A stretch of DNA of 64,000 nt from Metellina segmentata. Lineage: Eukaryota > Arthropoda > Arachnida > Araneae > Tetragnathidae. The notes below the pieces were generated by a model that saw nothing but the letters and a program-made list of their open reading frames with translations, made no database searches and had not been told where the DNA came from. Of this stretch, positions 1-64,000 are shown one piece after another (the first letter of the stretch is position 1; every line of letters starts with the position of its first letter). A program made the translations under genes and the position numbers. The stretch is from the NCBI GenBank assembly GCA_947359465.1, contig OX375874.1:89159672-89223671 (forward strand), in the 5' to 3' direction.

Positions 1-50
1 GCATCTGACTCCAGATCAGAAGGTTGCGTGTTCAAATCATGTCCGGGTCA
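1..50 (+). tRNA. tRNA-Trp-CCA: tRNA-Trp (CCA), 5' end cut by window edge
   Basis: Bases 24-73 of the tRNA. Anticodon CCA is at 11-13. It carries G26A and C63U (G51-U63 wobble in the T stem). The 5' part lies outside the window. Confidence 0.9.
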
Positions 51-507
51 TTGCTATCTTTTAATTTGGCAAACAATTCATTTGACTAATGTTAAACTAA
101 CAATTGGTGAATAATTATAAATTTAGAAATTGTTTATAATTGTTTGTTTTATATTTGATTGATTTAAACGTGAATTTTGGAAGTGAGTTCAGGATAATCG
201 AGAAGTCAAAGCCTATTAAATAACACAAATTTTTAAAACCATTCCGTTTATATAATTACATGCGAGTTTTATTTTGCATTGGATAGCTAATAGAACATTT
301 CATCCAACGCAACTAAAACAGACCGTTCAACGTGACAATGATACCAACAAATAAGAAAAATTCAATGTCATGAACTGTCAAATTTCCTTTCACGACATAT
401 GCAAGAAAAATTGAACAAATTTTTAACAACTGCATAACCATACGAATATTTTGCGAGAATTACTTTGAATTCTCATGTTCAACATTCCAGTGTTGCTAAC
501 GTGCGTG

Positions 508-579
508 GGCTCGGTGGCGCAACGGTAGCGCGTCTGACTCCAGATCAGAAGGTTGCGTGTTCAAATCACGTCCTAGTCA
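508..579 (+). tRNA. tRNA-Trp-CCA: tRNA-Trp (CCA), acceptor variant
   Basis: G68U breaks acceptor pair C5-G68, while G69A turns the U4-G69 wobble into U-A. The rest is consensus; function is uncertain. Confidence 0.9.
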
Positions 580-1035
580 TTGCAAACTTTTAATTTGGCA
601 AACAATTCATTTGACTAATGTTAAACTAACAATTGGTGAATAATTATAAATTTGAAAATTGTTTAGAATAGTTTGTTTCACATTTGATTGATTTAAACGT
701 GAATTTTGGAAGTGAGTTCAAGATAATCGAGAAGTCAAAGCCTATTAAATAACACAAATTTTTAAAACCATTCCGTTCATATAATTACATCCGAGTACTA
801 TTTTGCATTGCATAGCTAATAAACATTTCATCCAACGCAACTAAAACAGACCGTTCAACGTAACAACGATACCAACAGATAAGAAAAATTCAATGTCCTC
901 AACTGTCAAATTTCCTTTCACGACATATGCAAGAAAAATTGAACAAATTTTTAAAAACTGCATAGACATACGAATATTTTGCGAGGATTACTTTGAATTC
1001 TCTAGTTCAACATTCCAGTTTAGCTAATGTACGTG

Positions 1036-1107
1036 GGCTCGGTGGCGCAATGGTAGCGCGTCTGACTCCAGATCAGAAGGTTGCGTGTTCAAATCACGTC
1101 CGGGTCA
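1036..1107 (+). tRNA. tRNA-Trp-CCA: tRNA-Trp (CCA), D-loop variant C16U
   Basis: Only C16U in the D loop, a position where pyrimidines are normal, so likely functional. Counterpart of 4207 in the next 6-unit repeat. Confidence 0.95.
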
Positions 1108-1564
1108 TTGAAAACTTTTAATTTGACAAACAATTGCTTTGACTAATGTTAAGCTAACAATTGGTGAATAATTATAAATTTGGAACTTGTTTAGAATTGA
1201 TTGTTTTATATTTGATTGATTTAAACGTGAATTTTGGAAGTGAGTTCAGGATAATCGAGAAGTCAAAGCCTATTAAATAACACAAATTTTTAAAACCATT
1301 CCGTTTATATAATTACATGCGAGTTTTATTTTGCATTGGATAGCTAATAGAACATTTCATCCAACGCAACTAAAACAGACCGTTCAACGTGACAATGATA
1401 CCAACAAATAAGAAAAATTCAATGTCCTTAATTGTCAAATTTCCTTTCACGACATATGCAAGAAAAATTGAACAAATTTTTAACAACTGCATAACCATAC
1501 GAATATTTTGCGAGAATTACTTTGAATTCTCAAGTTCAACATTCCAGTGTTGCTAACGTGCGTG

Positions 1565-1636
1565 GGCTCGGTGGCGCAACGGTAGCGCGTCTGACTCCAG
1601 ATCAGAAGGTTGCGTGTTCAAATCACGTCCGGGTCA
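1565..1636 (+). tRNA. tRNA-Trp-CCA: tRNA-Trp (CCA), consensus copy
   Basis: Matches the array consensus at all 72 bases. It is followed by AAAATTTTAA, a T-run terminator. Counterpart of 4736, which has lost U33. Confidence 0.96.
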
Positions 1637-1655
1637 TTGCAAAATTTTAATTTGG

Positions 1656-1732
1656 CAAACAATTCATTTGACTAATGTTAAACTAACAATTGGTGAATAA
1701 TTATAAATTTGAAAATTGCTTAGAATTGTTTG
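1656..1732. repeat. 10-bp inverted repeat flanking AT-rich DNA downstream of the tRNA
   Basis: CAAACAATTC at 1656-1665 is the exact reverse complement of GAATTGTTTG at 1723-1732, with a 57-bp AT-rich interval. The pair is present in some spacers and broken in others (for example TAGTTTG or ATTGATTG variants of the right arm), so it is probably not essential. Confidence 0.5.
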
Positions 1733-2092
1733 TTTTATATTTGATTGATTTAAACGTGAATTTTGGAAGTGAGTTCAGGATAATCGAGAAGTCAAAGCCT
1801 ATTAAATAACACAAATTTTTAAAACCATTCCGTTCATATAATTACATCCGAGTACTATTTTGCATTGCATAGCTAATAAACATTTCATCCAATGCAACTA
1901 AAACAGACCGTTCAACGTGACAACGATACCAACAAATAAGAAAATATCAATGTCCTCAACTGTCAAACTTCCTTTCACGACATATTCAAGAAAAATTGAA
2001 CAAATTTTTAAAAACTGCATAGACATACGAATGTTTTGCGAGAATTACTTTGAATTCTCATGTTAAACATTCCAGTGTTGCTAACGTGCGTG

Positions 2093-2164
2093 GGCTCGGT
2101 GGAGCAACGGTAGCGCGTCTGACTCCAGATCAGAAGGTTGCGTGTTCAAATCACGTCCGGGTCA
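2093..2164 (+). tRNA. tRNA-Trp-CCA: tRNA-Trp (CCA), C11A variant
   Basis: C11A breaks D-stem pair C11-G24 and alters the A box (TGGAGCAACGG). One of twelve C11A copies spread over the window; counterpart of 5264. Confidence 0.93.
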
Positions 2165-2628
2165 TTGAAAACTTTTAATTTGACAAACAATTGCTTTGAC
2201 TAATGTTAAACTAACAATTGGTGAATAATTATAAATTTAGAAATTGTTTATAATTGTTTGTTTTATATTTGATTGATTTAAACGTGAATTTTGGAAGTGA
2301 GTTCAGGATAATCGAGAAGTCAAAGCCTATTAAATAACACAAATTTTTAAAACCATTCCGTTTATATAATTACATGCGAGTTTTATTTTGCATTGGATAG
2401 CTAATAGAACATTTCATCCAACGCAACTAAAACAGACCGTTCAACGTGACAATGATACCAACAAATAAGAAAAATTCAATGTCCTTAACTGTCAAATTTC
2501 CTTTCACGACATATGCAAGAAAAATTGAACAAATTTTTAACAACTGCATAACCATACGAATATTTTGCGAGAATTACTTTGAATTCTCATGTTCAACATT
2601 CCAGTGTAGCTAACGTGCGTGGGCTCGG

Positions 2629-2639
2629 TGGCGCAACGG
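2629..2639 (+). promoter_or_regulatory. Internal Pol III A box (representative unit)
   Basis: TGGCGCAACGG inside the tRNA at 2622 fits the A-box pattern TRGCNNARYGG at the usual place (tRNA bases 8-19). The same box lies at gene positions 8-18 of every copy. It is altered by C11A in twelve copies and by G10C, G10U or C16U in others. Confidence 0.9.
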
Positions 2640-2672
2640 TAGCGCGTCTGACTCCAGATCAGAAGGTTGCGT

Positions 2673-2683
2673 GTTCAAATCAC
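2673..2683 (+). promoter_or_regulatory. Internal Pol III B box (representative unit)
   Basis: GTTCAAATCAC at gene positions 52-62 is the B box bound by TFIIIC. The general consensus is GGTTCGANTCC, so the A at base 57 is the less usual purine. Eight copies between 55153 and 63155 carry G57 and match the consensus better at that base. Confidence 0.88.
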
Positions 2684-2693
2684 GTCCGGGTCA

Positions 2694-3149
2694 TTGCAAA
2701 CTTTTAATTTGGCAAACAATTCATTTGACTAATGTTAAACTAACAATTGGTGAATAATTATAAATTTGAAAATTGTTTAGAATAGTTTGTTTCACATTTG
2801 ATTGATTTAAACGTGAATTTTGGAAGTGAGTTCAGGATAATCGAGAAGTCAAAGCCTATTAAATAACACAAATTTTTAAAACCATTCCGTTCATATAATT
2901 ACATCCGAGTACTATTTTGCATTGCATAGCTAATAAACATTTCATCCAACGCAACTAAAACAGACCGTTCAACGTAACAACGATACCAACAGATAAGAAA
3001 AATTCAATGTCCTCAACTGTCAAATTTCCTTTCACGACATATGCAAGAAAAATTGAACAAATTTTTAAAAACTGCATAGACATACGAATATTTTGCGAGG
3101 ATTACTTTGAATTCTCTAGTTCAACATTCCAGTTTAGCTAATGTACGTG
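2694..3149 (+). other. Representative 456-bp spacer between tRNA genes
   Basis: All spacers share this layout. A T-run terminator comes first, then an AT-rich stretch with CAAACAATT and, further on, a GTTTAGAATTG-type segment. A central conserved part runs from TGAATTTTGGAAGTGAG to CAAAGCCTATTAAATAACA. TATAATTACAT and TTTTGCATTG follow, then CATTTCATCCAACGC, CAGACCGTTCAACGT and GTCAAATTTCCTTTCACG. An EcoRI site GAATTC lies 41 bp before the next tRNA. I see no second RNA gene, no 5S or U6 sequence, no open reading frame of note and no convincing upstream Pol III element. Other spacers hold the same and are not listed one by one. Confidence 0.9.
2702..2705 (+). terminator. Pol III T-run terminator (representative unit)
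   Basis: TTTT begins 9 bp after the tRNA end in this unit. Nearly every copy has four or five Ts at this place. It is lost after the tRNAs at 50389 (ACGTTTAA), 54093 (ACTATTAA) and 58325 (ACTTCTAA); their next TTTT is about 100 bp downstream. Confidence 0.85.
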
Positions 3150-3221
3150 GGCTCGGTGGCGCAATGGTAGCGCGTCTGACTCCAGATCAGAAGGTTGCGT
3201 GTTCAAATCACGTCCGGGTCA
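3150..3221 (+). tRNA. tRNA-Trp-CCA: tRNA-Trp (CCA), D-loop variant C16U
   Basis: C16U only. Counterpart of 6321 at an offset of 3,171 bp. Confidence 0.95.
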
Positions 3222-3678
3222 TTGAAAACTTTTAATTTGACAAACAATTGCTTTGACTAATGTTAAACTAACAATTGGTGAATAATTATAAATTTGGAAC
3301 TTGTTTAGAATTGATTGTTTTATATTTGATTGATTTAAACGTGAATTTTGGAAGTGAGTTCAGGATAATCGAGAAGTCAAAGCCTATTAAATAACACAAA
3401 TTTTTAAAACCATTCCGTTTATATAATTACATGCGAGTTTTATTTTGCATTGGATAGCTAATAGAACATTTCATCCAACGCAACTAAAACAGACCGTTCA
3501 ACGTGACAATGATACCAACAAATAAGAAAAATTCAATGTCCTTAACTGTCAAATTTCCTTTCACGACATATGCAAGAAAAATTGAACAAATTTTTAACAA
3601 CTGCATAACCATACGAATATTTTGCGAGGATTACTTTGAATTCTTTAGTTCAACATTCCAGTTTTGCTAATGTATGTG

Positions 3679-3750
3679 GGCTCGGTGGCGCAACGGTAGC
3701 GCGTCTGACTCCAGATCAGAAGGTTGCGTGTTCAAATCACGTCCGGGTCA
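3679..3750 (+). tRNA. tRNA-Trp-CCA: tRNA-Trp (CCA), consensus copy
   Basis: Matches consensus fully. It has the ATGTATGTGG upstream flank class. It lies at the junction between the two 6-unit repeats. Confidence 0.96.
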
Positions 3751-4206
3751 TTGCAAACTTTTAATTGGACAAACAATTCATTTGACTAATGTTAAACTAA
3801 CAATTGGTGAATAATTATAAATTTGGAAATTGTTTAGAATTGTATGTTTTATATTTGATTGATTTAAACGTGAATTTTGGAAGTGAGTTCAAGATAATCG
3901 AGAAGTCAAAGGCTATTAAATAACACAAATTTTTAAAACCATTCCGTTCATATAATTACATCCGAGTACTATTTTGCATTGCATAGCTAATAAACATTTC
4001 ATCCAACGCAACTAAAACAGACCGTTCAACGTAACAACGATACCAACAGATAAGAAAAATTCAATGTCCTCAACTGTCAAATTTCCTTTCACGACATATG
4101 CAAGAAAAATTGAACAAATTTTTAAAAACTGCATAGACATACGAATATTTTGCGAGGATTACTTTGAATTCTCAAGTTCAACATTCCAGTTTAGCTAATG
4201 TACGTG

Positions 4207-4278
4207 GGCTCGGTGGCGCAATGGTAGCGCGTCTGACTCCAGATCAGAAGGTTGCGTGTTCAAATCACGTCCGGGTCA
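4207..4278 (+). tRNA. tRNA-Trp-CCA: tRNA-Trp (CCA), D-loop variant C16U
   Basis: C16U only. Counterpart of 1036. Confidence 0.95.
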
Positions 4279-4735
4279 TTGAAAACTTTTAATTTGACAA
4301 ACAATTGCTTTGACTAATGTTAAACTAACAATTGGTGAATAATTATAAATTTGGAACTTGTTTAGAATTGATTGTTTTATATTTGATTGATTTAAACGTG
4401 AATTTTGGAAGTGAGTTCAGGATAATCGAGAAGTCAAAGCCTATTAAATAACACAAATTTTTAAAACCATTCCGTTTATATAATTACATGCGAGTTTTAT
4501 TTTGCATTGGATAGCTAATAGAACATTTCATCCAACGCAACTAAAACAGACCGTTCAACGTGACAATGATACCAACAAATAAGAAAAATTCAATGTCCTT
4601 AATTGTCAAATTTCCTTTCACGACATATGCAAGAAAAATTGAACAAATTTTTAACAACTGCATAACCATACGAATATTTTGCGAGAATTACTTTGAATTC
4701 TCAAGTTCAACATTCCAGTGTTGCTAACGTGCGTG

Positions 4736-4807
4736 GGCTCGGTGGCGCAACGGTAGCGCGTCTGACACCAGATCAGAAGGTTGCGTGTTCAAATCACGTC
4801 CGGGTCA
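4736..4807 (+). tRNA. tRNA-Trp-CCA: tRNA-Trp-like, conserved U33 lost, probably inactive
   Basis: The anticodon loop reads CACCAGA, so the near-universal U33 before the anticodon is A. U33 makes the U-turn needed for decoding, so this copy is probably non-functional. All other bases are consensus; its counterpart 1565 is intact. Confidence 0.88.
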
Positions 4808-5263
4808 TTGCAAAATTTTAATTTGGCAAACAATTCATTTGACTAATGTTAAACTAACAATTGGTGAATAATTATAAATTTGAAAATTGCTTAGAATTGT
4901 TTGTTTTATATTTGATTGATTTAAACGTGAATTTTGGAAGTGAGTTCAGGATAATCGAGAAGTCAAAGCCTATTAAATAACACAAATTTTTAAAACCATT
5001 CCGTTCATATAATTACATCCGAGTACTATTTTGCATTGCATAGCTAATAAACATTTCATCCAACGCAACTAAAACAGACCGTTCAACGTGACAACGATAC
5101 CAACAAATAAGAAAATATCAATGTCCTCAACTGTCAAACTTCCTTTCACGACATATTCAAGAAAAATTGAACAAATTTTTAAAAACTGCATAGACATACG
5201 AATGTTTTGCGAGAATTACTTTGAATTCTCATGTTAAACATTCCAGTGTTGCTAACGTGCGTG

Positions 5264-5335
5264 GGCTCGGTGGAGCAACGGTAGCGCGTCTGACTCCAGA
5301 TCAGAAGGTTGCGTGTTCAAATCACGTCCGGGTCA
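5264..5335 (+). tRNA. tRNA-Trp-CCA: tRNA-Trp (CCA), C11A variant
   Basis: C11A breaks C11-G24. Counterpart of 2093. Confidence 0.93.
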
Positions 5336-5792
5336 TTGAAAACTTTTAATTTGACAAACAATTGCTTTGACTAATGTTAAACTAACAATTGGTGAATAAT
5401 TATAAATTTAGAAATTGTTTATAATTGTTTGTTTTATATTTGATTGATTTAAACGTGAATTTTGGAAGTGAGTTCAGGATAATCGAGAAGTCAAAGCCTA
5501 TTAAATAACACAAATTTTTAAAACCATTCCGTTTATATAATTACATGCGAGTTTTATTTTGCATTGGATAGCTAATAGAACATTTCATCCAACGCAACTA
5601 AAACAGACCGTTCAACGTGACAATGATACCAACAAATAAGAAAAATTCAATGTCCTTAACTGTCAAATTTCCTTTCACGACATATGCAAGAAAAATTGAA
5701 CAAATTTTTAACAACAGCATAACCATACGAATATTTTGCGAGAATTACTTTGAATTCTCATGTTCAACATTCCAGTGTTGCTAACGTGCGTG

Positions 5793-5864
5793 GGCTCGGT
5801 GGCGCAACGGTAGCGCGTCTGACTCCAGATCAGAAGGTTGCGTGTTCAAATCACGTCCGGGTCA
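5793..5864 (+). tRNA. tRNA-Trp-CCA: tRNA-Trp (CCA), consensus copy
   Basis: Full match to consensus; counterpart of 2622. Confidence 0.96.
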
Positions 5865-6320
5865 TTGCAAACTTTTAATTTGGCAAACAATTCATTTGAC
5901 TAATGTTAAACTAACAATTGGTGAATAATTATAAATTTGAAAATTGTTTAGAATAGTTTGTTTCACATTTGATTGATTTAAACGTGAATTTTGGAAGTGA
6001 GTTCAGGATAATCGAGAAGTCAAAGCCTATTAAATAACACAAATTTTTAAAACCATTCCGTTCATATAATTACATCCGAGTACTATTTTGCATTGCATAG
6101 CTAATAAACATTTCATCCAACGCAACTAAAACAGACCGTTCAACGTAACAACGATACCAACAGATAAGAAAAATTCAATGTCCTCAACTGTCAAATTTCC
6201 TTTCACGACATATGCAAGAAAAATTGAACAAATTTTTAAAAACTGCATAGACATACGAATATTTTGCGAGGATTACTTTGAATTCTCTAGTTCAACATTC
6301 CAGTTTAGCTAATGTACGTG

Positions 6321-6392
6321 GGCTCGGTGGCGCAATGGTAGCGCGTCTGACTCCAGATCAGAAGGTTGCGTGTTCAAATCACGTCCGGGTCA
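6321..6392 (+). tRNA. tRNA-Trp-CCA: tRNA-Trp (CCA), D-loop variant C16U
   Basis: C16U only; counterpart of 3150. Last of the four C16U copies, all confined to the first 6.4 kb. Confidence 0.95.
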
Positions 6393-6849
6393 TTGAAAAC
6401 TTTTAATTTGACAAACAATTGCTTTGACTAATGTTAAACTAACAATTGGTGAATAATTATAAATTTGGAACTTGTTTAGAATTGATTGTTTTATATTTGA
6501 TTGATTTAAACGTGAATTTTGGAAGTGAGTTCAGGATAATCGAGAAGTCAAAGCCTATTAAATAACACAAATTTTTAAAACCATTCAGTTTATATAATTA
6601 CATGCGAGTTTTATTTTGCATTGGATAGCTAATAGAACATTTCATCCAACGCAACTAAAACAGACCGTTCAACGTGACAATGATACCAACAAATAAGAAA
6701 AATTCAATGTCCTTAACTGTCAAATTTCCTTTCACGACATATGCAAGAAAAATTGAACAAATTTTTAACAACTGCATAACCATACGAATATTTTGCGAGA
6801 ATTACTTTGAATTCTCAAGTTCAACATTCCAGTGTTGCTAACGTGCGTG

Positions 6850-6921
6850 GGCTCGGTGGCGCAACGGTAGCGCGTCTGACTCCAGATCAGAAGGTTGCGT
6901 GTTCAAATCACGTCCGGGTCA
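6850..6921 (+). tRNA. tRNA-Trp-CCA: tRNA-Trp (CCA), consensus copy
   Basis: Full match to consensus. The spacer after it carries the GGTAAATAATT and TATACGTAAATTTTGG variants shared with the unit after 7906. Confidence 0.96.
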
Positions 6922-7377
6922 TTGCAAAATTTTAATTTGGCAAACAATTCATTTGACTAATGTTAAACTAACAATTGGTAAATAATTATAAATTTGGAAC
7001 TTGTTTAGAATTGTTTGTTTTATATTTGATTGATTTATACGTAAATTTTGGAAGTGAGTTCAGGATAATCGAGAAGTCAAAGCCTATTAAATAACACAAA
7101 TTTTTAAAACCATTCCGTTCATATAATTACATCCGAGTACTATTTTGCATTGCATAGCTAATAAACATTTCATCCAACGCAACTAAAACAGACCGTTCAA
7201 CGTAACAACGATAACAACAGATAAGAAAAATTCAATGTCCTCAACTGTCAAATTTCCTTTCACGACATATGCAAGAAAAATTGAACAAATTTTTAAAAAC
7301 TGCATAGACATACGAATATTTTGCGAGGATTACTTTGAATTCTTTAGTTCAACATTCCAGTTTTGCTAATGTATGTG

Positions 7378-7449
7378 GGCTCGGTGGCGCAACGGTAGCG
7401 CGTCTGACTCCAGATCAGAAGGTTGCGTGTTCAAATCACGTCCGGGTCA
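7378..7449 (+). tRNA. tRNA-Trp-CCA: tRNA-Trp (CCA), consensus copy
   Basis: Full match to consensus, with the ATGTATGTGG upstream flank class. Confidence 0.96.
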
Positions 7450-7905
7450 TTGCAAACTTTTAATTGGACAAACAATTCATTTGACTAATGTTAAACTAAC
7501 AATTGGTGAATAATTATAAATTTGGAAATTGTTTAGAATTGTATGTTTTATATTTGATTGATTTAAACGTGAATTTTGGAAGTGAGTTCAGGATAATCGA
7601 GAAGTCAAAGCCTATTAAATAACACAAATTTTTAAAAACATTCCGTTCATATAATTACATCCGAGTACTATTTTGCATTGCATAGCTAATAAACATTTCA
7701 TCCAACGCAACTAAAACAGACCGTTCAACGTAACAACGATAACAACAGATAAGAAAAATTCAATGTCCTCAACTGTCAAATTTCCTTTCACGACATATGC
7801 AAGAAAAATTGAACAAATTTTTAAAAACTGCATAGACATACGAATATTTTGCGAGAATTACTTTGAATTCTCAAGTTCAACATTCCAGTGTTGCTAACGT
7901 GCGTG

Positions 7906-7977
7906 GGCTCGGTGGCGCAACGGTAGCGCGTCTGACTCCAGATCAGAAGGTTGCGTGTTCAAATCACGTCCGGGTCA
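7906..7977 (+). tRNA. tRNA-Trp-CCA: tRNA-Trp (CCA), consensus copy
   Basis: Full match to consensus. It and its downstream spacer resemble the unit at 6850, a two-unit (1,056 bp) repeat. Confidence 0.96.
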
Positions 7978-8434
7978 TTGCAAAATTTTAATTTGGCAAA
8001 CAATTCATTTGACTAATGTTAAACTAACAATTGGTAAATAATTATAAATTTGGAACTTGTTTAGAATTGTTTGTTTTATATTTGATTGATTTATACGTAA
8101 ATTTTGGAAGTGAGTTCAGGATAATCGAGAAGTCAAAGCCTATTAAATAACACAAATTTTTAAAACCATTCCGTTTATATAATTACATGCGAGTTTTATT
8201 TTGCATTGGATAGCTAATAGAACATTTCATCCAACGCAACTAAAACAGACCGTTCAACGTGACAATGATACCAACAAATAAGAAAAATTCAATGTCCTTA
8301 ACTGTCAAATTTCCTTTCACGACATATGCAAGAAAAATTGAACAAATTTTTAACAACTGCATAACCATACGAATATTTTGCGAGAATTACTTTGAATTCT
8401 CAAGTTCAACATTCCAGTGTTGCTAACGTGCGTG

Positions 8435-8506
8435 GGCTCGGTGGCGCAACGGTAACGCGTCTGACTCCAGATCAGAAGGTTGCGTGTTCAAATCACGTCC
8501 GGGTCA
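8435..8506 (+). tRNA. tRNA-Trp-CCA: tRNA-Trp (CCA), D-stem variant G22A
   Basis: GGTAACGCG replaces GGTAGCGCG; G22A breaks D-stem pair C13-G22. Seen only in this copy. Confidence 0.9.
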
Positions 8507-8964
8507 TTGCAAACTTTTAATTTGGCAAACAATTCATTTGACTAATGTTAAACTAACAATTGGTGAATAATTATAAATTTGAAAATTGCTTAGAATTGTT
8601 TGTTTTATATTTGATTGATTTATAAACGTGAATTTTGGAAGTGAGTTCAGGATAATCGAGAAGTCAAAGCCTATTAAATAACACAAATTTTTAAAACCAT
8701 TCCGTTCATATAATTACATCCGAGTACTATTTTGCATTGCATAGCTAATAAACATTTCATCCAACGCAACTAAAACAGACCGTTCAACGTAACAACGATA
8801 ACAACAGATAAGAAAAATTCAATGTCCTCAACTGTCAAATTTCCTTTCACGACATATGCAAGAAAAATTGAACAAATTTTTAAAAACTGCATAGACATAC
8901 GAATATTTTGCGAGGATTACTTTGAATTCTTTAGTTCAACATTCCAGTTTTGCTAATGTATGTG

Positions 8965-9036
8965 GGCTCGGTGGCGCAACGGTAGCGCGTATGACTCCAG
9001 ATCAGAAGGTTGCGTGTTCAAATCACGTCCGGGTCA
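8965..9036 (+). tRNA. tRNA-Trp-CCA: tRNA-Trp (CCA), anticodon-stem variant C28A
   Basis: C28A breaks anticodon-stem pair C28-G42. The next spacer has the ATTGTGATTTAAACG insertion class. Confidence 0.9.
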
Positions 9037-9494
9037 TTGCAAACTTTTAATTGGACAAACAATTCATTTGACTAATGTTAAACTAACAATTGGTGAATAA
9101 TTATAAATTTGGAAATTGTTTAGAATTGTATGTTTTATATTTGATTGTGATTTAAACGTGAATTTTGGAAGTGAGTTCAGGATAATCGAGAAGTCAAAGC
9201 CTATTAAATAACACAAATTTTTAAAACCATTCCGTTCATATAATTACATCCGAGTACTATTTTGCATTGCATAGCTAATAAACATTTCATCCAACGCAAC
9301 TAAAACAGACCGTTCAACGTGACAACGATATCAACAAATAAGAAAATATCAATGTCCTCAACTGTCAAACTTCCTTTCACGACATATTCAAGAAAAATTG
9401 AACAAATTTTTAAAAACTGCATAGACATACGAATGTTTTGCGAGAATTACTTTGAATTCTCATGTTCAACATTCCAGTGTTGCTAACGTGCGTG

Positions 9495-9566
9495 GGCTCG
9501 GTGGAGCAACGGTAGCGCGTCTGACTCCAGATCAGAAGGTTGCGTGTTCAAATCATGTCCGGGTCA
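9495..9566 (+). tRNA. tRNA-Trp-CCA: tRNA-Trp (CCA), C11A + C63U
   Basis: C11A breaks C11-G24; C63U makes a G51-U63 wobble and changes the B box. Counterpart of 13730. Confidence 0.92.
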
Positions 9567-10023
9567 TTGCTAACTTTTAATTTGGCAAACAATTCATTTG
9601 ACTAATGTTAAACTAACAATTGGTGAATAATTATAAATTTAGAAATTGTTTATAATTGTTTGTTTTATATTTGATTGATTTAAACGTGAATTTTGGAAGT
9701 GAGTTCGGTATAATCGAGAAGTCAAAGCCTATTAAATAACACAAATTTTTAAAACCATTCCGTTCATATAATTACATGCGAGTACTATTTTGCATTGCAT
9801 AGCATATAGAACATTTCATCCAACGCAACTAAAACAGACCATTCAACGTAACAACGATACCAATAGATAAGAAAAATTCAATGTCCTTAACTGTCAAATT
9901 TCCTTTCACGACATATGCAAGAAAAATTGAACACATTTTTAACAACTGCATAACCATACGAATATTTTGCGAGAATTACTTTGAATTCTCATGTTCAACA
10001 TTCCAGTGTTGCTAACGTGCGTG

Positions 10024-10095
10024 GGCTCGGTGCCGCAACGGTAGCGCGTCTGACTCCAGATCAGAAGGTTGCGTGTTCAAATCACGTCCGGGTCA
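10024..10095 (+). tRNA. tRNA-Trp-CCA: tRNA-Trp (CCA), D-stem variant G10C
   Basis: G10C gives a C-C mismatch with C25 and alters the A box. Counterpart of 14259. Confidence 0.9.
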
Positions 10096-10551
10096 TTGCA
10101 AACTTTTAATTTGGCAAACAATTCATTTGACTAATGTTAAACTAACAATTGGTGAATAATTATAAATTTGAAAATTGTTTAGAATAGTTTGTTTCACATT
10201 TGATTGATTTAAACGTGAATTTTGGAAGTGAGTTCAGGATAATCGAGAAGTCAAAGCCTCTTAAATAACACAAATTTTTAAAACCATTCCGTTCATATAA
10301 TTACATCCGAGTACTATTTTGCATTGCATAGCTAATAAACATTTCATCCAACGCAACTAAAACAGACCGTTCAACGTAACAACGATACCAACAGATAAGA
10401 AAAATTCAATGTCCTTAACTGTCAAATTTCCTTTCACGACATATGCAAGAAAAATTGAACAAATTTTTAACAACTGCATAACCATACGAATATTTTGCGA
10501 GAATTACTTTGAATTCTCAAGTTCAACATTCCAGTGTTGCTAACGTGCGTG

Positions 10552-10623
10552 GGCTCGGTGGCGCAACGGTAGCGCGTCTGACTCCAGATAAGAAGGTTGC
10601 GTGTTCAAATCACGTCCGGGTCA
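10552..10623 (+). tRNA. tRNA-Trp-CCA: tRNA-Trp (CCA), anticodon-stem variant C40A
   Basis: CCAGATAAGA replaces CCAGATCAGA; C40A breaks G30-C40. Counterpart of 14787. Confidence 0.9.
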
Positions 10624-11081
10624 TTGCAAACTTTTAATTTGGCAAACAATTCATTTGACTAATGTTAAACTAACAATTGGTGAATAATTATAAATTTGAA
10701 AATTGCTTAGAATTGTTTGTTTTATATTTGATTGATTTATAAACGTGAATTTTGGAAGTGAGTTCAGGATAATCGAGAAGTCAAAGCCTATTAAATAACA
10801 CAAATTTTTAAAACCATTCCGTTCATATAATTACATCCGAGTACTATTTTGCATTGCATAGCTAATAAACATTTCATCCAACGCAACTAAAACAGACCGT
10901 TCAACGTAACAACGATAACAACAGATAAGAAAAATTCAATGTCCTCAACTGTCAAATTTCCTTTCACGACATATGCAAGAAAAATTGAACAAATTTTTAA
11001 AAACTGCATAGACATACGAATATTTTGCGAGGATTACTTTGAATTCTTTAGTTCAACATTCCAGTTTTGCTAATGTATGTG

Positions 11082-11153
11082 GGCTCGGTGGCGCAACGGT
11101 AGCGCGTCTGACTCCAGATCAGAAGGTTGCGTGTTCAAATCACGTCCGGGTCA
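11082..11153 (+). tRNA. tRNA-Trp-CCA: tRNA-Trp (CCA), consensus copy
   Basis: Full match to consensus; counterpart of 15317. An extra unit follows 15317 but not this copy. Confidence 0.96.
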
Positions 11154-11610
11154 TTGCAAACTTTTAATTTGGCAAACAATTCATTTGACTAATTTTAAAC
11201 TAACAATTGGTGAATAATTATAAATTTGAAAATTGTTTATAATTGTTTGTTTTATATTTGATTGATTTAAACGTGAATTTTGGAAGTGAGTTCAGGATAA
11301 TCGAGAAGTCAAAGCCTATTAAATAACACAAATTTTTAAAACCATTCCGTTTATATAATTACATGCGAGTTTTATTTTGCATTGGATAGCTAATAGAACA
11401 TTTCATCCAACGCAACTAAAACAGACCGTTCAACGTGACAATGATACCAACAAATAAAAAAAATTCAATGTCCTTAACTGTCAAATTTCCTTTCACGACA
11501 TATGCAAGAAAAATTGAATAAATTTTTAACAACTGCATAACCATACGAATATTTTGCGAGAATTACTTTGAATTCTCAAGTTCAACATTCCAGTGTTGCT
11601 AACGTGCGTG

Positions 11611-11682
11611 GGCTCGGTGGCGCAACGGTAGGGCGTCTGACTCCAGATCAGAAGGTTGCGTGTTCAAATCACGTCCGGGTCA
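11611..11682 (+). tRNA. tRNA-Trp-CCA: tRNA-Trp (CCA), D-stem variant C23G
   Basis: TAGGGCGTC replaces TAGCGCGTC; C23G breaks G12-C23. Counterpart of 16376. Confidence 0.9.
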
Positions 11683-12140
11683 TTGCAAACTTTTAATTTG
11701 GCAAACAATTCATTTGACTAATGTTAAACTAACAATTGGTGAATAATTATAAATTTGAAAATTGCTTAGAATTGTTTGTTTTATATTTGATTGATTTATA
11801 AACGTGAATTTTGGAAGTGAGTTCAGGATAATCGAGAAGTCAAAGCCTATTAAATAACACAAATTTTTAAAACCATTCCGTTCATATAATTACATCCGAG
11901 TACTATTTTGCATTGCATAGCTAATAAACATTTCATCCAACGCAACTAAAACAGACCGTTCAACGTAACAACGATAACAACAGATAAGAAAAATTCAATG
12001 TCCTCAACTGTCAAATTTCCTTTCACGACATATGCAAGAAAAATTGAACAAATTTTTAAAAACTGCATAGACATACGAATATTTTGCGAGGATTACTTTG
12101 AATTCTTTAGTTCAACATTCCAGTTTTGCTAATGTATGTG

Positions 12141-12212
12141 GGCTCGGTGGCGCAACGGTAGCGCGTCTGACTCCAGATCAGAAGGTTAAGTGTTCAAATC
12201 ACGTCCGGGTCA
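12141..12212 (+). tRNA. tRNA-Trp-CCA: tRNA-Trp (CCA), T-stem variant G49A + C50A
   Basis: GGTTAAGTG replaces GGTTGCGTG. A49-U65 pairs normally, but C50A opposes G64. Counterpart of 16906. Confidence 0.9.
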
Positions 12213-12670
12213 TTGCAAACTTTTAATTGGACAAACAATTCATTTGACTAATGTTAAACTAACAATTGGTGAATAATTATAAATTTGGAAATTGTTTAGA
12301 ATTGTATGTTTTATATTTGATTGTGATTTAAACGTGAATTTTGGAAGTGAGTTCAGGATAATCGAGAAGTCAAAGCCTCTTAAATAACACAAATTTTTAA
12401 AACCATTCCGTTCATATAATTACATCCGAGTACTATTTTGCATTGCATAGCTAATAAACATTTCATCCAACGCAACTAAAACAGACCGTTCAACGTAACA
12501 ACGATACCAACAGATAAGAAAAATTCAATGTCCTCAACTGTCAAATTTCCTTTCACGACATATGCAAGAAAAATTGAACAAATTTTTAAAAACTGCATAG
12601 ACATACGAATATTTTGCGAGGAATACTTTGAATTCTCTAGTTCAACATTCCAGTTTAGCTAATGCACGTG

Positions 12671-12742
12671 GCCTCGGTGGCGCAACGGTAGCGCGTCTGA
12701 CTCCAGATCAGAAGGTTGCGTGTTCAAATCACGTCCGGGTCA
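12671..12742 (+). tRNA. tRNA-Trp-CCA: tRNA-Trp (CCA), acceptor variant G2C
   Basis: GCCTCGG acceptor: C2 opposes U71, a mismatch in place of the G2-U71 wobble. Counterpart of 17584; also seen at 18643. Confidence 0.9.
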
Positions 12743-13199
12743 TTGAAAACTTTTAATTTAACAAACAATTGATTTGACTAATGTTAAACTAACAATTGGT
12801 GAATAATTATAAATTTGGAACTTGTTTAGAATTGATTGTTTTATATTTGATTGATTTAAACGTGAATTTTGGAAGTGAGTTCAGGATAATCGAGAAGTCA
12901 AAGCCTATTAAATAACACAAATTTTTAAAACCATTCCGTTCATATAATTACATGCGAATACTATTTTGCATTGCATAGCTAATAGAACATTTCATCCAAC
13001 GCAACTAAAACAGACCGTTCAACGTAACAACGATACCAACAGATAAGAAAAATTCAATGTCCTTAACTGTCAAATTTCCTTTCACGACATATGCAAGAAA
13101 AATTGAACAATTTTTTAACAACTGCATAACCATACGAATATTTTGCGAGAATTACTTTGAATTCTCAAGTTCAACATTCCAGTGTTGCTAACGTGCGTG

Positions 13200-13271
13200 G
13201 GCTCGGTGGCGCAACGGTAGCGCGTCTGATTCCAGATCAGAAGGTTGCGTGTTCAAATCACGTCCGGGTCA
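13200..13271 (+). tRNA. tRNA-Trp-CCA: tRNA-Trp (CCA), loop variant C32U
   Basis: Only C32U in the anticodon loop, a pyrimidine swap that should be tolerated. Counterpart of 18113. Confidence 0.94.
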
Positions 13272-13729
13272 TTGCAAACTTTTAATTTGGCAAACAATTC
13301 ATTTGACTAATGTTAAACTAACAATTGGTGAATAATTATAAATTTGAAAATTGTTTAGAATTGTTTGTTTTATATTTGATTGATTTATAAACGTGAATTT
13401 TGGAAGTGAGTTCAGGATAATCGAGAAGTCAAAGCCTATTAAATAACACAAATTTTTAAAACCATTCCGTTCATATAATTACATCCGAGTACTATTTTGC
13501 ATTGCATAGCTAATAAACATTTCATCCAACGCAACTAAAACAGACCGTTCAACGTGACAACGATATCAACAAATAAGAAAATATCAATGTCCTCAACTGT
13601 CAAACTTTCTTTCACGACATATTCAAGAAAAATTGAACAAATTTTTAAAAACTGCATAGACGTACGAATGTTTTGCGAGAATTACTTTGAATTCTCATGT
13701 TCAACATTCCAGTGTTGCTAACGTGCGTG

Positions 13730-13801
13730 GGCTCGGTGGAGCAACGGTAGCGCGTCTGACTCCAGATCAGAAGGTTGCGTGTTCAAATCATGTCCGGGTC
13801 A
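13730..13801 (+). tRNA. tRNA-Trp-CCA: tRNA-Trp (CCA), C11A + C63U
   Basis: Same two changes as 9495, its counterpart 4,235 bp upstream. Confidence 0.92.
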
Positions 13802-14258
13802 TTGCTAACTTTTAATTTGGCAAACAATTCATTTGACTAATGTTAAACTAACAATTGGTGAATAATTATAAATTTAGAAATTGTTTATAATTGTTTGTTT
13901 TATATTTGATTGATTTAAACGTGAATTTTGGAAGTGAGTTCGGTATAATCGAGAAGTCAAAGCCTATTAAATAACACAAATTTTTAAAACCATTCCGTTC
14001 ATATAATTACATGCGAGTACTATTTTGCATTGCATAGCATATAGAACATTTCATCCAACGCAACTAAAACAGACCATTCAACGTAACAACGATACCAATA
14101 GATAAGAAAAATTCAATGTCCTTAACTGTCAAATTTCCTTTCACGACATATGCAAGAAAAATTGAACACATTTTTAACAACTGCATAACCATACGAATAT
14201 TTTGCGAGAATTACTTTGAATTCTCATGTTCAACATTCCAGTGTTGCTAACGTGCGTG

Positions 14259-14330
14259 GGCTCGGTGCCGCAACGGTAGCGCGTCTGACTCCAGATCAGA
14301 AGGTTGCGTGTTCAAATCACGTCCGGGTCA
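14259..14330 (+). tRNA. tRNA-Trp-CCA: tRNA-Trp (CCA), D-stem variant G10C
   Basis: C-C mismatch at 10-25; counterpart of 10024. Confidence 0.9.
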
Positions 14331-14786
14331 TTGCAAACTTTTAATTTGGCAAACAATTCATTTGACTAATGTTAAACTAACAATTGGTGAATAATTATAA
14401 ATTTGAAAATTGTTTAGAATAGTTTGTTTCACATTTGATTGATTTAAACGTGAATTTTGGAAGTGAGTTCAGGATAATCGAGAAGTCAAAGCCTCTTAAA
14501 TAACACAAATTTTTAAAACCATTCCGTTCATATAATTACATCCGAGTACTATTTTGCATTGCATAGCTAATAAACATTTCATCCAACGCAACTAAAACAG
14601 ACCGTTCAACGTAACAACGATACCAACAGATAAGAAAAATTCAATGTCCTTAACTGTCAAATTTCCTTTCACGACATATGCAAGAAAAATTGAACAAATT
14701 TTTAACAACTGCATAACCATACGAATATTTTGCGAGAATTACTTTGAATTCTCAAGTTCAACATTCCAGTGTTGCTAACGTGCGTG

Positions 14787-14858
14787 GGCTCGGTGGCGCA
14801 ACGGTAGCGCGTCTGACTCCAGATAAGAAGGTTGCGTGTTCAAATCACGTCCGGGTCA
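14787..14858 (+). tRNA. tRNA-Trp-CCA: tRNA-Trp (CCA), anticodon-stem variant C40A
   Basis: C40A breaks G30-C40; counterpart of 10552. Confidence 0.9.
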
Positions 14859-15316
14859 TTGCAAACTTTTAATTTGGCAAACAATTCATTTGACTAATGT
14901 TAAACTAACAATTGGTGAATAATTATAAATTTGAAAATTGCTTAGAATTGTTTGTTTTATATTTGATTGATTTATAAACGTGAATTTTGGAAGTGAGTTC
15001 AGGATAATCGAGAAGTCAAAGCCTATTAAATAACACAAATTTTTAAAACCATTCCGTTCATATAATTACATCCGAGTACTATTTTGCATTGCATAGCTAA
15101 TAAACATTTCATCCAACGCAACTAAAACAGACCGTTCAACGTAACAACGATAACAACAGATAAGAAAAATTCAATGTCCTCAACTGTCAAATTTCCTTTC
15201 ACGACATATGCAAGAAAAATTGAACAAATTTTTAAAAACTGCATAGACATACGAATATTTTGCGAGGATTACTTTGAATTCTTTAGTTCAACATTCCAGT
15301 TTTGCTAATGTATGTG

Positions 15317-15388
15317 GGCTCGGTGGCGCAACGGTAGCGCGTCTGACTCCAGATCAGAAGGTTGCGTGTTCAAATCACGTCCGGGTCA
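15317..15388 (+). tRNA. tRNA-Trp-CCA: tRNA-Trp (CCA), consensus copy
   Basis: Full match to consensus; counterpart of 11082. Followed by TCGAAAACTTTTAATTG, a different spacer class from that after 11082, because an extra unit begins here. Confidence 0.96.
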
Positions 15389-15918
15389 TCGAAAACTTTT
15401 AATTGGACAAACAATTCATTTGACTAATGTTAAACTAACAATTGGTGAATAATTATAAATTTGGAAATTGTTTAGAATTGTATGTTTTATATTTGATTGT
15501 GATTTAAACGTGAATTTTGGAAGTAAGTTCAGGATAATCGAGAAGTCAAAGCCTATTAAATAACACAAATTTTTAAAACCATTCCGTTCATATAATTACA
15601 TCCGAGTACTATTTTGCATTGCATAGCTAATAGAACATTTCATCCAACGCAACTAAAACAGACCGTTCAACGTAACAACGATACCAACAGATAAGAAAAA
15701 TTCAATGTCCTTAACTGTCAAATTTCCTTTCAAGACATATGCAAAAAAATTGAACAAATTTTTAACAACTGCATAACCATACGAATATTTTGCGAGAATT
15801 ACTTTGAATTCTCAAGTTCAACATTCCAGTGTTGCTAACGTGCGTGGGCTCGGTGGCGCAACGGTAGCGCGTCTGACTCCAGATCAGAAGGTTGCGTGTT
15901 CAAATCACGTCCGGGTCA
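15389..15918 (+). repeat. Extra monomer within higher-order repeat copy 2
   Basis: This 530-bp unit has no counterpart at the matching place in copy 1, between 11153 and 11154. It ends with the consensus tRNA at 15847. A one-unit gain is what unequal crossing-over or slippage between units would give. Confidence 0.7.
15847..15918 (+). tRNA. tRNA-Trp-CCA: tRNA-Trp (CCA), consensus copy in extra unit
   Basis: Full match to consensus. It belongs to the unit present only in repeat copy 2. Confidence 0.96.
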
Positions 15919-16375
15919 TTGCAAACTTTTAATTTGGCAAACAATTCATTTGACTAATTTTAAACTAACAATTGGTGAATAATTATAAATTTGAAAATTG
16001 TTTATAATTGTTTGTTTTATATTTGATTGATTTAAACGTGAATTTTGGAAGTGAGTTCAGGATAATCGAGAAGTCAAAGCCTATTAAATAACACAAATTT
16101 TTAAAACCATTCCGTTTATATAATTACATGCGAGTTTTATTTTGCATTGGATAGCTAATAGAACATTTCATCCAACGCAACTAAAACAGACCGTTCAACG
16201 TGACAATGATACCAACAAATAAAAAAAATTCAATGTCCTTAACTGTCAAATTTCCTTTCACGACATATGCAAGAAAAATTGAATAAATTTTTAACAACTG
16301 CATAACCATACGAATATTTTGCGAGAATTACTTTGAATTCTCAAGTTCAACATTCCAGTGTTGCTAACGTGCGTG

Positions 16376-16447
16376 GGCTCGGTGGCGCAACGGTAGGGCG
16401 TCTGACTCCAGATCAGAAGGTTGCGTGTTCAAATCACGTCCGGGTCA
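16376..16447 (+). tRNA. tRNA-Trp-CCA: tRNA-Trp (CCA), D-stem variant C23G
   Basis: C23G breaks G12-C23; counterpart of 11611. Confidence 0.9.
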
Positions 16448-16905
16448 TTGCAAACTTTTAATTTGGCAAACAATTCATTTGACTAATGTTAAACTAACAA
16501 TTGGTGAATAATTATAAATTTGAAAATTGCTTAGAATTGTTTGTTTTATATTTGATTGATTTATAAACGTGAATTTTGGAAGTGAGTTCAGGATAATCGA
16601 GAAGTCAAAGCCTATTAAATAACACAAATTTTTAAAACCATTCCGTTCATATAATTACATCCGAGTACTATTTTGCATTGCATAGCTAATAAACATTTCA
16701 TCCAACGCAACTAAAACAGACCGTTCAACGTAACAACGATAACAACAGATAAGAAAAATTCAATGTCCTCAACTGTCAAATTTCCTTTCACGACATATGC
16801 AAGAAAAATTGAACAAATTTTTAAAAACTGCATAGACATACGAATATTTTGCGAGGATTACTTTGAATTCTTTAGTTCAACATTCCAGTTTTGCTAATGT
16901 ATGTG

Positions 16906-16977
16906 GGCTCGGTGGCGCAACGGTAGCGCGTCTGACTCCAGATCAGAAGGTTAAGTGTTCAAATCACGTCCGGGTCA
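16906..16977 (+). tRNA. tRNA-Trp-CCA: tRNA-Trp (CCA), T-stem variant G49A + C50A
   Basis: C50A opposes G64; counterpart of 12141. The spacer after it holds the 148-bp duplication. Confidence 0.9.
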
Positions 16978-17222
16978 TTGCAAACTTTTAATTGGACAAA
17001 CAATTCATTTGACTAATGTTAAACTAACAATTGGTGAATAATTATAAATTTGGAAATTGTTTAGAATTGTATGTTTTATATTTGATTGTGATTTAAACGT
17101 GAATTTTGGAAGTGAGTTCAGGATAATCGAGAAGTCAAAGCCTCTTAAATAACACAAATTTTTAAAACCATTCCGTTCATATAATTACATCCGAGTACTA
17201 TTTTGCATTGCATAGCTAATAA

Positions 17223-17518
17223 ACATTTCATCCAACGCAACTAAAACAGACCGTTCAACGTAACAACGATACCAACAGATAAGAAAAATTCAATGTCCTC
17301 AACTGTCAAATTTCCTTTCACGACATATGCAAGAAAAATTGAACAAATTTTTAAAAACTGCATAGACATAACATTTCATCCAACGCAACTAAAACAGACC
17401 GTTCAACGTAACAACGATACCAACAGATAAGAAAAATTCAATGTCCTCAACTGTCAAATTTCCTTTCACGACATATGCAAGAAAAATTGAACAAATTTTT
17501 AAAAACTGCATAGACATA
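17223..17518 (+). repeat. 148-bp direct tandem duplication inside one spacer
   Basis: The segment from ACATTTCATCCAACG to GCATAGACATA occurs at 17223-17370 and again at 17371-17518. The join reads CATAGACATA followed directly by ACATTTCATCC. Only about 2 bp are shared across the breakpoint, so this is a short non-homologous or slippage event, not a whole-unit exchange. It lengthens this unit to 678 bp and contains no tRNA sequence. The related unit before 12671 lacks it. Confidence 0.92.
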
Positions 17519-17583
17519 CGAATATTTTGCGAGGAATACTTTGAATTCTCTAGTTCAACATTCCAGTTTAGCTAATGTACGTG

Positions 17584-17655
17584 GCCTCGGTGGCGCAACG
17601 GTAGCGCGTCTGACTCCAGATCAGAAGGTTGCGTGTTCAAATCACGTCCGGGTCA
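17584..17655 (+). tRNA. tRNA-Trp-CCA: tRNA-Trp (CCA), acceptor variant G2C
   Basis: C2 opposes U71; counterpart of 12671. It lies 678 bp after the previous gene because of the upstream spacer duplication. Confidence 0.9.
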
Positions 17656-18112
17656 TTGAAAACTTTTAATTTAACAAACAATTGATTTGACTAATGTTAA
17701 ACTAACAATTGGTGAATAATTATAAATTTGGAACTTGTTTAGAATTGATTGTTTTATATTTGATTGATTTAAACGTGAATTTTGGAAGTGAGTTCAGGAT
17801 AATCGAGAAGTCAAAGCCTATTAAATAACACAAATTTTTAAAACCATTCCGTTCATATAATTACATGCGAGTACTATTTTGCATTGCATAGCTAATAGAA
17901 CATTTCATCCAACGCAACTAAAACAGACCGTTCAACGTAACAACGATACCAACAGATAAGAAAAATTCAATGTCCTTAACTGTCAAATTTCCTTTCACGA
18001 CATATGCAAGAAAAATTGAACAAATTTTTAACAACTGCATAACCATACGAATATTTTGCGAGAATTACTTTGAATTCTCAAGTTCAACATTCCAGTGTTG
18101 CTAACGTGCGTG

Positions 18113-18184
18113 GGCTCGGTGGCGCAACGGTAGCGCGTCTGATTCCAGATCAGAAGGTTGCGTGTTCAAATCACGTCCGGGTCA
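18113..18184 (+). tRNA. tRNA-Trp-CCA: tRNA-Trp (CCA), loop variant C32U
   Basis: C32U only; counterpart of 13200. Confidence 0.94.
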
Positions 18185-18642
18185 TTGCAAACTTTTAATT
18201 TGGCAAACAATTCATTTGACTAATGTTAAACTAACAATTGGTGAATAATTATAAATTTGAAAATTGTTTAGAATTGTTTGTTTTATATTTGATTGATTTA
18301 TAAACGTGAATTTTGGAAGTGAGTTCAGGATAATCGAGAAGTCAAAGCCTATTAAATAACACAAATTTTTAAAACCATTCCGTTCATATAATTACATCCG
18401 AGTACTATTTTGCATTGCATAGCTAATAAACATTTCATCCAACGCAACTAAAACAGACCGTTCAACGTAACAACGATAACAACAGATAAGAAAAATTCAA
18501 TGTCCTCAACTTTCAAATTTCCTTTCACGACATATGCAAGAAAAATTGAACAAATTTTTAAAAACTGCATAGACATACGAATATTTTGCGAGGATTACTT
18601 TGAATTCTCTAGTTCAACATTCCAGTTTAGCTAATGTACGTG

Positions 18643-18714
18643 GCCTCGGTGGCGCAACGGTAGCGCGTCTGACTCCAGATCAGAAGGTTGCGTGTTCAAA
18701 TCACGTCCGGGTCA
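18643..18714 (+). tRNA. tRNA-Trp-CCA: tRNA-Trp (CCA), acceptor variant G2C
   Basis: Same C2-U71 mismatch as 12671 and 17584, with a similar flank (GTACGTGGCC). Confidence 0.9.
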
Positions 18715-19171
18715 TTGAAAACTTTTAATTTGACAAACAATTGATTTGACTAATGTTAAACTAACAATTGGTGAATAATTATAAATTTGGAACTTATTTA
18801 GAATTGATTGTTTTATATTTGATTGATTCAAACGTGAATTTTGGAAGTGAGTTCAGGATAATGGAGAAGTCAAAGCCTATTAAATAACACAAATTTTTAA
18901 AACCATTCCGTTCATATAATTACATGCGAGTACTATTTTGCATTGCATAGCTAATAGAACATTTCATCCAACGCAACTAAAACAGACCGTTCAACGTAAC
19001 AACGATACCAACAGATAAGAAAAATTCAATGTCCTTAACTGTCAAATTTCCTTTCACGACATATGCAAGAAAAATTGAACAAATTTTTAACAACTGCATA
19101 ACCATACGAATATTTTGCGAGAATTACTTTGAATTCTCAAGTTCACCATTCCAGTGTTGCTAACGTGCGTG

Positions 19172-19243
19172 GGCTCGGTGGCGCAACGGTAGCGCGTCTG
19201 ACTCCAGATCAGAAGGTTGCGTGTTCAAATCACGTCCGGGTCA
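19172..19243 (+). tRNA. tRNA-Trp-CCA: tRNA-Trp (CCA), consensus copy
   Basis: Full match to consensus, in a stretch (18.5-21.2 kb) with no clear higher-order repeat. Confidence 0.96.
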
Positions 19244-19699
19244 TTGCAAACTTTTAATTTGGCAAACAATTAATTTGACTAATGTTAAACTAACAATTGT
19301 TGAATAATTATAAATTTGAAAATTGTTTAGAATTGTTTGTTTTATATTTGATTGATTTAAACGTGAATTTTGGAAGTGAGTTCAGGATAATCGAGAAGTC
19401 AAAGCCTATTAAATAACACAAATTTTTAAAACCATTCCGTTCATATAATTACATCCGAGTACTATTTTGCATTGCATAGCTAATAAACATTTCATCCAAC
19501 GCAACTAAAACAGACCGTTCAACGTAACAACGATAACAACAGATAAGAAAAATTCAATGTCCTCAACTGTCAAATTTCCTTTCACGACATATGCAAGGAA
19601 AATTGAACACATTTTTAACAACTGCATAACCATACGAATATTTTGCGAGAATTACTTTGAATTCTCATGTTCAACATTCCAGTGTTGCTAACGTGCGTG

Positions 19700-19771
19700 G
19701 GCTCGGTGGCGCAACGGTAGCGCGTCTGACTCCAGATCAGAAGGTTGCGTATTCAAATCACGTCCGGGTCA
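19700..19771 (+). tRNA. tRNA-Trp-CCA: tRNA-Trp (CCA), T-stem/B-box variant G53A
   Basis: GCGTATTC replaces GCGTGTTC; G53A breaks the highly conserved G53-C61 pair and the B box, so transcription is probably weak. The same change occurs at 48275. Confidence 0.88.
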
Positions 19772-20229
19772 TTGCAAACTTTTAATTTGGCAAACAATTC
19801 ATTTGACTAATGTTAAACTCACGATTGGTGAATAATTATAAATTTGAAAATTGTTTAGAATACTTTGTTTTACATTTGATTGATTTAAACGTGAATTTTG
19901 GAAGTGAGATCAGGATAATCGAGAAGTCAAAGCCTATTAAATAACACAAATTTTTAAAACCATTCCGTTCATATAATTACATGCGAGTTTTATTTTGTAT
20001 TGCATAGCTAATAGAACATTTCATCCAACGCAACTAAAACAGACCGTTCAACGTAACAACGATACCAACAGATAAGAAAAATTCAATGTCCTCAACTGTC
20101 AAATTTCCTTTCACGACATATGCAAGAAAAATTGAACAAAATTTTTTAAAACTGCATAGACATACGAATATTATGCGAGGATTACTTTGAATTCTCTAGT
20201 TCAACATTCCAGTGTTGCTAACGTCCGTG

Positions 20230-20301
20230 GGCTCGGTGGCGCATCGGTAGCGCGTCTGAGTCCAGATCAGAAGGTTGCGTGTTCAAATTACGTCCGGGTC
20301 A
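20230..20301 (+). tRNA. tRNA-Trp-CCA: tRNA-Trp (CCA), degenerate: A15U, C32G, C61U
   Basis: A15U disturbs the 15-48 tertiary pair, C32G puts a purine at loop base 32, and C61U makes a G53-U61 wobble in the B box. Probably impaired. Confidence 0.85.
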
Positions 20302-20757
20302 TTGAAAAATTTTAATTTGACAAACAATTCATTTGACTAATGTTAAACTAATAATTGGTTAATAATTATAAATTTGAAAATTGTTTAGAATAGTTTGTTT
20401 TACATTTGATTGATTTAAACGTGAATTTTGGAAGTGAGTTCAGGATAATCGAGAAGTCAAAGCCTATTAAATAACACAAATTTTTAAAACCATTCCGTTC
20501 ATATAATTACATTCGAGTACTATTTTGCATTGCATAGCTAATAAACATTTCATCCAACGCAACTAAAACAGACCGTTCAACGTAACAACGATACCAACAG
20601 ATAAGAAAAATTCAATGTCCTCAACTGTCAAATTTCCTTTCACGACATATGCAAGAAAAATTGAACAAAATTTTAAAAACTGCATAGACATACGAATATT
20701 ATGCGAGGATTACTTTGAATTCTCTAGTTCAACATTCCAGTTTTGCTAATGTACGTG

Positions 20758-20829
20758 GTCTCGGTGGCGCAACGGTAGCGCGTCTGACTCCAGATCAGAA
20801 GGTTGCGTGTTCAAATCAAGTCCGGGTCA
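20758..20829 (+). tRNA. tRNA-Trp-CCA: tRNA-Trp (CCA), degenerate: G2U, C63A
   Basis: U2-U71 mismatch in the acceptor and A63 opposite G51 in the T stem, which also changes the B box. Probably impaired. Confidence 0.85.
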
Positions 20830-21286
20830 TTGAAAACTTTTAATTTGACAAACAATTCATTTGACTAATGTTAAACTAACAATTGGTGCATAATTATAAA
20901 TTTGGAACTTGTTTAGAATTGATTGTTTTATATTTGATTGATTTAAACTTGAATTTCGGAAGTGAGTTCAGGATAATCGAGAAGTCAAAGCCTATTAAAT
21001 ATCACAAATTTTTAAAACCATTCCGTTCACATAATTACATGCGAGTACTATTTTGCATTGCATAGCTAATAGAACATTTCATCCAACGCAACTAAAACAG
21101 ACCGTTCAACGTAACAACGATACCAACAGATAAGAGAAATTCAATGTCCTTAACTGTCAAATTTCCTTTCACGACATATGCAAGAAAAATTGAACAAATT
21201 TTTAACAACTGCATAACCATACGAATATTTTGCGAGAATTACTTTGAATTCTCATGTTCAACATTCCAGTGTTGCTAACGTCCGTG

Positions 21287-21358
21287 GACTCGGTGGCGCA
21301 TCGGTAGCGCGTCTGACTCCAGATCAGAAGGTTGCGTGTTCAAATTACGTCCGAGTCA
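21287..21358 (+). tRNA. tRNA-Trp-CCA: tRNA-Trp (CCA), fully paired acceptor (G2A, G69A) with A15U and C61U
   Basis: The acceptor is GACTCGG/CCGAGTC, the only copy in which both consensus wobbles are replaced by Watson-Crick pairs (A2-U71 and U4-A69). It also carries A15U and C61U. Relatives 26047 and 30279 share all but G2A. Confidence 0.9.
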
Positions 21359-21817
21359 TTGAAAAATTTTAATTTGACAAACGATTCTTTTGACTAATGT
21401 TAAACTAACAATTGGTGAATAATTACAAATTTGAAAATTGTTTAGAATTGTTTGTTTTATATTTGATTGATTTATAAACGTGAATTTTGGAAGTGAGTTC
21501 AGGATAATCGAGAAGTCAAAGCCTATTAAATAACACAAATTTTTAAAACCATTCCGTTCATATAATTACATGCGAGTACTATTTTGCATTGCATAGCTAA
21601 TAGAACATTTCATCCAACGCAACTAAAACAGACCGTTCAACGTAACAACGATACCAATTGATAAGAAAAATTCAATGTCCTTAACTGTCAAATTTCCTTT
21701 CACGACATATGCAAGAAAAATTGAACAAATTTTTAACAACTGCATAACCATACGAATATTTTGCGAGAATTACTTTGAATTCTCATGTTCAACATTCCAG
21801 TGTTGCTAACGTGCGTG

Positions 21818-21889
21818 GGCTCGGTGGCGCAACGGTAGCGCGTCTGACTCCAGATCAGAAGGTTGCGTGTTCAAATCACGTCCGGGTCA
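21818..21889 (+). tRNA. tRNA-Trp-CCA: tRNA-Trp (CCA), consensus copy
   Basis: Full match to consensus; counterparts at 26578 and 30810. Confidence 0.96.
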
Positions 21890-22347
21890 TTGCAAACTTT
21901 TAATTTGGCAAACAATTCATTTGACTAATGTTAAACTAACAATTGGTGAATAATTATAAATTTGAAAATTGTTTAGAATAGTTTGTTTTATATTTGATTG
22001 ATTTATAAACGTGAATTTTGGAAGTGAGTTCAGGATAATCGAGAAGTCAAAGCCTATTAAATAACACAAATTTTTAAAACCATTCCGTTCATATAATTAC
22101 ATCCGAGTACTATTTTGCATTGCATAGCTAATAAACATTTCATCCAACGCAACTAAAACAGACCGTTCAACGTAACAACGATAACAACAGATAAGAAAAA
22201 TTCAATGTCCTCAACTGTCAAATTTCCTTTCACGACATATGCAAGAAAAATTGAACAAATTTTTAAAAACTGCATAGACATACGAATATTTTGCGAGGAT
22301 TACTTTGAATTCTCTAGTTCAACATTCCAGTTTTGCTAATGTACGTG

Positions 22348-22419
22348 GGCTCGGTGTCGCAACGGTAGCGCGTCTGACTCCAGATCAGAAGGTTGCGTGT
22401 TCAAATCACGTACGGGTCA
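22348..22419 (+). tRNA. tRNA-Trp-CCA: tRNA-Trp (CCA), degenerate: G10U, C66A
   Basis: U10-C25 mismatch in the D stem and A box, and A66 opposite G7 in the acceptor. This unit is missing from repeat copies 2 and 3. Confidence 0.86.
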
Positions 22420-22875
22420 TTGAAAACTTTTTATTTGACAAACAATTGATTTGACTAATGTTAAACTAACAATTGGTGAATAATTATAAATTTGAGAATT
22501 GTTTAGAATAGTTTGTTTTATATTTGAATGATTTAAACGTGAATTTTGGAAGTGAGTTCAGGATAATCGAGAAGTCAAAGCCTATTAAATAACACAAATT
22601 TTTAAAACCATTCCGTTCATATAATTACATTTGAGTACTATTTTGCATTGCATAGCTAATAAACATTTCATCCAACGCAACTAAAACAGACCGTTCAACG
22701 TAACAACGATACCAACAGATAAGAAAAATTCAATGTCCTCAACTGTCAAATTTCCTTTCACGACATATGCAAGAAAAATTGAACAAATTTTTAAAAACTG
22801 CATAGACATACGAATATTTTGTGAGGATTACTTTGAATTCTCTAGTTCAACATTCCAGTTTTGCCAATGTACGTG

Positions 22876-22947
22876 GGCTCGGTGGCGCAACGGTAGCGCG
22901 TCTGACTCCAGATCAGAAGGTTGCGTGTTCAAATCACGTCCGGGTCA
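22876..22947 (+). tRNA. tRNA-Trp-CCA: tRNA-Trp (CCA), consensus copy
   Basis: Full match to consensus. Counterparts 27108 and 31340 carry U47A, so this copy keeps the older state. Confidence 0.96.
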
Positions 22948-23404
22948 TTGAAAACTTTTTATTTGACAAACAATTGATTTGACTAATGTTAAACTAACAA
23001 TTGGTGAATAATTATAAATTTGGAATTTGTTTAGAATTGTTTGTTTTATATTTGATTGATTTAAACGTGAATTTTGGAAGGGAGTTCAGGATAATCGAGA
23101 AGTCAAAGCCTATTAAATAACACAAATTTTTAAAACCATTCCGTTTATATAATTACATGCGAGTACTATTTTGCATTGGATAGCTAATAGAACATTTCAT
23201 TAAACGCAACTAAAACAGACCGTTCAACGTGAAAACGATACCAACAAATAAGAAAATATCAATGTCCTCAACTGTCAAACTTCCTTTCACGCAATATTCA
23301 AGAAAAATTGAACAAATTTTTAAAAACTGCATAGACATACGAATATTTTGCGAGGATTACTTTGAATTCTCGAGTTCAACATTCCAGTTTTGCTAATGTA
23401 CGTG

Positions 23405-23476
23405 GGCTCGGTGGCGCAACGGTAGCGCGTCTGACTCCAGATCAGAAGGTTGCGTGTTCAAATCACGTCCGGGTCA
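23405..23476 (+). tRNA. tRNA-Trp-CCA: tRNA-Trp (CCA), consensus copy
   Basis: Full match to consensus; counterparts at 27637 and 31869. Confidence 0.96.
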
Positions 23477-23933
23477 TTGAAAACTTTTAATTTGACAAAC
23501 AATTGATTTGACTAATGTTAAACTAACAATTGGTGAATAATTATAAATTTGGAACTTGTTTAGAATTGATTGTTTTATATTTGATTGATTTAAAAGTGAA
23601 TTTCGGAAGTGAGTTCAGGATAATCGAGAAGTCAAAGCCTATTAAATAACACAAATTTTTAAAACCATTCCGTTCACATAATTACATGCGAGTACTATTT
23701 TGCATTGCATAGCTAATAGAACATTTCATCCAACGCAACTAAAACAGACCGTTCAACGTGACAATGATACCAACAAATAAGAAAATATCAATGTCCTCAA
23801 CTGTCAAACTTCCTTTCACGACATATTCAAGAAAAATTGAACAAATTTTTAAAAACTGCATAAACATACGAATATTTTGCGAGAATTACTTTGAATTCTC
23901 ATGTTCAACATTCCAGTGTTGCTAACGTGCGTG

Positions 23934-24005
23934 GGCTCGGTGGAGCAACGGTAGCGCGTCTGACTCCAGATCAGAAGGTTGCGTGTTCAAATCACGTCCG
24001 GGTCA
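23934..24005 (+). tRNA. tRNA-Trp-CCA: tRNA-Trp (CCA), C11A variant
   Basis: C11A breaks C11-G24; counterparts at 28166 and 32398. Followed by TTGCTAACTTTTAATTTGG. Confidence 0.93.
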
Positions 24006-24460
24006 TTGCTAACTTTTAATTTGGCAAACAATTCATTTGACTAATGTTAAACTAACAATTGGTGAATAATTATAAATTTGGAAATTGTTTATAATTGTTT
24101 GTTTTATATTTGATTGATTTAAACGTGAATTTTGGAAGTGAGTTCAGGATAATCGAGAAGTCAAAGCCTATTAAATAACACAAATTTTTAAAACCATTCG
24201 GTTCATATAATTACATGCTAGTACTATTTTGCATTGCATAGCTAATAGAATATTTCATCCAACGCAACTAAAACAGACCGTTCAACGTGAAAACGATACC
24301 AACAAATAAGAAAATATCAATGTCCTCAACTGTCAAACTTCCTTTCACGACATATTCAAGAAAAATTGAACAAATTTTTAAAAACTGCATAGACACGAAT
24401 TTTTTGCGAGGATTACTTTGAATTCTCGAGTTCAACATTCCAGTTTTGCTAATGTACGTG

Positions 24461-24532
24461 GGCTCGGTGGCGCAACGGTAGCGCGTCTGACTCCAGATTA
24501 GAAGGTTGCGTGTTCAAATCACGTCCGGGTCA
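24461..24532 (+). tRNA. tRNA-Trp-CCA: tRNA-Trp (CCA), anticodon-stem wobble C40U
   Basis: C40U turns G30-C40 into a G-U wobble, which is probably tolerated. Counterpart at 28693; this unit is deleted in repeat copy 3. Confidence 0.92.
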
Positions 24533-24989
24533 TTGAAAACTTTTAATTTGACAAACAATTGATTTGACTAATGTTAAACTAACAATTGGTGAATAATTAT
24601 AAATTTGGAACTTGTTTAGAATTGATTGTTTTATATTTGATTGATTTAAAAGTGAATTTTGGAAGTGAGTTCAGGATAATCGAGAAGTCAAAGCCTATTA
24701 ACTAACAGAAATTTTTAAAACCATTCCGTTCATATAATTACATGCGAGTACTATTTTGCATTGCATAGCTAATAGAATATTTCATCCAACGCAACTAAAA
24801 CAGACCGTTCAACGTAACAACGATACCAATAGATAAGAAAAATTCAATGTCCTTAACTGTCAAATTTCCTTTCACGATATATGCAAGAAAAATTGAACAA
24901 ATTTTTAACAACTGCATAACCATACGAATATTTTGCGAGAATTACTTTGAATTCTCATGTTCAACATTCCAGTGTTGCAAACGTGCGTG

Positions 24990-25061
24990 GGCTCGGTGGC
25001 GCAACGGTAGCGCGTCTGACTCCAGATCAGAAGGTTGCGTGTTCAAATCACGTCCGGGTCA
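24990..25061 (+). tRNA. tRNA-Trp-CCA: tRNA-Trp (CCA), consensus copy
   Basis: Full match to consensus; counterparts at 29222, 32927 and 34515. The flank reads TGTTGCAAACGTGCG. Confidence 0.96.
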
Positions 25062-25517
25062 TTGCAAACTTTTAATTTGGCAAACAATTCATTTGACTAA
25101 TGTTAAACTAACAATTGGTGAATAATTATAAATTTGCAAATTGTTTAGAATAGTTTGTTTTATATTTGATTGATTTAAACGTGAATTTTGGAAGTGAGTT
25201 CAGGATAATCGAGAAGTCAAAGCCTATTAAATAACACAAATTTTTAAAACCATTCCGTTCATATAATTACATTCGAGTACTATTTTGCATTGCATAGCTA
25301 ATAAACATTTCATCCAACGCAACTAAAACAGACCGTTCAACGTAACAACGATACCAACAGATAAGAAAAATTCAATGTCCTCAACTGTCAAATTTCCTTT
25401 CACGACATATGCAAGAAAAATTGAACAAATTTTTAAAAACTGCATAGACATACGAATATTTTGCGAGGATTACTTTGAATTCTCGAGTTCAACATTCCAG
25501 TTTTGCTAATGTACGTG

Positions 25518-25589
25518 GGCTCGGTGGCGCAACGGTAGCGCGTCTAACTCCAGATCAGAAGGTTGCGTGTTCAAATCACGTCCGGGTCA
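25518..25589 (+). tRNA. tRNA-Trp-CCA: tRNA-Trp (CCA), anticodon-stem variant G30A
   Basis: G30A gives an A-C mismatch with C40. Carried by four copies (25518, 29750, 33455, 35043). Confidence 0.9.
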
Positions 25590-26046
25590 TTGAAAACTTT
25601 TTATTTGACAAACAATTGATTTGACTAATGTTAAACTAACAATTGGTGAATAATTATAAATTTGGAACTTGTTTAGAATTGTTTGTTTTATATTTGATCG
25701 ATTTAAACGTGAATTTTGGAAGTGAGTTCAGGATAATCGAGAAGTCAAAGCCTATTAAATAACATAAATTTTTAAAACCATTCCGTTCATATAATTACAT
25801 GCGAGTACTATTTTGCATTGCATAGCTAATAGAATATTTCATCCAACGCAACTAAAACAGACCGTTCAACGTAACAACGATACCAATAGATAAGAAAAAT
25901 TCAATGTCCTTAACTGTCAAATTTCCTTTCACGATATATGCAAGAAAAATTGAACAAATTTTTAACAACTGCATAACCATACGAATATTTTGCGAGAATT
26001 ACTTTGAATTCTCATGTTCAACATTCCAGTGTTGCTAACGTCCGTG

Positions 26047-26118
26047 GGCTCGGTGGCGCATCGGTAGCGCGTCTGACTCCAGATCAGAAGGTTGCGTGTT
26101 CAAATTACGTCCGAGTCA
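26047..26118 (+). tRNA. tRNA-Trp-CCA: tRNA-Trp (CCA), A15U, C61U, G69A
   Basis: G69A improves U4-A69, while A15U and C61U disturb the core and the B box. Counterparts at 21287 and 30279. Confidence 0.88.
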
Positions 26119-26577
26119 TTGAAAAATTTTAATTTGACAAACGATTCTTTTGACTAATGTTAAACTAACAATTGGTGAATAATTACAAATTTGAAAATTG
26201 TTTAGAATTGTTTGTTTTATATTTGATTGATTTATAAACGTGAATTTTGGAAGTGAGTTCAGGATAATCGAGAAGTCAAAGCCTATTAAATAACACAAAT
26301 TTTTAAAACCATTCCGTTCATATAATTACATGCGAGTACTATTTTGCATTGCATAGCTAATAGAACATTTCATCCAACGCAACTAAAACAGACCGTTCAA
26401 CGTAACAACGATACCAATTGATAAGAAAAATTCAATGTCCTTAACTGTCAAATTTCCTTTCACGACATATGCAAGAAAAATTGAACAAATTTTTAACAAC
26501 TGCATAACCATACGAATATTTTGCGAGAATTACTTTGAATTCTCATGTTCAACATTCCAGTGTTGCTAACGTGCGTG

Positions 26578-26649
26578 GGCTCGGTGGCGCAACGGTAGCG
26601 CGTCTGACTCCAGATCAGAAGGTTGCGTGTTCAAATCACGTCCGGGTCA
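26578..26649 (+). tRNA. tRNA-Trp-CCA: tRNA-Trp (CCA), consensus copy
   Basis: Full match to consensus; counterparts at 21818 and 30810. Confidence 0.96.
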
Positions 26650-27107
26650 TTGCAAACTTTTAATTTGGCAAACAATTCATTTGACTAATGTTAAACTAAC
26701 AATTGGTGAATAATTATAAATTTGAAAATTGTTTAGAATAGTTTGTTTTATATTTGATTGATTTATAAACGTGAATTTTGGAAGTGAGTTCAGGATAATC
26801 GAGAAGTCAAAGCCTATTAAATAACACAAATTTTTAAAACCATTCCGTTCATATAATTACATTTGAGTACTATTTTGCATTGCATAGCTAATAAACATTT
26901 CATCCAACGCAACTAAAACAGACCGTTCAACGTAACAACGATACCAACAGATAAGAAAAATTCAATGTCCTCAACTGTCAAATTTCCTTTCACGACATAT
27001 GCAAGAAAAATTGAACAAATTTTTAAAAACTGCATAGACATACGAATATTTTGTGAGGATTACTTTGAATTCTCTAGTTCAACATTCCAGTTTTGCCAAT
27101 GTACGTG

Positions 27108-27179
27108 GGCTCGGTGGCGCAACGGTAGCGCGTCTGACTCCAGATCAGAAGGATGCGTGTTCAAATCACGTCCGGGTCA
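27108..27179 (+). tRNA. tRNA-Trp-CCA: tRNA-Trp (CCA), variable-loop variant U47A
   Basis: U47A in the unpaired variable loop, likely harmless. Shared only with 31340, which dates it before the copy 2 to copy 3 duplication. Confidence 0.94.
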
Positions 27180-27636
27180 TTGAAAACTTTTTATTTGACA
27201 AACAATTGATTTGACTAATGTTAAACTAACAATTGGTGAATAATTATAAATTTGGAATTTGTTTAGAATTGTTTGTTTTATATTTGATTGATTTAAACGT
27301 GAATTTTGGAAGGGAGTTCAGGATAATCGAGAAGTCAAAGCCTATTAAATAACACAAATTTTTAAAACCATTCCGTTTATATAATTACATGCGAGTACTA
27401 TTTTGCATTGGATAGCTAATAGAACATTTCATTAAACGCAACTAAAACAGACCGTTCAACGTGAAAACGATACCAACAAATAAGAAAATATCAATGTCCT
27501 CAACTGTCAAACTTCCTTTCACGCAATATTCAAGAAAAATTGAACAAATTTTTAAAAACTGCATAGACATACGAATATTTTGCGAGGATTACTTTGAATT
27601 CTCGAGTTCAACATTCCAGTTTTGCTAATGTACGTG

Positions 27637-27708
27637 GGCTCGGTGGCGCAACGGTAGCGCGTCTGACTCCAGATCAGAAGGTTGCGTGTTCAAATCACGT
27701 CCGGGTCA
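27637..27708 (+). tRNA. tRNA-Trp-CCA: tRNA-Trp (CCA), consensus copy
   Basis: Full match to consensus; counterparts at 23405 and 31869. Confidence 0.96.
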
Positions 27709-28165
27709 TTGAAAACTTTTAATTTGACAAACAATTGATTTGACTAATGTTAAACTAACAATTGGTGAATAATTATAAATTTGGAACTTGTTTAGAATTG
27801 ATTGTTTTATATTTGATTGATTTAAAAGTGAATTTCGGAAGTGAGTTCAGGATAATCGAGAAGTCAAAGCCTATTAAATAACACAAATTTTTAAAACCAT
27901 TCCGTTCACATAATTACATGCGAGTACTATTTTGCATTGCATAGCTAATAGAACATTTCATCCAACGCAACTAAAACAGACCGTTCAACGTGACAATGAT
28001 ACCAACAAATAAGAAAATATCAATGTCCTCAACTGTCAAACTTCCTTTCACGACATATTCAAGAAAAATTGAACAAATTTTTAAAAACTGCATAAACATA
28101 CGAATATTTTGCGAGAATTACTTTGAATTCTCATGTTCAACATTCCAGTGTTGCTAACGTGCGTG

Positions 28166-28237
28166 GGCTCGGTGGAGCAACGGTAGCGCGTCTGACTCCA
28201 GATCAGAAGGTTGCGTGTTCAAATCACGTCCGGGTCA
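28166..28237 (+). tRNA. tRNA-Trp-CCA: tRNA-Trp (CCA), C11A variant
   Basis: C11A breaks C11-G24; counterparts at 23934 and 32398. Confidence 0.93.
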
Positions 28238-28692
28238 TTGCTAACTTTTAATTTGGCAAACAATTCATTTGACTAATGTTAAACTAACAATTGGTGAATA
28301 ATTATAAATTTGGAAATTGTTTATAATTGTTTGTTTTATATTTGATTGATTTAAACGTGAATTTTGGAAGTGAGTTCAGGATAATCGAGAAGTCAAAGCC
28401 TATTAAATAACACAAATTTTTAAAACCATTCGGTTCATATAATTACATGCTAGTACTATTTTGCATTGCATAGCTAATAGAATATTTCATCCAACGCAAC
28501 TAAAACAGACCGTTCAACGTGAAAACGATACCAACAAATAAGAAAATATCAATGTCCTCAACTGTCAAACTTCCTTTCACGACATATTCAAGAAAAATTG
28601 AACAAATTTTTAAAAACTGCATAGACACGAATTTTTTGCGAGGATTACTTTGAATTCTCGAGTTCAACATTCCAGTTTTGCTAATGTACGTG

Positions 28693-28764
28693 GGCTCGGT
28701 GGCGCAACGGTAGCGCGTCTGACTCCAGATTAGAAGGTTGCGTGTTCAAATCACGTCCGGGTCA
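28693..28764 (+). tRNA. tRNA-Trp-CCA: tRNA-Trp (CCA), anticodon-stem wobble C40U
   Basis: G30-U40 wobble; counterpart of 24461, absent from repeat copy 3. Confidence 0.92.
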
Positions 28765-29221
28765 TTGAAAACTTTTAATTTGACAAACAATTGATTTGAC
28801 TAATGTTAAACTAACAATTGGTGAATAATTATAAATTTGGAACTTGTTTAGAATTGATTGTTTTATATTTGATTGATTTAAAAGTGAATTTTGGAAGTGA
28901 GTTCAGGATAATCGAGAAGTCAAAGCCTATTAACTAACAGAAATTTTTAAAACCATTCCGTTCATATAATTACATGCGAGTACTATTTTGCATTGCATAG
29001 CTAATAGAATATTTCATCCAACGCAACTAAAACAGACCGTTCAACGTAACAACGATACCAATAGATAAGAAAAATTCAATGTCCTTAACTGTCAAATTTC
29101 CTTTCACGATATATGCAAGAAAAATTGAACAAATTTTTAACAACTGCATAACCATACGAATATTTTGCGAGAATTACTTTGAATTCTCATGTTCAACATT
29201 CCAGTGTTGCAAACGTGCGTG

Positions 29222-29293
29222 GGCTCGGTGGCGCAACGGTAGCGCGTCTGACTCCAGATCAGAAGGTTGCGTGTTCAAATCACGTCCGGGTCA
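29222..29293 (+). tRNA. tRNA-Trp-CCA: tRNA-Trp (CCA), consensus copy
   Basis: Full match to consensus; counterpart of 24990. Confidence 0.96.
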
Positions 29294-29749
29294 TTGCAAA
29301 CTTTTAATTTGGCAAACAATTCATTTGACTAATGTTAAACTAACAATTGGTGAATAATTATAAATTTGCAAATTGTTTAGAATAGTTTGTTTTATATTTG
29401 ATTGATTTAAACGTGAATTTTGGAAGTGAGTTCAGGATAATCGAGAAGTCAAAGCCTATTAAATAACACAAATTTTTAAAACCATTCCGTTCATATAATT
29501 ACATTCGAGTACTATTTTGCATTGCATAGCTAATAAACATTTCATCCAACGCAACTAAAACAGACCGTTCAACGTAACAACGATACCAACAGATAAGAAA
29601 AATTCAATGTCCTCAACTGTCAAATTTCCTTTCACGACATATGCAAGAAAAATTGAACAAATTTTTAAAAACTGCATAGACATACGAATATTTTGCGAGG
29701 ATTACTTTGAATTCTCGAGTTCAACATTCCAGTTTTGCTAATGTACGTG

Positions 29750-29821
29750 GGCTCGGTGGCGCAACGGTAGCGCGTCTAACTCCAGATCAGAAGGTTGCGT
29801 GTTCAAATCACGTCCGGGTCA
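29750..29821 (+). tRNA. tRNA-Trp-CCA: tRNA-Trp (CCA), anticodon-stem variant G30A
   Basis: A30-C40 mismatch; counterpart of 25518. Confidence 0.9.
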
Positions 29822-30278
29822 TTGAAAACTTTTTATTTGACAAACAATTGATTTGACTAATGTTAAACTAACAATTGGTGAATAATTATAAATTTGGAAC
29901 TTGTTTAGAATTGTTTGTTTTATATTTGATCGATTTAAACGTGAATTTTGGAAGTGAGTTCAGGATAATCGAGAAGTCAAAGCCTATTAAATAACATAAA
30001 TTTTTAAAACCATTCCGTTCATATAATTACATGCGAGTACTATTTTGCATTGCATAGCTAATAGAATATTTCATCCAACGCAACTAAAACAGACCGTTCA
30101 ACGTAACAACGATACCAATAGATAAGAAAAATTCAATGTCCTTAACTGTCAAATTTCCTTTCACGATATATGCAAGAAAAATTGAACAAATTTTTAACAA
30201 CTGCATAACCATACGAATATTTTGCGAGAATTACTTTGAATTCTCATGTTCAACATTCCAGTGTTGCTAACGTCCGTG

Positions 30279-30350
30279 GGCTCGGTGGCGCATCGGTAGC
30301 GCGTCTGACTCCAGATCAGAAGGTTGCGTGTTCAAATTACGTCCGAGTCA
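30279..30350 (+). tRNA. tRNA-Trp-CCA: tRNA-Trp (CCA), A15U, C61U, G69A
   Basis: Same changes as 26047, its counterpart 4,232 bp upstream. Confidence 0.88.
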
Positions 30351-30809
30351 TTGAAAAATTTTAATTTGACAAACGATTCTTTTGACTAATGTTAAACTAA
30401 CAATTGGTGAATAATTACAAATTTGAAAATTGTTTAGAATTGTTTGTTTTATATTTGATTGATTTATAAACGTGAATTTTGGAAGTGAGTTCAGGATAAT
30501 CGAGAAGTCAAAGCCTATTAAATAACACAAATTTTTAAAACCATTCCGTTCATATAATTACATGCGAGTACTATTTTGCATTGCATAGCTAATAGAACAT
30601 TTCATCCAACGCAACTAAAACAGACCGTTCAACGTAACAACGATACCAATTGATAAGAAAAATTCAATGTCCTTAACTGTCAAATTTCCTTTCACGACAT
30701 ATGCAAGAAAAATTGAACAAATTTTTAACAACTGCATAACCATACGAATATTTTGCGAGAATTACTTTGAATTCTCATGTTCAACATTCCAGTGTTGCTA
30801 ACGTGCGTG

Positions 30810-30881
30810 GGCTCGGTGGCGCAACGGTAGCGCGTCTGACTCCAGATCAGAAGGTTGCGTGTTCAAATCACGTCCGGGTCA
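30810..30881 (+). tRNA. tRNA-Trp-CCA: tRNA-Trp (CCA), consensus copy
   Basis: Full match to consensus; counterpart of 26578. Confidence 0.96.
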
Positions 30882-31339
30882 TTGCAAACTTTTAATTTGG
30901 CAAACAATTCATTTGACTAATGTTAAACTAACAATTGGTGAATAATTATAAATTTGAAAATTGTTTAGAATAGTTTGTTTTATATTTGATTGATTTATAA
31001 ACGTGAATTTTGGAAGTGAGTTCAGGATAATCGAGAAGTCAAAGCCTATTAAATAACACAAATTTTTAAAACCATTCCGTTCATATAATTACATTTGAGT
31101 ACTATTTTGCATTGCATAGCTAATAAACATTTCATCCAACGCAACTAAAACAGACCGTTCAACGTAACAACGATACCAACAGATAAGAAAAATTCAATGT
31201 CCTCAACTGTCAAATTTCCTTTCACGACATATGCAAGAAAAATTGAACAAATTTTTAAAAACTGCATAGACATACGAATATTTTGTGAGGATTACTTTGA
31301 ATTCTCTAGTTCAACATTCCAGTTTTGCCAATGTACGTG

Positions 31340-31411
31340 GGCTCGGTGGCGCAACGGTAGCGCGTCTGACTCCAGATCAGAAGGATGCGTGTTCAAATCA
31401 CGTCCGGGTCA
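31340..31411 (+). tRNA. tRNA-Trp-CCA: tRNA-Trp (CCA), variable-loop variant U47A
   Basis: U47A as in 27108; likely harmless. Confidence 0.94.
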
Positions 31412-31868
31412 TTGAAAACTTTTTATTTGACAAACAATTGATTTGACTAATGTTAAACTAACAATTGGTGAATAATTATAAATTTGGAATTTGTTTAGAA
31501 TTGTTTGTTTTATATTTGATTGATTTAAACGTGAATTTTGGAAGGGAGTTCAGGATAATCGAGAAGTCAAAGCCTATTAAATAACACAAATTTTTAAAAC
31601 CATTCCGTTTATATAATTACATGCGAGTACTATTTTGCATTGGATAGCTAATAGAACATTTCATTAAACGCAACTAAAACAGACCGTTCAACGTGAAAAC
31701 GATACCAACAAATAAGAAAATATCAATGTCCTCAACTGTCAAACTTCCTTTCACGCAATATTCAAGAAAAATTGAACAAATTTTTAAAAACTGCATAGAC
31801 ATACGAATATTTTGCGAGGATTACTTTGAATTCTCGAGTTCAACATTCCAGTTTTGCTAATGTACGTG

Positions 31869-31940
31869 GGCTCGGTGGCGCAACGGTAGCGCGTCTGACT
31901 CCAGATCAGAAGGTTGCGTGTTCAAATCACGTCCGGGTCA
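31869..31940 (+). tRNA. tRNA-Trp-CCA: tRNA-Trp (CCA), consensus copy
   Basis: Full match to consensus; counterpart of 27637. Confidence 0.96.
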
Positions 31941-32397
31941 TTGAAAACTTTTAATTTGACAAACAATTGATTTGACTAATGTTAAACTAACAATTGGTGA
32001 ATAATTATAAATTTGGAACTTGTTTAGAATTGATTGTTTTATATTTGATTGATTTAAAAGTGAATTTCGGAAGTGAGTTCAGGATAATCGAGAAGTCAAA
32101 GCCTATTAAATAACACAAATTTTTAAAACCATTCCGTTCACATAATTACATGCGAGTACTATTTTGCATTGCATAGCTAATAGAACATTTCATCCAACGC
32201 AACTAAAACAGACCGTTCAACGTGACAATGATACCAACAAATAAGAAAATATCAATGTCCTCAACTGTCAAACTTCCTTTCACGACATATTCAAGAAAAA
32301 TTGAACAAATTTTTAAAAACTGCATAAACATACGAATATTTTGCGAGAATTACTTTGAATTCTCATGTTCAACATTCCAGTGTTGCTAACGTGCGTG

Positions 32398-32469
32398 GGC
32401 TCGGTGGAGCAACGGTAGCGCGTCTGACTCCAGATCAGAAGGTTGCGTGTTCAAATCACGTCCGGGTCA
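32398..32469 (+). tRNA. tRNA-Trp-CCA: tRNA-Trp (CCA), C11A variant
   Basis: C11A breaks C11-G24; counterpart of 28166. The next unit joins directly to the 29222-type unit, one unit being lost. Confidence 0.93.
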
Positions 32470-32926
32470 TTGCTAACTTTTAATTTGGCAAACAATTCAT
32501 TTGACTAATGTTAAACTAACAATTGGTGAATAATTATAAATTTGGAAATTGTTTATAATTGTTTGTTTTATATTTGATTGATTTAAACGTGAATTTTGGA
32601 AGTGAGTTCAGGATAATCGAGAAGTCAAAGCCTATTAAATAACACAAATTTTTAAAACCATTCCGTTCATATAATTACATGCTAGTACTATTTTGCATTG
32701 CATAGCTAATAGAATATTTCATCCAACGCAACTAAAACAGACCGTTCAACGTGAAAACGATACCAACAAATAAGAAAATATCAATGTCCTTAACTGTCAA
32801 ATTTCCTTTCACGATATATGCAAGAAAAATTGAACAAATTTTTAACAACTGCATAACCATACGAATATTTTGCGAGAATTACTTTGAATTCTCATGTTCA
32901 ACATTCCAGTGTTGCAAACGTGCGTG

Positions 32927-32998
32927 GGCTCGGTGGCGCAACGGTAGCGCGTCTGACTCCAGATCAGAAGGTTGCGTGTTCAAATCACGTCCGGGTCA
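32927..32998 (+). tRNA. tRNA-Trp-CCA: tRNA-Trp (CCA), consensus copy
   Basis: Full match to consensus. Its upstream spacer is a hybrid, GAAAACGATACC...AAAATATC joined to the CCTTAACTG class, which marks the deletion junction. Confidence 0.96.
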
Positions 32999-33454
32999 TT
33001 GCAAACTTTTAATTTGGCAAACAATTCATTTGACTAATGTTAAACTAACAATTGGTGAATAATTATAAATTTGCAAATTGTTTAGAATAGTTTGTTTTAT
33101 ATTTGATTGATTTAAACGTGAATTTTGGAAGTGAGTTCAGGATAATCGAGAAGTCAAAGCCTATTAAATAACACAAATTTTTAAAACCATTCCGTTCATA
33201 TAATTACATTCGAGTACTATTTTGCATTGCATAGCTAATAAACATTTCATCCAACGCAACTAAAACAGACCGTTCAACGTAACAACGATACCAACAGATA
33301 AGAAAAATTCAATGTCCTCAACTGTCAAATTTCCTTTCACGACATATGCAAGAAAAATTGAACAAATTTTTAAAAACTGCATAGACATACGAATATTTTG
33401 CGAGGATTACTTTGAATTCTCGAGTTCAACATTCCAGTTTTGCTAATGTACGTG

Positions 33455-33526
33455 GGCTCGGTGGCGCAACGGTAGCGCGTCTAACTCCAGATCAGAAGGT
33501 TGCGTGTTCAAATCACGTCCGGGTCA
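33455..33526 (+). tRNA. tRNA-Trp-CCA: tRNA-Trp (CCA), anticodon-stem variant G30A
   Basis: A30-C40 mismatch; counterparts at 29750 and 35043. Confidence 0.9.
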
Positions 33527-33983
33527 TTGAAAACTTTTTATTTGACAAACAATTGATTTGACTAATGTTAAACTAACAATTGGTGAATAATTATAAATTT
33601 GGAACTTGTTTAGAATTGTTTGTTTTATATTTGATTGATTTAAACGTGAATTTTGGAAGTGAGTTCAGGATAATCGAGAAGTCAAAGCCTATTAAATAAC
33701 ATAAATTTTTAAAACCATTCCGTTCATATAATTACATGCGAGTACTATTTTGCATTGCATAGCTAATTGAATATTTCATCCAACGCAACTAAAACAGACC
33801 GTTCAACGTAACAACGATACCAATAGATAAGAAAAATTCAATGTCCTTAACTGTCAAATTTCCTTTCACGATATATGCAAGAAAAATTGAACAAATTTTT
33901 AACAACTGCATAACCATACGAATATTTTGCGAGAATTACTTTGAATTCTCATGTTCAACATTCCAGTGTTGCTAACGTGCGTG

Positions 33984-34055
33984 GGCTCGGTGGCGCAACG
34001 GTAGCGCGTCTGATTCCAGATCAGAAGGTTGCGTGTTCAAATCACGTCCGGGTCA
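33984..34055 (+). tRNA. tRNA-Trp-CCA: tRNA-Trp (CCA), loop variant C32U
   Basis: C32U only. Followed by AATGAAAACTTTTTATTTG, a five-T terminator typical of this subfamily. Counterpart at 35572. Confidence 0.94.
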
Positions 34056-34514
34056 ATGAAAACTTTTTATTTGTTAAACAATTGATTTGACTAATGTTAA
34101 ACTAACAATTGGTGAATAATTATATATTTGGAAATTGTTTAGAATTGTATGTTTTATATTTGATTGTGATTTAAACGTGAATTTTGGAAGTGAGTTCAGG
34201 ATAATCGAGAAGTCAAAGCCTATTAAATAACACAAATTTTTAAAACCATTCCGTTCATATAATTACATGCTAGTACTATTTTGCATTGCATAGCTAATAG
34301 AATATTTCATCCAACGCAACTAAAACAGACCGTTCAACGTGAAAACGATACCAACAAATAAGAAAATATCAATGTCCTTAACTGTCAAATTTCCTTTCAC
34401 GATATATGCAAGAAAAATTGAACAAATTTTTAACAACTGCATAACCATACGAATATTTTGCGAGAATTACTTTGAATTCTCATGTTCAACATTCCAGTGT
34501 TGCAAACGTGCGTG

Positions 34515-34586
34515 GGCTCGGTGGCGCAACGGTAGCGCGTCTGACTCCAGATCAGAAGGTTGCGTGTTCAAATCACGTCCGGGTCA
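34515..34586 (+). tRNA. tRNA-Trp-CCA: tRNA-Trp (CCA), consensus copy
   Basis: Full match to consensus; carries the hybrid upstream spacer of 32927, copied 1,588 bp downstream. Confidence 0.96.
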
Positions 34587-35042
34587 TTGCAAACTTTTAA
34601 TTTGGCAAACAATTCATTTGACTAATGTTAAACTAACAATTGGTGAATAATTATAAATTTGCAAATTGTTTAGAATAGTTTGTTTTATATTTGATTGATT
34701 TAAACGTGAATTTTGGAAGTGAGTTCAGGATAATCGAGAAGTCAAAGCCTATTAAATAACACAAATTTTTAAAACCATTCCGTTCATATAATTACATTCG
34801 AGTACTATTTTGCATTGCATAGCTAATAAACATTTCATCCAACGCAACTAAAACAGACCGTTCAACGTAACAACGATACCAACAGATAAGAAAAATTCAA
34901 TGTCCTCAACTGTCAAATTTCCTTTCACGACATATGCAAGAAAAATTGAACAAATTTTTAAAAACTGCATAGACATACGAATATTTTGCGAGGATTACTT
35001 TGAATTCTCGAGTTCAACATTCCAGTTTTGCTAATGTACGTG

Positions 35043-35114
35043 GGCTCGGTGGCGCAACGGTAGCGCGTCTAACTCCAGATCAGAAGGTTGCGTGTTCAAA
35101 TCACGTCCGGGTCA
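35043..35114 (+). tRNA. tRNA-Trp-CCA: tRNA-Trp (CCA), anticodon-stem variant G30A
   Basis: A30-C40 mismatch; counterpart of 33455. Confidence 0.9.
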
Positions 35115-35571
35115 TTGAAAACTTTTTATTTGACAAACAATTGATTTGACTAATGTTAAACTAACAATTGGTGAATAATTATAAATTTGGAACTTGTTTA
35201 GAATTGTTTGTTTTATATTTGATTGATTTAAACGTGAATTTTGGAAGTGAGTTCAGGATAATCGAGAAGTCAAAGCCTATTAAATAACATAAATTTTTAA
35301 AACCATTCCGTTCATATAATTACATGCGAGTACTATTTTGCATTGCATAGCTAATTGAATATTTCATCCAACGCAACTAAAACAGACCGTTCAACGTAAC
35401 AACGATACCAATAGATAAGAAAAATTCAATGTCCTTAACTGTCAAATTTCCTTTCACGATATATGCAAGAAAAATTGAACAAATTTTTAACAACTGCATA
35501 ACCATACGAATATTTTGCGAGAATTACTTTGAATTCTCATGTTCAACATTCCAGTGTTGCTAACGTGCGTG

Positions 35572-35643
35572 GGCTCGGTGGCGCAACGGTAGCGCGTCTG
35601 ATTCCAGATCAGAAGGTTGCGTGTTCAAATCACGTCCGGGTCA
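35572..35643 (+). tRNA. tRNA-Trp-CCA: tRNA-Trp (CCA), loop variant C32U
   Basis: C32U only; counterpart of 33984. Confidence 0.94.
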
Positions 35644-36102
35644 ATGAAAACTTTTTATTTGTTAAACAATTGATTTGACTAATGTTAAACTAACAATTGG
35701 TGAATAATTATATATTTGGAAATTGTTTAGAATTGTATGTTTTATATTTGATTGTGATTTAAACGTGAATTTTGGAAGTGAGTTCAGGATAATCGAGAAG
35801 TCAAAGCCTATTAAATAACACAAATTTTTAAAACCATTCCGTTTATATAATTACATGCGAGTACTATTTTGCATTGGATAGCTAATAGAACATTTCATCC
35901 AACGCAACTAAAACAGACCGTTCAACGTGAAAACGATACCAACAAATAAGAAAATATCAATGTCCTCAACTGTCAAACTTCCTTTCACGACATATTCAAG
36001 AAAAATTGAACAAATTTTTAAAAACTGCATAGACATACGAATATTTTGCGAGGATTACTTTGAATTCTCGAGTTCAACATTCCAGTTTTGCTAATGTACG
36101 TG

Positions 36103-36174
36103 GGCTCGGTGGCGCAACGGTAGCGCGTCTGACTCCAGTTCAGAAGGTTGCGTGTTCAAATCACGTCCGGGTCA
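36103..36174 (+). tRNA. tRNA-Trp-CCA: tRNA-Trp (CCA), loop variant A38U
   Basis: The anticodon loop reads CTCCAGT; A38U replaces the base opposite C32. First of eight A38U copies, all between 36.1 and 45.7 kb. Confidence 0.92.
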
Positions 36175-36632
36175 TTGCAAACTTTTAATTTGGCAAACAA
36201 TTCATTTGACTAATGTTAAACTAACAATTGGTGAATAATTATAAATTTGAAAATTGTTTAGAATAGTTTGTTTTATATTTGATTGATTTATAAACGTGAA
36301 TTTTGGAAGTGAGTTCAGGATAATCGAGAAGTCAAAGCCTATTAAATAACACAAATTTTTAAAACCATTCCGTTCATATAATTACAATTGAGTACTATTT
36401 TGCATTGCATAGCTAATAAACATTTCATCCAATGCAACTAAAACAGACCGTTCAACGTAAGAACGATACCAACAGATAAGAAAAATTCAATGTCCTCAAC
36501 TGTCAAATTTCCTTTCACGACATATGCAAGAAAAATTGAACAAATTTTTAAAAACTGCATAGACATACGAATATTTTGCGAGGATTACTTTGAATTCTCT
36601 AGTTCAACATTCCAGTTTTGCTAATGTACGTG

Positions 36633-36704
36633 GGCTCGGTGGCGCAACGGTAGCGCGTCTGATTCCAAATCAGAAGGTTGCGTGTTCAAATCTCGTCCGG
36701 GTCA
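36633..36704 (+). tRNA. tRNA-Trp-CCA: tRNA-Trp (CCA), C32U, G37A, A62U
   Basis: G37A changes the base 3' of the anticodon, which is modified in tRNAs. A62U breaks U52-A62 in the T stem and B box. Counterpart at 39809. Confidence 0.87.
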
Positions 36705-37160
36705 TTGAAAACTTTTTATTTGTTAAACAATTGATTTGACTAATGTTAAACTAACAATTGGTGAATAATTATATATTTGGAAATTGTTTAGAATTGTATG
36801 TTTTATATTTGATTGATTTAAACGTGAATTTTGGAAGTGAGTTCAGGATAATCGAGAAGTCAAAGCCTATTAAATAACACAAATTTTTAAAACCATTCCG
36901 TTCATATAATTACATTTGAGTACTATTTTGCATTGCATAGCTAATAAACATTTCATCCAATGCAACTAAAACAGACCGTTCAACGTGACAATGATACCAA
37001 CAAATAAGAAAATATCAATGTCCTCAACTGTCAAACTTCCTTTCACGACATATTCAAGAAAAATTGAACAAATTTTTAAAAACTGCATAAACATACGAAT
37101 ATTTTGCGAGAATTACTTTGAATTCTCATGTTCAACATTCCAGTGTTGCTAACGTGCGTG

Positions 37161-37232
37161 GGCTCGGTGGAGCAACGGTAGCGCGTCTGACTCCAGATCA
37201 GAAGGTTGCGTGTTCAAATCACGTCCGGGTCA
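37161..37232 (+). tRNA. tRNA-Trp-CCA: tRNA-Trp (CCA), C11A variant
   Basis: C11A breaks C11-G24; counterpart of 40337. Followed by TTGCTAACTTTTAACTTGG. Confidence 0.93.
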
Positions 37233-37691
37233 TTGCTAACTTTTAACTTGGCAAACAATTCATTTGACTAATGTTAAACTAACAATTGGTGAATAATTAT
37301 AAATTTGGAAATTGTTTAGATATGTTTGTTTTATATTTGATTGATTTATAAACGTGAATTTTGGAAGTGAGTTCAGGATAATCGAGAAGTCAAAGCCTAT
37401 TAAATAACACAAATTTTTAAAACCATTCCGTTTATATAATTACATGCGAGTACTATTTTGCATTGGATAGCTAATAGAACATTTCATCCAACGCAACTAA
37501 AACAGACCGTTCAACGTGAAAACGATACCAACAAATAAGAAAATATCAATGTCCTCAACTGTCAAACTTCCTTTCACGACATATTCAAGAAAAATTGAAC
37601 AAATTTTTAAAAACTGCATAGACATACGAATATTTTGCGAGGATTACTTTGAATTCTCGAGTTCAACATTCCAGTTTTGCTAATGTACGTG

Positions 37692-37763
37692 GGCTCGGTG
37701 GCGCAACGGTAGCGCGTCTGACTCCAGTTCAGAAGGTTGCGTGTTCAAATCACGTCCGGGTCA
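37692..37763 (+). tRNA. tRNA-Trp-CCA: tRNA-Trp (CCA), loop variant A38U
   Basis: A38U only; first half of an A38U/C32U dimer. Counterpart at 40868. Confidence 0.92.
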
Positions 37764-38219
37764 TTGCAAACTTTTAATTTGGCAAACAATTCATTTGACT
37801 AATGTTAAACTAACAATTGGTGAATAATTATAAATTTGAAAATTGTTTAGAATAGTTTGTTTTATATTTGATTGATTTAAACGTGAATTTTGGAAGTGAG
37901 TTCAGGATAATCGAGAAGTCAAAGCCTATTAAATAACACAAATTTTTAAAACCATTCCGTTCATATAATTACATTTGAGTACTATTTTGCATTGCATAGC
38001 TAATAAACATTTCATCCAACGCAACTAAAACAGACCGTTCAACGTAAGAACGATACCAACAGATAAGAAAAATTCAATGTCCTTAACTGTCAAATTTCCT
38101 TTCACGACATATGCAAGAAAAATTGAACAAATTTTTAAAAACTGCATAGACATACGAATATTTTGCGAGGATTACTTTGAATTCTCTAGTTCAACATTCC
38201 AGTTTTGCTAATGTACGTG

Positions 38220-38291
38220 AACTCGGTGGCGCAACGGTAGCGCGTCTGATTCCAGATCAGAAGGTTGCGTGTTCAAATCACGTCCGGGTCA
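38220..38291 (+). tRNA. tRNA-Trp-CCA: tRNA-Trp (CCA), acceptor G1A + G2A, C32U
   Basis: The acceptor is AACTCGG: G1A breaks G1-C72 at the stem end, and A2-U71 pairs. Processing and charging are probably affected. Counterpart at 41396. Confidence 0.87.
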
Positions 38292-38750
38292 ATGAAAACT
38301 TTTTATTTGTTAAACAATTGATTTGACTAATGTTAAACTAACAATTGGTGAATAATTATATATTTGGAAATTGTTTAGAATTGTATGTTTTATATTTGAT
38401 TGTGATTTAAACGTGAATTTTGGAAGTGAGTTCAGGATAATCGAGAAGTCAAAGCCTATTAAATAACACAAATTTTTAAAACCATTCCGTTTATATAATT
38501 ACATGCGAGTACTATTTTGCATTGGATAGCTAATAGAACATTTCATCCAACGCAACTAAAACAGACCGTTCAACGTGAAAACGATACCAACAAATAAGAA
38601 AATATCAATGTCCTCAACTGTCAAACTTCCTTTCACGACATATTCAAGAAAAATTGAACAAATTTTTAAAAACTGCATAGACATACGAATATTTTGCGAG
38701 GATTACTTTGAATTCTCGAGTTCAACATTCCAGTTTTGCTAATGTACGTG

Positions 38751-38822
38751 GGCTCGGTGGCGCAACGGTAGCGCGTCTGACTCCAGTTCAGAAGGTTGCG
38801 TGTTCAAATCACGTCCGGGTCA
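38751..38822 (+). tRNA. tRNA-Trp-CCA: tRNA-Trp (CCA), loop variant A38U
   Basis: A38U only; counterpart of 41927. Confidence 0.92.
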
Positions 38823-39278
38823 TTGCAAACTTTTAATTTGGCAAACAATTCATTTGACTAATGTTAAACTAACAATTGGTGAATAATTATAAATTTGAAA
38901 ATTGTTTAGAATAGTTTGTTTTATATTTGATTGATTTAAACGTGAATTTTGGAAGTGAGTTCAGGATAATCGAGAAGTCAAAGCCTATTAAATAACACAA
39001 ATTTTTAAAACCATTCCGTTCATATAATTACATTTGAGTACTATTTTGCATTGCATAGCTAATAAACATTTCATCCAACGCAACTAAAACAGACCGTTCA
39101 ACGTAAGAACGATACCAACAGATAAGAAAAATTCAATGTCCTTAACTGTCAAATTTCCTTTCACGACATATGCAAGAAAAATTGAACAAATTTTTAAAAA
39201 CTGCATAGACATACGAATATTTTGCGAGGATTACTTTGAATTCTCTAGTTCAACATTCCAGTTTTGCTAATGTACGTG

Positions 39279-39350
39279 GGCTCGGTGGCGCAACGGTAGC
39301 GCGTCTGATTCCAGATCAGAAGGTTGCGTGTTCAAATCACGTCCGGGTCA
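39279..39350 (+). tRNA. tRNA-Trp-CCA: tRNA-Trp (CCA), loop variant C32U
   Basis: C32U only; second half of the dimer begun at 38751. Confidence 0.94.
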
Positions 39351-39808
39351 ATGAAAACTTTTTATTTGTTAAACAATTGATTTGACTAATGTTAAACTAA
39401 CAATTGGTGAATAATTATATATTTGGAAATTGTTTAGAATTGTATGTTTTATATTTGATTGTGATTTAAACGTGAATTTTGGAAGTGAGTTCAGGATAAT
39501 CGAGAAGTCAAAGCCTATTAAATAACACAAATTTTTAAAACCATTCCGTTCATATAATTACAATTGAGTACTATTTTGCATTGCATAGCTAATAAACATT
39601 TCATCCAATGCAACTAAAACAGACCGTTCAACGTAAGAACGATACCAACAGATAAGAAAAATTCAATGTCCTCAACTGTCAAATTTCCTTTCACGACATA
39701 TGCAAGAAAAATTGAACAAATTTTTAAAAACTGCATAGACATACGAATATTTTGCGAGGATTACTTTGAATTCTCTAGTTCAACATTCCAGTTTTGCTAA
39801 TGTACGTG

Positions 39809-39880
39809 GGCTCGGTGGCGCAACGGTAGCGCGTCTGATTCCAAATCAGAAGGTTGCGTGTTCAAATCTCGTCCGGGTCA
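39809..39880 (+). tRNA. tRNA-Trp-CCA: tRNA-Trp (CCA), C32U, G37A, A62U
   Basis: Same three changes as 36633, its counterpart 3,176 bp upstream. Confidence 0.87.
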
Positions 39881-40336
39881 TTGAAAACTTTTTATTTGTT
39901 AAACAATTGATTTGACTAATGTTAAACTAACAATTGGTGAATAATTATATATTTGGAAATTGTTTAGAATTGTATGTTTTATATTTGATTGATTTAAACG
40001 TGAATTTTGGAAGTGAGTTCAGGATAATCGAGAAGTCAAAGCCTATTAAATAACACAAATTTTTAAAACCATTCCGTTCATATAATTACATTTGAGTACT
40101 ATTTTGCATTGCATAGCTAATAAACATTTCATCCAATGCAACTAAAACAGACCGTTCAACGTGACAATGATACCAACAAATAAGAAAATATCAATGTCCT
40201 CAACTGTCAAACTTCCTTTCACGACATATTCAAGAAAAATTGAACAAATTTTTAAAAACTGCATAAACATACGAATATTTTGCGAGAATTACTTTGAATT
40301 CTCATGTTCAACATTCCAGTGTTGCTAACGTGCGTG

Positions 40337-40408
40337 GGCTCGGTGGAGCAACGGTAGCGCGTCTGACTCCAGATCAGAAGGTTGCGTGTTCAAATCACGT
40401 CCGGGTCA
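40337..40408 (+). tRNA. tRNA-Trp-CCA: tRNA-Trp (CCA), C11A variant
   Basis: C11A breaks C11-G24; counterpart of 37161. Confidence 0.93.
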
Positions 40409-40867
40409 TTGCTAACTTTTAACTTGGCAAACAATTCATTTGACTAATGTTAAACTAACAATTGGTGAATAATTATAAATTTGGAAATTGTTTAGATATG
40501 TTTGTTTTATATTTGATTGATTTATAAACGTGAATTTTGGAAGTGAGTTCAGGATAATCGAGAAGTCAAAGCCTATTAAATAACACAAATTTTTAAAACC
40601 ATTCCGTTTATATAATTACATGCGAGTACTATTTTGCATTGGATAGCTAATAGAACATTTCATCCAACGCAACTAAAACAGACCGTTCAACGTGAAAACG
40701 ATACCAACAAATAAGAAAATATCAATGTCCTCAACTGTCAAACTTCCTTTCACGACATATTCAAGAAAAATTGAACAAATTTTTAAAAACTGCATAGACA
40801 TACGAATATTTTGCGAGGATTACTTTGAATTCTCGAGTTCAACATTCCAGTTTTGCTAATGTACGTG

Positions 40868-40939
40868 GGCTCGGTGGCGCAACGGTAGCGCGTCTGACTC
40901 CAGTTCAGAAGGTTGCGTGTTCAAATCACGTCCGGGTCA
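40868..40939 (+). tRNA. tRNA-Trp-CCA: tRNA-Trp (CCA), loop variant A38U
   Basis: A38U only; counterpart of 37692. Confidence 0.92.
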
Positions 40940-41395
40940 TTGCAAACTTTTAATTTGGCAAACAATTCATTTGACTAATGTTAAACTAACAATTGGTGAA
41001 TAATTATAAATTTGAAAATTGTTTAGAATAGTTTGTTTTATATTTGATTGATTTAAACGTGAATTTTGGAAGTGAGTTCAGGATAATCGAGAAGTCAAAG
41101 CCTATTAAATAACACAAATTTTTAAAACCATTCCGTTCATATAATTACATTTGAGTACTATTTTGCATTGCATAACTAATAAACATTTCATCCAACGCAA
41201 CTAAAACAGACCGTTCAACGTAAGAACGATACCAACAGATAAGAAAAATTCAATGTCCTTAACTGTCAAATTTCCTTTCACGACATATGCAAGAAAAATT
41301 GAACAAATTTTTAAAAACTGCATAGACATACGAATATTTTGCGAGGATTACTTTGAATTCTCTAGTTCAACATTCCAGTTTTGCTAATGTACGTG

Positions 41396-41467
41396 AACTC
41401 GGTGGCGCAACGGTAGCGCGTCTGATTCCAGAACAGAAGGTTGCGTGTTCAAATCACGTCCGGGTCA
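41396..41467 (+). tRNA. tRNA-Trp-CCA: tRNA-Trp (CCA), degenerate: G1A, G2A, C32U, U39A
   Basis: Adds U39A (A31-A39 mismatch closing the anticodon loop) to the changes of its counterpart 38220, so decay continued after duplication. Confidence 0.84.
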
Positions 41468-41926
41468 ATGAAAACTTTTTATTTGTTAAACAATTGATTT
41501 GACTAATGTTAAACTAACAATTGGTGAATAATTATATATTTGGAAATTGTTTAGAATTGTATGTTTTATATTTGATTGTGATTTAAACGTGAATTTTGGA
41601 AGTGAGTTCAGGATAATCGAGAAGTCAAAGCCTATTAAATAACACAAATTTTTAAAACCATTCCGTTTATATAATTACATGCGAGTACTATTTTGCATTG
41701 GATAGCTAATAGAACATTTCATCCAACGCAACTAAAACAGACCGTTCAACGTGAAAACGATACCAACAAATAAGAAAATATCAATGTCCTCAACTGTCAA
41801 ACTTCCTTTCACGACATATTCAAGAAAATTTGAACAAATTTTTAAAAACTGCATAGACATACGAATATTTTGCGAGGATTACTTTGAATTCTCGAGTTCA
41901 ACATTCCAGTTTTGCTAATGTACGTG

Positions 41927-41998
41927 GGCTCGGTGGCGCAACGGTAGCGCGTCTGACTCCAGTTCAGAAGGTTGCGTGTTCAAATCACGTCCGGGTCA
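41927..41998 (+). tRNA. tRNA-Trp-CCA: tRNA-Trp (CCA), loop variant A38U
   Basis: A38U only; counterpart of 38751. Confidence 0.92.
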
Positions 41999-42454
41999 TT
42001 GCAAACTTTTAATTTGGCAAACAATTCATTTGACTAATGTTAAACTAACAATTGGTGAATAATTATAAATTTGAAAATTGTTTAGAATAGTTTGTTTTAT
42101 ATTTGATTGATTTAAACGTGAATTTTGGAAGTGAGTTCAGGATAATCGAGAAGTCAAAGCCTATTAAATAACACAAATTTTTAAAACCATTCCGTTCATA
42201 TAATTACATTTGAGTACTATTTTGCATTGCATAGCTAATAAACATTTCATAAAACGCAACTAAAACAGACCGTTCAACGTAAGAACGATACCAACAGATA
42301 AGAAAAATTCAATGTCCTTAACTGTCAAATTTCCTTTCACGACATATGCAAGAAAAATTGAACAAATTTTTAAAAACTGCATAGACATACGAATATTTTG
42401 CGAGGATTACTTTGAATTCTCTAGTTCAACATTCCAGTTTCGCTAATGTACGTG

Positions 42455-42526
42455 GTCTCGGTGGCGCAACGGTAGCGCGTCTGATTCCAGATCAGAAGGT
42501 TGCGTGTTCAAATCACGTCCGGGTCA
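42455..42526 (+). tRNA. tRNA-Trp-CCA: tRNA-Trp (CCA), G2U, C32U
   Basis: U2-U71 mismatch added to C32U; counterpart of 39279, which keeps G2. Confidence 0.88.
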
Positions 42527-42985
42527 ATGAAAACTTTTTATTTGTTAAACAATTGATTTGACTAATGTTAAACTAACAATTGGTGAATAATTATATATTT
42601 GGAAATTGTTTAGAATTGTATGTTTTATATTTGATTGTGATTTAAACGTGAATTTTGGAAGTGAGTTCAGGATAATCGAGAAGTCAAAGCCTATTAAATA
42701 ACACAAATTTTTAAAACCATTCCGTTTATATAATTACATGCGAGTACTATTTTGCATTGGATAGCTAATAGAACATTTCATCCAACGCAACTAAAACAGA
42801 CCGTTCAACGTGAAAACGATACCAACAAATAAGAAAATATCAATGTCCTCAACTGTCAAACTTCCTTTCACGACATATTCAAGAAAAATTGAACAAATTT
42901 TTAAAAACTGCATAGACATACGAATATTTTGCGAGGATTACTTTGAATTCTCGAGTTCAACATTCCAGTTTTGCTAATGTACGTG

Positions 42986-43057
42986 GGCTCGGTGGCGCAA
43001 CGGTAGCGCGTCTGACTCCAGTTCAGAAGGTTGCGTGTTCAAATCACGTCCGGGTCA
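42986..43057 (+). tRNA. tRNA-Trp-CCA: tRNA-Trp (CCA), loop variant A38U
   Basis: A38U only; third dimer in the run 40868-43585. Confidence 0.92.
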
Positions 43058-43513
43058 TTGCAAACTTTTAATTTGGCAAACAATTCATTTGACTAATGTT
43101 AAACTAACAATTGGTGAATAATTATAAATTTGAAAATTGTTTAGAATAGTTTGTTTTATATTTGATTGATTTAAACGTGAATTTTGGAAGTGAGTTCAGG
43201 ATAATCGAGAAGTCAAAGCCTATTAAATAACACAAATTTTTAAAACCATTCCGTTCATATAATTACATTTGAGTACTATTTTGCATTGCATAGCTAATAA
43301 ACATTTCATCCAATGCAACTAAAACAGACCGTTCAACGTAAGAACGATACCAACAGATAAGAAAAATTCTATGTCCTCAACTGTCAAATTTCCTTTCACG
43401 ACATATGCAAGAAAAATTGAACAAATTTTTAAAAACTGCATAGACATACGAATATTTTGCGAGGATTACTTTGAATTCTCTAGTTCAACATTCCAGTTTT
43501 GCTAATGTACGTG

Positions 43514-43585
43514 GGCTCGGTGGCGCAACGGTAGCGCGTCTGATTCCAGATCAGAAGGTTGCGTGTTCAAATCACGTCCGGGTCA
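43514..43585 (+). tRNA. tRNA-Trp-CCA: tRNA-Trp (CCA), loop variant C32U
   Basis: C32U only; dimer partner of 42986. Confidence 0.94.
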
Positions 43586-44040
43586 TTGAAAACTTTTTAT
43601 TTGTTAAACAATTGATTTGACTAATGTTAAACTAACAATTGGTGAATAATTATATATTTGGAAATTGTTTAGAATTGTATGTTTTATATTTGATTGATTT
43701 AAACGTGAATTTTGGAAGTGAGTTCAGGATAATCGAGAAGTCAAAGCCTATTAAATAACACAAATTTTTAAAACCATTCCGTTCATATAATTACATCCGA
43801 GTACTATTTTGCATTGCATAGCTAATAAACATTTCATCCAACGCAACTAAAACAGACCGTTTAACGTGACAACGATACCATAAATAAGAAAATATCAATG
43901 TCCTCAACTGTCAAACTTCCTTTCACGACATATTCAAGAAAAATTGAACAAATTTTTAAAAACTGCATAAACATACGAATATTTTGCGAGGATTACTTTG
44001 AATTGTTTAGTTCAACATTCCAGTTTTGCTAATGTACGTA

Positions 44041-44112
44041 GGCTCGATGGCGCAACGGTAGCGCGTCTGACTCCAGATCAGAAGGTTGCGTGTTCAAATC
44101 ACGTCCGGGTCA
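44041..44112 (+). tRNA. tRNA-Trp-CCA: tRNA-Trp (CCA), acceptor variant G7A
   Basis: GGCTCGA: A7 opposes C66. First of four G7A copies. The EcoRI site usual 41 bp upstream is changed to GAATTG in this family. Confidence 0.89.
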
Positions 44113-44569
44113 TTGAAAACTTTTAATTTGACAAACAATTCATTTGACTAATGTTAAATTAACAATTGTTGAATAATTATAAATTTGGAAATTGTTTAGA
44201 ATTGATTGTTTTATATTTGATTGATATAAACGTGAATTTTGGAAGTGAGTTCAGGATAATCGAGAAGTCAAAGCCTATTAAATAACACAAATTTTTAAAA
44301 CCATTCCGTTTATATAATTACATGCGAGTACTATTTTGCATTGGATAGCTAATAGAACATTTCATCCAACGCAACTAAAACAGACCGTTCAACGTGAAAA
44401 CGATACCAACAAATAAGAAAATATCAATGTCCTCAACTGTCAAACTTCCTTTCACGACATATTCAAGAAAAATTGAACAAATTTTTAAAAACTGCATAGA
44501 CATACGAATATTTTGCGAGGATTACTTTGAATTCTCGAGTTCAACATTCCAGTTTTGCTAATGTACGTG

Positions 44570-44641
44570 GGCTCGGTGGCGCAACGGTAGCGCGTCTGAC
44601 TCCAGTTCAGAAGGTTGCGTGTTCAAATCACGTCCGGGTCA
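44570..44641 (+). tRNA. tRNA-Trp-CCA: tRNA-Trp (CCA), loop variant A38U
   Basis: A38U only; dimer with 45098. Confidence 0.92.
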
Positions 44642-45097
44642 TTGCAAACTTTTAATTTGGCAAACAATTCATTTGACTAATGTTAAACTAACAATTGGTG
44701 AATAATTATAAATTTGAAAATTGTTTAGAATAGTTTGTTTTATATTTGATTGATTTAAACGTGAATTTTGGAAGTGAGTTCAGGATAATCGAGAAGTCAA
44801 AGCCTATTAAATAACACAAATTTTTAAAACCATTCCGTTCATATAATTACATTTGAGTACTATTTTGCATTGCATAGCTAATAAACATTTCATCCAACGC
44901 AACTAAAACAGACCGTTCAACGTAAGAACGATACCAACAGATAAGAAAAATTCAATGTCCTTAACTGTCAAATTTCCTTTCACGACATATGCAAGAAAAA
45001 TTGAACAAATTTTTAAAAACTGCATAGACATACGAATATTTTGCGAGGATTACTTTGAATTCTCTAGTTCAACATTCCAGTTTTGCTAATGTACGTG

Positions 45098-45169
45098 GGC
45101 TCGGTGGCGCAACGGTAGCGCGTCTGATTCCAGATCAGAAGGTTGCGTGTTCAAATCACGTCCGGGTCA
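45098..45169 (+). tRNA. tRNA-Trp-CCA: tRNA-Trp (CCA), loop variant C32U
   Basis: C32U only; followed by the five-T terminator class. Confidence 0.94.
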
Positions 45170-45628
45170 ATGAAAACTTTTTATTTGTTAAACAATTGAT
45201 TTGACTAATGTTAAACTAACAATTGGTGAATAATTATATATTTGGAAATTGTTTAGAATTGCATGTTTTATATTTGATTGTGATTTAAACGTGAATTTTG
45301 GAAGTGAGTTCAGGATAATCGAGAAGTCAAAGCCTATTAAATAACACAAATTTTTAAAACCATTCCGTTTATATAATTACATGCGAGTACTATTTTGCAT
45401 TGGATAGCTAATAGAACATTTCATCCAACGCAACTAAAACAGACCGTTCAACGTGAAAACGATACCAACAAATAAGAAAATATCAATGTCCTCAACTGTC
45501 AAACTTCCTTTCACGACATATTCAAGAAAAATTGAACAAATTTTTAAAAACTGCATAGACATACGAATATTTTGCGAGGATTACTTTGAATTCTCGAGTT
45601 CAACATTCCAGTTTTGCTAATGTACGTG

Positions 45629-45700
45629 GGCTCGGTGGCGCAACGGTAGCGCGTCTGACTCCAGTTCAGAAGGTTGCGTGTTCAAATCACGTCCGGGTCA
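45629..45700 (+). tRNA. tRNA-Trp-CCA: tRNA-Trp (CCA), loop variant A38U
   Basis: A38U only; last A38U copy in the window. Confidence 0.92.
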
Positions 45701-46156
45701 TTGCAAACTTTTAATTTGGCAAACAATTCATTTGACTAATGTTAAACTAACAATTGGTGAATAATTATAAATTTGAAAATTGTTTAGAATAGTTTGTTTT
45801 ATATTTGATTGATTTAAACGTGAATTTTGGAAGTGAGTTCAGGATAATCGAGAAGTCAAAGCCTATTAAATAACACAAATTTTTAAAACCATTCCGTTCA
45901 TATAATTACATTTGAGTACTATTTTGCATTGCATAGCTAATAAACATTTCATCCAACGCAACTAAAACAGACCGTTCAACGTAAGAACGATACCAACAGA
46001 TAAGAAAAATTCAATGTCCTTAACTGTCAAATTTCCTTTCACGACATATGCAAGAAAAATTGAACAAATTTTTAAAAACTGCATAGACATACGAATATTT
46101 TGCGAGGATTACTTTGAATTCTCTAGTTCAACATTCCAGTTTTGCTAATGTACGTG

Positions 46157-46228
46157 GGCTCGGTGGCGCAACGGTAGCGCGTCTGATTCCAGATCAGAAG
46201 GTTGCGTGTTCAAATCACGTCCGGGTCA
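46157..46228 (+). tRNA. tRNA-Trp-CCA: tRNA-Trp (CCA), loop variant C32U
   Basis: C32U only; dimer partner of 45629 and last C32U copy. Confidence 0.94.
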
Positions 46229-46683
46229 TTGAAAACTTTTTATTTGTTAAACAATTGATTTGACTAATGTTAAACTAACAATTGGTGAATAATTATATAT
46301 TTGGAAATTGTTTAGAATTGTATGTTTTATATTTGATTGATTTAAACGTGAATTTTGGAAGTGAGTTCAGGATAATCGAGAAGTCAAAGCCTATTAAATA
46401 ACACAAATTTTTAAAACCATTCCGTTCATATAATTACATGCGAGTACTATTTTGCATTGCATAGCTAATAAACATTTCATCCAACGCAACTAACACAGAC
46501 CGTTTAACGTGACAACGATACCATAAATAAGAAAATATCAATGTCCTCAACTGTCAAACTTCCTTTCACGACATATTCAAGAAAAATTGAACAAATTTTT
46601 AAAAACTGCATAAACATACGAATATTTTGCGAGGATTACTTTGAATTGTTTAGTTCAACATTCCAGTTTTGCTAATGTACGTA

Positions 46684-46755
46684 GGCTCGATGGCGCAACG
46701 GTAGCGCGTCTGACTCCAGATCAGAAGGTTGCGTGTTCAAATCACGTCCGGGTCA
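46684..46755 (+). tRNA. tRNA-Trp-CCA: tRNA-Trp (CCA), acceptor variant G7A
   Basis: A7-C66 mismatch; counterpart of 44041. Confidence 0.89.
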
Positions 46756-47212
46756 TTGAAAACTTTTAATTTGACAAACAATTCATTTGACTAATGTTAA
46801 ATTAACAATTGTTGAATAATTATAAATTTGGAAATTGTTTAGAATTGATTGTTTTATATTTGATTGATATAAACGTGAATTTTGGAAGTGAGTTCAGGAT
46901 AATCGAGAAGTCAAAGCCTATTAAATAACACAAATTTTTAAAACCATTCCGTTTATATAATTACATGCGAGTACTATTTTGCATTGGATAGCTAATAGAA
47001 CATTTCATCCAACGCAACTAAAACAGACCGTTCAACGTGACAATGATACCAACAAATAAGAAAATATCAATGTCCTCAACTGTCAAACTTCCTTTCACGA
47101 CATATTCAAGAAAAATTGAACAAATTTTTAAAAACTGCATAAACATACGAATATTTTGCGAGAATTACTTTGAATTCTCATGTTCAACATTCCAGTGTTG
47201 CTAACGTGCGTG

Positions 47213-47284
47213 GGCTCGGTGGAGCAACGGTAGCGCGTCTGACTCCAGATCAGAAGGTTGCGTGTTCAAATCACGTCCGGGTCA
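47213..47284 (+). tRNA. tRNA-Trp-CCA: tRNA-Trp (CCA), C11A variant
   Basis: C11A breaks C11-G24; follows a G7A copy, as do 49861 and 51978. Confidence 0.93.
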
Positions 47285-47741
47285 TTGCTAACTTTTAATT
47301 TGGCAAACAATTCATTTGACTAATGTTAAACTAACAATTGGTGAATAATTATAAATTTGGAAATTGTTTATAATTGTTTGTTTTATATTTGATTGATTTA
47401 AACGTGAATTTTGGAAGTGAGTTCAGGATAATCGAGAAGTCAAAGCCTATTAAATAACACAAATTTTTAAAACCATTCCGTTCATATAATTACATGCTAG
47501 TACTATTTTGCATTGCATAGCTAATAGAATATTTCATCCAACGCAACTAAAACAGACCGTTCAACGTGAAAACGATACCAACAAATAAGAAAATATCAAT
47601 GTCCTCAACTGTCAAATTTCCTTTCACGACATATGCAAGAAAAATTGAACAAATTTTTAAAAACTGCATAGACATACGAATATTTTGCGAGAATTACTTT
47701 GAATTCTCTAGTTCAACATTCCAGTTTTGCTAATGTACGTG

Positions 47742-47813
47742 GGCTCGGTGGCGCAACGGTAGCGCGTCTGACTCCAGATCAGAAGTTTGCGTGTTCAAAT
47801 CACGTCCGGGTCA
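47742..47813 (+). tRNA. tRNA-Trp-CCA: tRNA-Trp (CCA), variable-loop variant G46U
   Basis: GAAGTTTGC replaces GAAGGTTGC; G46U alters a base that usually makes a tertiary contact with the D stem. The following spacer has a TTTATATAAACG insertion. Confidence 0.92.
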
Positions 47814-48274
47814 TTGAAAACTTTTTATTTGACAAACAATTGATTTGACTAATGTTAAACTAACAATTGGTGAATAATTATAAATTTGGAACTTGTTTAG
47901 AATTGTTTGTTTTATATTTGATTGATTTATATAAACGTGAATTTTGGAAGTGAGTTCAGGATAATCGAGAAGTCAAAGCCTATTAAATAACACACATTTT
48001 TAAAACCATTCCGTTTATATAATTACATGCGAGTACTATTTTGCATTGGATAGCTAATAGAACATTTCATCCAACGCAACTAAAACAGACCGTTCAACGT
48101 GAAAACGATACCAACAAATAAGAAAATATCAATGTCCTCAACTGTCAAACTTCCTTTCACGACATATTCAAGAAAAATTGAACAAATTTTTAAAAACTGC
48201 ATAGACATACGAATATTTTGCGAGGATTACTTTGAATTCTCGAGTTCAACATTCCAGTTTTGCTAATGAACGTG

Positions 48275-48346
48275 GGCTCGGTGGCGCAACGGTAGCGCGT
48301 CTGACTCCAGATCAGAAGGTTGCGTATTCAAATCACGTCCGGGTCA
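48275..48346 (+). tRNA. tRNA-Trp-CCA: tRNA-Trp (CCA), T-stem/B-box variant G53A
   Basis: G53A breaks G53-C61 and the B box; same change as 19700 but in a different spacer class, so probably independent. Confidence 0.88.
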
Positions 48347-48803
48347 TTGAAAACTTTTTATTTGACAAACAATTGATTTGACTAATGTTAAACTAACAAT
48401 TGGTGAATAATTATAAATTTGGAACTTGTTTATAATTGTTTGTTTTATATTTGATTGATTTAAACGTGAATTTTTGAAGGGAGTTCAGGATAATCGAGAA
48501 GTCAAAGCCTATTAAATAACACAAATTTTTAAAACCATTCCGTTTATATAATTACATGCGAGTACTATTTTGCATTGGATAGCTAATAGAACATTTCATC
48601 CAACGCAACTAAAACAGACCGTTCAACGTAACAACGATACCAACAGATAAGAAAAATTCAATGTCCTTAACTGTCAAATTTCCTTTCACGACATATGCAA
48701 GAAAAATTGAACAAATTTTTAACAACTGCATAACCATACGAATATTTTGCGAGGATTACTTTGAATTCTTTAGTTCAACATTCCAGTTTTGCTAATGTAT
48801 GTG

Positions 48804-48875
48804 GGCTCGGTGGCGCAACGGTAGCGCGTCTGACTCCAGATCAGAAGGTTGCGTGTTCAAATCACGTCCGGGTCA
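48804..48875 (+). tRNA. tRNA-Trp-CCA: tRNA-Trp (CCA), consensus copy
   Basis: Full match to consensus and the first exact-consensus copy since 34515; ATGTATGTGG flank class. Confidence 0.96.
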
Positions 48876-49331
48876 TTGCAAACTTTTAATTTGACAAACA
48901 ATTCATTTGACTAATGTTAAACTAACAATTGGTGAATAATTATAAATTTGGAAATTGTTTAGAATTGTATGTTTTATATTTGATTGATTTAAACGTGAAT
49001 TTTGGAAGTGAGTTCAGGATAATCGAGAAGTCAAAGCCTATTAAATAACACAAATTTTTAAAAACATTCCGTTCATATAATTACATCCGAGTACTATTTT
49101 GCATTGCATAGCTAATAAACATTTCATCCAACGCAACTAAAACAGACCGTTTAACGTGACAACGATACCAACAAATAAGAAAATATCAATGTCCTCAACT
49201 GTCAAACTTCCTTTCACGACATATTCAAGAAAAATTGAACAAATTTTTAAAAACTGCATAAACATACGAATATTTTGCGAGGATTACTTTGAATTGTTTA
49301 GTTCAACATTCCAGTTTTGCTAATGTACGTA

Positions 49332-49403
49332 GTCTCGATGGCGCAACGGTAGCGCGTCTGACTCCAGATCAGAAGGTTGCGTGTTCAAATCACGTCCGGG
49401 TCA
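49332..49403 (+). tRNA. tRNA-Trp-CCA: tRNA-Trp (CCA), degenerate acceptor: G2U, G7A
   Basis: U2-U71 and A7-C66 mismatches in the seven-pair acceptor stem. Counterpart of 46684. Confidence 0.86.
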
Positions 49404-49860
49404 TTGAAAACTTTTAATTTGACAAACAATTCATTTGACTAATGTTAAATTAACAATTGTTGAATAATTATAAATTTGGAAATTGTTTAGAATTGATTGT
49501 TTTATATTTGATTGATATAAACGTGAATTTTGGAAGTGAGTTCAGGATAATCGAGAAGTCAAAGCCTATTAAATAACACAAATTTTTAAAACCATTCCGT
49601 TTATATAATTACATGCGAGTACTATTTTGCATTGGATAGCTAATAGAACATTTCATCCAACGCAACTAAAACAGACCGTTCAACGTGACAATGATACCAA
49701 CAAATAAGAAAATATCAATGTCCTCAACTGTCAAACTTCCTTTCACGACATATTCAAGAAAAATTGAACAAATTTTTAAAAACTGCATAAACATACGAAT
49801 ATTTTGCGAGAATTACTTTGAATTCTCATGTTCAACATTCCAGTGTTGCTAACGTGCGTG

Positions 49861-49932
49861 GGCTCGGTGGAGCAACGGTAGCGCGTCTGACTCCAGATCA
49901 GAAGGTTGCGTGTTCAAATCACGTCCGGGTCA
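49861..49932 (+). tRNA. tRNA-Trp-CCA: tRNA-Trp (CCA), C11A variant
   Basis: C11A breaks C11-G24; counterpart of 47213. Confidence 0.93.
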
Positions 49933-50388
49933 TTGCTAACTTTTAATTTGGCAAACAATTCATTTGACTAATGTTAAACTAACAATTGGTGAATAATTAT
50001 AAATTTGGAAATTGTTTATAATTGTTTGTTTTATATTTGATTGATTTAAACGTGAATTTTGGAAGTGAGTTCAGGATAATCGAGAAGTCAAAGCCTATTA
50101 AATAACACAAATTTTTAAATCCATTCCGTTCATATAATTACATCCGAGTACTATTTTGCATTGCATAGCTAATAAACATTTCATCCAACGCAACTAAAAC
50201 AGACCGTTCAACGTAACAACGATACCAATAGATAAGAAAAATTCAATGTCCTTAACTGTCAAATTTCCTTTCACGATATATGCAAGAAAAATTGAACAAA
50301 TTTTTAACAACTGCATAACCATACGAATATTTTGCGAGAATTACTTTGAATTCTCATGTTCAACATTCCAGTGTTGCTAACGTGCGTG

Positions 50389-50460
50389 GGCTCGGTGGCG
50401 CAACGGTAGCGCGTCTGACTCCAGATCAGAAGGTTGCGTGTTCAAATCACGTCCGGGTCA
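50389..50460 (+). tRNA. tRNA-Trp-CCA: tRNA-Trp (CCA), consensus gene with lost terminator
   Basis: The gene is consensus, but the downstream run reads ACGTTTAATTT, with no TTTT. The next TTTT is at 50557-50560, so transcripts would carry a trailer of about 100 nt. Confidence 0.95.
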
Positions 50461-50916
50461 TTGCAAACGTTTAATTTGGCAAACAATTCATTTGACTAAT
50501 GTTAAACTAACAATTGGTGAATAATTATAAATTTGCAAATTGTTTAGAATAGTTTGTTTTATATTTGATTGATTTAAACGTGAATTTTGGAAGTGAGTTC
50601 AGGATAATCGAGAAGTCAAAGCCTATTAAATAACACACATTTTTAAAACCATTCCGTTCATATAATTACATTCGAGTACTATTTTGCATTGCATAGCTAA
50701 TAAACATTTCATCCAACGCAACTAAAACAGACCGTTCAACGTAACAACGATACCAACAGATAAGAAAAATTCAATGTCCTCAACTGTCAAATTTCCTTTC
50801 ACGACATATGCAAGAAAAATTGAAATTTTTTTTAAAAACTGCATAGATATACGAATTTTTTGCGAGGATTACTTTGAATTCTCGAGTTCAACATTCCAGT
50901 TTTGCTAATGTACGTT

Positions 50917-50988
50917 TGCTCGGTGGCTAAACGGTAGCGCGTATGACTCCAGATCAGAAGGTTGCGTGTTCAAATCACGTCCGGGTCA
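50917..50988 (+). pseudogene. tRNA-Trp pseudogene: G1U, G12U, C13A, C28A
   Basis: The most damaged copy seen. U1 cannot pair with C72, two of four D-stem pairs are lost (GGCTAAACGG), the A box is altered, and C28A breaks the anticodon stem. Anticodon CCA and the T arm remain. The upstream spacer also has an expanded T-run (AATTTTTTTTAAAA near 50825). Confidence 0.82.
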
Positions 50989-51448
50989 TTGAAAACTTTT
51001 AATTTGACAAACAATTGATTTGACTAATGTTAAACTAACAATTGGTGAATAATTATAAATTTGGAACTTGTTTAGAATTGATTGTTTTATATTTGATTGA
51101 TTTAAACGTGAATTTTGGAAGTGAGTTCAGGATAATCGAGAAGTCAAAGCCTATTAAATAACACAAATTTTTAAAACCATTCCGTTCATATAATTACATC
51201 CGAGTACTATTTTGCATTGCATAGCTAATAAACATTTCATCCAACGCAACTAAAACAGACCGTTTAACGTGACAACGATACCAACAAATAAGAAAATATC
51301 ACACAATGTCCTCAACTGTCAAAATTCCTTTCACGACATATTCAAGAAGAATTGAACAAATTTTTAAAAACTGCATAAACATACGAATATTTTGCGAGGA
51401 TTACTTTGAATTGTTTAGTTCAACATTCCAGTTTTGCTAATGTACATA

Positions 51449-51520
51449 GGCTCGATGGCGCAACGGTAGCGCGTCTGTCTTCAGATCAGAAGGTTGCGTG
51501 TTCAAATCACGTCCGGGTCA
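51449..51520 (+). tRNA. tRNA-Trp-like with UCA anticodon (reads UGA); G7A, A31U
   Basis: The loop reads CTTCAGA, so the anticodon at 51481-51483 is UCA (C34U) and would read the stop codon UGA and, by wobble, UGG. G7A leaves A7 opposite C66, and A31U leaves U31 opposite U39, so folding is weakened. It belongs to the G7A family of 44041, 46684 and 49332, all of which keep CCA. Confidence 0.86.
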
Positions 51521-51977
51521 TTGAAAACTTTTAATTTGACAAACAATTCATTTGACTAATGTTAAATTAACAATTGTTGAATAATTTTAAATTTGGAAAT
51601 TGTTTAGAATTGATTGTTTTATATTTGATTGATATAAACGTGAATTTTGGAAGTGAGTTCAGGATAATCGAGAAGTCAAAGCCTATTAAATAACACAAAT
51701 TTTTAAAACCATTCCGTTTATATAATTACATGCGAGTACTATTTTGCATTGGATAGCTAATAGAACATTTCATCCAACGCAACTAAAACAGACCGTTCAA
51801 CGTGACAATGATACCAACAAATAAGAAAATATCAATGTCCTCAACTGTCAAACTTCCTTTCACGACATATTCAAGAAAAATTGAACAAATTTTTAAAAAC
51901 TGCATAAACATACGAATATTTTGCGAGAATTACTTTGAATTCTCATGTTCAACATTCCAGTGTTGCTAACGTGCGTG

Positions 51978-52049
51978 GGCTCGGTGGAGCAACGGTAGCG
52001 CGTCTGACTCCAGATCAGAAGGTTGCGTGTTCAAATCACGTCCGGGTCA
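51978..52049 (+). tRNA. tRNA-Trp-CCA: tRNA-Trp (CCA), C11A variant
   Basis: C11A breaks C11-G24; last of the twelve C11A copies. Confidence 0.93.
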
Positions 52050-52506
52050 TTGCTAACTTTTAATTTGGCAAACAATTCATTTGACTAATGTTAAACTAAC
52101 AATTGGTGAATAATTATAAATTTGGAAATTATTTATAATTGTTTGTTTTATATTTGATTGATTTAAACGTGAATTTTGGAAGTGAGTTCAGGATAATCGA
52201 GAAGTCAAAGCCTATTAAATAACACAAATTTTTAAAACCATTCCGTTCATATAATTACATGCTAGTACTATTTTGCATTGCATAGCTAATAGAATATTTC
52301 ATCTAACGCAACTAAAACAGACCGTTCAACGTGAAAACGATACCAACAAATAAGAAAATATCAATGTCCTCAACTGTCAAACTTCCTTTCACGACATATT
52401 CAAGAAAAATTGAACAAATTTTTAAAAACTGCATAGACATACGAATTTTTTGCGAGGATTACTTTGAATTCTCGAGTTCAACATTTCAGTTTTGCTAATG
52501 TACGTG

Positions 52507-52578
52507 GGCTCGGTGTCGCAACGGTAGCGCGTCTGACTCCAGATCAGAAGGTTGCGTGTTCAAATCACGTCCGGGTCA
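52507..52578 (+). tRNA. tRNA-Trp-CCA: tRNA-Trp (CCA), D-stem variant G10U
   Basis: U10-C25 mismatch and changed A box. The following spacer (TTTAAAAGTGAATTTTGG) matches the unit class of 24461 and 28693. Confidence 0.9.
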
Positions 52579-53035
52579 TTGAAAACTTTTAATTTGACAA
52601 ACAATTGATTTGACTAATGTTAAACTAACAATTGGTGAATAATTATAAATTTGGAACTTGTTTAGAATTGATTGTTTTATATTTGATTGATTTAAAAGTG
52701 AATTTTGGAAGTGAGTTCAGGATAATCGAGAAGTCAAAGCCTATTAAATAACAGAAATTTTTAAAACCATTCCGTTCATATAATTACATGCGAGTACTAT
52801 TTTGCATTGCATAGCTAATAGAATATTTCATCCAACGCAACTAAAACAGACCGTTCAACGTAACAACGATACCAATAGATAAGAAAAATTCAATGTCCTT
52901 AACTGTCAAATTTCCTTTCACGATATATGCAAGAAAAATTGAACAAATTTTTAACAACTGCATAACCATACGAATATTTTGCGAGAATTACTTTGAATTC
53001 TCATGTTCAGCATTCCAGTGTTGCTAACGTGCGTG

Positions 53036-53107
53036 GGCTCGGTGGCGCAACGGTAGCGCGTCTGACTCCAGATCAGAAGGTTGGGTGTTCAAATCACGCC
53101 CGGGTCA
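53036..53107 (+). tRNA. tRNA-Trp-CCA: tRNA-Trp (CCA), T-stem variant C50G, U65C
   Basis: G50-G64 mismatch, while U65C turns G49-U65 into G-C. The spacer class matches the 24990 family. Confidence 0.9.
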
Positions 53108-53563
53108 TTGCAAACTTTTAATTTGGCAAACAATTCATTTGACTAATGTTAAACTAACAATTGGTGAATAATTATAAATTTGCAAATTGTTTAGAATAGT
53201 TTGTTTTATATTTGATTGATTTAAACGTGAATTTTGGAAGTGAGTTCAGGATAATCGAGAAGTCAAAGCCTATTAAATAACACAAATTTTTAAAACCATT
53301 CCGTTCATATAATTACATTCGAGTACTATTTTGCATTGCATAGCTAATAAACATTTCATCCAACGCAACTAAAACAGACCGTTCAACGTAACAACGATAC
53401 CAACAGATAAGAAAAATTCAATGTCCTCAACTGTCAAATTTCCTTTCACGACATATGCAAGAAAAATTGAACAAATTTTTAAAAACTGCATAGACATACG
53501 AATTTTTTGCGAGGATTACTTTGAATTCTCGAGTTCAACATTCCAGTTTTGCTAATGTACGTG

Positions 53564-53635
53564 GGCTCGGTGGCGCAACGGTAGCGCGTCTGACTCCAGA
53601 TCAGAAGGTTGCGTGTTCAAATCACGTCCGGGTCA
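53564..53635 (+). tRNA. tRNA-Trp-CCA: tRNA-Trp (CCA), consensus copy
   Basis: Full match to consensus; followed by TTTAAAACTTTTAATTTG. Confidence 0.96.
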
Positions 53636-54092
53636 TTTAAAACTTTTAATTTGACAAACAATTGATTTGACTAATGTTAAACTAACAATTGGTGAATAAT
53701 TATAAATTTGGAACTTGTTTAGAATTGATTGTTTTATATTTGATTGATTTAAACGTGAATTTCGGAAGTGAGTTCAGGATAATCGAGAAGTCAAAGCCTA
53801 TTAAATAACACAAATTTTTAAAACCATTCCGTTCATATAATTACATGCGAGTACTATTTTGCATTGCATAGCTAATAGAATATTAAATCCAACGCAACTA
53901 AAACAGACCGTTCAACGTAACAACGATACCAATAGATAAGAAAAATTCAATGTCCTTAACTGTCAAATTTCCTTTCACGACATATGCAAGAAAAATTGAA
54001 CAAATTTTTAACAACTGCATAACCATACGAATATTTTGCGAGAATTACTTTGAATTCTCATGTTCAACATTCCAGTGTTGCTAACGTGCGTG

Positions 54093-54164
54093 GGCTAGGT
54101 GGCGCAACGGTAGCGCGTCTGACTCCAGATCAGAAGGTTGCGTGTTCAAATCACGTCTGGGTCG
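54093..54164 (+). tRNA. tRNA-Trp-like, degenerate: C5A, C67U, A73G, terminator lost
   Basis: C5A opposes G68, C67U makes a G6-U67 wobble, and the discriminator A73, an identity base for tryptophanyl-tRNA synthetase in eukaryotes, is G. The T-run is broken (ACTATTAA); the next TTTT is at 54261. Probably inactive. Confidence 0.82.
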
Positions 54165-54621
54165 TTGAAAACTATTAATTTGACAAACAATTGATTTAAC
54201 TAATGTTAAACTAACAATTGGTGAATAATTATAAATTTGGAAATTGTTTAGAATTGATTGTTTTATATTTGATTGATTTAAACGTGAATTTTGGAAGTGA
54301 GTTCAGGATAATCGAGAAGTCAAAGCCTATTATATAACACAAATTTTTAAAACCATTCCGTTCATATAATTACATGCGAGTACTATTTTGCATTGCATAG
54401 CTAATAGAATATTTCATCCAACGCAACTAAAACAGACCGTTCAACGTAACAACGATACCAATAGATAAGAAAAATTCAATGCCCTTAACTGTCAAATTTC
54501 CTTTCACGACATATGCAAGAAAAATTGAACAAATTTTTAACAACTGCATAACCATACGAATATTTTGCGAGAATTACTTTGAATTCTCATGTTCAACATT
54601 CCAGTGTTGCTAACGTGCGTG

Positions 54622-54693
54622 GGCTCGGTGGCGCAACGGTAGCGCGTCTGACTCCAGATCAGAAGGTTGCGTGTTCAAATCAAGTCCGGGTCA
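54622..54693 (+). tRNA. tRNA-Trp-CCA: tRNA-Trp (CCA), T-stem/B-box variant C63A
   Basis: A63 opposes G51 (TCAAATCAAG), also seen at 20758. Followed by TCGAAAACTTTTAATTTG. Confidence 0.9.
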
Positions 54694-55152
54694 TCGAAAA
54701 CTTTTAATTTGACAAACAATTGATTTGACTAATGTTAAACTAACAATTGGTGAATAATTATAAATTTGGAACTTGTTTAGAATTGTTTGTTTTATATTTG
54801 ATTGATTTATAAACGTGAATTTTGGAAGTGAGATCAGGATAATCGAGAAGTCAAAGCCTATTAAATAACACAAATTTTTAAAACCATTCCGTTTATATAA
54901 TTACATGCGAGTACTATTTTGCATTGGATAGCTAATAGAACATTTCATCCAACGCAACTAAAACAGACCGTTCAACGTAACAACGATACCAACAGATAAG
55001 AAAAATTCAATGTCCTCAACTGTCAAACTTCCTTTCACGACATATTCAAGAAAAATTGAACAAATTTTTAAAAACTGCATAGACATACGAATATTTTGCG
55101 AGGATTACTTTGAATTCTCGAGTTCAACATTCCAGTTTTGCTAATGTACGTG

Positions 55153-55224
55153 GGCTCGGTGGCGCAACGGTAGCGCGTCTGACTCCAGATCAGAAGGTTG
55201 AGTGTTCGAATCACGTCCGGGTCA
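55153..55224 (+). tRNA. tRNA-Trp-CCA: tRNA-Trp (CCA), C50A + A57G family
   Basis: GAGTGTTCGAATC replaces GCGTGTTCAAATC. C50A opposes G64, while A57G brings the B box closer to the general consensus. First of eight copies of this family. Confidence 0.92.
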
Positions 55225-55681
55225 TTGAAAACTTTTAATTTGACAAACAATTGATTTGACTAATGTTAAACTAACAATTGGTGAATAATTATCAATTTGG
55301 AACTTGTTTAGAATTGATTGTTTTATATTTGATTGATTTAAACGTGAATTTTGGAAGTGAGTTCAGGATAATCGAGAAGTCAAAGCCTATTAAATAACAG
55401 AAATTTTTAAAACCATTCCGTTTATATAATTACATTCGAGTACTATTTTGCATTGGATAGCTAATAGAACATTTCATCCAACGCAACTAAAACAGACCGT
55501 TCAACGTGAAAACGATACCAACAAATAAGAAAATATCAATGTCCTCAACTGTCAAACTTCCTTTCACGACATATTCAAGAAAAATTGAACACATTTTTAA
55601 AAACTGCATAGACATACGAATATTTTGCGAGGATTACTTTGAATTCTCGAGTTCAACATTCCAGTTTTGCTAATGTACGTG

Positions 55682-55753
55682 GGCTCGGTGGCGCAACGGT
55701 AGCGCGCCTGACTCCAGATCAGAAGGTTGAGTGTTCGAATCACGTCCGGGTCA
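55682..55753 (+). tRNA. tRNA-Trp-CCA: tRNA-Trp (CCA), C50A + A57G with U27C
   Basis: Adds U27C (C27 opposite A43 at the top of the anticodon stem). Counterpart at 58325. Confidence 0.9.
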
Positions 55754-56210
55754 TTGAAAACTTTTAATTTGACAAACAATTGATTTGACTAATGTTAAAC
55801 TAACAATTGGTGAATAATTATCAATTTGGAACTTGTTTAGAATTGATTGTTTTATATTTGATTGATTTAAACGTGAATTTTGGAAGTGAGTTCAGGATAA
55901 TCGAGAAGTCAAAGCCTATTAAATAACAGAAATTTTTAAAACCATTCCGTTCATATAATTACATGCGAGTACTATTTTGCATTGCATAGCTAATAGAACA
56001 TTTCATCCAACGCAACTAAAACAGACCGTTCAAAGTAACAACGATACCAATAGATAAGAAAAATTCAATGTCCTTAACTGTCAAATTTCCTTTCACGACA
56101 TATGCAAGAAAAATTGAACAAATTTTTAACAACTGCATAACCATACGAATATTTTGCGAGAATTACTTTGAATTCTCATGTTCAACATTCCAGTGTTGCC
56201 AACGTGCGTG

Positions 56211-56282
56211 GGCTCGGTGGCGCAACGGTAGCGCGTCTGACTCCAGATCAGAAGGTTGCGTGTTCAAATCACGTCCGGGTCA
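56211..56282 (+). tRNA. tRNA-Trp-CCA: tRNA-Trp (CCA), consensus copy
   Basis: Full match to consensus, with the TGTTGCCAACGTGCG flank; relative of 62556. Confidence 0.96.
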
Positions 56283-56738
56283 TTGCAAACTTTTAATTTG
56301 GCAAACAATTCATTTGACTAATGTTAAACTAACAATTGGTGAATAATTATAAATTTGAAAATTGTTTAGAATTGTTTGTTTTATATTTGATTGATTTAAA
56401 CGTGAATTTTGGAAGTGAGTTCAGGATAATCGAGAAGTCAAAGCCTATTAAATAACACAAATTTTTAAAACCATTCCGTTCATATAATTACATCCGAGTA
56501 CTATTTTGCATTGCATAGCTAATAAACATTTCATCCAACGCAACTAAAACAGACCGTTCAACGTAACAACGATACCAACAGATAAGAAAAATTCAATGTC
56601 CTCAATTGTCAAATTTCCTTTCACGACATATGCAAGAAAAATTGAACAAATTTTTAAAAACTGCATAGACATACGAATTTTTTGCGAGGATTACTTTGAA
56701 TTCTCGAGTTCAACATTCCAGTTTTGCTAATGTACGTG

Positions 56739-56810
56739 GGCTCGGTGGCGCAACGGTAGCGCGTCTGACTCCAGATCAGAAGGTTGAGTGTTCGAATCAC
56801 GTCCGGGTCA
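56739..56810 (+). tRNA. tRNA-Trp-CCA: tRNA-Trp (CCA), C50A + A57G family
   Basis: Family changes only. Followed by ACTTTTAAATTGAC, a spacer mark shared with 58853 and 63084. Confidence 0.92.
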
Positions 56811-57266
56811 TTGAAAACTTTTAAATTGACAAACAATTGATTTGACTAATGTTAAACTAACAATTGGTGAATAATTATCAATTTGGAACTTGTTTAGAAT
56901 TGTTTGTTTTATATTTGATTGATTTAAACGTGAATTTTGGAAATGAGTTCAGGATAATCGAGAATTCAAAGCCTATTAAATAACAGAAATTTTTAAAACC
57001 ATTCCGTTCATATAATTACATGCGAGTACTATTTTGCATTGCATAGCTAATAGAACATTTCATCCAACGCAACTAAAACAGACCGTTCAACGTAACAACG
57101 ATACCAATAGATAAGAAAAATTCAATGTCCTTAACTGTCAAATTTCCTTTCACGACATATGCATGAAAAATTGAACAAATTTTTAACAACTGCATAACCA
57201 TAAAATATTTTGCGAGAATTACTTTGAATTCTCATGTTCAACATTCCAGTGTTGCCAACGTGCGTG

Positions 57267-57338
57267 GGCTCGGTGGCGCAACGGTAGCGCGTCTGACTCC
57301 AAATCAGAAGGTTGCGTGTTCAAATCACGTCCGGGTCA
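57267..57338 (+). tRNA. tRNA-Trp-CCA: tRNA-Trp (CCA), loop variant G37A
   Basis: CCAAATCAGA: G37A next to the anticodon, a position commonly modified. Stems are intact. Counterpart 59381 keeps G37. Confidence 0.93.
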
Positions 57339-57795
57339 TTGAAAACTTTTAATTTGACAAACAATTGATTTGACTAATGTTAAACTAACAATTGGTGAAT
57401 AATTATAAATTTGGAACTTGTTTAGAATTGATTGTTTTATATTTGAATGATTTAAACGTGAATTTTGGAAGTGAGTTCAGGATAATCGAGAAGTCAAAGC
57501 CTATTAAATAACAGAAATTTTTAAAACCATTCCGTTCATATAATTACATGCGAGTACTATTTTGCATTGCATAGCTAATAGAATATTTCATCCAACGCAA
57601 CTAAAACAGACCGTTCTACGTAACAACGATACCAATAGATAAGAAAAATTCAATGCCCTTAACTGTCAAATTTCCTTTCACGACATATGCAAGAAAAATT
57701 GAACAAATTTTTAACAACTGCATAACCATACGAATATTTTGCGAGAATTACTTTGAATTCTCATGTTCAACATTCCAGTGTTGTTAACGTGCGTG

Positions 57796-57867
57796 GGCTC
57801 GGTGGCGCAACGGTAGCGCGTCTGACTCCAGATCAGAAGGTTGCGTGTTCAAATCACGTCCGGGTCA
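57796..57867 (+). tRNA. tRNA-Trp-CCA: tRNA-Trp (CCA), consensus copy
   Basis: Full match to consensus; followed by TCGAAAACTTTTAATTTG. Relative of 61498. Confidence 0.96.
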
Positions 57868-58324
57868 TCGAAAACTTTTAATTTGACAAACAATTGATTT
57901 GACTAATGTTAAACTAACAATTGGTGAATAATTATAAATTTGGAACTTGTTTAGAATTGATTGTTTTATATTTGATTGATTTAAACGTGAATTTTGGAAG
58001 TGAGTTCAGGATAATCGAGAAGTCAAAGCCTATTAAATAACAGAAATTTTTAAAACCATTCCGTTTATATAATTACATGCGAGTACTATTTTGCATTGGA
58101 TAGCTAATAGAACATTTCATCCAACGCAACTAAAACAGACCGTTCAACGTGAAAACGATACCAACTAATAAGAAAATATCAATGTCCTCAACTGTCAAAC
58201 TTCCTTTCACGACATATTCAAGAAAAATTGAACACATTTTTAAAAACTGCATAGACATACGAATATTTTGCGAGGATTACTTTGAATTCTCGAGTTCAAC
58301 ATTCCAGTTTTGCTAATGTACGTG

Positions 58325-58396
58325 GGCTCGGTGGCGCAACGGTAGCGCGCCTGACTCCAGATCAGAAGGTTGAGTGTTCGAATCACGTCCGGGTCA
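58325..58396 (+). tRNA. tRNA-Trp-CCA: tRNA-Trp (CCA), C50A + A57G with U27C, terminator lost
   Basis: Same gene changes as 55682. The T-run is broken to ACTTCTAATTT; the next TTTT is at 58493. Confidence 0.9.
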
Positions 58397-58852
58397 TTGA
58401 AAACTTCTAATTTGACAAACAATTGATTTGACTAATGTTAAACTAACAATTGGTGAATAATTATCAATTTGGAACTTGTTTAGAATTGATTGTTTTATAT
58501 TTGATTGATTTAAACGTGAATTTTGGAAGTGAGTTCAGGATAATCGAGAAGTCAAAGCCTATTAAATAACACAAATTTTTAAAACCATTCCGTTCATATA
58601 ATTACATCCGAGTACTATTTTGCATTGCATAGCTAATAAACATTTCATCCAACGCAACTAAAACAGACCGTTCAACGTAACAACGATACCAACAGATAAG
58701 AAAAATTCAATGTCCTCAATTGTCAAATTTCCTTTCACGACATATGCAAGAAAAATTGAACAAATTTTTAAAAACTGCATAGACATACGAATTTTTTGCG
58801 AGGATTACTTTGAATTCTCGAGTTCAACATTCCAGTTTTGCTAATGTACGTG

Positions 58853-58924
58853 GGCTCGGTGGCGCAACGGTAGCGCGTCTGACTCCAGATCAGAAGGTTG
58901 AGTGTTCGAATCACGTCCGGGTCA
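58853..58924 (+). tRNA. tRNA-Trp-CCA: tRNA-Trp (CCA), C50A + A57G family
   Basis: Family changes only; counterpart of 56739. Confidence 0.92.
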
Positions 58925-59380
58925 TTGAAAACTTTTAAATTGACAAACAATTGATTTGACTAATGTTAAACTAACAATTGGTGAATAATTATCAATTTGG
59001 AACTTGTTTAGAATTGTTTGTTTTATATTTGATTGATTTAAACGTGAATTTTGGAAATGAGTTCAGGATAATCGAGAAGTCAAAGCCTATTAAATAACAG
59101 AAATTTTTAAAACCATTCCGTTCATATAATTACATGCGAGTACTATTTTGCATTGCATAGCTAATAGAACATTTCATCCAACGCAACTAAAACAGACCGT
59201 TCAACGTAACAACGATACGAATAGATAAGAAAAATTCAATGTCCTTAACTGTCAAATTTCCTTTCACGACATATGCATGAAAAATTGAACAAATTTTTAA
59301 CAACTGCATAACCATAAAATATTTTGCGAGAATTACTTTGAATTCTCATGTTGAACATTCCAGTGTTGCCAACGTGCGTG

Positions 59381-59452
59381 GGCTCGGTGGCGCAACGGTA
59401 GCGCGTCTGACTCCAGATCAGAAGGTTGCGTGTTCAAATCACGTCCGGGTCA
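59381..59452 (+). tRNA. tRNA-Trp-CCA: tRNA-Trp (CCA), consensus copy
   Basis: Full match to consensus; counterpart of 57267, with the same ACCATAAAATATTTTG deletion in the upstream spacer. Confidence 0.96.
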
Positions 59453-59909
59453 TTGAAAACTTTTAATTTGACAAACAATTGATTTGACTAATGTTAAACT
59501 AACAATTGGTGAATAATTATAAATTTGGAACTTGTTTAGAATTGATTGTTTTATATTTGATTGATTTAAACGTGAATTTTGGAAGTGAGTTCAGGATAAT
59601 CGAGAAGTCAAAGCCTATTAAATAACAGAAATTTTTAAAACCATTCCGTTCATATAATTACATGCGAGTACTATTTTGCATTGCATAGCTAATAGAATAT
59701 TTCATCCAACGCAACTAAAACAGACCGTTCAACGTAACAACGATACCAATAGATAAGAAAAATTCAATGCCCTTAACTGTCAAATTTCCTTTCACGACAT
59801 ATTCAAGAAAAATTGAACACATTTTTAAAAACTGCATAGACATACGAATATTTTGCGAGGATTACTTTGAATTCTCGAGTTCAACATTCCAGTTTTGCTA
59901 ATGTACGTG

Positions 59910-59981
59910 GGCTCGGTGGCGCAACGGTAGCGCGTCTGACTCCAGATCAGAAGGTTGAGTGTTCGAATCACGTACGGGTCA
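59910..59981 (+). tRNA. tRNA-Trp-CCA: tRNA-Trp (CCA), C50A + A57G with C66A
   Basis: Adds C66A (opposite G7) to the family changes. Counterpart at 62027. Confidence 0.89.
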
Positions 59982-60438
59982 TTGAAAACTTTTAATTTGA
60001 CAAACAATTGATTTGACTAATGTTAAACTAACAATTGGTGAATAATTATCAATTTGGAACTTGTTTAGAATTGATTGTTTTATATTTGATTGATTTAAAC
60101 GTGAATTTTGGAAGTGAGTTCAGGATAATCGAGAAGTCAAAGCCTATTAAATAATACAAATTTTTAAAACCATTCCGTTCACATAATTACATGCGAGTAC
60201 TATTTTGCATTGCATAGCTAATAGAACATTTCATCCAACGCAACTAAAACAGACCGTTCAACGTAACAACGATACCAACAGATAAGAAAAATTCAATGTC
60301 CTTAACTGTCAAATTTCCTTTCACGACATATGCAAGAAAAATTGAACAAATTTTTAACAACTGCATAACCATACGAATATTTTGCGAGGATTACTTTGAA
60401 TTCTTTAGTTCAACATTCCAGTTTTGCTAATGTATGTG

Positions 60439-60510
60439 GGCTCGGTGGCGCAACGGTAGCGCGTCTGACTCCAGATCAGAAGGTTGCGTGTTCAAATCAC
60501 GTCCGGGTCA
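60439..60510 (+). tRNA. tRNA-Trp-CCA: tRNA-Trp (CCA), consensus copy
   Basis: Full match to consensus; ATGTATGTGG flank class, resembling the unit at 48804. Confidence 0.96.
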
Positions 60511-60967
60511 TTGCAAACTTTTAATTTGACAAACAATTCATTTGACTAATGTTAAACTAACAATTGGTGAATAATTATAAATTTGGAAATTGTTTAGAAT
60601 TGTATGTTTTATATTTGATTGATTTAAACGTGAATTTTGGAAGTGAGTTCAGGATAATCGAGAAGTCAAAGCCTATTAAATAACAGAAATTTTTAAAACC
60701 ATTCCGTTCATATAATTACATGCGAGTACTATTTTGCATTGCATAGCTAATAGAACATTTCATCCAACGCAACTAAAACAGACCGTTCAACGTAACAACG
60801 ATACCAATAGATAAGAAAAATTTAATGTCCTTAACTGTCAAATTTCCTTTCACGACATATGCAAGTAAAATTGAACAAATTTTTAACAACTGCATAACCA
60901 TACGAATATTTTGCGAGAATTACTTTGAATTCTCAAGTTCAACATTCCAGTGTTGCAAACGTGCGTG

Positions 60968-61039
60968 GGCTCGGTGGCGCAACGGTAGCGCGTCTGACTC
61001 CAGATCAGAAGGTTGCGTGTTCAAATCACGTCCGGGTCA
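60968..61039 (+). tRNA. tRNA-Trp-CCA: tRNA-Trp (CCA), consensus copy
   Basis: Full match to consensus. Its upstream unit (AAATTTAATGTCC, GCAAGTAAAATTG, TGTTGCAAACG) is the same as that of the UCA copy at 63613, making this the closest CCA relative. Confidence 0.96.
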
Positions 61040-61497
61040 TTGCAAACTTTTAATTTGGCAAACAATTCATTTGACTAATGTTAAACTAACAATTGGTGAA
61101 TAATTATAAATTTGAAAATTGTTTAGAATTGTTTGTTTTATATTTGATTGATTTATAAACGTGAATTTTGGAAGTGAGTTCAGGATAATCGAGAAGTCAA
61201 AGCCTATTAAATAACACAAATTTTTAAAACCATTCCGTTCATATAATTACATCCGAGTACTATTTTGCATTGCATAGCTAATAAACATTTCATCCAACGC
61301 AACTAAAACAGACCGTTCAACGTAACAACGATACCAACAGATAAGAAAAATTCAATGTCCTCAATTGTCAAATTTCCTTTCACGACATATGCAAGAAAAA
61401 TTGAACAAATTTTTAAAAACTGCATAGACATACGAATTTTTTGCGAGGATTACTTTGAATTCTCGAGTTCAACATTCCAGTTTTGCTAATGTACGTG

Positions 61498-61569
61498 GGC
61501 TCGGTGGCGCAACGGTAGCGCGTCTGACTCCAGATCAGAAGGTTGCGTGTTCAAATCACGTCCGGGTCA
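61498..61569 (+). tRNA. tRNA-Trp-CCA: tRNA-Trp (CCA), consensus copy
   Basis: Full match to consensus; followed by TCGAAAAGTTTTAATTTG, with the T-run kept. Confidence 0.96.
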
Positions 61570-62026
61570 TCGAAAAGTTTTAATTTGACAAACAATTGAT
61601 TTGACTAATGTTAAACTAACAATTGGTGAATAATTATAAATTTGGAACTTGTTTAGAATTGATTGTTTTATATTTGATTGATTTAAACGTGAATTTTGGA
61701 AGTGAGTTCAGGATAATCGAGAAGTCAAAGCCTATTAAATAACAGAAATTTTTAAAACCATTCCGTTTATATAATTACATGCGAGTACTATTTTGCATTG
61801 GATAGCTAATAGAACATTTCATCCAACGCAACTAAAACAGACCGTTCAACGTGAAAACGATACCAACTAATAAGAAAATATCAATGTCCTCAACTGTCAA
61901 ACTTCCTTTCACGACATATTCAAGAAAAATTGAACACATTTTTAAAAACTGCATAGACATACGAATATTTTGCGAGGATTACTTTGAATTCTCGAGTTCA
62001 ACATTCCAGTTTTGCTAATGTACGTG

Positions 62027-62098
62027 GGCTCGGTGGCGCAACGGTAGCGCGTCTGACTCCAGATCAGAAGGTTGAGTGTTCGAATCACGTACGGGTCA
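62027..62098 (+). tRNA. tRNA-Trp-CCA: tRNA-Trp (CCA), C50A + A57G with C66A
   Basis: Same changes as 59910, 2,117 bp upstream. Confidence 0.89.
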
Positions 62099-62555
62099 TT
62101 GAAAACTTTTAATTTGACAAACAATTGATTTGACTAATGTTAAACTAACAATTGGTGAATAATTATCAATTTGGAACTTGTTTAGAATTGATTGTTTTAT
62201 ATTTGATTGATTTAAACGTGAATTTTGGAAGTGAGTTCAGGATAATCGAGAAGTCAAAGCCTATTAAATAACAGAAATTTTTAAAACCATTCCGTTCATA
62301 TAATTACATGCGAGTACTATTTTGCATTGCATAGCTAATAGAACATTTCATCCAACGCAACTAAAACAGACCGTTCAACGTAACAACGATACCAATAGAT
62401 AAGAAAAATTCAATGTCCTTAACTGTCAAATTTCCTTTCACGACATATGCAAGAAAAATTGAACAAATTTTTCACAACTGCATAACCATACGAATATTTT
62501 GCGAGAATTACTTTGAATTCTCATGTTCAACATTCCAGTGTTGCCAACGTGCGTG

Positions 62556-62627
62556 GGCACGGTGGCGCAACGGTAGCGCGTCTGACTCCAGATCAGAAGG
62601 TTGCGTGTTCAAATCACGTCCGGGTCA
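62556..62627 (+). tRNA. tRNA-Trp-CCA: tRNA-Trp (CCA), acceptor variant U4A
   Basis: GGCACGG: A4 opposes G69, a mismatch in place of the U4-G69 wobble. Relative of 56211. Confidence 0.9.
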
Positions 62628-63083
62628 TTGCAAACTTTTAATTTGGCAAACAATTCATTTGACTAATGTTAAACTAACAATTGGTGAATAATTATAAATT
62701 TGAAAATTGTTTAGAATTGTTTGTTTTATATTTGATTGATTTAAACGTGAATTTTGGAAGTGAGTTCAGGATAATCGAGAAGTCAAAGCCTATTAAATAA
62801 CACAAATTTTTAAAACCATTCCGTTCATATAATTACATCCGAGTACTATTTTGCATTGCATAGCTAATAAACATTTCATCCAACGCAACTAAAACAGACC
62901 GTTCAACGTAACAACGATACCAACAGATAAGAAAAATTCAATGTCCTCAATTGTCAAATTTCCTTTCACGACATATGCAAGAAAAATTGAACAAATTTTT
63001 AAAAACTGCATAGACATACGAATTTTTTGCGAGGATTACTTTGAATTCTCGAGTTCAACATTCCAGTTTTGCTAATGTACGTG

Positions 63084-63155
63084 GGCTCGGTGGCGCAACG
63101 GTAGCGCGTCTGACTCCAGATCAGAAGGTTGAGTGTTCGAATCACGTCCGGGTCA
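63084..63155 (+). tRNA. tRNA-Trp-CCA: tRNA-Trp (CCA), C50A + A57G family
   Basis: Family changes only; last of eight copies. Confidence 0.92.
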
Positions 63156-63612
63156 TTGAAAACTTTTAAATTGACAAACAATTGATTTGACTAATGTTAA
63201 ACTAACAATTGGTGAATAATTATCAATTTGGAACTTGTTTAGAATTAATTGTTTTATATTTGATTGATTTAAACGTGAATTTTGGAAGTGAGTTCAGGAT
63301 AATCGAGAAGTCAAAGCCTATTAAATAACAGAAATTTTTAAAACCATTCCGTTCATATAATTACATGCGAGTACTATTTTGCATTGCATAGCTAATAGAA
63401 CATTTCATCCAACGCAACTAAAACAGACCGTTCAACGTAACAACGATACCAATAGATAAGAAAAATTTAATGTCCTTAACTGTCAAATTTCCTTTCACGA
63501 CATATGCAAGTAAAATTGAACAAATTTTTAACAACTGCATAACCATACGAATATTTTGCGAGAATTACTTTGAATTCTCAAGTTCAACATTCCAGTGTTG
63601 CAAACGTGCGTG

Positions 63613-63684
63613 GGCTCGGTGGCGCAACGGTAGCGCGTCTGACTTCAGATCAGAAGGTTGCGTGTTCAAATCACGTCCGGGTCA
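63613..63684 (+). tRNA. tRNA-Trp body with UCA anticodon: predicted UGA suppressor
   Basis: Identical to the array consensus except C34U, so the anticodon at 63645-63647 is UCA. All stems, U33, G37, discriminator A73, A and B boxes and the TTTT terminator are intact, so nothing in the sequence predicts loss of expression or folding. It would read UGA, and UGG by wobble. Charging depends on whether the host tryptophanyl-tRNA synthetase accepts UCA; mitochondrial enzymes do, cytosolic ones much less. The body is not a selenocysteine tRNA: there is no 8-pair acceptor and no long variable arm. Confidence 0.92.
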
Positions 63685-64000
63685 TTGCAAACTTTTAATT
63701 TGACAAACAATTCATTTGACTAATGTTAAACTAACAATTGGTGAATAATTATAAATTTGGAAATTGTTTAGAATTGTATGTTTTATATTTGATTGATTTA
63801 AACGTGAATTTTGGAAGTGAGTTCAGGATAATCGAGAAGTCAAAGCCTATTAAATAACAGAAATTTTTAAAACCATTCCGTTCATATAATTACATGCGAG
63901 TACTATTTTGCATTGCATAGCTAATAGAACATTTCATCCAACGCAACTAAAACAGACCGTTCAACGTAACAACGATACCAATAGATAAGAAAAATTTAAT
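63685..64000 (+). repeat. Last, incomplete spacer at window edge
   Basis: The first 316 bp of a normal spacer, ending at GAAAAATTTAAT. It resembles the spacer after 60439 and shows that the array continues to the right. Confidence 0.95.

Follow-up and report, generated by a model that had tools for sequence, protein, structure and literature searches.

The window analysed here, a stretch of 64,000 nucleotides, is filled from end to end (positions 1–64000) by a tandem array of units of about 529 bp, each carrying one tRNA gene on the plus strand. The array is satellite-like in its evolution, and it probably arose from a single ordinary eukaryotic tRNA-Trp gene with its flanks, most of the present copies being surplus. 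Its units are tandem and mosaic, they are tied together by multi-unit duplications, and mutations in single tRNA copies show no filtering for structure. As 119 full units can be aligned at one locus, the array constitutes a natural experiment on massive tRNA gene redundancy.

Layout and content of the array

The array is confirmed as real by ARAGORN, by Rfam and by the spacing of its units. ARAGORN detects 120 complete tRNA genes (complete in length, not necessarily in structure), all on the plus strand, the first at 508–579 and the last at 63613–63684. With Rfam family RF00005, 121 matches exceed the gathering score; the additional one is a plus-strand copy at 1–50 (32.1 bits) whose 5' end is cut off by the window edge. 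The 121 anticodon stems are 527–533 bp apart in 119 of the 120 intervals; the sole interval of 678 bp results from a perfect 148-bp tandem duplication within one spacer (17222–17518, plus strand), visible in both the repeat and the spacing analyses. A sample full unit, at 1036–1564 on the plus strand, starts with the tRNA gene (1036–1107) and continues with the spacer, which has a T4 run shortly 3' of the gene. The initial annotation had described at least 120 complete genes in one orientation, about 529 bp apart and filling the window, and this description is borne out: the genes lie head to tail at constant spacing, as in a single-tRNA satellite-like array. Because the first and last bases of the window both lie inside the array, which continues past either end, its edges fall outside and 64 kb is a partial view of its size.

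What else does the unit contain? An Rfam search for a second gene (E up to 1; 1701 bases, comprising three tRNA copies and spacers) returned nothing above cut-off besides the tRNAs, the one other match scoring 14.2 bits against a family cut-off of 65 bits. Nor is there a sign of a coding frame in the consensus unit, where the longest stop-free run is 60 amino acids, compared with 61.9 ± 14.3 in shuffles. Exact searches of genome-contig and viral-contig collections did not recover a 31-base word from the spacer, and a search of the viral contigs did not recover a 55-base word from the tRNA; near-host records may be missing from these collections. As to a sub-period on the nucleosome scale, the autocorrelation of AA/TT/TA steps, computed with no control, is small at lags 171, 176 and 192 (0.071–0.075), which rank among the top twelve but below lags 20, 57 and 61; a third of the unit length is 176 bp. 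The longest fully invariant run is 11 bases (–46 to –36), and since about 63% of spacer sites are invariant, approximately one such run is expected by chance (a rough hand calculation).

It is extremely improbable that the unit is a mobile element in tandem, be it a tRNA-derived SINE or an LTR element whose LTR contains a small-RNA gene. Helenus LTR elements are reported to harbour genes for small RNAs, and tandem arrays are seen for one of their families, LTR-11_DR (PMC10886601). However, a plus-strand primer-binding site is absent from the unit when the array's own tRNA-Trp is taken as the primer (best match 9/16, against a mean of 8.8 in shuffles), and a 13/16 match on the minus strand sits in the tRNA gene itself. 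The direct repeats within one unit are only 19 and 13 nt long, although a unit made of an LTR plus internal sequence needs no two LTRs. The dispersed copies with target-site duplications that mark a SINE are absent from the window, where the units abut head to tail.

The tRNA gene and its variant copies

The consensus of the 119 units has a full cloverleaf, a CCA anticodon, A73, G1-C72, no encoded CCA and a T-run terminator. Judging from these features it is a sound eukaryote-type tRNA-Trp gene, under identity rules that we take to hold for eukaryotic tRNA-Trp. A73 with G1-C72, and the lack of a CCA encoded 3' of the gene, speak against an origin in bacteria, phages or organelles. The exact consensus tRNA is present in 31 of the 119 full units; every stem pair is kept in 62, at least one is broken in the other 57, and a T4–T5 run lies 8 nt downstream of the gene in 116. 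Among the 120 complete genes, 118 have the CCA anticodon of tRNA-Trp and two have TCA, for which ARAGORN gives the label SeC. One of the latter (51449–51520, plus strand; ARAGORN and alignment) has two more changes, each breaking a stem pair, while the other (63613–63684, plus strand; ARAGORN and Rfam) is otherwise consensus in a by-eye comparison. The earlier statement that the array is made only of tRNA-Trp units is thus correct for the 118 CCA genes, but it overlooks the two TCA copies and the broken pairs in nearly half of the full units. Such arrays can harbour variants with an anticodon matching a stop codon.

Are the individual copies under selection? The tRNA has accumulated 47 distinct derived states, compared with 39.7 ± 5.3 for composition-matched spacer, and 27 of the 47 break a stem pair, compared with 21.5 ± 2.9 when mutations are simulated from spacer rates with no filtering; no stem pair is changed on both sides. 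Mutations in the tRNA are therefore as many as the matched spacer predicts and pairs are not spared, so that single copies look nearly neutral, and the filtering for structure that would characterize a functional family is not seen. Massively redundant copies have shed structure without visible filtering, and the consensus remains intact.

A different signal comes from the frequencies of the derived states, and it speaks against most copies being surplus. At a cut of 12% of copies, none of the 47 tRNA states is common, whereas 34 of the 203 spacer states are (Fisher p 0.0007), at 15% the figures are 0/47 and 33/203 (p 0.0012), and tRNA diversity is 0.030, below the 0.058 of composition-matched spacer (P 0.019), all of these p-values being weakened by linkage between sites. 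On the other hand, 41 of the 529 circular 72-bp windows contain no common variant either, and diversity is as low as that of the tRNA in 60 of the 314 windows that consist of spacer alone. The absence of common tRNA variants may point weakly to constraint acting on the pool of copies, and the rare derived states, the low diversity and the kept T4–T5 run together hint at possible selection for function.

If there is such selection, it could act on dosage, the many copies meeting a heavy demand for tRNA-Trp in some tissue or stage and possibly being silent elsewhere, as in the Arabidopsis Ser/Tyr cluster, for which root-cap activity and silence in most tissues are described (PMC12308677). The intact consensus gene, the 31 exact copies, the nearly universal terminator and the lack of common tRNA variants would all agree with this; however, new mutations in the copies are unfiltered for structure and at least one pair is broken in so many of them that a dosage array is unlikely. 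The initial annotation considered translational demand a poor explanation, which fits the decay of the copies, although the exact consensus genes would still allow for demand.

A structural role is quite improbable, the proposal being that evenly spaced TFIIIC/Pol III sites act as a barrier, boundary or anchor. With the A and B boxes taken at their usual positions in a tRNA gene, 94 of 119 copies have the exact consensus in the A-box region and 103 in the B-box region, and the 529-bp spacing is steady, but no further binding site common to the units came to light. For the human tRNA repeat at 1q23.3, a role as a boundary has been proposed (PMC4041453). It is a long shot that the array is under selection as a chromosome element, its tRNA-Trp gene working chiefly as a TFIIIC/Pol III binding site every 529 bp with translation secondary; if true, tRNA structure may decay while the promoter boxes and the spacing survive. 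The production of tRNA fragments, which the initial annotation also raised, is conjecture.

Relatedness of the units

Mean identity among the units is 95.2%. Adjacent units are 94.96% identical, slightly below the value for shuffled order (95.20 ± 0.12), whereas identity is raised between units six (96.05) and eight (96.12) apart, and the best match of a unit is typically several units away. The window contains 104 maximal exact repeats of at least 300 bp, the longest of which, at 5510 bp, occurs at 22922–28431 and 27154–32663, both on the plus strand. As the offset is 4232 bp, or eight units, the two copies overlap and constitute a tandem of an eight-unit block. A fixed-length higher-order repeat is rejected, since the best-matching lag shifts along the array. 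Linkage among common variant sites falls from a mean r2 of 0.41 (<20 bp) to 0.05 (>200 bp), and the 31 common sites define 64 haplotypes in the 119 units: the units are mosaics. Higher identity at six and eight units than next door, long exact duplications and linkage decay are what unequal exchange and gene conversion would produce, and these are the processes we infer.

Could mis-assembly have created the length from a few real units? The exact duplications of up to 5510 bp could partly be an assembly loop. However, 64 haplotypes with decaying linkage cannot be produced by duplicating a single unit or a handful of them, and even if 22922–32663 is a loop, the array outside it stays diverse, making an artefact very improbable.

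The surplus-satellite reading would then run as follows. One ordinary tRNA-Trp gene with its flanks would have founded the array, which unequal exchange and gene conversion presumably amplified and partly homogenised. Pol III may transcribe some of the intact copies; the majority, being surplus, would each drift, with any selection acting on the pool and not on single genes. The idea of a satellite whose monomer holds a Pol III gene, put forward in the initial annotation, agrees with the multi-unit duplications, the mosaic units and the near-neutral decay of the copies, and the earlier interpretation as a whole is partly supported. This cautions against taking tRNA gene counts and codon-supply models at face value, as satellite copies can account for many of the predicted genes.

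Comparison with known tRNA arrays

The array joins the large arrays of tRNA genes that have been described before in other eukaryotes, and its implied rarity was overstated, since massive arrays of a single tRNA have been published, including one of tRNA-Trp. By 2010, according to a survey, Entamoeba was the sole report of tandem tRNA repeats; its tRNA gene arrays are in tandem (PMC2652664), like the present one. The human 1q23.3 tRNA VNTR likewise consists of tandem units that carry tRNA genes and are highly identical, but it has a GC-rich 7.3-kb unit with five tRNA genes, CTCF binding and 9–43 units (PMC4041453). In the Arabidopsis SYY cluster, tRNA genes also lie in tandem repeats, but these are Ser and Tyr genes, which most tissues silence and the root cap keeps active, whereas the present array is known from sequence alone (PMC12308677). 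The maize tRNASAT_ZM, named as satellite DNA, is a satellite array related to tRNA that spans 91.95 kb, although in a plant (PMC10335936). The ncRNA tandem arrays of Hydractinia, unlike the single array here, encode tRNAs for each of the 20 amino acids as well as further ncRNAs (PMC11067881).

Phytophthora infestans has monomeric single-tRNA tandem arrays of similar unit size, with 271 copies of tRNA-Cys in a 513-nt unit; unequal crossing-over has been proposed for its arrays, copy numbers agree with read depth, and 20 potential suppressor tRNA genes are reported (PMC9584435). There, however, tRNA-Trp is found in Thr-Trp-Ser multi-gene units and not alone, and monomeric copies on the same chromosome are nearly identical, compared with about 95% here (PMC9584435). 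In Nippostrongylus brasiliensis, the VeCTR consists of close to 150 tandem tRNA-Trp repeats, with a sequence after the tRNA gene that its authors call species-unique (PMC5765664). Its unit is about 200 bp, as opposed to 529 bp, but in both arrays, as described, each tandem unit carries one tRNA-Trp gene (PMC5765664).

Layout and copy number

ARAGORN predicts 120 complete tRNA genes, every one on the + strand of the window, and 119 of the 120 gene-to-gene spacings fall between 527 and 533 bp, which bears out the initial annotation of at least 120 complete genes in one orientation at about 529 bp, the length of the consensus unit. (Rfam gives 121 tRNA matches, including a cut copy at 1-50 beyond ARAGORN's 120.) Neither edge of the array lies within the 64-kb window. 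The array itself is missing from the Tandem Repeats Finder listing because the longest period there is 500. The single outlying interval, of 678 bp, contains a perfect 148-bp tandem duplication (17222-17518) inside one spacer; since its two copies are identical, it is apparently recent.

The array had also been described as made only of tRNA-Trp units. That holds for the 118 complete genes with anticodon CCA, but not for the two that carry TCA (starts 51449 and 63613). The copy at 63613-63684 (+ strand) otherwise equals the consensus by eye and scores 66.8 bits in Rfam, and that at 51449-51520 (+ strand) has two further changes. The predicted TCA anticodon would pair with UGA stop codons, provided that the tRNA is made and charged.

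The tRNA gene and its spacer

The consensus 72-mer forms a cloverleaf with 21 of 21 stem pairs, three of them G-T, of which the acceptor stem has two and the T stem one. Its minimum-energy fold recovers the acceptor, D and T stems with the anticodon stem shifted, and the folding z-score is merely -1.17, with equal folding in 21 of 200 shuffles. The Rfam matches, in which complete copies score 35.8 to 67.2 bits, are better evidence for a tRNA than minimum-energy folding. The most degraded complete copy (50917-50988) has 35.8 bits, against 48-67 for the remaining ones.

The evolution statistics cover 119 units, as neither the truncated copy at the start nor the last one (63613) has a complete unit. 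No CCA is encoded at the gene end, G1, C72 and A73 are jointly kept in 115/119 units, and the first T4 or T5 run lies 8 nt past the gene in 116/119 (it is absent within 40 nt in the other three). By the identity rules for such tRNAs, these features are consistent with a tRNA-Trp of the eukaryotic cytosol and its Pol III terminator. Bases -12 to -1 of the tRNA occur in two main versions, CTAATGTACGTG (46/119 units) and CTAACGTGCGTG (40/119), which mark two intermixed sub-types.

In the spacer, an Rfam scan of 1701 bases turned up no second RNA family, and no open frame is longer than expected by chance. With an observed/expected ratio of 1.39 over the window and 1.24 for the consensus spacer, CpG is not depleted, a pattern that would suit a host without CpG methylation in the germline.

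Probable exchange among units and possible weak constraint on the tRNA pool

How are the units related? Over consensus columns they average 95.2% identity; over all alignment columns, in a set of 120 units taken in another phase, the average is 94.7%. Adjacent units share a little less identity (94.96%) than shuffled ones do (95.20 +/- 0.12), and identity is higher at lags of 6 and 8 units (96.05 and 96.12). The array contains 104 maximal exact repeats of at least 300 bp, the longest (5510 bp) being 8 units apart. The 31 common-variant sites define 64 haplotypes in the 119 units, with a mean r2 of 0.41-0.43 within about 50 bp and 0.05 beyond 200 bp. Lag identity, exact repeats and linkage decay are together the signature of multi-unit unequal exchange and gene conversion, the mechanism that we infer.

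The tRNA holds 47 distinct derived states against 39.7 +/- 5.3 predicted from composition-matched spacer, and 27 of the 47 break stem pairs, against 21.5 +/- 2.9 simulated with spacer mutation rates. At least one pair is broken in 57/119 copies, no copy has a stem pair changed on both sides, and 31/119 match the consensus exactly. Given these counts and the unfiltered pair breaks, new mutations within a given copy look neutral.

For the pool of copies, the commonest tRNA derived state is found in 13/119, and none of the 47 reaches 12%, against 34/203 in the spacer (Fisher p 0.0007; 0.0012 at a 15% cut and 0.013-0.014 at 8-10%). Mean diversity in the tRNA, 0.030, is below that of composition-matched spacer (0.058, P 0.019); all these p-values are optimistic because sites are linked. 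The tRNA ranks 63rd among 529 circular windows, 41 of the 529 windows of its size have no common variant, and diversity is no higher than in the tRNA in 60 of 314 all-spacer windows. The 72-bp window with the strongest conservation (mean diversity 0.012) begins about 174 bp from the gene start and overlaps a spacer block at about 165-270 bp from the tRNA start (e.g., about 1201-1306), a 105-bp gap without common variants that is conserved above the tRNA. Constraint on the pool is weak at most.

Nature of the array and comparison with known tRNA arrays

The array is best read as a satellite that expanded from a tRNA-Trp gene, its copies mostly spare. The multi-unit repeats, linkage decay and neutral-looking changes favor the earlier proposal of a satellite whose monomer contains a Pol III gene. 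Less probably, the array might supply tRNA-Trp in a special tissue, or have a chromatin role.

Published arrays include an Arabidopsis Ser/Tyr cluster that is silenced in most tissues but active again in root tips (PMC12308677), and a human tRNA VNTR for which a boundary role was proposed (PMC4041453). A 92-kb tRNA satellite array is described in maize (PMC10335936), and N. brasiliensis has a tRNA-Trp repeat of about 200 bp in nearly 150 copies and a tRNA-Ser repeat in 90 (PMC5765664). In P. infestans, array copy number matches read depth, with unequal crossing-over suggested and 20 tRNA genes predicted as potential suppressors (PMC9584435). The literature searched, compared by description, gave no report of this exact unit. 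Given these arrays in other eukaryotes, the one in the window belongs to an already known kind.
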